Positions 1 through 28,737 of a stretch of DNA of 28,737 bases are shown piece after piece (position 1 is the first letter of the stretch; every line of letters starts with the position of its first letter). The DNA comes from a virus: IMG/VR virus record IMGVR_UViG_3300041016_000333, positions 1-28,737 of that record. One strand, given 5' to 3'. The notes under the pieces are model-generated. The model had not been told where the DNA came from and ran no database searches. It saw only the letters and a program-made list of their open reading frames with translations. Position numbers and translations under genes: made by a program.

Positions 1-81
1 TAAAAATATTTATATAATGGATAATGTTTTCTTACTGCCATTATTTTTCATTATCCTAAAGCCCCTTAATTGGGGCTTTTT
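1..81. other. Non-coding left edge with inverted repeat
   Basis: No gene is visible here. An 8-bp inverted repeat, GGATAATG at 19-26 and CATTATCC at 49-56, lies directly beside the hairpin at 58-79. It could form a hairpin with a 22-nt loop or be a protein-binding site. The region follows the last leftward gene and leads into sequence outside the window. Confidence 0.4.
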
Positions 82-83
82 TT
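58..83 (+). terminator. Rho-independent terminator, best oriented rightward
   Basis: A perfect 8-bp stem (AAAGCCCC at 58-65, GGGGCTTT at 72-79) with a 6-nt loop is followed on the plus strand by an unbroken run of seven T (77-83) and then ATTTATTT. On the minus strand the stem is followed by AGGAT, with no T-run, so it is a poorer terminator for the leftward genes that end at 82. The orientation suggests a rightward gene just left of the window, converging on this operon. Confidence 0.7.
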
Positions 84-648
84 ATTTATTTGATTTAGGA
101 TGATCCTTTGGTAATAAATCATAATCACCAGTATATTTTTTATTTTCGGGTCGTCCATTCTTTACAAGATATAAAAACGCGTTCACCCTACCTAAAGCCC
201 ATTGTTGAGATGATTTTACTTCGGGTGAATGTGATACATTATATGCTCCCACACCTCGTTGATAAACAGATTTCAACATACCTACATTAACACCATATCC
301 TAACTTATCTTTATACCTTTCGTTGAAGTCCTTTACCTTACCTTTAAGGTTGTCTTCAATCTCTTTTGGTACTTCAGCACCTCTTGTTGTTGATGCTTTA
401 CCTTTTGCCGTTCCAACACCTTTTGGATTTGGATTTGGGGTATCTGATTTTGGGGCTTTAGGTGATTTTTTAATTCCACCTCTTTCCCCAACTTCAGCAT
501 ATTCCCCTGTGGCAATTCCCTGTATAATGGCAGATTTCTTAGCATTTCTTCTCTGTCCTTCATTATCGGGGTTATAGGTATAACAAAAACCACTATCCCC
601 CCATTTATATCCAGGTTTCTTTTCTGATTGACAATCTTTAACTGGCAT
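82..648 (-). CDS. Phage protein with DUF5824-like C-terminal module
   Basis: This 188-aa protein has two recognisable parts. Residues about 5-45 carry a Cys/Gly/Trp-rich motif (KPGYKWGDSGFCYTY) followed by a basic helix, a module that recurs in phage proteins. A low-complexity Lys/Pro/Thr linker (about 58-90) leads to a C-terminal domain (about 105-188) with the pattern VYQRGVGAYN...QWALGRVNAFL...DYDLLP, which I recognise as the DUF5824-like module of phage head-associated proteins. Its biochemical role is unknown. It is the last leftward gene of the window, following the 242-aa fibre-like protein by 13 nt. The family is recalled by eye, so the assignment is moderate. Confidence 0.6.
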   Translation of the reverse strand: MPVKDCQSEKKPGYKWGDSGFCYTYNPDNEGQRRNAKKSAIIQGIATGEYAEVGERGGIKKSPKAPKSDTPNPNPKGVGTAKGKASTTRGAEVPKEIEDNLKGKVKDFNERYKDKLGYGVNVGMLKSVYQRGVGAYNVSHSPEVKSSQQWALGRVNAFLYLVKNGRPENKKYTGDYDLLPKDHPKSNK

Positions 649-661
649 ATTCTTTAATTTA

Positions 662-1390
662 TTATACTATACAAATTACTTTTGTTGAACCTGATCCTCC
701 TAATTGTGCTGCAGTTCGTGTAAATAATTGATTTGATGTTAAACCTGATGATGAGGTTGGTAGATAATCAATGATAATTGCTAATGTATCTATTGTAATA
801 CCATCATTTCTAAAATACATATTTGATGAATTTATACCATCTGTATATGATATAATAGCTTGCCCATTACCATTACTTAAATAACCACCAATATTTACAT
901 TTTCACCAATACTATTATCTGCGGCTACAAGTTCAAAAGAAGTGTTACTGGCGGTAATTGTTGTTGTTATATCACTTGCAGCTACGTCATTAATTAATCT
1001 AATTGTATTTGGTTCAAGTTGTAAAGCAACACCATTATTTGTTACTTTATCTGTTAAATTCCAAACACCTGAAGCAGTACCACCATCACTACCTCTATCA
1101 ATTCCAATTGAACCTGAATAATCAGCATCATTGTTATTATTATCAACTTTAACACCAAACCCTAAAGTATCATCTAAAAATATCCATTTATTTCCTGTTT
1201 CTGTTGTTATAATATCTGTTGTTGAACCATCACCAGCAGATAAAACAATATTCTGTCCTTCAGTTGTATTACCCTCAGATAAAACACTTGTTAAATCGGA
1301 TGTAAATCCTGTTGATGTTGCTGATACAAGTAATGCTCCATCTTGGTCTATCACTGCGTTTTTAAAAAAACCATATTGATTTTGTTCCAT
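662..1390 (-). CDS. Putative virion fibre or decoration protein
   Basis: This 242-aa protein is rich in Thr, Ser, Asn, Gly and Asp and almost free of Cys, with many short beta-strand-like segments such as NTIRLINDV and TSFELVAADN. That composition is typical of phage fibres and of the repeated middle part of the long fibre protein at 13025-15340. No enzymatic motif is seen. It lies in the portal/connector cluster at the left end, so a head- or neck-attached fibre is plausible. No signal peptide or membrane segment is present. The start ATG follows an A-rich leader with no Shine-Dalgarno site. The structural role is inferred from composition and position. Confidence 0.5.
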   Translation of the reverse strand: MEQNQYGFFKNAVIDQDGALLVSATSTGFTSDLTSVLSEGNTTEGQNIVLSAGDGSTTDIITTETGNKWIFLDDTLGFGVKVDNNNNDADYSGSIGIDRGSDGGTASGVWNLTDKVTNNGVALQLEPNTIRLINDVAASDITTTITASNTSFELVAADNSIGENVNIGGYLSNGNGQAIISYTDGINSSNMYFRNDGITIDTLAIIIDYLPTSSSGLTSNQLFTRTAAQLGGSGSTKVICIV

Positions 1391-1400
1391 AATTTCTTTT

Positions 1401-1571
1401 TTATATTAATTTTATTTTTATTTTACCATCTACCAATCTAATTCTTGAATAGAAGTCATACCTATTTTTACATACTTGTGGATTAACCACAGGATTTGTG
1501 TCAACTATTGTTTTAACCGCATTTGTTTTTGAAGTTATTTTTACTTCTTGAAAAAACTCATATATATTCAT
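1401..1571 (-). CDS. Small hypothetical protein (56 aa)
   Basis: An ATG at 1571 opens a 56-codon frame ending in TAA at 1401-1403. It fills most of the gap between the KTSC protein and the fibre-like protein. The product begins MNIYEFFQEVKI and ends DGKIKIKLI. It is Lys- and Ile-rich with one Cys and no membrane segment. The segment RIRLVDGKIKIKLI reads like two beta strands, similar in style to small phage virion accessory proteins. The fit to the gap and the A-rich upstream sequence support it as a real gene. No function can be assigned. Confidence 0.55.
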   Translation of the reverse strand: MNIYEFFQEVKITSKTNAVKTIVDTNPVVNPQVCKNRYDFYSRIRLVDGKIKIKLI

Positions 1572-1608
1572 AATCTAAATTTTATTTAATCCTGTTTTAT
1601 TATTTCTA

Positions 1609-2022
1609 TTAATCAACAATCCCACCTTTGGAATATGAATATTTCATTAGAATATCCCATACTGAGGCACCAACACTTGGATTCTTACCTACAGTCCAAG
1701 TCCCCCATTTATTTTTTCCTTCTGTTCTACAAGTACCACCTGACCCACTTGAAAATTGATCAAAATCATCTAATGAAACTTTAAAATAAGTATATACTGA
1801 ACCATCTTGGAACTTAACAACCAAATCACCAGTTTCAGTATTATATTTAAATTTCCATACATTTGAACTTTTTATGGATTTATTTCTTGTTCTTGTATTT
1901 CCATAAATGGTTTTAAATTCTTCAATATAAGATTGAATTTTATTAATCTTATAATCGTCAGTTAGTTTCTTGTGAAATAACAATTCTTTTATTTCGTTAT
2001 ATATTTCGTCTATATTTTCCAT
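1609..2022 (-). CDS. KTSC domain-containing protein
   Basis: The 137-aa product has a helical N-terminus (about 1-40) and then a segment resembling the KTSC domain: SNVWKFKYN (about 53-61), a beta hairpin with LVVKFQDGSVYTYFKV, and a C-terminal SVGASVWDILMKY. KTSC domains are small modules common in phage and bacterial proteins, sometimes fused to enzymes; their molecular role is not settled. The gene sits 15 nt after the connector gene and upstream of the 56-codon gene, in the portal-side head cluster. I see the motif directly; the family name is from memory. Confidence 0.6.
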   Translation of the reverse strand: MENIDEIYNEIKELLFHKKLTDDYKINKIQSYIEEFKTIYGNTRTRNKSIKSSNVWKFKYNTETGDLVVKFQDGSVYTYFKVSLDDFDQFSSGSGGTCRTEGKNKWGTWTVGKNPSVGASVWDILMKYSYSKGGIVD

Positions 2023-2037
2023 ACAATATCTTTTTAA

Positions 2038-2640
2038 TTAACAACCTCTACCATAACAATCATTACATCCCCACCATCTATCACCATAATATGTGGGAGC
2101 ATTTGGAAATAAATCAGTATAACCCCTTCTTTGAGTATAAACACCACTAAAATAAGATTTGCTATTGTGTGGTAAATTCTCCAATGGATCAGGGTTTTCA
2201 TATTCAGGAAATAAATTTGAATAATCACATAGAAATGTGTTTAAACGACGTGTATAAAATTCAGCAAGATCCCTAATTGAATTTCTCATATATTTTATTT
2301 CATCCAATTCAGCAGGATTTGAAAACTCAGATGATTCTTTTGATATAGCTTTATTCGTTGATTTATAATTTAAGAATGGATATACATTATAAAACGTCCA
2401 TTGAGCTACCATAGGTTGGATGTAATCCCTTAATAAATCTTCTTCGTTTTGATTTAAGTTATTTAATGCAACACCCTCTTTAAGACGATTATATAATGTT
2501 GTCCCAACTGCTGTTTGTAGATTTGTATCTTGTGATAAATAAATGAATGGGACAAGGGTTGAATCATCAACATTGTCTTGAATGACAGTATTCTCTTTTA
2601 AAAATACTGTTGATATAAATTTTACTTTTAATGTGCTCAT
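2038..2640 (-). CDS. Head-tail connector protein (DUF6712-like)
   Basis: This 200-aa protein starts 1 nt after the portal stop codon, the usual place for a head-tail connector or adaptor. Its pattern is an N-terminal strand, then helices including QTAVGTTLYNRL (about 42-53) and LLRDYIQPMVAQWTFYNVYPFL (about 69-90), then RNSIRDLAEFYTRRLNTFL. This matches the helical connector-like proteins (DUF6712 type) of Bacteroidota phages. The C-terminus ends in an unusual Trp/Cys cluster, WWGCNDCYGRGC, which could bind metal or form disulphides. The AGGAGG upstream of the ATG also encodes the end of the portal, so it may be fortuitous. Confidence 0.65.
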   Translation of the reverse strand: MSTLKVKFISTVFLKENTVIQDNVDDSTLVPFIYLSQDTNLQTAVGTTLYNRLKEGVALNNLNQNEEDLLRDYIQPMVAQWTFYNVYPFLNYKSTNKAISKESSEFSNPAELDEIKYMRNSIRDLAEFYTRRLNTFLCDYSNLFPEYENPDPLENLPHNSKSYFSGVYTQRRGYTDLFPNAPTYYGDRWWGCNDCYGRGC

Positions 2641-2641
2641 A

Positions 2642-3985
2642 TTAACCTCCTATTATTGTTTGATTATCTGTGGGTTGTGGTTCTCCTAACATTCTTCTTG
2701 CTTGAATTGGGTCAATACCATATATCAATTCAAGGATTGCTGCTCCTGAATCTATTGTTGTAAATCCTTGTGCTACCGATTGTTGAATTGATAATATTCC
2801 TTGAACCCCACCAACTGAACCTTTTAATTCTGCTTGTGCTTTTTCTTGAACTCCCAAATCTTCTGTTTGACGACCTTGAACGTCTAAATAAGTATTTAAA
2901 ATTAATTCTTCAGTATAACCAAGTTTTTCAATTACTTCATTAAAAGCATTCTCCAATTGTCTTTGTCTTGTTGAAATATAATAATCTTGAAACTCTTGTA
3001 ATAAATCTTGTCTTTCAGTTGTTGAACCAAGTTTACCAGGTGTTAGAATAACCAATTGTGGTGGGATTTCGTGTCCCGCAACAATATTTGTTTCAACCAT
3101 ATCCCTTAACATAATGAATCTTTCATCAGAATCATTTAATTGTATCGGTGTTAATAATGGTGCTTGTTCTGAACCCTCCGAATAAGTAATTATAATCTTA
3201 CCACCATTTGATGTTCCTGCATAATTTCTTTTAAAATCTCTATAAAAATCATCTTGTTCTTCAACTGAAGGGATACCTGTAGCAAAATTTAAAATAAATG
3301 AAGGTTGAAATCCTTGTTTAACTTGATTCAAATGGAATTTACTAATTTCATAATCCAATTCAATCCAGTTAATTGATGTTGAATAATTTGATATTGGATA
3401 TATTTCATCTTGTTGTGGATTTGGTTCAATATAATAAAACAATTGTCTTCCAACTCTAACAGATGGATCAAATTCTCTTATTATTTCTGGTTCATAACCA
3501 TCCTTTTTATACTTATCCCAATCTTTTGAATATAAGAAATGTGAAAAATTGATATCATCATTTTCAATACCTCTTCTAATTTTATGTAATGGAACATAAT
3601 TTATATCAAAAGATGAACCCTCATTATTCCAAATCACTTCAAAACAAAAACCATTGAATATTTCAAAATCAACATCACATCTTTTCATCACTTCTTCCAA
3701 TCTATTCTTATCAACAAAAGCCATTAATGACTCATTTAGGATTGGTTTAAGACCATATCCAGTTGATAAACGAACTTTCTTATTGATTGCTGATTTATGT
3801 GTCGTTGAACCATAAAAATTATATAAGTTTAAAAGGTATCTTGGATATAGATTATTGACGCCCCACTCAACAAAATGGTGATTTAAGTTCCATTTATATT
3901 CTGGTGCGACAAAAGCTTCATTGAATGTGAATACCTTAAATGTCTTTTTTGGGGATACTCCCTCTATCTGTAATTTATTTTCCAT
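2642..3985 (-). CDS. Portal protein
   Basis: The 447-aa length and layout fit a portal: a dodecameric ring at one capsid vertex through which DNA is packaged and ejected. Recognisable features are the N-terminal WGVNNLYPRYLLNLY segment (about 41-55) with SAINKKVRLSTGYG just after, a middle region with FNGFCFEVIWN, and the C-terminal clip/stem-like part with EIPPQLV...LGSTTERQDLLQEFQDYYISTRQRQLENAFNEV. This arrangement is typical of portals in Bacteroidota siphoviruses. It is followed by the connector gene after 1 nt and preceded by a 130-aa structural protein. A possible weaker promoter lies upstream at 3991-4021. Confidence 0.85.
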   Translation of the reverse strand: MENKLQIEGVSPKKTFKVFTFNEAFVAPEYKWNLNHHFVEWGVNNLYPRYLLNLYNFYGSTTHKSAINKKVRLSTGYGLKPILNESLMAFVDKNRLEEVMKRCDVDFEIFNGFCFEVIWNNEGSSFDINYVPLHKIRRGIENDDINFSHFLYSKDWDKYKKDGYEPEIIREFDPSVRVGRQLFYYIEPNPQQDEIYPISNYSTSINWIELDYEISKFHLNQVKQGFQPSFILNFATGIPSVEEQDDFYRDFKRNYAGTSNGGKIIITYSEGSEQAPLLTPIQLNDSDERFIMLRDMVETNIVAGHEIPPQLVILTPGKLGSTTERQDLLQEFQDYYISTRQRQLENAFNEVIEKLGYTEELILNTYLDVQGRQTEDLGVQEKAQAELKGSVGGVQGILSIQQSVAQGFTTIDSGAAILELIYGIDPIQARRMLGEPQPTDNQTIIGG

Positions 3986-3990
3986 ATTCT

Positions 3991-4021
3991 ATTATAAAAA
4001 TGTATATTCGTCTTTATTGTT
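3991..4021 (-). promoter_or_regulatory. Possible variant phage promoter before portal
   Basis: TATAAT (minus strand, 3991-3996) lies just upstream of the portal ATG. An AACAAT box occurs at 4016-4021, but the spacing is 19 nt rather than the 17 nt of the main promoter family. The -10-like box overlaps the stop codon of the preceding gene. I regard it as a weak member or a chance match. Confidence 0.3.
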
Positions 4022-4384
4022 TATATATGTGGTTTGTGTTGTCCCCGTACCGATAACATCACATAATCCACTTTCCAATACATCTGTTGTTGTTAAACCA
4101 CTTATTGTTAATGTATTTCCTGTTGTTTGATAAACAAAATAATCATATTGACCCTCTGACATCGTTGTTCCTGTAAATGACGTTAAATCAATTGGAAAAC
4201 GATTAAAACGGGCGTTATTTGTTGTTGTGTCTGCTGTTAATGGTAATGATATTAAGGTATTTGAATGATCTTTTTTTGAATAAAATTCAATAATGTATTG
4301 TGTCATTGCTGAATAAGGAATGGTCTGTTTTTCAAATAAAGTGAATGGGACTTCCGTAACGACATCTTTTAATATCCTAATCAT
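3992..4384 (-). CDS. Minor structural protein (130 aa)
   Basis: This 130-aa protein resembles small proteins found beside the portal in Bacteroidota phages: an N-terminal TEVPFTLFEKQ strand pair, a central YIIEFYSKKDHSNTLISLPL segment and a Thr-rich beta C-terminus with GQYDYFVYQT. The fold looks all-beta, and a role as a neck, decoration or small fibre protein is likely but unproven. It is the first leftward gene after the lone rightward gene, and it has a strong match to the candidate phage promoter (4388-4420) directly in front of it. No catalytic motif is seen. Confidence 0.5.
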   Translation of the reverse strand: MIRILKDVVTEVPFTLFEKQTIPYSAMTQYIIEFYSKKDHSNTLISLPLTADTTTNNARFNRFPIDLTSFTGTTMSEGQYDYFVYQTTGNTLTISGLTTTDVLESGLCDVIGTGTTQTTYINNKDEYTFL

Positions 4385-4387
4385 ATT

Positions 4388-4420
4388 TTTTATTATAAAT
4401 ATATTTTTGTTATTTCTGTT
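4388..4420 (-). promoter_or_regulatory. Candidate phage-specific promoter P1
   Basis: On the minus strand AACAGA (4415-4420) is followed after exactly 17 nt by TATAAT (4392-4397), inside the 15-mer ATATTTATAATAAAA (4388-4402), which recurs exactly at three other gene starts. The ATG begins 7 nt after TATAAT, so a transcript would be essentially leaderless. A leftward terminator lies upstream at 4802-4829, so a new promoter is expected here for the portal cluster. A role in translation initiation is the main alternative. Confidence 0.6.
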
Positions 4421-4429
4421 TATGGGTCA

Positions 4430-4459
4430 TTGCCAGTCCAAACTAAATACCTATATTTG
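4430..4459 (+). promoter_or_regulatory. Bacteroidota-type host promoter
   Basis: TTG at 4430-4432 and TATATTTG at 4452-4459 are separated by 19 nt. This fits the Bacteroidota housekeeping consensus (TTTG/TTG near -33, TAnnTTTG near -7). Transcription would begin near 4465, about 20 nt before the ATG at 4486. It is arranged back to back with the leftward candidate phage promoter at 4388-4420. Confidence 0.65.
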
Positions 4460-4485
4460 TAGAAACAATTAAAAACAGAAACATT

Positions 4486-4794
4486 ATGAAACTCATTAAC
4501 AAACACACAGGAGAAAAATTAAAATCTAAATTTCACAATGAAGCAAAAACAATTTTGATGACATCATTTATTTCCGCACAAATGATGACAAAAGAAATGC
4601 AAGTATTGTTTTGTAATAAACATTGGAAATCTATGTCTATTGAATATCTTGAAACACACAATAATGAAGAATTATTATTTATGACATCATTAAAAATTGC
4701 TAGTGAAGCATTTAAATGGAATATGGATTTTGATAATGTTTCTGAACTTGATGAAGTTATTATTAATGAATTGGAATATATTTGTGGAATTTAA
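4486..4794 (+). CDS. Lone rightward gene, moron-like, unknown function
   Basis: This is the only rightward gene in the window, 102 aa and mostly helical. It begins MKLINKHTGEKLKSKF and contains two Cys and two Trp, with an acidic C-terminus (VSELDEVIINELEY). No membrane segment, HTH or catalytic motif is clear. It has its own host-type promoter (4430-4459) and ends at a hairpin (4802-4829), and it sits inside the late leftward block between the tail tube gene and the 130-aa structural gene. That autonomous layout is typical of a moron, a gene expressed independently of the late programme and often affecting host or competing phages. Base composition is like its neighbours. The function is unknown. 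Confidence 0.65.
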   Translation: MKLINKHTGEKLKSKFHNEAKTILMTSFISAQMMTKEMQVLFCNKHWKSMSIEYLETHNNEELLFMTSLKIASEAFKWNMDFDNVSELDEVIINELEYICGI

Positions 4795-4801
4795 ATAAAA
4801 A

Positions 4802-4829
4802 TCCCCTTACTCCGAATTGAATAAGGGGA
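4802..4829 (-). terminator. Terminator between convergent genes
   Basis: TCCCCTTA (4802-4809) pairs with TAAGGGGA (4822-4829), with two further possible inner pairs. On the minus strand the stem is followed by TTTTTATTT, so it terminates leftward transcription after the tail tube gene. On the plus strand it follows the lone gene's stop by 7 nt, but the downstream sequence (CTCTATATG) is T-poor, so it would be weaker rightward. Confidence 0.75.
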
Positions 4830-4859
4830 CTCTATATGAACCTGAAAAGGAAGAAAAGA

Positions 4860-5372
4860 TTATCCGATTGGAATATCAGTTCCTAAAACTGCTGGATCAA
4901 GTAAGAACGCTCCGTTTGGTGATCTGAAAGTAAATGTGAATGTAACACCATTCATATCTCCTTGAGCAACACCTACAGATGCCATACCTTCACTAGCTCT
5001 ACCTGCTGATTCAACACCACAAGCGTAGTATTGTCCTGCATTTGATTTAGCTACCGCGAAGATTGGGGCTCTACCCAATGCAATCATTAAATTTCTTAGG
5101 TCAGCGTCTAATTCAATGAACTTAACTGATAATGCTGTTTCATAAAACACAGTTCCATTTTCTCTTGAGAAGTTTCCTGTTTGATTTAAACCAGCATATT
5201 CAATATCTTGTTCCATTAAATAGACAGTAACACCACTTGTTACCGCAGTTATAACATTGTTTGCGTCAAGAGCGTAAGCTTGGTCAGCATCATACGTACC
5301 AATATATACTTTCTCTAAACCACCGATTGAAGAACAACCCAATGTATAACCATTATCTATAATACAACTCAT
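4860..5372 (-). CDS. Major tail tube protein
   Basis: The 170-aa product begins MSCIIDNGYTLGCSSIGGLEK, a pattern I associate with tail tube proteins of Bacteroidota siphoviruses. The C-terminal half has FYETALSVKFIELDADLR and GVTFTFTFRSPNGAFLLD, fitting the beta-sandwich that stacks into hexameric rings around the tape measure. It lies 75 nt downstream of the capsid gene and shares with it a similar A-rich leader, consistent with high expression of both. A hairpin (5410-5435) separates the two genes, and a terminator follows. The tube assignment rests on size, motif style and position. Confidence 0.7.
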   Translation of the reverse strand: MSCIIDNGYTLGCSSIGGLEKVYIGTYDADQAYALDANNVITAVTSGVTVYLMEQDIEYAGLNQTGNFSRENGTVFYETALSVKFIELDADLRNLMIALGRAPIFAVAKSNAGQYYACGVESAGRASEGMASVGVAQGDMNGVTFTFTFRSPNGAFLLDPAVLGTDIPIG

Positions 5373-5409
5373 AATTTATATTTTTTAATTTTGTTTATTA
5401 TTTTTTATA

Positions 5410-5435
5410 AATGGGGGACTAACACATCCCCCATT
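5410..5435. other. Intergenic hairpin between capsid and tail tube genes
   Basis: AATGGGGGA (5410-5418) and TCCCCCATT (5427-5435) form a perfect 9-bp stem with an 8-nt loop. Neither strand has an unbroken T-run after it (minus: TATAAAAAAT), so it is not a classic terminator. It may protect the 3' end of capsid mRNA or partly attenuate transcription into the tail tube gene. Confidence 0.55.
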
Positions 5436-5446
5436 AAATTATTTCA

Positions 5447-6382
5447 TTATAGGGAGAAAAATACCACAAATTCAGGGAATGCTGCCTGAACACCTTGCTT
5501 CCACTTAGATCTGAATCTTACTTCATCATAATCAGCTGAATAGAAGATAGAAAAATCTTCAGCATCTGACAATAAGTCAGTTCCAAAATAAAGGTTAGAA
5601 GCTGAAGTTAAGAAAAACTTATTAGTGTTATTCAAACCTCTAACTGCAACAACTTTAATGTTAGTTCCAGGAATCATTTGAGAGAAATCTTCTCCTTGAT
5701 TCTCAGCACCTGTGTAGTGGAACAAGTTAGCGTTTCTCAATGCCAATGCATATTGTCTGTAGAAATCATATCCACAGAATAATGTAAGGTCATTCATACC
5801 CAAGATATCAGTTGGAACTACAGATGAAGCACCATCAACGATATCAACAATGTTAGAAGCTGTAATCGCTGTAACATTATCAACGTTACCATCAACAGTA
5901 GTACCTGTCCAATTCACATCATTCTCAGCTAAGTAGATGAAACCATCACACAATGCTAAATTTCCTGTTCCATTTTGAGTATCACCTTTCCAAATAAGGT
6001 CATCAATTAAAGCATTGATTTTGTCAGCTTTTTCTGATGCGAAGATTTGTTCAAAAGGAATAGTTTCATTATATGAACCTGGTTGCATTAATTTTTGTGT
6101 GTAGTATTGCTCAAGAGTATCAAGACAAATTGACTCATTAACTCTTAAAGGACATACACTTAATAATTGTTGTGATAGGATTGTTTCACCATCTTCAGAC
6201 CAACCACACGCACCTGCCTGAGCAACCAAGTCAGAATTGATGATGTTGATTGTTGCTGAACTTTTAATATCAGGTTGAACTGTGATAAATCTCAATGTTC
6301 TACCACCCAATACTGCTTTTTTGATTAACGCCATTTTGTTTTCATCAACATACGCCGTTAAACCTGCTACATTTAAACTCAT
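5447..6382 (-). CDS. Major capsid protein
   Basis: This 311-aa protein directly follows the scaffold gene and precedes the tail tube gene, the normal position for a HK97-fold capsid subunit. It has an N-terminal helix-rich arm (GLTAYVDENKMALIKKAV), a long central part with the CP-like segments LDTLEQYYTQKLMQPGSYNETIPFEQIF (about 107-134) and TDILGMNDLTLFCGYDFYRQYALALRN, and a C-terminal strand region (DYDEVRFRSKWKQGVQAAFPEFVVFF) typical of capsid subunits. Six or so Cys are present, an unusual number for a capsid but seen in this group. No cleaved delta domain is obvious, in line with a separate scaffold. The leader is very A-rich without a Shine-Dalgarno site. Confidence 0.85.
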   Translation of the reverse strand: MSLNVAGLTAYVDENKMALIKKAVLGGRTLRFITVQPDIKSSATINIINSDLVAQAGACGWSEDGETILSQQLLSVCPLRVNESICLDTLEQYYTQKLMQPGSYNETIPFEQIFASEKADKINALIDDLIWKGDTQNGTGNLALCDGFIYLAENDVNWTGTTVDGNVDNVTAITASNIVDIVDGASSVVPTDILGMNDLTLFCGYDFYRQYALALRNANLFHYTGAENQGEDFSQMIPGTNIKVVAVRGLNNTNKFFLTSASNLYFGTDLLSDAEDFSIFYSADYDEVRFRSKWKQGVQAAFPEFVVFFSL

Positions 6383-6418
6383 AATTTAATTTTTTTAATT
6401 GTTTATTGTTATTTTTTA

Positions 6419-7156
6419 TTATCTATTTGCAAAGAATTTCAATTTATCTTCTTTTGAGTTCTTTGTTAAATTAATTTTTTGATTGATTGGTTCTGCCGAA
6501 GGGGCTTTAGCAAACATATCAACTCTTGATTTTAATGATTCATTCTCATTTTTAACAGATGTTAATTCATTTGTTAATGTGTTGATCTTTTCTAATAGTA
6601 ATTCTAATGAACTAAATACTTCTTCCATACCAACCTCATCTTCTTTTTTGGTATCAGGGGTTTCAATTTCATTAATCATTCCATCAGCATCAACATAAAT
6701 AACTCTACCATCAGCCAAATTGTGTTGTCCTTCAGGTGCTTTAACATATTCACCATCTATTTCAACCTCAACTTTATTACCAACAGCTAAATCACCATCA
6801 ACTCTAACTTTTGTTCCATCAAGTAATGTTGTTTCAGCAAACTCTTGTGTTGAAACTTCATTCATAACTTCTTCAACTTTCATATCCTCTTCGCCAATTG
6901 ACTCTTCAGATTCTCTCATTCTATCAACAATACCACCAGCTATTGTTAATACCATACCATCTTCCAATGTATATTCACCATCTTCAACTGGTACTTCACC
7001 ATCTTGGGTAATCTCAGTGATTTTAGATCCAACATCTAATCCATCACTTTCACATCTTAAAATTCTTCCATCCATTGTCTTATAATCCATAAATTTATAA
7101 TCTTCTTGGGTTGAGAATAATTCTTTAATTCTTGTTAAAATATTCGCTTTATCCAT
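6419..7156 (-). CDS. Capsid scaffold protein with two tandem repeats
   Basis: The 245-aa acidic protein lies immediately upstream of the capsid gene. It contains two related blocks of about 60 residues (about 25-82 and 108-166), each built on a DGxxL...VG.K...DGE...PxGxxxLxDGxV pattern, followed by a coiled coil (about 178-215: LELLLEKINTLTNELTSVKNENESLKSRV) and a basic C-terminal tail (KEDKLKFFANR). A basic tail that binds the capsid and an internal coiled coil are classic scaffold features. The DGE repeat blocks are common in scaffold-like proteins of Bacteroidota phages. A candidate phage promoter variant (7167-7195) precedes it, so it probably heads the scaffold-capsid-tube unit. Confidence 0.7.
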   Translation of the reverse strand: MDKANILTRIKELFSTQEDYKFMDYKTMDGRILRCESDGLDVGSKITEITQDGEVPVEDGEYTLEDGMVLTIAGGIVDRMRESEESIGEEDMKVEEVMNEVSTQEFAETTLLDGTKVRVDGDLAVGNKVEVEIDGEYVKAPEGQHNLADGRVIYVDADGMINEIETPDTKKEDEVGMEEVFSSLELLLEKINTLTNELTSVKNENESLKSRVDMFAKAPSAEPINQKINLTKNSKEDKLKFFANR

Positions 7157-7166
7157 AATAAATTTT

Positions 7167-7195
7167 ACTTTAAATATATTTTATTTATTTGTGTT
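7167..7195 (-). promoter_or_regulatory. Candidate phage promoter P6 (variant) before scaffold
   Basis: AACACA (7190-7195, minus strand) and TAAAGT (7167-7172) are spaced exactly 17 nt. The spacer ends in ATATATT and the -10-like box runs on into AAAA, as in the exact members of the family. The -10 box departs from TATAAT at two positions. It would drive the scaffold, capsid and tail tube genes. The ATG lies 10 nt downstream of the box. Confidence 0.4.
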
Positions 7196-7644
7196 TAATC
7201 CTTTAGTTCTTTCTTAACCTCACTAAAACTAAACACCATATCTTTAATACTCTTTATAAACTTTTTAATCTTTTCAGATATACCTTCACCTTTAACCCAT
7301 CTTATCTTTTCATCAATTGATGTATATTCAATCCATACAAATAATCCAGTCCAAAATTTGGTGAATAAATAATCAAACCATATATATTTTTTAGTTATTT
7401 CATTTATGATAGTTCTGTCAATTAAATAAACCAAAAGGATTACAGATAGATAAATCATTAACTTCATTGTAATACCCTTTCTTGTAATCTTACTTGTAAT
7501 TAATTCACCTTTCTTTTTAGCGTACCATCTACCAACGAATGTATCAAATATTACCATAATTGTAATAATTAACATAAGTGGTTGAAGTGGGGCAATGAAT
7601 GCAAGAAATACAATCCAAAAATTATTTAATGCTGTTAGTTTCAT
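7195..7644 (-). CDS. Holin family protein
   Basis: This 149-aa membrane protein has a long hydrophobic N-terminal stretch (about 7-37, probably two segments split by APLQPL), a second region at about 60-80 (KLMIYLSVILLVYLIDRTII) and a weaker one near 92-106, then a charged Lys-rich C-terminus. The pattern of TM segments, a loop with YAKKKGELITSKITRKG and a conserved-looking IEYTSIDEKIRW matches phage holins of the Bacteroidota type. Holins form lethal inner-membrane holes that trigger lysis. It overlaps the protease gene by 4 nt (ATGA), so translation is probably coupled. No endolysin is visible in the window. Confidence 0.7.
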   Translation of the reverse strand: MKLTALNNFWIVFLAFIAPLQPLMLIITIMVIFDTFVGRWYAKKKGELITSKITRKGITMKLMIYLSVILLVYLIDRTIINEITKKYIWFDYLFTKFWTGLFVWIEYTSIDEKIRWVKGEGISEKIKKFIKSIKDMVFSFSEVKKELKD

Positions 7645-8582
7645 AGGTTTAAAATACTTTTAATTTTAATTTCTTTATCCTCATCGGATATATTTGAATT
7701 GATGATATCTTCAATTTGACTGAATTTTTTGTTAATCATATCTTCTTCATATTGCTCAATGAATTTACCTTCTAAACTAAACCCACTAAATTCATTTGAA
7801 GTTTTGATTTTATCCCAATATTCTTCATTATCAATATAAAATGAACCAACCCAACTACCTTTTGGTAAATCAGGATATAATTCAGATGTTACTCTATCCC
7901 CAACAATAAAAGATTCAATAAGATATACATCCTTTACAATCTTTTTTGGATCGTGTTGTTCGTTAACATTATTGATTTTATTCTCCTTGAAGTATTTTTT
8001 CATCATCTTTAAGATTGTATCTTCACTGAACTTAACATAATACTTACCAAATATTGGATGATATCTTAAAATAGGTGTTTCAGCAATCATAACTGGGGAT
8101 GTTACAATCCTTTTTTCATCTGATTGGAATATATGTTTTGACATATTACCCATTGACATATTGTGATGTATCCATTCCATCTTTCTAATTGCCCAATTAA
8201 TACCTTCATCTCCTCCCCAATAATCCCAAGATATACCACCACATCCTTTATCATAAGGAACATCTTTATTTTGTTGGTGTCTTTTAAATGCTGCCATCCT
8301 ACCAATTGTATCAACACTAATATTTTCTCTGTTACACAATTGATTTGCTCTTTTTAATCCTACTTGTGTTGCACAATCATTAGGATTTTTTTCTTTATAT
8401 TTTAATGCTCTACAAGCATTTTCTGAAGCAGCTTTTGGGTAGTCATTATAGGTATCAGTTTGAACTGAAAACATATTCCATACTAAATCAGTTGCTGGTT
8501 TATCAACAAATGAAATAGCATCCATACCTGAATACATATCATTTTCTTCAATATCAAGATAAATAACTAATGGTTTATCCAT
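7641..8582 (-). CDS. XkdF-like prohead serine protease with inserted module
   Basis: The 313-aa protein carries the XkdF-type (Peptidase_S78_2) signature: AISFVDKPA near residues 22-30, VTSPVMIAETPILR (160-173), NEQH (207-210), ESFIVGDR (223-230) and LPKGSWVGSF (239-248), ending FSGFSLEGKF (265-274). His210 with Ser224 or Ser243 are candidate catalytic residues. Such proteases mature the prohead. Between the two conserved blocks is an extra module of about 95 residues (about 47-140: YPKAASENACRALK...GRMAAFKRHQQ...WGGDEGINWAIRK), a domain I recall from other phage proteins but of unknown role. The gene overlaps the holin gene by 4 nt and follows the tape measure. Confidence 0.75.
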   Translation of the reverse strand: MDKPLVIYLDIEENDMYSGMDAISFVDKPATDLVWNMFSVQTDTYNDYPKAASENACRALKYKEKNPNDCATQVGLKRANQLCNRENISVDTIGRMAAFKRHQQNKDVPYDKGCGGISWDYWGGDEGINWAIRKMEWIHHNMSMGNMSKHIFQSDEKRIVTSPVMIAETPILRYHPIFGKYYVKFSEDTILKMMKKYFKENKINNVNEQHDPKKIVKDVYLIESFIVGDRVTSELYPDLPKGSWVGSFYIDNEEYWDKIKTSNEFSGFSLEGKFIEQYEEDMINKKFSQIEDIINSNISDEDKEIKIKSILNL

Positions 8583-8618
8583 AACATATATATTTAAAAT
8601 TTAATAATGTTTAATCGT

Positions 8619-11603
8619 TTAAAAAGTGGTTGTATTTTGAATTCTTTTAACCCTCTGTTGAGATGAGGTTATATCTTGTTCTACAACGTACGCTCTAATC
8701 GTTTGTGTTTGTTTATTATCATTATAAACAGGTTGTGGTTTACTTGTATTACCCAATGATACTTGTGGTAAAAGATTATTACCCCCACCTGCCATATTAA
8801 CCAAGTTTAATAATTCAGGAAATAATCCTGATGAGTTTGAATTGATTACAGTTTCACCTGGTGCTAACATTGATGGAACACTATCCACACTTGATGGTCT
8901 ACCATTTTGGGGGACAATACCCCCTTTAGCGGCATAAAATTCTGTTGATTCAATTGCTGCTACCTGCATTGCTGCGAATACCCCTGCGACTGTTGCTGCC
9001 AATGTTTTAATTACAATTCCACCTGGTGTTCCAGCATAAGTTGATAAAACAGCATTGATACCATCAATAGTTGCTTGAGCAATTGAGAACCTTTTATTTG
9101 ATTGGAATGATTGTCTCTTTAAAGCTTTTTCTTCTTGAGCTTTTTTATTCTCAGTTTCTTTTAAAACTTTATTATATTCCTCATCAGTAATTTTTTTATT
9201 GGCAAGTGCCGCATTATTAGCCTCAATTTCTGCGTTATATATTGAATCAATTTGTTTTAATCTTTCATCTGTTGCTGTCTGTTGTAAGTTTTGAAGTCCC
9301 TGTAATAATTGGGATGCTAATTGACTAAACAATTGAACCTTCTCAACTCTATATTGAAATATAGCATCCTGTGTTTTCTTTTCAGCATCCTCAGTTTCTT
9401 GTCTAAATTGTTCGTCAGATTCTGCTTCTTTAACCTTAGCTTCCTTATTTAAATTTTCATTTTGTTTATTGATGACTTCGGTGGCTTTTTTCTCCAAATC
9501 AATTCTTTTTTGAATATCTTCAGCCCCCATCTTATTTATCTCATCCTGTTTTTCTTTTGTTGTTTTAACCTCATATTGTTTTGTATCTTCATTGTATTTA
9601 ACGGTTAAATCATATTGTGTCTCAAAAGATTTTACTATTTCAGCAATTTGAAGATCTCTTTCAGCTTTAATAATTCTTTTTCTTTCTTCGTTTTCATTTT
9701 TTAATAAACTTGTAATATAAACACTTGCTTGTTTTAATGCTGGTCTATACCCTTTTTCGGTATTGATAAAGAAATCAGCAACCGATTTTTCTGTTTCATC
9801 ATTTACCCCAATTAAAAGTGCTAATTTTTTATCTTGTAATTTCTTAAATTCACCAAATTCTAAATCATTACCTTGTAATTGGGTTTCAATTCTATCTAAT
9901 TCAAGTCGTTGTCTTCTATTATATAAACTCTTTAAACTATCTGTAACATTATTATTACCAAATGTGATTTCATTCTGTAATACTTTTTCAGCAACAGTTA
10001 AATCATCATACATTTTTTGAGCATCCTTACGTCTTTGGGTGTATAATTGATTAAGTTGTTCTTGTGTTAAATTATTTTGTGCTACAACATACTTCTGATA
10101 ATTAAATTCCAATGACTTTAATAGGGATGCTTTATCTTTTTCATCCTTAATTTGTTCGTTAATCTTCTTCTTTGTTTCTGTATATCTAAGTGTGATGGCA
10201 TCTAATGCTACTTCTTTTTCATATTCAATATCATCAACAGCATCTTTTGTTCTTTGATTTCTTAATTTGGATAATTCAATCTCTTTTGTGTTAGCTTCTT
10301 CACCTAATGTTTTAATTTCATTATATAATTCATTATACGATTTCTTTAAATCATCATTTGCTTTAACAATTTCTTTTGATTGTTCTACATATTTCTTACC
10401 CCCATTGGTTAATTCATCTTCAGATGTTTTTAATACGTCAATTCTTTTGGTATAACTTTGTAATTTAAATTCAGCACCTGACAATTGAGCTTGATATTCT
10501 TCCAATGATTTAACAAGTTCGGAGTTATTTCTATAATATTCACCAACTGTTATATTTAATTTTTTGGAAACCCTTTCTGCTTCAATTTGAATGTTCTGAA
10601 TTTTGGTTTCTAATTCAAGTTTCTTGGTTAAAACTTTATTGAAAGCCTCCTCATTCTTTTGTATTCTTAATTTAACAGTTTGATATTGGATATAATCAGC
10701 AACTTCTTTATTTAATATTTTTTGAAATTGAGCTTCATCCGATATATTTTTTAGTGTTGTTCCATATTCAGTATTAATTTCTTTAATTAAATCCTTTCTT
10801 TGTTTTGAATTTTCATTTGTTTGTTTCAATTGGTATATCAAACTGACAAATTTTGTTGATTCATCAGATATTGTTTTAATTGATTGTTTTTGTGCTTCAA
10901 TTGTTGCTAAATAAGCCTTTCTTCTTTTTTCTTCCTCTTTTGTTGATTCACTTGTTTTACTATTAAGAATGGATAATGCTGTAACCAACGCTAATACACC
11001 TGTAATAATTAATGCCACAGGGTTTGCCTTCATTGTGGTATTCAATCCCTCTTGAGCTACTGTTGCTCCTTCAGTGGCAACTGTTTCTGCTTCAGTGGCG
11101 ACAGTTAATATCCCCATTGATTGTGCTGCTGCCATCGCAGAAGCTTTAATTTGGGTCATTGTATCACCAAGACCACCCAATGTTTTGATTGCGTCAGATA
11201 ATCCTGCAAGTGCTTGTAATTTAACCAATGTCTTTTGTAGATCTTCAGATTCACTTCCAAACAATGCTTGAGCAGATGTGATAGCTTGAAAACCAGCAAT
11301 TCCAATTGATGCTGTTGAATTTAATGCTGTCCCCAAGTTTTCAACAGATGAACCAGCAGTTGAATTAATTACATCTTGTGTATCCTTGATTTGGTCTCTT
11401 AATTTACCTGCCTCAATGGATAATTCTCTAAACCTAGTAGAACCTTCATCAAGATTATTTAATTCATTCTGCATTGCTCTTAATTGAGCCTTTAAGGATG
11501 TAGTTTGTTTTACAGTTTGACCCAATTCTTGATTTAATTTATTAACAGAATTGTCTGCCTGTTTTGAATCTACTCTAATATTAATTTGTGCCGTGCTAGC
11601 CAT
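8619..11603 (-). CDS. Tail tape measure protein
   Basis: The 994-aa product is the tape measure, which fixes tail length inside the tube and helps eject DNA. The N-terminus (about 1-80) is a coiled coil with AQLRAMQNELNNLDEG. A hydrophobic segment follows near 192-213 (NPVALIITGVLALVTALSIL), then long Lys/Glu-rich coiled coils (about 215-800). A second hydrophobic region near 880-905 precedes a Gly-rich tail with SSVDSVPSMLAPGETVINS, a motif I know from many tape measures. At about 1.5 angstrom per residue the length predicts a tail near 150 nm. The gene lies between the adhesin-like protein and the prohead protease, an order seen in Bacteroidota phages rather than in lambda. Confidence 0.85.
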   Translation of the reverse strand: MASTAQINIRVDSKQADNSVNKLNQELGQTVKQTTSLKAQLRAMQNELNNLDEGSTRFRELSIEAGKLRDQIKDTQDVINSTAGSSVENLGTALNSTASIGIAGFQAITSAQALFGSESEDLQKTLVKLQALAGLSDAIKTLGGLGDTMTQIKASAMAAAQSMGILTVATEAETVATEGATVAQEGLNTTMKANPVALIITGVLALVTALSILNSKTSESTKEEEKRRKAYLATIEAQKQSIKTISDESTKFVSLIYQLKQTNENSKQRKDLIKEINTEYGTTLKNISDEAQFQKILNKEVADYIQYQTVKLRIQKNEEAFNKVLTKKLELETKIQNIQIEAERVSKKLNITVGEYYRNNSELVKSLEEYQAQLSGAEFKLQSYTKRIDVLKTSEDELTNGGKKYVEQSKEIVKANDDLKKSYNELYNEIKTLGEEANTKEIELSKLRNQRTKDAVDDIEYEKEVALDAITLRYTETKKKINEQIKDEKDKASLLKSLEFNYQKYVVAQNNLTQEQLNQLYTQRRKDAQKMYDDLTVAEKVLQNEITFGNNNVTDSLKSLYNRRQRLELDRIETQLQGNDLEFGEFKKLQDKKLALLIGVNDETEKSVADFFINTEKGYRPALKQASVYITSLLKNENEERKRIIKAERDLQIAEIVKSFETQYDLTVKYNEDTKQYEVKTTKEKQDEINKMGAEDIQKRIDLEKKATEVINKQNENLNKEAKVKEAESDEQFRQETEDAEKKTQDAIFQYRVEKVQLFSQLASQLLQGLQNLQQTATDERLKQIDSIYNAEIEANNAALANKKITDEEYNKVLKETENKKAQEEKALKRQSFQSNKRFSIAQATIDGINAVLSTYAGTPGGIVIKTLAATVAGVFAAMQVAAIESTEFYAAKGGIVPQNGRPSSVDSVPSMLAPGETVINSNSSGLFPELLNLVNMAGGGNNLLPQVSLGNTSKPQPVYNDNKQTQTIRAYVVEQDITSSQQRVKRIQNTTTF

Positions 11604-11615
11604 ATATAATTATTT

Positions 11616-12797
11616 TTAGTTTACGAATGTGAATGAACCTCCACCACTTGATGGTGATGAACCCCAAGATGATACCACAGTTATATTTGTTGTATTTGTT
11701 GTTGCTCCACTTAATACTTCTATTGCGTTTGTTGCTATTATATCTGTAAATTGTGTAAAATTACAAGATGAACTACCTGTTACATTTAAGGTTGCTTGTA
11801 CCCCTGATGATGATGATTTAATTGTATTTCTATTTCCTGAACCCATACCATAAACAAATAGATTGGATAATGTATTTGTTGTCCCTGTTGGAATAGATAA
11901 GTTTGTACCAAGATATGTAATTGTACCAACACTATTAACTGAGTTATGACCTAAATACATATTAGTTCCATTTATTCTACCTGCTCCTGCAAATATTAAA
12001 TTGTTTAAAACAGTACTTGATGAACCACCTAGAAAAAAATCTGTAAAACGTAAATTACTTGTTAATGATACTGTTGTTGCGTTGACTGATAAAGCATTTA
12101 TTCTATCCCAAGTCATACCACTTGTATTTAATGTTATAGTTCCGTTAACGGCATTAAATTTTAAAATAGCAGCATTACTAGCAAATGAACCTGATGTATA
12201 AGTAACTGTACTAAGATTGTTTGGGCCTAATCCTTGTGTATTTATTGTTACTGTTCCTGAATGTTGAAATGTGAATGGGGTTTGAAATGATTGACAATCT
12301 ATTGATTGTGCTCCTGAACCAGCAATTCTTATATTTGTTGTACCACCTACAGCATTTGTAGATGAACTAAAATTACCTGTAACAAACATACTATTACCAT
12401 TTAAAGTTGTTGATACTGTTTGGGAATATGTCGTTGCTGATAAGTTATCAGCTAATGTTTTAGTTGTATTATTGGTTGCTATCGTAAATGCTGGTATTGA
12501 CCTACCATTAGTTGTAATTGTTGCAGTTGAAATGGATGTTAATGCAGCAGTTCCAGCGAATGTCATACTAGCCCCCAATGTAATATTATTGGTTACAGTC
12601 AATGCATTCGTCATTGTTATGGTATTTGTATAAGTTGATAAGTTCAAACTTAAACAAGCGGCAGCAACGTTTATTGTTAATTGACCTGATGTGGCTGTTG
12701 ATACAACATCATCTGCTGAAGTTGGGACTGCTCCTTCAACCCAAGTACCTACTGTGTTCCAGTTTCCACCACCATTGGCTATTGTTCTTGTTGCCAT
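11616..12797 (-). CDS. Beta-rich adhesin-like tail protein
   Basis: The 393-aa protein starts MATRTIANGGGNWNTVGTWV and continues GAVPTSADDVV, a pattern found at the start of many right-handed beta-helix or adhesin domains. The rest is dominated by Thr, Asn, Ser and Ala in short strands (for example TITMTNALTVTNNITLG), with almost no charge and no helices, as expected of a parallel beta solenoid. It lacks catalytic motifs. Lying between the long fibre gene and the tape measure, it is most likely a receptor-contacting tail protein. The upstream AGAGGAA resembles a Shine-Dalgarno site but encodes the end of the preceding small gene. An enzymatic depolymerase cannot be excluded. Confidence 0.6.
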   Translation of the reverse strand: MATRTIANGGGNWNTVGTWVEGAVPTSADDVVSTATSGQLTINVAAACLSLNLSTYTNTITMTNALTVTNNITLGASMTFAGTAALTSISTATITTNGRSIPAFTIATNNTTKTLADNLSATTYSQTVSTTLNGNSMFVTGNFSSSTNAVGGTTNIRIAGSGAQSIDCQSFQTPFTFQHSGTVTINTQGLGPNNLSTVTYTSGSFASNAAILKFNAVNGTITLNTSGMTWDRINALSVNATTVSLTSNLRFTDFFLGGSSSTVLNNLIFAGAGRINGTNMYLGHNSVNSVGTITYLGTNLSIPTGTTNTLSNLFVYGMGSGNRNTIKSSSSGVQATLNVTGSSSCNFTQFTDIIATNAIEVLSGATTNTTNITVVSSWGSSPSSGGGSFTFVN

Positions 12798-12800
12798 ATC

Positions 12801-13022
12801 TTATTCCTCTATTTTAGTTGTATAATCTACGATTAAATCAGATTCATCGTAGGTATGTTTATCCAAAAATTCATCAGTTAGTTCATCAACTCGTTTTAAC
12901 ACCAATAAATTTATTTCTTTATCTGATAAATTATTATCTATCATTATCTCCCAATTGATATTATCATATTCAAATAATATGATTTGAGCTTCTTCTAATT
13001 TTGTATTAATAATATACTTCAT
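12801..13022 (-). CDS. Small hypothetical protein between fibre genes
   Basis: The 73-aa acidic product (MKYIINTKLEEAQIILFEYDN...) starts 2 nt after the long fibre stop and ends 3 nt before the adhesin-like gene start, so it is tightly packed in the operon. It appears mixed alpha/beta with a central helix (DKEINLLVLKRVDELTDEFL, about 34-53). No motif identifies it. Small genes in this position are sometimes fibre-assembly chaperones or fibre-bound accessory proteins, but that is only positional inference. Confidence 0.6.
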   Translation of the reverse strand: MKYIINTKLEEAQIILFEYDNINWEIMIDNNLSDKEINLLVLKRVDELTDEFLDKHTYDESDLIVDYTTKIEE

Positions 13023-13024
13023 AT

Positions 13025-15340
13025 TTATGATTTTGTAATATAAATAATTAAGTTCACCCTTGTTACTGTGGATGCTGAATCTACATTGAATGCTATAATA
13101 TCACCAGCAGTTACAGATGTTGTCCACGTTGATAATGTTAAATCCTGATTTTTAACTGCTGAAGATAGGGTTGGTTTTTCTGAACCTGCTATTGTATCAG
13201 CAACCGTTGGAGGGAAGTTAGCAAATGTATCTTTCCATACATCAACAACGGTTGAACCTGTTGTATCACCAAATATATTCCATCCTGTAATTGTTCCGTT
13301 ATAAGGTATTGTAATATATCCTTTAACACCTGTTGTGATTGCTGAACCACCACCATCTATTGTAATTCCAAATGAACCTGCTGTTGCTCCTGTTGAAGCA
13401 ACACTATCAACATATCCTTTATCAATTATACTTCTATCTGTGTATTGAGATGAATAATCAGCTGCGTATTCAATTACACCACCAGTTACAGTAATTCCTG
13501 TTGATACTAAATTAATAATTCTTGAATCAACACCATCATTAGCTTCAATAGATATATCAGTATCATTAAATGCTAATTCTGTATATGATACCCCTGTTGT
13601 TGATTGGGATTTTAAATATGAACCATTAAGTGGGTCAAGTGATAAAGTATCTTGTATTGAATTTGTAGTTTGTCCTAATCCATATATTATAACTGAACCA
13701 TCAGATGAAATATTTTCCATATTAATTGATGATACAACAGTACTTGTAGTATTATCAAAAGATGTTAATAATGTTTGATTTGGGTTTATATTAATTGCGG
13801 ATGAATTAGAACTAACCCCCTCAAGAGTTGATAATGAAGTTGCTGTTTGACTTATTGATAAACTTCCTAAATTACCTGTTGCAGTATCAGTTGCGTTTGC
13901 TTGAATAGTACTTACTGATGAAGTTATAGTAGTGTTATTTGTTCCATCATCTACTGTTATAATGGTATTTATTGGTTGAATATCAATTGATGAATAATCA
14001 CCACTAGTTCCATCAGTCATTAATAATTGAGATGATGTTTGACCTATTGTTAATTGTCCAAAATCACCTGTTGCTGTATCAGTCGTTACATTTTGAATGC
14101 TATCTGCTAGCACGTTTAAATAACTATTTTTAACACCATTATCTGTTAATATCTCGGTATTAGTTGAATTATTATCAATAATAGATGTGTCAGTCCCATC
14201 TGTCGTAGTTAAAGTATTACCAAGAATTGTATTTAGAAAATTGGCTGTAGTTCCAGAATTGTCATTAGATATTATTTGATTACCTACTTTATCTAATGTT
14301 AATCTATAATATTCACCCGTATCAACTTTTGTTTCACTTAATTCAATCCCAACACCATCAATATATTTAATTACACCTTGATATTTTGATGTATCGTTAT
14401 ATGTGTTAAATTCTACATAATCTATCATTTGTGTTGATGCATATAGATTACCATTATTAGCATCAACATCAAATTTTAATCTATCTAATTGTTGGTCTGA
14501 TTCTGATATCTCACCTGTTGAAGATTTTGTAATTGTTCTTTTTAATCTATCCCCACCACTATTAACATCTTTTGCAGTATATGATCCACCAGTTGTAAAT
14601 CCTGTTATTGAGGTATCACTAAAAATTGATAATGGGGAACATCCAATAATATTTGAAACATATAAATCAGTAATACAATTTCCTGAACCACCACTGAATG
14701 TTGTATCTGTAAATCCTGTAACAGTTACAGAACCATTTTGTCTATTTAATGTTAAGGTTCCAGAATTATATGTACCACCTGTTACATAATTGTCAGGGTC
14801 TATAGGTAAATTTTGATATGTTGTTGCTGATATTGCTCCATTAATAGTTAATCCTGTCATTACATTGATGAAAACATTTAACGATGCTCCTGAATTGGAT
14901 ACAATTGTTAATCTATTTGCGTTATCATAAGTAAATCCTGTTACATAAATGTCACCAGTATTAATATTTGTTAATCCTGATCCATCACCAAATAATGTTG
15001 TAGCTGAAAAAGCCCCATTAACAGTTAAACCTGTCATCGTATTAATTGATGTTGATAATGATGAACCATTATTATTTGAAATGGTTAATGTATTAGCATT
15101 ATCGTAGGTAAATCCTGTGGCAAATATTGATGAGGTATAACCCGAATTTAATATTTGAAGAATACCATTATCAGTTCTAACCCATAAATTTTCATCTGTT
15201 GTATTTAGAAATAATTCTCCAACAAATAAATCTGTATTAGTAAATGTTGATAGGGTTGTTCCTGTTGGTATTGTGGGTGTTACCCCTGTTTCTGTTGCTC
15301 TTTTTATTAACAACCTTGAATATTCTATTTTATCACTCAT
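13025..15340 (-). CDS. Long tail fibre protein with repeats
   Basis: The 771-aa protein has an N-terminal fibre-attachment-like block (FVGELFLNTTDENLWVRTDNG, about 39-59), then two copies of a repeat of about 50 residues (starting near 75 and 131) with TGFTYDNANxLTI and TMTGLTVNGAxSATT elements. A long Thr/Ser/Asn/Asp-rich middle contains looser repeats (TDTATGxxGxLxIxQT twice), typical of trimeric fibres. The C-terminal 115 residues form a distinct beta domain (GITIDGGGSAITTG ... DVWKDTFANFPPTVADTIAGSEKP) that I recall at the ends of many environmental phage fibres, and it is probably the receptor-binding tip. A candidate phage promoter sits directly upstream. Confidence 0.75.
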   Translation of the reverse strand: MSDKIEYSRLLIKRATETGVTPTIPTGTTLSTFTNTDLFVGELFLNTTDENLWVRTDNGILQILNSGYTSSIFATGFTYDNANTLTISNNNGSSLSTSINTMTGLTVNGAFSATTLFGDGSGLTNINTGDIYVTGFTYDNANRLTIVSNSGASLNVFINVMTGLTINGAISATTYQNLPIDPDNYVTGGTYNSGTLTLNRQNGSVTVTGFTDTTFSGGSGNCITDLYVSNIIGCSPLSIFSDTSITGFTTGGSYTAKDVNSGGDRLKRTITKSSTGEISESDQQLDRLKFDVDANNGNLYASTQMIDYVEFNTYNDTSKYQGVIKYIDGVGIELSETKVDTGEYYRLTLDKVGNQIISNDNSGTTANFLNTILGNTLTTTDGTDTSIIDNNSTNTEILTDNGVKNSYLNVLADSIQNVTTDTATGDFGQLTIGQTSSQLLMTDGTSGDYSSIDIQPINTIITVDDGTNNTTITSSVSTIQANATDTATGNLGSLSISQTATSLSTLEGVSSNSSAININPNQTLLTSFDNTTSTVVSSINMENISSDGSVIIYGLGQTTNSIQDTLSLDPLNGSYLKSQSTTGVSYTELAFNDTDISIEANDGVDSRIINLVSTGITVTGGVIEYAADYSSQYTDRSIIDKGYVDSVASTGATAGSFGITIDGGGSAITTGVKGYITIPYNGTITGWNIFGDTTGSTVVDVWKDTFANFPPTVADTIAGSEKPTLSSAVKNQDLTLSTWTTSVTAGDIIAFNVDSASTVTRVNLIIYITKS

Positions 15341-15348
15341 TTTGAATA

Positions 15349-15381
15349 TTTTATTATAAATATATTTATTTCCTTATTGTT
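15349..15381 (-). promoter_or_regulatory. Candidate phage-specific promoter P2
   Basis: AACAAT (15376-15381, minus strand), a 17-nt spacer and TATAAT (15353-15358) lie in the 42-nt gap before the long fibre gene. The 15-mer ATATTTATAATAAAA (15349-15363) is identical to that at three other starts. The ATG is 12 nt downstream of TATAAT. It would drive the fibre, adhesin and tape measure genes. No terminator is visible just upstream. Confidence 0.6.
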
Positions 15382-15382
15382 T

Positions 15383-18300
15383 TTATGGGGTTGTTACACT
15401 ACCAAATGGTGATATTGAACCATCTATTATTGGTCTTAATTTAGAATCACCACCAAAATTCCTAACACTATTTTCACCACCATCCAATTTATCTATTAGA
15501 TTTGTTTTTCCAACGTTCATAACGTCATTTGAACCAGCATCAATTATATATACATAATTTGGAACAATACCATCGTTGTTAATTTTTATTCTATCTAAAT
15601 AAATTGTGTTATCTTCTGTTGCTGTTAAACCATCACCAATTACAAGGATATTGTTTCCACTTGGCATTGATGAATTATTACCAAGTAAAACACCACTTTT
15701 AACATTATTACCAACAAAATTACCCCTACCTTTAATAATAACATCAGGTGAATTTGGGGAATTATTATTTTTCATATTATTGGTTGTCAATACCTCAGAT
15801 ATTGGTGCCCCATTATATGATATTTTAATTTTATCTTTATCAATTCCACCACCTGGTAGTGGGTCAAATGGTGGTCTTGGGAATATTTTATTTGCCCAAC
15901 ATACACCACCCTTATAAGTTCCACCCAATGAAGAACAACACTCAGGTGATACAACTTGACCTGATGCTGATGTATAATATGGTCTTCCTGTTTTTGATTT
16001 CTTTCCAACTATATCTGTGGGACAAGCACTATTTGATTTTGGTATTTCAATTCTATCAGGACTAAAGATTTTTAAATCTGTAATTTTGAATAAAACAACT
16101 TTTGTTAATCTATCATTTGCTACAGGATTATAATCAACAATTTTATTAACCCTCCAATAAGAATTATCAATTAAAATTATATCCCTAAAATCAAACTGTG
16201 AGATATCTTTTGGGGTTAAGTGGAAGTATGCTTCCATCAACCTTGAATTAATGTCTGTAATCTGTCTAAACGTTGGATTATGAAACTTATCCATTAATGT
16301 ATGGACTGGATATTGGTCTGTTTGATAATATGTCTTATATGGATTGTCAAATGATAAATCATATTGTGGATTAAATGGATCATCCCACATACCACAATAT
16401 GGATATACATCTAAAGTTGTCCCCAATACATTTGATTGATTTGGGAAATCCTTTAAGATATAAGTATCATATGTTGTTTGTAATCCACCATAAAATAAAA
16501 TCCTTGTATTGACCTTTCTTGGGGTCATCTGATTATCATTTAAATCAATAAAGAATGGTGCTACCCTATCCCCAATATATAATTGAGCATTTGGTGTAGG
16601 GGAAAACCCTAATTTTAATTCATTTGTTTCATTTGAAAAATCATTCTCTACTTCAAATTGTAAATCACCATAGATTCTTTTGATATCACTATAATATTGG
16701 TTGTTATAATAATCATCATCTTGAGTATATGTGAAGGTATAAAGTTTTGAATCCAATTCTGACATTGGAATAATCTTTATTTCACTATCATTATCTAATT
16801 TATAAGTCCAATCATTTATTTTTGGTTTTGAATTATAGTAATCCTCTCTTGGTTCAATAATAAAATCATTTGGTTTTACTGGATTATCAGCAACAACCAA
16901 GTTAAACATCTTAACAATATCCAAAAAGAAATCTTTAATCTTAACCTGACTTGATAAGATTTGATTCATATTGATGTTTGTATTCACACCATTGTCATTA
17001 TTTGAAGATGGGACAACTTTAAAGGTTGTTGGAATACCATTATAACTTTCTTTTAATAACGCTTGAACCAATATTTGATTATCATCCCCAACCCAATTAA
17101 CTCCCTCATTATATTCTAATCCAAATTCAATAAATAACCTATCACCCTCTTCTAAAAAGACATTTTGTGCTGTCAATATAAATGGTAATGGATTATCTAT
17201 ATCATAAACAGGTGATATTGCTGGTGGGGTAAATGATGGTTGGAATGTTGCGGGGAATTCTGTTGATTGACTTATAAAACTTGATGAACCATTTGTATTA
17301 ACTCTCAATAATCTATAGTAATATCTAAATTCACCCCCTTGAAATTCAATTGTGAATGGTGAATCAATATTGATATATTTCATTATCAACTGACCGTTAA
17401 AATCAATATCATAATATCCTGAATATTGACAGGTATAAACTGAATATGGATCAACTTGTGTTATGTTATTGTCCCAACTACCAAGTAAATCTTGGAAGTC
17501 ATCATCACCTACTGTACCTGACTCCCTATCAAGACCAATAAAATATGTAAAATTTGAATTCTTATACCACCCATACCCGTGTTTCATCAATGGGGATATG
17601 TTTCTATACCCTGTTGGATAATCAGCAACTATGGGGAAATAAGACCATTGATTTGATAACGCTGGTGTTGATTCATCATTTGAACCATTAACCCCAACTA
17701 TTGTCGTTTGTTTATTTATTGCATCAGCATCCTTTTCAATCTTATCGTTTACATAAGGTAGAATTAACTTCTTGAAATAATCACTATTAAAGAAATTGGA
17801 TGTATAGGTAAAACCAGCAGAATCAAATATCTTATCAATAACAGTTTTAACATATACAGATGGGAATAAATCATATGTGTATAATCTATCATATACATCA
17901 GTTGAATTACCATTGATGATATAAGGATAAACATAACCAGTACCAGGTTCACCATATTGTGTATCAACTCCCTGATTTTTAATATTATAAGTCCAAGAGT
18001 TTTGAATATTCTGTTGGGAACGTATGTGATTATATTCTGATAAATCTAAATTCCTTAATGTTAAATCCCCGAAATCAGTTAAAACACTTTTTAATTGACC
18101 TGTGATTACAATTTCATATTCAACTAATTTATTATCAATAAGGATATCAATAAGTTGTAAATCACCTGTTATAATTTGATTGTCCCCAACTCTTAATTCA
18201 CAATAAATCTTTTTAACAGGGTTGAAGAATGCCGCATCAATATTGACATCAAATATCCTTCTAAAAAATGTATTGTTGTTTGGTGTTCCAGGTATTTTAA

Positions 18301-18430
18301 TTGTTTTTGAATATGATGAATTTCTTTTGGTTATATCTAATATATCATCAATTTGAAAGTTTAATGATATATCAGCGTCATCATAGGTATCCAAGATTGT
18401 TTGTGCTGCAATAATTTGGAGTGTATTCAT
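15383..18430 (-). CDS. Large tail-tip or baseplate protein
   Basis: The 1015-aa protein begins with a pattern I recall from Bacteroidota phage tail proteins: SLNFQIDDILDITKRNSSYSKTIKIPGTPNNN (about 22-53). The N-terminal 400 residues and the middle are beta-rich and aromatic. Near 845-875 there is a Cys-containing motif (ECCSSLGGTYKGGVCW). The C-terminus (about 900-970) has short Gly/Asn repeats (KGRGNFVGNNVKSGVLLGNNS) and ILVIGDGLTATEDNTIYLD, like the head domains of beta-solenoid fibres, so it may present a projecting tip. A role as tail-tip hub or fibre-attachment protein is inferred from size and position next to the fibre gene. A promoter and terminator separate it from the preceding gene. 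Confidence 0.6.
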   Translation of the reverse strand: MNTLQIIAAQTILDTYDDADISLNFQIDDILDITKRNSSYSKTIKIPGTPNNNTFFRRIFDVNIDAAFFNPVKKIYCELRVGDNQIITGDLQLIDILIDNKLVEYEIVITGQLKSVLTDFGDLTLRNLDLSEYNHIRSQQNIQNSWTYNIKNQGVDTQYGEPGTGYVYPYIINGNSTDVYDRLYTYDLFPSVYVKTVIDKIFDSAGFTYTSNFFNSDYFKKLILPYVNDKIEKDADAINKQTTIVGVNGSNDESTPALSNQWSYFPIVADYPTGYRNISPLMKHGYGWYKNSNFTYFIGLDRESGTVGDDDFQDLLGSWDNNITQVDPYSVYTCQYSGYYDIDFNGQLIMKYINIDSPFTIEFQGGEFRYYYRLLRVNTNGSSSFISQSTEFPATFQPSFTPPAISPVYDIDNPLPFILTAQNVFLEEGDRLFIEFGLEYNEGVNWVGDDNQILVQALLKESYNGIPTTFKVVPSSNNDNGVNTNINMNQILSSQVKIKDFFLDIVKMFNLVVADNPVKPNDFIIEPREDYYNSKPKINDWTYKLDNDSEIKIIPMSELDSKLYTFTYTQDDDYYNNQYYSDIKRIYGDLQFEVENDFSNETNELKLGFSPTPNAQLYIGDRVAPFFIDLNDNQMTPRKVNTRILFYGGLQTTYDTYILKDFPNQSNVLGTTLDVYPYCGMWDDPFNPQYDLSFDNPYKTYYQTDQYPVHTLMDKFHNPTFRQITDINSRLMEAYFHLTPKDISQFDFRDIILIDNSYWRVNKIVDYNPVANDRLTKVVLFKITDLKIFSPDRIEIPKSNSACPTDIVGKKSKTGRPYYTSASGQVVSPECCSSLGGTYKGGVCWANKIFPRPPFDPLPGGGIDKDKIKISYNGAPISEVLTTNNMKNNNSPNSPDVIIKGRGNFVGNNVKSGVLLGNNSSMPSGNNILVIGDGLTATEDNTIYLDRIKINNDGIVPNYVYIIDAGSNDVMNVGKTNLIDKLDGGENSVRNFGGDSKLRPIIDGSISPFGSVTTP

Positions 18431-18434
18431 AGAT

Positions 18435-18467
18435 TTTTATTATAAATATTTATTTTTGATGATTGTT
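18435..18467 (-). promoter_or_regulatory. Candidate phage-specific promoter P3
   Basis: AACAAT (18462-18467, minus strand), a 17-nt spacer and TATAAT (18439-18444) include the exact 15-mer ATATTTATAATAAAA (18435-18449). It lies just downstream of a leftward terminator (18480-18499) and 8 nt before the ATG of the 1015-aa tail protein. The terminator/promoter pairing makes a promoter role more likely than a purely translational one. Confidence 0.65.
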
Positions 18468-18479
18468 TTTAAACAAAAA

Positions 18480-18499
18480 TCCCCCATATTTCAGGGGGA
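18480..18499 (-). terminator. Leftward rho-independent terminator
   Basis: TCCCCC (18480-18485) pairs with GGGGGA (18494-18499) around an 8-nt loop. On the minus strand it is followed by TTTTTGTTT. It lies 29 nt after the stop of the 648-aa tail protein gene and ends the unit that begins near the tail chaperone gene. Confidence 0.7.
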
Positions 18500-18527
18500 C
18501 ATATTCATATACATATAAATTCACATA

Positions 18528-20474
18528 TTAGAATCTAAATTCGTTGAATGAAACCACACAATTTAATGTGTATTGGAATAAATCTTCGTTAATGTTCTTA
18601 TATATTTCTAAATTCGTTTCTTGTAATTGAACTGGATATAATTTATTGTCAGGTGTTTGTATATATACCGATGGAGATTGAATTAGATCTTTAATTAATT
18701 CACGTTCAAATTCATATAACCACCCTGAATTTAGGGTTATCACTTCTTTTGATTTGGAATAAAAATCTTTTGTTCCTCTATCCCACTGATTATATTGGAA
18801 TGCTCCTGAAGAAAATCTACCTTCAGTTTGATAATAGTTAGCTTTTAAAGTATCAATTGATTCTCTACTGACATATTTGAATGGATATGTGATAAATGAC
18901 CCATAAGAATCCTTCCACATTATATGATATAATTCATACATAGAACAATCATTATTTAATTCAAATTCAATTATCTCCGATTGTTGGAAATATGTCGTAC
19001 CTGATAAATCAACAGCAAATACTTCATATGAATTAACACTCCCCGAATAACCTGAGAATGAACCACCAGATATTTCAATCTTTGGTGATTGTGATATTTG
19101 TTCTAATCCAATTGGGGAATAATAATCTGTTGACCCTGATGGTTTTTCAATTACAACTTCTCCAATGGTGGTATTTGATGAGTTTTTAAATACATATGCC
19201 ATCCCATCAACAAATGACCCCGTTCCTTTACAATGTGTTAATAAGAATCCAATTGATGAATTTTCAATTCTATAATTTTTATTGGTTGTTAAAATAGTTG
19301 ATAGATTATTTGTTTGACCCGATTGTAAAACATAATCATTAAAATATGATGTTGTAAATAAAGGTCTATCAATATGTGCATTGTATGTTCTTTTATCTCT
19401 TATTATTTCTTTTACAGGTATTTCAGTCAATCTACCATCAGCATATCTAATAACCCCTGAGATTGGAACTGATGAGGTGGCAAATGGAATATCAGTTAGA
19501 ATACATAACCCCAATGTTGGGTCAACATATATATCCGTTATTGTCCCCACTGTATTATATGATGGTCTTGGTGTTCCATATATTGAACCTGGTTCTGTTG
19601 GTGATGATCCTTGCCAATCTTTATCAATTACAATATTATAAGTTCCAGCACTTAAGATTGTTGTCTGTCCGTTATAATAGGGGTGTGTTGATTGTCCCAC
19701 CACTGTAATGGTTTGTCCTGATAAGAATGAATGTTGTGTTGAACCTGTAAATCCAACATAACCATTAACAAAATAATTATCATCGTAATTCCACGTTGAT
19801 AAATCTTGTTCTATAATAACCTCATCCCCAACTTCAAATAATACCCCTGTTGTTGTGGTAATACCTGTATTGTTAAATCCTACTGTACCACCACTAAAAA
19901 AGTTATCAACAAATTCTACTTGATAAATTATTTCCTCACCTGCATAGATACTATATTCAAACATTGTATCCCCACCATTATAAGATAGACCATAATTGGT
20001 TGTGTTTGCTGATAAATTCTGTGATACAAAATCTTTTAATGTATTTGATAAATCAACATTTCCATAACCAGTTAGATTGGGGTCAATTTTATATTTAATC
20101 ACAACCCCTATTTCAAATGTATATGAATTAATTGGGATTGATGGTTCAAGAGTTATTACAAATTCTGTTGAAGATGGTACTCTAATTACATCATAATATC
20201 CATTTATAGTGGGTGTGTTTGGATTATATAATAATACCTTATCCCCAATATTAAAATTATGATTTAATGTCGTTGTAAATCTTGTATATACACTTCCATT
20301 TATGGGGTATGATACCGCTGTTGATCCTGATAATGACGTATTAACATTCCAAGATAAATTGATTAAATATTTAAATTGGTCGTAATCATTATATTCATCA
20401 GAAAAAACCTGAATTGGAACTGCTGAATATGCTGCAGTAAAATCATTTGGTTGTAATGTTATAGTATATGGCAT
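18528..20474 (-). CDS. Tail structural protein, possibly distal tail or baseplate
   Basis: The 648-aa protein begins MPYTITLQPNDFTAAYSAVP and has an almost entirely beta-type sequence with many Gly, Thr, Tyr and Phe. Its C-terminal 150 residues (about 500-648) contain a WKDSYGSFITYPF segment, then KEVITLNSGWLYEFERELIKDLIQSPSVYIQ and a final QYTLNCVVSFNEFRF, an arrangement I recall in Bacteroidota phage tail proteins next to the tail-tip gene and reminiscent of distal tail proteins. It starts 3 nt after the stop of the gp10-like gene and ends just before a terminator. The exact position in the tail is uncertain. Confidence 0.55.
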   Translation of the reverse strand: MPYTITLQPNDFTAAYSAVPIQVFSDEYNDYDQFKYLINLSWNVNTSLSGSTAVSYPINGSVYTRFTTTLNHNFNIGDKVLLYNPNTPTINGYYDVIRVPSSTEFVITLEPSIPINSYTFEIGVVIKYKIDPNLTGYGNVDLSNTLKDFVSQNLSANTTNYGLSYNGGDTMFEYSIYAGEEIIYQVEFVDNFFSGGTVGFNNTGITTTTGVLFEVGDEVIIEQDLSTWNYDDNYFVNGYVGFTGSTQHSFLSGQTITVVGQSTHPYYNGQTTILSAGTYNIVIDKDWQGSSPTEPGSIYGTPRPSYNTVGTITDIYVDPTLGLCILTDIPFATSSVPISGVIRYADGRLTEIPVKEIIRDKRTYNAHIDRPLFTTSYFNDYVLQSGQTNNLSTILTTNKNYRIENSSIGFLLTHCKGTGSFVDGMAYVFKNSSNTTIGEVVIEKPSGSTDYYSPIGLEQISQSPKIEISGGSFSGYSGSVNSYEVFAVDLSGTTYFQQSEIIEFELNNDCSMYELYHIMWKDSYGSFITYPFKYVSRESIDTLKANYYQTEGRFSSGAFQYNQWDRGTKDFYSKSKEVITLNSGWLYEFERELIKDLIQSPSVYIQTPDNKLYPVQLQETNLEIYKNINEDLFQYTLNCVVSFNEFRF

Positions 20475-20477
20475 AGT

Positions 20478-20933
20478 TTATATATATTTATAGTTTTCAT
20501 TTATCATCTTAATTAGATTATCAACCCCATCTTGTTCGTATTTCCTCTGTAAGGTTTTTGATGTTGTTATTTCCTTAACTGTTTTCTGTATCACATTGGT
20601 GGGTTTAATTCCAAACTTGAATATGTTTCTTGCTATTGGAAATACTGCTGATTGTGGAATACCCTTTATTGATGCCCATTGTGATATTGCTCTTATTGGG
20701 GGATATTTACCAGGTCTTCTACCCTTATCAACATATTTTAAATAATCATTTGCTATAATCTGTATTTCAGTGAAGTCATTAATCAATCTATAATCCAATG
20801 AATTTAATAACGCACCTGATGCTACCTTAGCAAAAGGTTTATTTGATAATAAGAATCTACCAAGAATCTTGACATAATCCCTACCAAATTCCTTCATATT
20901 CTTTTCTGATATGATTGGTTGTGGTTTTGCCAT
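20478..20933 (-). CDS. gp10-like neck / virion morphogenesis protein
   Basis: The 151-aa basic protein has the pattern of HK97 gp10-like neck proteins: an N-terminal helix, LLNSLDYRL followed by IIANDYLKYVDKGRRPGKYPPIRAISQWASIKGI (about 60-95), and PIARNIFKFGIKP. The YxDKGRRPGKxPP motif is a clear hallmark of this family in Bacteroidota phages. Such proteins sit at the head-tail junction. It abuts the tail terminator gene (ATG shares one base with the preceding stop) and is followed 3 nt later by the large tail gene, consistent with a head-tail joining pair. Confidence 0.7.
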   Translation of the reverse strand: MAKPQPIISEKNMKEFGRDYVKILGRFLLSNKPFAKVASGALLNSLDYRLINDFTEIQIIANDYLKYVDKGRRPGKYPPIRAISQWASIKGIPQSAVFPIARNIFKFGIKPTNVIQKTVKEITTSKTLQRKYEQDGVDNLIKMINENYKYI

Positions 20934-22003
20934 TATCCTACTTTATTTATCGTTATTATATTTCCTGGTATTGATGGGACATTCCCTGAAATAGGTTGTG
21001 ATACTATACTAACTGCATTACTTTGATTACTATTTATCTCCCACTTTATTTCAACATATTCATTTGGTGTTGTTGTTTCAAAAAACCAATTCCAAGATGG
21101 AACTTGATATACTGAATTTGATGGGAAACCAACCTGTGTGGCACTATTTGGAACATCATTACCATTTTGGGACAACCATATGTGTGTATGTGTGGCACTA
21201 TTACCTGTGTTCTTTACCATTTGACTACTGAATTGTATATTATATACACCAGGATTATCAACTACAAATCTTGTTCCCCCACTTAAACTAATACCATTAT
21301 TCCAACTATCTTCTGTGTCGGCACTCATCGTTAATACAACACCACTATTTCCTGTTTGATTTCCACTAAATGAAAATGAACCATAATAATTTGTATTACC
21401 TGTAATCCCCGATAATTCTGTTTGTATGTCTTGTATTACCTCACAGTTAGAAAGTGTATCACAAGTTAGATATCGTGTTGTGGGATTGATTGGGGTTAGA
21501 TTGGTTTGAACTATCTCCCCTGTTGGTAATATACAATTTGAATGTTTAACTCTTAATGTAAACTCCCCAATCCAACCATTAACTGAATCTTGTGTTTCAT
21601 CAATACCAGGATAACATCTAACCACATCAACCAATGATAAACCATAATTTCCAAAACTAACTTGAACTTCGGTTACAAAATCTTGAAGGGTTTGTAATGT
21701 ATCAGATAATATCTCTTGAACGTTATTTGAATTAACCCCATTGATATCTAAGTAATTTTCTTGATTATTTGTTTTATCCATAAATAAAACCACAAATGAT
21801 AAATCAGGGATTGCTGTTTTATTTTGGGGGTTGATTACAGAATCTTGTGTGGTTGTAACCCACATATATGGAAACTCCATTTGTCTTGATGTCCCAATGT
21901 CAGATGTGGCACCATATCCAAAATCATTTATAAAATAATGTCTATCAGCGAAGTCCTTGAATAAGGCTATAATCTGATTTAATGAAATAATGTTTACACT
22001 CAT
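20933..22003 (-). CDS. Tail terminator-like protein fused to C1q-like domain
   Basis: The 356-aa product has two parts. Residues 1-165 resemble a tail terminator: SLNQIIALFKDFADRHYFINDFGYG, then EFPYMWVTT and a helix EILSDTLQTLQDFVTEVQ, ending in a strand GEFTLRVKHSNC. A short Cys-containing linker (about 178-200) leads to a C-terminal region (about 207-356) that looks like a C1q/TNF-type jelly roll, with GVYNIQFSSQMVK, THIWLSQNG and NEYVEIKWEI. C1q-like domains are usual in phage fibres and head decorations, so the fusion would display a binding domain at the neck. Its ATG overlaps the TGA of the frameshift product encoded just upstream. The domain calls are by eye. Confidence 0.6.
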   Translation of the reverse strand: MSVNIISLNQIIALFKDFADRHYFINDFGYGATSDIGTSRQMEFPYMWVTTTQDSVINPQNKTAIPDLSFVVLFMDKTNNQENYLDINGVNSNNVQEILSDTLQTLQDFVTEVQVSFGNYGLSLVDVVRCYPGIDETQDSVNGWIGEFTLRVKHSNCILPTGEIVQTNLTPINPTTRYLTCDTLSNCEVIQDIQTELSGITGNTNYYGSFSFSGNQTGNSGVVLTMSADTEDSWNNGISLSGGTRFVVDNPGVYNIQFSSQMVKNTGNSATHTHIWLSQNGNDVPNSATQVGFPSNSVYQVPSWNWFFETTTPNEYVEIKWEINSNQSNAVSIVSQPISGNVPSIPGNIITINKVG

Positions 22004-22272
22004 ACTAATTTATTTTTTTGTTGTGATTCTGTTACCTTGTCCCTATTGTAGAAGTAACTCATCCAATTTAAACAAGATATATAGTTCTTTTTAAATATCT
22101 TGTCATCTGTTGTATTTAATTCTTTTAAAAGGGTGTGAACCATCTGTAACCACATATATCGTTTATCTAATTCAACCTTGTCTTTTAAATCAAATTTGCT
22201 TTGTTTCTTTTTTCTATTTAATTGTTTTCCGAATATTCCCTCATATTGTTTTCTAATAAAGTCGCGCCACCT
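22000..22272 (-). CDS. -1 frameshift extension of the tail assembly chaperone
   Basis: After the slip site, the -1 frame is open from 22272 to a TGA at 22000-22002, giving 90 extra residues beginning RWRDFIRKQYEGIFGKQ and ending ESQQKNKLV. The same frame has a stop at 22318-22320 upstream, so it is accessible only by frameshifting. The stop overlaps the ATG of the next gene as ATGA. The extension fills what would otherwise be a 214-nt gap in a tightly packed operon. The predicted fusion is about 267 aa (177 + 90). It matches the G/GT arrangement of long-tailed phages, where the extension recruits tube subunits to the tape measure. Confidence 0.75.
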   Translation of the reverse strand, partial: RWRDFIRKQYEGIFGKQLNRKKKQSKFDLKDKVELDKRYMWLQMVHTLLKELNTTDDKIFKKNYISCLNWMSYFYNRDKVTESQQKNKLV

Positions 22273-22802
22273 AAAAAAAAAACGAATACCCCATATACTT
22301 GGGATACAGGTAATAATTTAAATATTGATTCTCTATTCATAAATGTCCCCTTGAATGACTCCAATTTTCCATTCTCTTTTTTCTTTCTTAGAAATATACA
22401 TAATAACTTTGCCATTGATCCAAATATATTTCCATTTGATGATTCAATAAGGGTTTCAATTGATATGATTTCCCCCATTGTTAATTGACTAAAATCATCC
22501 TTCATAAAATATGTCTCACCCTCAATTTCAACTGAATCAGAATATTTTGAATCAATATCTGTATTGGTGAAATTAACAATGTTAATAAGATTGATAAAAT
22601 CATCGTAGTTCAACATCATCAGCGTTTCTTCATCCACACCAATAAAAATATTTAATGTCTTTACCCCAAGTTCAATGGGGGTTAATTCTTCCCTGTTAAA
22701 TGAAAATAGTTCACAGAATTGTTCCACAGTTACCTCATCCCAAGATTCAGGTATGTTAAATTCTTTAACCTCATCATCAATTGTTAAATTTAGATTCACC
22801 AT
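22218..22802 (-). CDS. Probable tail assembly chaperone (G-like, frameshifting)
   Basis: The 194-aa acidic protein has PESWDEVTVEQFCELFSF near the N-terminus (about 18-35) and a mostly helical remainder, a style common in Bacteroidota phage chaperone-like proteins. Near its C-terminus is a run of ten T (22273-22282 on the minus strand) ending in TTTTTTA (22272-22278), which in the zero frame reads T TTT TTA, a classic -1 slip site. Without slipping, translation ends at 22218. A candidate phage promoter (22812-22840) precedes it, and the large terminase lies upstream. The chaperone role is inferred mainly from the frameshift; it is separated from the tape measure, unlike in lambda. Confidence 0.6.
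   Translation of the reverse strand: MVNLNLTIDDEVKEFNIPESWDEVTVEQFCELFSFNREELTPIELGVKTLNIFIGVDEETLMMLNYDDFINLINIVNFTNTDIDSKYSDSVEIEGETYFMKDDFSQLTMGEIISIETLIESSNGNIFGSMAKLLCIFLRKKKENGKLESFKGTFMNRESIFKLLPVSQVYGVFVFFLGGATLLENNMREYSENN
22272..22278 (-). promoter_or_regulatory. -1 ribosomal slip site TTTTTTA in a T10 run
   Basis: The minus strand reads GTT TTT TTT TTA GGT in the chaperone frame. The heptamer T TTT TTA fits the X XXY YYZ rule, and the surrounding ten T also allow polymerase slippage. Immediately downstream is GGTGGCGCGAC, unusually GC-rich for this genome, which may help stall the ribosome. Both frames are open for about 100 nt around the site. Confidence 0.75.
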
Positions 22803-22811
22803 AAGTTTTTT

Positions 22812-22840
22812 TTAATAAATATATTATTTGATTGATTGTT
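22812..22840 (-). promoter_or_regulatory. Candidate phage promoter P5 (variant)
   Basis: AACAAT (22835-22840, minus strand) and TATTAA (22812-22817) are separated by exactly 17 nt, and the spacer ends in ATATATT as in P1 and P2. The -10-like box differs from TATAAT at two positions and is followed by a run of A. It lies in the 39-nt gap between the large terminase and the tail chaperone gene. Confidence 0.5.
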
Positions 22841-22841
22841 T

Positions 22842-24035
22842 TTATACCATTCTAAAGACAGGTTTTCTTGATCCTTCCTTACGTGCCCCAAGTTTCATCA
22901 TTGCCACATATCTTAATGCATCAAGTCCGTGATTATATGCATCAATGGGGGTGTTGTCATATCCACCATCTTTATTCTTCTTCCACATATATTTTGATAA
23001 TTCATTCAATAGGTTATTACTTCGTTTGGTAATTGACATTGTTTGTTGTTGAAGTATTTGTATTCCATAGTTGATACTATCCCTACCTTTTTCAACTGGT
23101 TTAATTTGATGACCCATTCTTTTTAATTCAGCAATTGATTTGGGTTCAGCACTATCAGCAAATATCTCCCCACTGATTTTATTTTGTTTCATCATATTTG
23201 ATAATTCAGAATTTAATAATCCTGTTTGGTATATCAATTCATCCACAATTAATTCATCATTGTATTTGTATATTCCAATAAGTGCTGCTGGGTCTGTTGA
23301 ATAACCAAAATCCAATCCATATCCCAATAGTTTTGCTTCATCGGGGATTGTATCAATAATTTTATAATCTTGATATATTGTTCCTTCAACTGAACCTATC
23401 TCCCCATCCAAATAAACTTTAACCCAATTGTCCCAATAGGTTGATGTACTTGCTTTATCCCTATATGATTCAAGTTGTTTTACAATCTCAATTGATAATG
23501 CTTCATTGTCCTTATATGTCAATGTTAGAAATTCAACATTATCATCATTTGATAGTTCATTATTAACCCAAAACTTATTTGATGGGTTATAATCCAAATA
23601 TATATCCCCTGTTGTTCTGATTGCTAATTGTAGATATGCTTCGTAATCAATTCCATTTGCTTCATTGACATATAATATATCCCTTCTTGCTCCACGTAAT
23701 TTACCATCATTGTCAGCACCAAAAAATTCAATGTAAGATCCATTGGTGAATGTGTAGATTGAATTTGATATATTCCAATTGGGGGATATGAATCTATTTG
23801 TCCCCTTCATTATTTTTAAGAAGTCACGAATTGCTCCCCTCTTTAAATGGGGGATATTTTCTGATACAACTGATATTGATAGATTGGGGGTCTTGATTGC
23901 CTTGTCAATAAGAATCATAAGGATGGCAATTGTCTTTCCAGCAGATGAACCACCAGGAATTACCTTAATCCTTTTCTTCATCCCCCTTATCTTTCTTATT
24001 GCTGTGGTATATCTAAAATTATTCTTCTGGTTCAT
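22842..24035 (-). CDS. terL: Terminase large subunit
   Basis: The 397-aa protein is the packaging motor and nuclease. It has a Walker A motif GGSSAGKT (28-35), a Walker B-like DILYVNEAN with Glu125 (119-127), and nuclease acidic residues in GLDFGYSTDP (Asp242), FADSAEP (Asp294) and DAYNHGLDALRY (Asp365/Asp372). The layout matches PBSX-type (Terminase_3) large subunits of about 400-430 aa, so it appears full length. Its start lies inside the end of the small-subunit gene, a 17-nt overlap that suggests coupled translation. It uses the ATP-driven translocation and headful- or end-cleavage role common to the family. Confidence 0.95.
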   Translation of the reverse strand: MNQKNNFRYTTAIRKIRGMKKRIKVIPGGSSAGKTIAILMILIDKAIKTPNLSISVVSENIPHLKRGAIRDFLKIMKGTNRFISPNWNISNSIYTFTNGSYIEFFGADNDGKLRGARRDILYVNEANGIDYEAYLQLAIRTTGDIYLDYNPSNKFWVNNELSNDDNVEFLTLTYKDNEALSIEIVKQLESYRDKASTSTYWDNWVKVYLDGEIGSVEGTIYQDYKIIDTIPDEAKLLGYGLDFGYSTDPAALIGIYKYNDELIVDELIYQTGLLNSELSNMMKQNKISGEIFADSAEPKSIAELKRMGHQIKPVEKGRDSINYGIQILQQQTMSITKRSNNLLNELSKYMWKKNKDGGYDNTPIDAYNHGLDALRYVAMMKLGARKEGSRKPVFRMV

Positions 24036-24396
24036 CAGGAAATAATGGTTGCTCTGATATGGTTATATCTTGTCTTAATGGAGCATCAAACCCACTCATT
24101 TTGTTTATTATCTCAATTGCTTTCATCGCAACTGAATCTCTAACTCCCTTATTACTTTTTAATATGTCTTTTAGGTCATTTAAGAGTTCTTCTTTTGTTA
24201 TTTGATAGTATTGTTGGGTTTCTTTTTTAAGTTCGTCTAATCGTTCCTTTATCTTATCATTACCCATCAACCTACTTGCATTACTTTCTGCTTGTTTATC
24301 AGGAACACCATAAACTTTTTTATAAGCGGCTGTGGCGTTAAAACCATTCACCATATATTCCTGACAAAATGTCTCGTGTTTATCTGATAGTTTCAT
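24019..24396 (-). CDS. terS: Terminase small subunit
   Basis: The 125-aa protein begins MKLSDKHETFCQEYMVNGFNATAAYKKVYG, the HTH-bearing N-terminus of the Terminase_2 (XtmA) family, with ESNASRLMGNDKIKERL following (about 37-53). A central helical region (about 58-100) would oligomerise, and the acidic tail SEQPLFPDEPEE would contact the large subunit. It recognises phage DNA and starts packaging. It overlaps the large-subunit gene by 17 nt and starts 2 nt after the stop of the CxxC protein gene, so these three form one unit under the candidate promoter at 24702-24734. Confidence 0.9.
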   Translation of the reverse strand: MKLSDKHETFCQEYMVNGFNATAAYKKVYGVPDKQAESNASRLMGNDKIKERLDELKKETQQYYQITKEELLNDLKDILKSNKGVRDSVAMKAIEIINKMSGFDAPLRQDITISEQPLFPDEPEE

Positions 24397-24398
24397 AA

Positions 24399-24695
24399 TT
24401 ATGATTTTTTAGGTCTCCCTGCTTTATTTTTACAAGATTGACAACCCACTTTAGGTTTAACCTCTTCTGTTGGTGGTGACAATTGAATATTGTGATTATT
24501 TTGACTTAACTCAGTTACATACCAATTATATAATCTTTTTTGTGCCATTTTAATTTGGGCAGCACAGAAAGAACATATTGATATTTTTTCACCGATGTAT
24601 AACTCAAACATTCGTTCCATTGATCTAACATCAGATTTCATTGTTTTTCTTAGGTTGATTAATCTTTCAATCTCTAATTTGTCTTTTTCTTCCAT
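24399..24695 (-). CDS. Small CxxC / AT-hook-like protein before terminase
   Basis: The 98-aa protein has a helical N-terminus (about 1-35), a CSFC motif (about 42-45), a helix IKMAQKRLYNWYVTEL, a CQSC motif (about 85-88) and ends KAGRPKKS, an AT-hook-like GRP core. Two CxxC pairs could bind one zinc, and the GRP tail could bind the minor groove, so DNA binding is plausible. It directly precedes the small terminase and shares its promoter, so a role in packaging-site recognition or late regulation is possible. I do not recognise a named family. Confidence 0.6.
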   Translation of the reverse strand: MEEKDKLEIERLINLRKTMKSDVRSMERMFELYIGEKISICSFCAAQIKMAQKRLYNWYVTELSQNNHNIQLSPPTEEVKPKVGCQSCKNKAGRPKKS

Positions 24696-24701
24696 ATTAT
24701 T

Positions 24702-24734
24702 TTTTATTATAAATATGTTTAATGGTTTTTTGTT
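24702..24734 (-). promoter_or_regulatory. Candidate phage-specific promoter P4 (packaging unit)
   Basis: AACAAA (24729-24734, minus strand), a 17-nt spacer and TATAAT (24706-24711) include the exact 15-mer ATATTTATAATAAAA (24702-24716). It lies directly downstream of the terminator at 24751-24782 and 10 nt upstream of the ATG of the first packaging-unit gene. This is the clearest terminator-then-promoter junction in the window. Confidence 0.65.
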
Positions 24735-24750
24735 TTTTTTTTAAATAAAA

Positions 24751-24782
24751 AATCCCCCACAAATGGCAGTATGTGAGGGATT
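24751..24782 (-). terminator. Leftward rho-independent terminator before packaging unit
   Basis: AATCCCCCACA (24751-24761) pairs with TGTGAGGGATT (24772-24782), ten of eleven positions matching, around a 10-nt loop. On the minus strand it is followed by TTTTATTT, giving ATTTTTTATTT with the stem end. It closes the right-hand unit ending in the 50-codon gene. Confidence 0.8.
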
Positions 24783-24809
24783 AAACCATAAACTAACAAA
24801 CAAAACTAT

Positions 24810-24962
24810 TTATTCATATTCTACTATTATTTTATCTTCAAGTTCAATAATCTCTATTATTGTATAATTATTATCACCATTATCTAATCTAATAAAATAA
24901 TTAACATCCATCATAAATGTTTCTAATGTGGAGTAATCATAATCTAATTCAATTGTTTTCAT
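24810..24962 (-). CDS. Small acidic hypothetical protein (50 aa)
   Basis: An ATG at 24962 overlaps the TGA of the DruA-like gene as ATGA and opens a 50-codon frame ending in TAA at 24810-24812. The product begins MKTIELDYDYSTLETFMMDV and ends IIEIIELEDKIIVEYE. It is strongly acidic with an alternating strand pattern. The 4-nt overlap and the terminator just beyond support a real, translationally coupled gene. A partner or regulator of the DruA-like protein is possible; no family is recognised. Confidence 0.65.
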   Translation of the reverse strand: MKTIELDYDYSTLETFMMDVNYFIRLDNGDNNYTIIEIIELEDKIIVEYE

Positions 24963-26092
24963 CTTATCATTTGTATTTCTTTTTTATGAATTGTTTCTTT
25001 TGTATAAATTTCCAATTCTGTTTTTAAACTATTCTCAATTTTTAATTTATCCCATCTTTTGGTTGCTTTATTTTTCCACCAATTAATCATATAATCTAAA
25101 TTAAATTTATCATAATTTTCTCCTTTAACCAATTCTACATTATCACCATATTTTATTTTATCCATTCCATTATCATAACCGTAATTTGAATAATAAAATC
25201 TTTTTTTGGTTTTTGCTTTCATTTTCTCTTTAATGAACTGATTAAATTGATTATATAGTTCAATATCATTTTCTTTTAATTTATTTTTAATTATTGATAT
25301 CATCTTATTAAATTCCCTCATTTTTGGGCCTGAACCTTTTGGATTAACCAATCTACCTTCCCATTCAGTTTTACCATAAAACTCTCTTAATCGTTTTAAA
25401 ATTGGTGTGTAAACCTCATCCGTTGGTAGTAATAAATTTTCACTTTCAGTTAATCCTTGATATCTTATAAATGGTTTCATTCCATCATACATACTTGTTC
25501 CTTTTATATCACCATATAATGATGTTGTTTCCCAATGAAGTATTTCACATTTTTGATTATATTTTTCATTAAAGATATTTCTGACTTCGTGTGATGTTGA
25601 TACCAATGCTATCAATTTACCACCAAGATAATTATATCCAAATGGTTGAACTGGTATTATTTGACATCCATTAACCATATGTTTATTAACTTGTGTTGAA
25701 TTTGGTGTATAATCAAAATATTCACTTCTTGGTTTGATTGAAATAACTGGTGATGCTATTCTTGTAAATCCTAAATAAGTTCCTGTATTATTTTCTTTTA
25801 CCCCAATATTCAATTGTCTTCCTATTTGACTTTCAACAGGCATTGATGCTATTGATTGAACTATGGTATTAAAAAAGTTTGAATCTAATACTTCAAATGT
25901 TATATCCATATCCATTGGTGACATTGTTGGATCATTAAATAAAAGTCCGTTATATCTGGTTAAATCTAATTTTTTAACTTTTTCTTTTTTCTTTTCATAG
26001 AAATAATCTTGTATGGTATCTAATTTATTATAAAATTGAATTAAATTATTAACCATCAAAATTACTTCATTGTAATTTATTTCTTCTTCCAT
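24959..26092 (-). CDS. DruA-like (DUF4338) protein
   Basis: The 377-aa protein has a central region (about 105-215) that I recognise as DUF4338/DruA-like: GFTRIASPVISIKPRSEYFDY, then VNGCQIIPVQPFGYNYLGGKLIALVSTSHEVRNIF and TTSLYGDIKGTSMYDG. The LGGKLIALVxTSxEVR helix looks like an acetyl-CoA-fold core. DruA is part of the Druantia anti-phage system, but stand-alone phage-encoded relatives have no established function; counter-defence, DNA modification or competition with other phages are options. The N-terminus (1-100) and the Lys-rich C-terminus (290-377) are less familiar. It is coupled to a 50-codon gene by ATGA and followed by a terminator. Confidence 0.6.
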   Translation of the reverse strand: MEEEINYNEVILMVNNLIQFYNKLDTIQDYFYEKKKEKVKKLDLTRYNGLLFNDPTMSPMDMDITFEVLDSNFFNTIVQSIASMPVESQIGRQLNIGVKENNTGTYLGFTRIASPVISIKPRSEYFDYTPNSTQVNKHMVNGCQIIPVQPFGYNYLGGKLIALVSTSHEVRNIFNEKYNQKCEILHWETTSLYGDIKGTSMYDGMKPFIRYQGLTESENLLLPTDEVYTPILKRLREFYGKTEWEGRLVNPKGSGPKMREFNKMISIIKNKLKENDIELYNQFNQFIKEKMKAKTKKRFYYSNYGYDNGMDKIKYGDNVELVKGENYDKFNLDYMINWWKNKATKRWDKLKIENSLKTELEIYTKETIHKKEIQMIR

Positions 26093-26110
26093 TGGTTATT
26101 TAATTAAAGT

Positions 26111-26350
26111 TTATTTATTCTTTAGATACTCATCTATTTTTTCTAATCTTTCTCCAAGTTCTTTTGAATATCCATATGATACAAAATCATTTAATACATT
26201 GGTGATTGATACCATTTCTTTTAATTCAACACAATATCTACAAGATTGTACCCATTCTACAACCAGTTTCATATTTGATTGAGTTGAGATTTGTCTACTT
26301 GTAGATTGTTCTACTTTTCTTTTTTCTGTTTCTGTTGGGATTTGTGCCAT
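26111..26350 (-). CDS. Small hypothetical protein with Cys pair
   Basis: The 79-aa protein has a polar N-terminus (MAQIPTETEKRKVEQSTSRQ), a CRYC motif (about 37-40) within WVQSCRYCVELKEMV, and a helical C-terminus ending KIDEYLKNK. The CxxC could bind metal with a partner, but there is no second pair. It lies 34 nt after the sigma-like gene and 18 nt before the DruA-like gene, in the same leftward unit. No family is recognised. Confidence 0.55.
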   Translation of the reverse strand: MAQIPTETEKRKVEQSTSRQISTQSNMKLVVEWVQSCRYCVELKEMVSITNVLNDFVSYGYSKELGERLEKIDEYLKNK

Positions 26351-26384
26351 TTTTTTCTGTTTTTAAAGGTTAATATATATAAAT

Positions 26385-26927
26385 TTAATAATTTTTATTC
26401 AATTTATCCAATTCTATTTTTATTTTTTTCTTCATTTTTTTAACTGTATGAAATGCTAAACAGTGATCTATCCCCCAATCTGTTTCAATCTGTCTATAGG
26501 TTTTATTATTAACAAAATATTCATCCCATATTGTTGCTTGAAACCAATCTTTCTTTATACCCTTATATATCTTATTTAACGTATCCAATTTCTCTTCAAA
26601 TATAATCTTATCATTTATATCACTATCATCGTCCATAAGGGTTATTTCGTCCATAAATTCATAATCTTTAACTCTTACATTCTTATGAAAACTTGATGTA
26701 TTTGAATGAACTTGATTCTTTACTGTATTTATGAAATAATATTTAAAATATCCCTGTCTATATACCTCATCAATCTTTTCTTTATTTTCCAAAAACGATA
26801 TTGCTATTTCTGATATCAGTTCTGGTTTTAAATCATATCGTGGGGATATTATATTATTTATTATTTCATCATATATTGAATTGGGGGTTGCTATTTCTAT
26901 TAGTAATCTATTTACCATTCTAATCAT
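26385..26927 (-). CDS. Sigma-factor-like protein upstream of packaging genes
   Basis: The 180-aa protein has the layout of a small sigma-70/ECF-like factor: a region-2-like helical block (about 35-75: ELISEIAISFLENKEKID...YFKYYFINTVKNQVHS), an acidic linker (about 89-112) and a region-4-like HTH (about 140-170: KTYRQIETDWGIDHCLAFHTVKKMKKKIK). The match is divergent, so function as a true sigma factor is inferred. Its position upstream of the packaging and virion genes fits a late-gene activator. It overlaps the preceding gene by 8 nt (ATGATTAG). It shares its layout with the C-terminal part of the fusion protein at 27934-28737. Confidence 0.6.
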   Translation of the reverse strand: MIRMVNRLLIEIATPNSIYDEIINNIISPRYDLKPELISEIAISFLENKEKIDEVYRQGYFKYYFINTVKNQVHSNTSSFHKNVRVKDYEFMDEITLMDDDSDINDKIIFEEKLDTLNKIYKGIKKDWFQATIWDEYFVNNKTYRQIETDWGIDHCLAFHTVKKMKKKIKIELDKLNKNY

Positions 26928-27324
26928 TAGTTTGATTTATATGATTTGAAATGGTTTTAAATAAATCATTGAAGTTTTCATTTACCATATCAATATCAAA
27001 TTCATCAGAATTACCCTCCATTTTTAATTCAACAATGAATATATGTCTAAACAAATAATTCATTCTGTCATATAGAGTTTTACATTCCTCGTATCGTTCA
27101 AGTTTAATTAGTTTTTCTATTCCTATGATAACTCTTGCGAATATCAATCCGTAATCACTTATAATTGAATTAACAATCTTATCCATTCTTTCTGTCTCCA
27201 GTTCAAAAAACTTATTTAAATTTAGGATCGTTAATACACTTGATTCAAATTCATCAATTTGATGTGTTATTAAATTGAAGATTACTTTTCCTTCATCTTC
27301 AAAATGGTCTGCTATTCTACACAT
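26920..27324 (-). CDS. Hypothetical helical protein
   Basis: I choose ATG at 27324 (134 aa, MCRIADHFEDEGKV...), because it overlaps the stop of the preceding HNH gene by 8 nt (ATGTGTAG). A longer frame starting at 27387 would overlap that gene by 71 nt. The product is mostly helical (LITHQIDEFESSVLTILNLNKFF; IIGIEKLIKLERYEECKTLYDRM) and has an acidic C-terminus, with no HTH, metal site or membrane segment. It sits directly before the sigma-like gene with an 8-nt overlap. An accessory role for the sigma-like protein is possible but unsupported beyond position. Confidence 0.55.
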   Translation of the reverse strand: MCRIADHFEDEGKVIFNLITHQIDEFESSVLTILNLNKFFELETERMDKIVNSIISDYGLIFARVIIGIEKLIKLERYEECKTLYDRMNYLFRHIFIVELKMEGNSDEFDIDMVNENFNDLFKTISNHINQTND

Positions 27325-27763
27325 TGTACGTATGGTATTGTTGTTTTGCTTGTTTATAAGCCTCTTCTGCCTCTGTTTCTGAATCAAACCTTCCTAAGAA
27401 GATTTTCTTATTGTTAAAATTGATTTGTGCTTGCCACATATTATAAATCTTGTTGAAGTAATATCCCTTCGCATTTCTATTAAAATTGTTTTCTTGTGGG
27501 GTTACTTCTCTTAAATTCTCAATTCTATTATCCAATCTATCTCTATTGATATGGTCTAACATATTTGCCATCTTTCCATAGGTATAATACCACGCAAATT
27601 GATGATGTGTCAATTGGTTTATTTTTGAATTGGTAATTGTTTTATATCCATTGGTAGCAATGAATGTAATTTCTTTTCCGTGTCTGTTGAAGACCTTTCC
27701 TGTTTCAGAATCATACGTATAACCTTGTTTGATTGCTGTTTGTAATTTTTCTAATCTTTCCAT
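27317..27763 (-). CDS. HNH homing endonuclease with AP2 domain
   Basis: The 148-aa protein is a free-standing homing-type endonuclease. The N-terminus has GYTYDSETGKVFNRHGKEI (about 14-32). The HNH core spans about 53-95, with His53/His54, DHINRDRLDNRIENLREVTPQENN (His71, Asn79 and Asn83). The C-terminal AP2-like DNA-binding domain spans about 99-140 (GYYFNKIYNMWQAQINFNNKKIFLGRFDSETEAEEAY). Key residues are present, so it may be active. Such genes spread by cutting genomes that lack them. It lies downstream of a terminator and an inverted repeat, with its own promoter not recognised. Confidence 0.85.
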   Translation of the reverse strand: MERLEKLQTAIKQGYTYDSETGKVFNRHGKEITFIATNGYKTITNSKINQLTHHQFAWYYTYGKMANMLDHINRDRLDNRIENLREVTPQENNFNRNAKGYYFNKIYNMWQAQINFNNKKIFLGRFDSETEAEEAYKQAKQQYHTYNV

Positions 27764-27769
27764 TATTTT

Positions 27770-27900
27770 ATCTGTTTTGTTAAGTTATTGGGTTACCCCT
27801 ATACTAATAAATATCAGGTAGTTTTGAAAAAGTCATAAATTGATAAAAAAAATCCCAACATTTTTTTAAGACATTGGGATTTTAACCTAACAAAACAGAT
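27770..27900. repeat. 18-bp inverted repeat flanking a terminator
   Basis: ATCTGTTTTGTTA at 27770-27782 is perfectly inverted as TAACAAAACAGAT at 27888-27900. Allowing one mismatch the arms extend to 18 bp (ATCTGTTTTGTTARGTTA), lying 100 bp or so apart and enclosing the terminator at 27851-27881. The left arm lies 6 nt upstream of the HNH-AP2 start codon. It could be a paired regulator site, an element boundary or a long stem. Confidence 0.6.
27851..27881 (-). terminator. Leftward rho-independent terminator after HNH-sigma gene
   Basis: AATCCCAA (27851-27858) pairs with TTGGGATT (27874-27881) around a 15-nt loop. On the minus strand the stem is followed by TTTTTTATC, so it ends transcription from the fusion gene at 27934-28737. 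Confidence 0.7.
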
Positions 27901-27933
27901 TACTATGTATTTTATAGTATAATAATAATTTAT

Positions 27934-28737
27934 TTATTTGAATTTATCCACATTATCTCTGATATACTTATATAATTTTTTTCTTTCCGTATCAATATTC
28001 CACAATGGACATCCTAATTCATCTTGAATTTCTTTTAATAATTTACTCTCCAATTTCATTTTAATAATTTCATACCATAAATAATTAACTTTTAAGAGAT
28101 GATCTAATACATTCTTGAAGAATTCTTCATTCTCATCATCATAATCTGTTTGGCATATATCTAATGTACCTAAATCTTCATAATTACGATTAATCTTCAA
28201 TGCTGATTTCTTTGGGTTAATGTTTATATAAACTTCATTCTTACATAAAATGAATATATATCCTTTTATTTCTTCAAATACGTTGGATATTCTATTCTCA
28301 CTAATCATTCTAATAATTTTAATGAATGCTTCGTTGATGATTGTATTCTTAATATGTTTATCAATTATTCTATTGAAACCTGGAACTCTATTTAAATTGA
28401 ATTTAATTATTTTTAATAATTTCTCATTACCAATATCTATTTGAGTTGAATAATCTATTTCTTCTAATCTTTTATTTTTAATCTCTTCAAGATTTGAAAT
28501 GCTATTATCATTTTTATTGCCGTTGATGTGATTAATTTTATAAACAATTGTTTTATACTTCAAATACCAAATAAGGTAGTGTGCTCTAATTGAAACAAAT
28601 TTACCATCAATTTTGGTTGAAACTACTTGGTATCCATAATTATCAATTGACCTTGATAATTTATTTCTTGATGTAAAAACTTCACCTGTTTCAATATTTG
28701 CTGTATACCCAACATCTAATAAAATTTTTATTTTTAA
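27934..28737 (-). CDS. HNH domain fused to sigma-like protein, 5' end beyond window
   Basis: The frame is open to the window edge, giving 267 visible residues; no ATG is in view, so the N-terminus is missing. Visible residues 10-85 form an HNH domain: GYTANIETGEVFTSRNK, then HYLIWYL (His53) and INHINGNKNDNSISNLEEI (His70), parallel to the HNH gene at 27317-27763. Residues about 95-267 have a sigma-like layout: a region-2-like block (IINEAFIKIIRMISEN...GYIFILCKNEVYI, about 133-172), an acidic linker (about 187-206) and a region-4-like HTH (about 230-262, LLKEIQDELGCPLWNIDTERKKL). Fusion of a homing nuclease to a sigma-like protein is unusual. It could also be an HNH gene grafted onto a regulator in an insertion event. 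Confidence 0.65.
   Translation of the reverse strand, partial: LKIKILLDVGYTANIETGEVFTSRNKLSRSIDNYGYQVVSTKIDGKFVSIRAHYLIWYLKYKTIVYKINHINGNKNDNSISNLEEIKNKRLEEIDYSTQIDIGNEKLLKIIKFNLNRVPGFNRIIDKHIKNTIINEAFIKIIRMISENRISNVFEEIKGYIFILCKNEVYININPKKSALKINRNYEDLGTLDICQTDYDDENEEFFKNVLDHLLKVNYLWYEIIKMKLESKLLKEIQDELGCPLWNIDTERKKLYKYIRDNVDKFK

Follow-up and report, generated by a model that had tools for sequence, protein, structure and literature searches.

Phage sigma factors with late promoters of their own are experimentally known for phiEco32 and Salmonella phage 7-11 (PMC8948821). In phiEco32, the phage-encoded gp36 sends host RNA polymerase to the late genes, and the middle/late promoter is a single element, tAATGTAtA, that lacks a -35 box (PMC8948821, PMC4331800). 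In 7-11, an enterobacterial phage, the sigma factor SaPh711_gp47 works on host RNA polymerase, and the late genes have bipartite promoters of the consensus GTAAtg-(16)-aCTA (PMC8948821). The late genes of T4 are served by gp55, a small and diverged sigma-like protein, and the sliding clamp together with gp33 activates their transcription (PMC2988020). We found no comparable phage-sigma/late-promoter system in Bacteroidota phages in the open-access papers that we searched.

Here we describe, from computation, a strand-biased two-box element of fixed spacing, conserved at orthologous late genes of a Bacteroidota phage, along with two sigma-like proteins and a second promoter class that precedes the gene for one of them. 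The analysed stretch, referred to as the window, comprises positions 1 to 28,737 of the virus record IMGVR_UViG_3300041016_000333. Its closest known counterpart is 7-11, with which it would share a phage sigma factor that works with the host RNA polymerase and bipartite promoters at late genes, the evidence being experimental in 7-11 and sequence-based here. The consensus differs, however, being AAACA-N14-ATATTTA in our case, and the window adds a further sigma-like protein as well as a second promoter class that has the same -10-like box. Likewise, phiEco32 offers a parallel in the phage-encoded sigma factor, but its promoter has one element where we find two boxes. The likeness to T4 gp55 is that late genes would again be served by a sigma-like protein that is small and diverged, whereas our candidate, sigma1, matches the model of extracytoplasmic function (ECF) sigma factors across both region 2 and region 4, at a score below the cut-off. 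Lastly, TATATTTA resembles the -7 box of the TTTG/TAnnTTTG promoters read by the primary sigma factor of Bacteroidota and would have the same spacing to the start, but its final G is replaced by A, and AAACA stands at a fixed spacing in place of a TTTG further upstream (PMC6847099, PMC9723704).

A two-box element at leftward late genes

An earlier note on this DNA had pointed to four identical 15-mers in front of leftward genes. Indeed, ATATTTATAATAAAA occurs exactly four times in the window (4388-4402, 15349-15363, 18435-18449 and 24702-24716), always on the minus strand and 3-8 nt 5' of an ATG. The 17-nt distance from an AAC box to TATAAT, or to its degenerate form, holds at all six starts for which it had been claimed. 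The two-box architecture with fixed spacing thus stands, but the choice of TATAAT as the downstream box does not, as the conserved box is ATATTTA. The resulting pattern, AAACA-N14-ATATTTA (class L), is matched perfectly at just six places in the window, each at one of the six named leftward late-gene starts (Table 1). Allowing one mismatch, the count rises to 10, compared to a mean of 2.7 and a maximum of 7 in shuffled sequences. Pairing AAC with TATATTTA (at most one mismatch) gives a sharp minus-strand peak at N14, with 10 matches, four of them exact, against a shuffled mean of 1.5 at this spacing. The pattern scan also returned a group of the form AAAAACAA-N8-TATATTTATAA, which has a different spacing and was set aside.

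By itself, ATATTTATAATAAAA was rejected as a diagnostic sequence. It is non-specific because many AT-rich viral contigs have it just 5' of ATGs (87 of 134 sites have an ATG within 16 nt), mostly without an AAC box. The host-type promoter reported for the lone rightward gene is present as TTG-N19-TATATTTG; the sole other match to this pattern is intragenic.

Table 1. Positions of the elements and genes discussed in the text, in window coordinates
Feature	Position	Strand	Remarks
Class L element AAACA-N14-ATATTTA	4396..4421	-	Exact match; before ORF 3992-4384, which opens the portal operon; 18/18 orthologs carry the element
Class L element	7171..7196	-	Exact match; before ORF 6419-7156, head-region gene; 5/8 orthologs
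Class L element	15357..15382	-	Exact match; before ORF 13025-15340, 771 aa, tail region
Class L element	18443..18468	-	Exact match; before ORF 15383-18430, 1015 aa, tail region
Terminator-like hairpin	18479-18500		Just upstream of the class L element at 18443..18468
Class L element	22816..22841	-	Exact match; before ORF 22218-22802, just downstream of the large terminase; 19/27 orthologs
Class L element	24710..24735	-	Exact match; before ORF 24399-24695, which opens the terminase operon; 14/30 orthologs
Possible seventh class L element	8587..8612	-	One mismatch (ATATATA), weak; before ORF 7641-8582
Class E element CTTTTTC-N11-ATATTTA	27808..27832	-	Before HNH gene 27317-27763, first in the sigma1-containing operon
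sigma1, proposed late sigma factor	26385..26927	-	ECF-sigma-like, 180 aa
sigma2	27934..28737	-	HNH domain, then ECF-sigma-like domain (residues ~102-261); ORF runs past the window end
Host-type promoter TTG-N19-TATATTTG	4430..4459	+	Before lone rightward gene 4486-4794; contrast case

Conservation of the element in relatives

Unseeded motif discovery in 124 orthologous upstream regions recovered AAACA-N14-ATATTTA in 86 of them, with a log-likelihood of 677 compared to 97-116 in shuffled sequences. Across these 86 sites, the C of the AAACA box reaches 0.90. A sigma-70 promoter of the TTGACA/TATAAT type was rejected as a description, since a conserved -10 TATAAT is found in only 16 of the 86, and a scan for sigma-70 type promoters gave no excess over shuffles.

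The element stands before 60 of the 93 orthologs of element-bearing window genes, being missing at the other 33, and before 15 of 236 other genes, while control spacings were met at 6 and 7 of 329 genes. In 18 records of the family, we counted 99 matches, of which the majority strand carries 93, and a reversed control pattern gave 5; in 45 other AT-rich viral records, the element (20 matches) was hardly more frequent than the control (17). The scan of the phage and its relatives that the earlier note had asked for thus finds the element strand-specific, kept at orthologous late genes and near absent elsewhere.

The element is even kept in relatives whose proteins are only 26-39% identical. Deep relatives, detected from the DNA pattern alone, carry class L sites as well as sigma1-type proteins; six of the 16 deep-relative records (L256, L262, L243, L276, L284 and L270) were chosen for a prior sigma1 match, and among the ten contigs picked by element and length, four have a sigma match, compared to none of 45 controls at E <= 1e-5. 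For the contigs picked in this way that exceed 21 kb, the figure is four of five. The co-occurrence is confounded by shared ancestry, because deep relatives have the same structural gene order. Neither sigma2 nor class E was found in these contigs, which are incomplete. Flavobacterium phage FPSV-S2, whose terminase is 52.6% identical, has neither a repeated element nor a sigma match.

Two sigma-like proteins and a putative second promoter class

Two proteins of the window resemble ECF sigma factors. The first, sigma1, matches TIGR02937 with E=2.6e-5 over model positions 22-164 of 165, spanning region 2 and region 4, at a score of 23.9 bits that lies below the curated cut-off of 42.9; a Pfam search gave no significant sigma match. 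This model is at its limit here, as G003, a record with a 67% identical sigma1, yields no match at all. The AF2 model of sigma1 has a mean pLDDT of 83, and its best fold matches in the PDB are sigma factors (MtSigL, WhiG, AlgU and E. coli sigmaE), mostly of the ECF type, although with E 0.036-0.3 and TM <0.4. A search of the PDB by sequence alone, using the sigma1 profile, gave no hits, and tblastn gave no match to sigma1 in 50,697 records of isolated phages. One scan of bacterial genomes returned no relative of sigma1 either, and therefore no host was identified in this way.

The second protein, sigma2, combines an HNH_3 domain (E=2e-6) with a TIGR02937 match (E=1.4e-4). The window copy scores below the curated cut-off for the latter, which its relatives in four family records (G001, G002, G005 and G009) and in L364 exceed, and an iterative search seeded with sigma2 recovers sigma1. 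In three relatives (G001, G012 and G017), we recognised no gene for an RNA polymerase.

The sigma1 operon is preceded by a second promoter class, CTTTT[T/G]C-N11-ATATTTA (class E), which has the ATATTTA box in common with class L. Class E sites lie within 1.2 kb upstream of sigma1 at 24 of 35 loci, compared to 1 of 202 background windows.

Possible readers of the element

The distance from the class L element to the ATG varies between 3 and 47 nt (sd 6.5), while the box-to-box spacing is constant, which disfavours a signal anchored to the start codon. The gap between ATATTTA and the ATG has a floor of about 4 nt, as expected if transcripts begin at the ATG or just before it; this floor is the same as the distance between the -7 box and the start in Flavobacterium promoters (PMC6847099). 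The probable transcription start, 4-5 nt past ATATTTA, would give leaders of 0 to ~12 nt.

Fixed spacing between the boxes, a distance to the ATG that varies, strand specificity, ortholog conservation, near absence elsewhere and the presence of sigma-like proteins together lend computational support, short of proof, to the view that the phage uses the element as a recognition site for RNA polymerase. The earlier note had proposed this much, and its proposal came through all computational tests, but it had overlooked the candidate sigma factors, class E and the near-leaderless geometry. We go further and consider it probable that the element is a late promoter read by the host RNA polymerase core with the ECF-like sigma1 of the phage. 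AAACA would then act as a -35-like and ATATTTA as a -10-like box, both bound by the holoenzyme of host core and sigma1. ECF promoters typically carry AAC in their -35 box, and AAACA contains it. With the sigma1 operon behind a class E promoter, the late genes would be switched on once sigma1 has been made, and hence after the early ones.

It is unlikely that the host primary sigma factor instead takes TATATTTA for a degenerate -7 box, with the help of a phage activator bound to AAACA, much as MotA acts in T4 middle transcription. TATATTTA is indeed just one base away from the host box TATATTTG, corresponding to TAnnTTTG with its final G changed to A; a true host-type promoter occurs in this phage as well; and the start-codon floor fits the geometry of the host -7 box. 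The final G of the host box is, however, nearly invariant in Flavobacterium (PMC6847099), whereas the last base of ATATTTA is A in 91% of sites, so that these do not qualify as TAnnTTTG boxes. Moreover, we found no activator candidates but two sigma-like proteins.

The presence of both these proteins in the window family, and of ATATTTA in both promoter classes, would also fit a late element read by sigma2 instead of sigma1, or two sigma factors that each read both classes. We regard this as quite unlikely, given that the deep relatives, incomplete as their contigs are, have a sigma1-type protein, but no match to sigma2, alongside the element.

Flavobacterium prefers A at -3 and -6 (PMC6847099), and the element, lying in an A-rich region just 5' of ATGs, might accordingly be taken for an A/T-rich translation initiation signal for Bacteroidota ribosomes that need no Shine-Dalgarno sequence, all the more since ATATTTATAATAAAA also precedes ATGs in other viral contigs. 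This is very improbable, as the boxes hold their spacing to each other rather than to the ATG, most genes of the window, the tightly packed internal ones among them, have no element, and class E sites carry the same ATATTTA up to ~40 nt upstream of start codons. Finally, a chance pattern, for which the ~70% A+T content of the window and the frequency of single boxes might speak, is refuted by shuffles, none of which reached the observed count, by the conservation at orthologs, and by the rarity of the reversed control pattern and control spacings.

Returning to sigma1 as the probable reader, we tentatively suggest, at somewhat less than even odds, that a lineage of ~30-kb Bacteroidota phages uses a two-step cascade, in which two related ECF-like sigma factors recognize a common -10-like ATATTTA with only the upstream boxes differing, CTTTT[T/G]C for early and AAACA for late genes, and the late mRNAs are leaderless or nearly so, in hosts not dependent on Shine-Dalgarno sequences. 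If true, these phages would offer ready-made, phage-specific promoters and sigma factors for a phylum whose promoters are unlike those of E. coli, and temporal gene classes could be read from sequence in uncultured phages. The two proteins would likewise constitute a natural pair of sigma factors with a common -10 box and different -35 boxes, and thus a clean system in which to study how -35 specificity evolves.

A two-box element upstream of late genes

The window, a virus record of 28,737 bases with about 30% G+C, carries recognisable terminase, portal and tape-measure genes, and its genes point leftward almost without exception. It stems from a tailed phage whose host is probably a member of the Bacteroidota, since its large terminase shares 52.6% identity with the counterpart in Flavobacterium psychrophilum phages such as FPSV-S2. 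The earlier note had described a repeated 15-mer, ATATTTATAATAAAA, and an AAC box 17 nt upstream of TATAAT or a degenerate form of it. Both are there: the 15-mer occurs exactly four times, always on the minus strand and 3-8 nt upstream of ATGs, and AAC boxes lie at the claimed distance at all six starts. Taken alone, the 15-mer turns up in many other AT-rich viral contigs, and the two-box form is therefore the informative one.

Unseeded motif discovery was applied to 124 upstream regions from orthologs of seven late genes. It returned AAACA-N14-ATATTTA (hereafter class L), with each box position at 0.90 or above, a site in 86 of the regions and a log-likelihood of 677, versus 97-116 in shuffled sequences. 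The same note had placed TATAAT at the core of the element; as only 16 of the 86 sites contain it and ATATTTA is conserved instead, TATAAT is ruled out as the core and is a frequent flank outside it. In the window, the class L pattern has six perfect matches, exactly at the six starts (see table), and ten matches with one mismatch (shuffled mean, 2.7).

Among related viral contigs, the element precedes 60/93 orthologs of the six window-positive genes (18/18 for the gene at 4384) and 15/236 orthologs of other genes, while shifted-spacing controls gave 6/329 and 7/329. The looser pattern AAC-N15-ATATTTA occurs 99 times in 18 family records, 93 times on the majority strand, versus five times for a reversed control pattern; 45 further AT-rich virus records gave counts of 20 and 17. 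FPSV-S2 has a single match in its 42.7 kb, and host-type boxes stand upstream of several of its genes instead. Overall, the element is real, conserved, phage-specific and promoter-like.

The spacing between the boxes is constant, but ATATTTA stands at a variable distance from the ATG, with a minimum of 4 nt; two sites lie 3 nt from an ATG, both at loci with a second ATG 3 nt further on. Flavobacterium host -7 boxes are located 4-5 nt upstream of the start site (PMC6847099). On this geometry, the window sites would yield leaders of about 7-12 nt and the closest sites leaderless mRNAs, which would be unusual, given that leaderless transcripts make up just 5.5% of mapped mRNAs in F. psychrophilum (PMC9723704).

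Other elements were seen alongside. Ahead of the lone rightward gene stands a host-type promoter, TTG-N19-TATATTTG, which is arranged back to back with a late promoter; rightward genes with host-type promoters occupy a similar location in a relative (G017). In another group of viral contigs (L238, L249, L266, L293 and others), ATGs are preceded at about 11-22 nt by a different element, AAAAACAA-N8-TATATTTATAA; four contigs of this group have weak sigma-like matches (E ~1e-4). A further record, G001 (L409/L410), has similar terminase-to-ORF194 segments close to both ends, possibly an assembly effect.

Features of the window
Feature	Position	Strand	Remark
Starts preceded by class L	4384, 7156, 15340, 18430, 22802, 24695	-	
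Lone rightward gene with its host-type promoter	4430-4794	+	
DruA-like protein	24959-26092	-	PF14236, phrog_19197; downstream of sigma1
sigma1	26385-26927	-	ECF-sigma-like protein
Class E element	27808-27832		before operon containing sigma1
sigma2	27934-28737	-	HNH endonuclease domain, then ECF-sigma-like domain, in one ORF

A second candidate promoter class and two sigma-like proteins

The same motif search revealed further sites with an identical ATATTTA, in which CTTTT[T/G]C takes the place of AAACA (class E); the names 'early' and 'late' for the two classes are inferred from gene content rather than timing. With 4-23 nt allowed, 13 of 15 cases have TTTTGC and ATATTTA separated by 11 nt. 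Class E is found in the 1.2 kb preceding sigma1 at 24/35 loci versus 1/202 background windows, and class L shows the opposite trend (5/35 versus 56/202); the loci are non-independent, so that these counts carry no formal probabilities. At several class E sites, e.g. near 7241 (-) in contig L358, the upstream box is overlain by AAAAGTGACTTTT, a short inverted repeat and possible operator.

The match of sigma1 to the ECF sigma superfamily model covers almost the full length of the model (E=2.6e-5) but falls short of the curated cut-off. sigma1 is recovered by an iterative search started from sigma2, whose homologs exceed this cut-off in four family records. Its predicted structure (mean pLDDT 83) has sigma factors, mostly of the ECF type, as top fold matches, with weak E-values. 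A sigma2 relative of 279 aa in contig L218 seemingly shares the HNH-sigma layout; most other homologs are shorter and without the HNH part. Among the relatives examined, none showed a recognisable RNA polymerase gene, and the polymerase acting at these elements is therefore likely the host enzyme.

The DruA-like protein has 138 relatives in viral contigs; the promoter element is not in excess in the set of these that was analysed. Another phage record with a DruA-like gene, G083 (L016), has at 11064-11732 (+) a gene whose product strongly matches ECF sigma factors (115 bits); no class L element stood out in the portion of the record inspected.

Distant relatives and known systems

A deep lineage of contigs, detected through the DNA pattern alone, has between two and six elements on each contig, with 36 of 37 lying on a single strand. 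In one of its records, G025, terminase, capsid and portal are 26-39% identical to those of the window, the gene order is the same, and elements precede the genes that correspond to those following the terminase and those ahead of the portal in the window. Among ten deep-lineage contigs selected by element and length, four have a sigma match, all among the five longer than 21 kb, versus 0/45 control records at E <= 1e-5. The sigma proteins of the deep lineage match the sigma1 profile only, and class E was not seen there, whereas the window family has both sigma proteins and both classes. This points to a pairing of sigma1 with class L and of sigma2 with class E, which, owing to shared ancestry and incomplete contigs, we can only infer.

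In phages phiEco32 and 7-11, phage-encoded sigma factors guide the host RNA polymerase to late promoters, which in 7-11 are bipartite, GTAAtg-(16)-aCTA (PMC8948821). The system of the window would operate in the same way in outline, but with other sequences, in another host phylum, and with a second sigma-like protein and a second promoter class. Our literature search, which covered open-access papers, found no equivalent for Bacteroidota phages. As read from its sequence, the system of the window would be a phage sigma/late-promoter scheme of an already known type, new in its sequences and host phylum.
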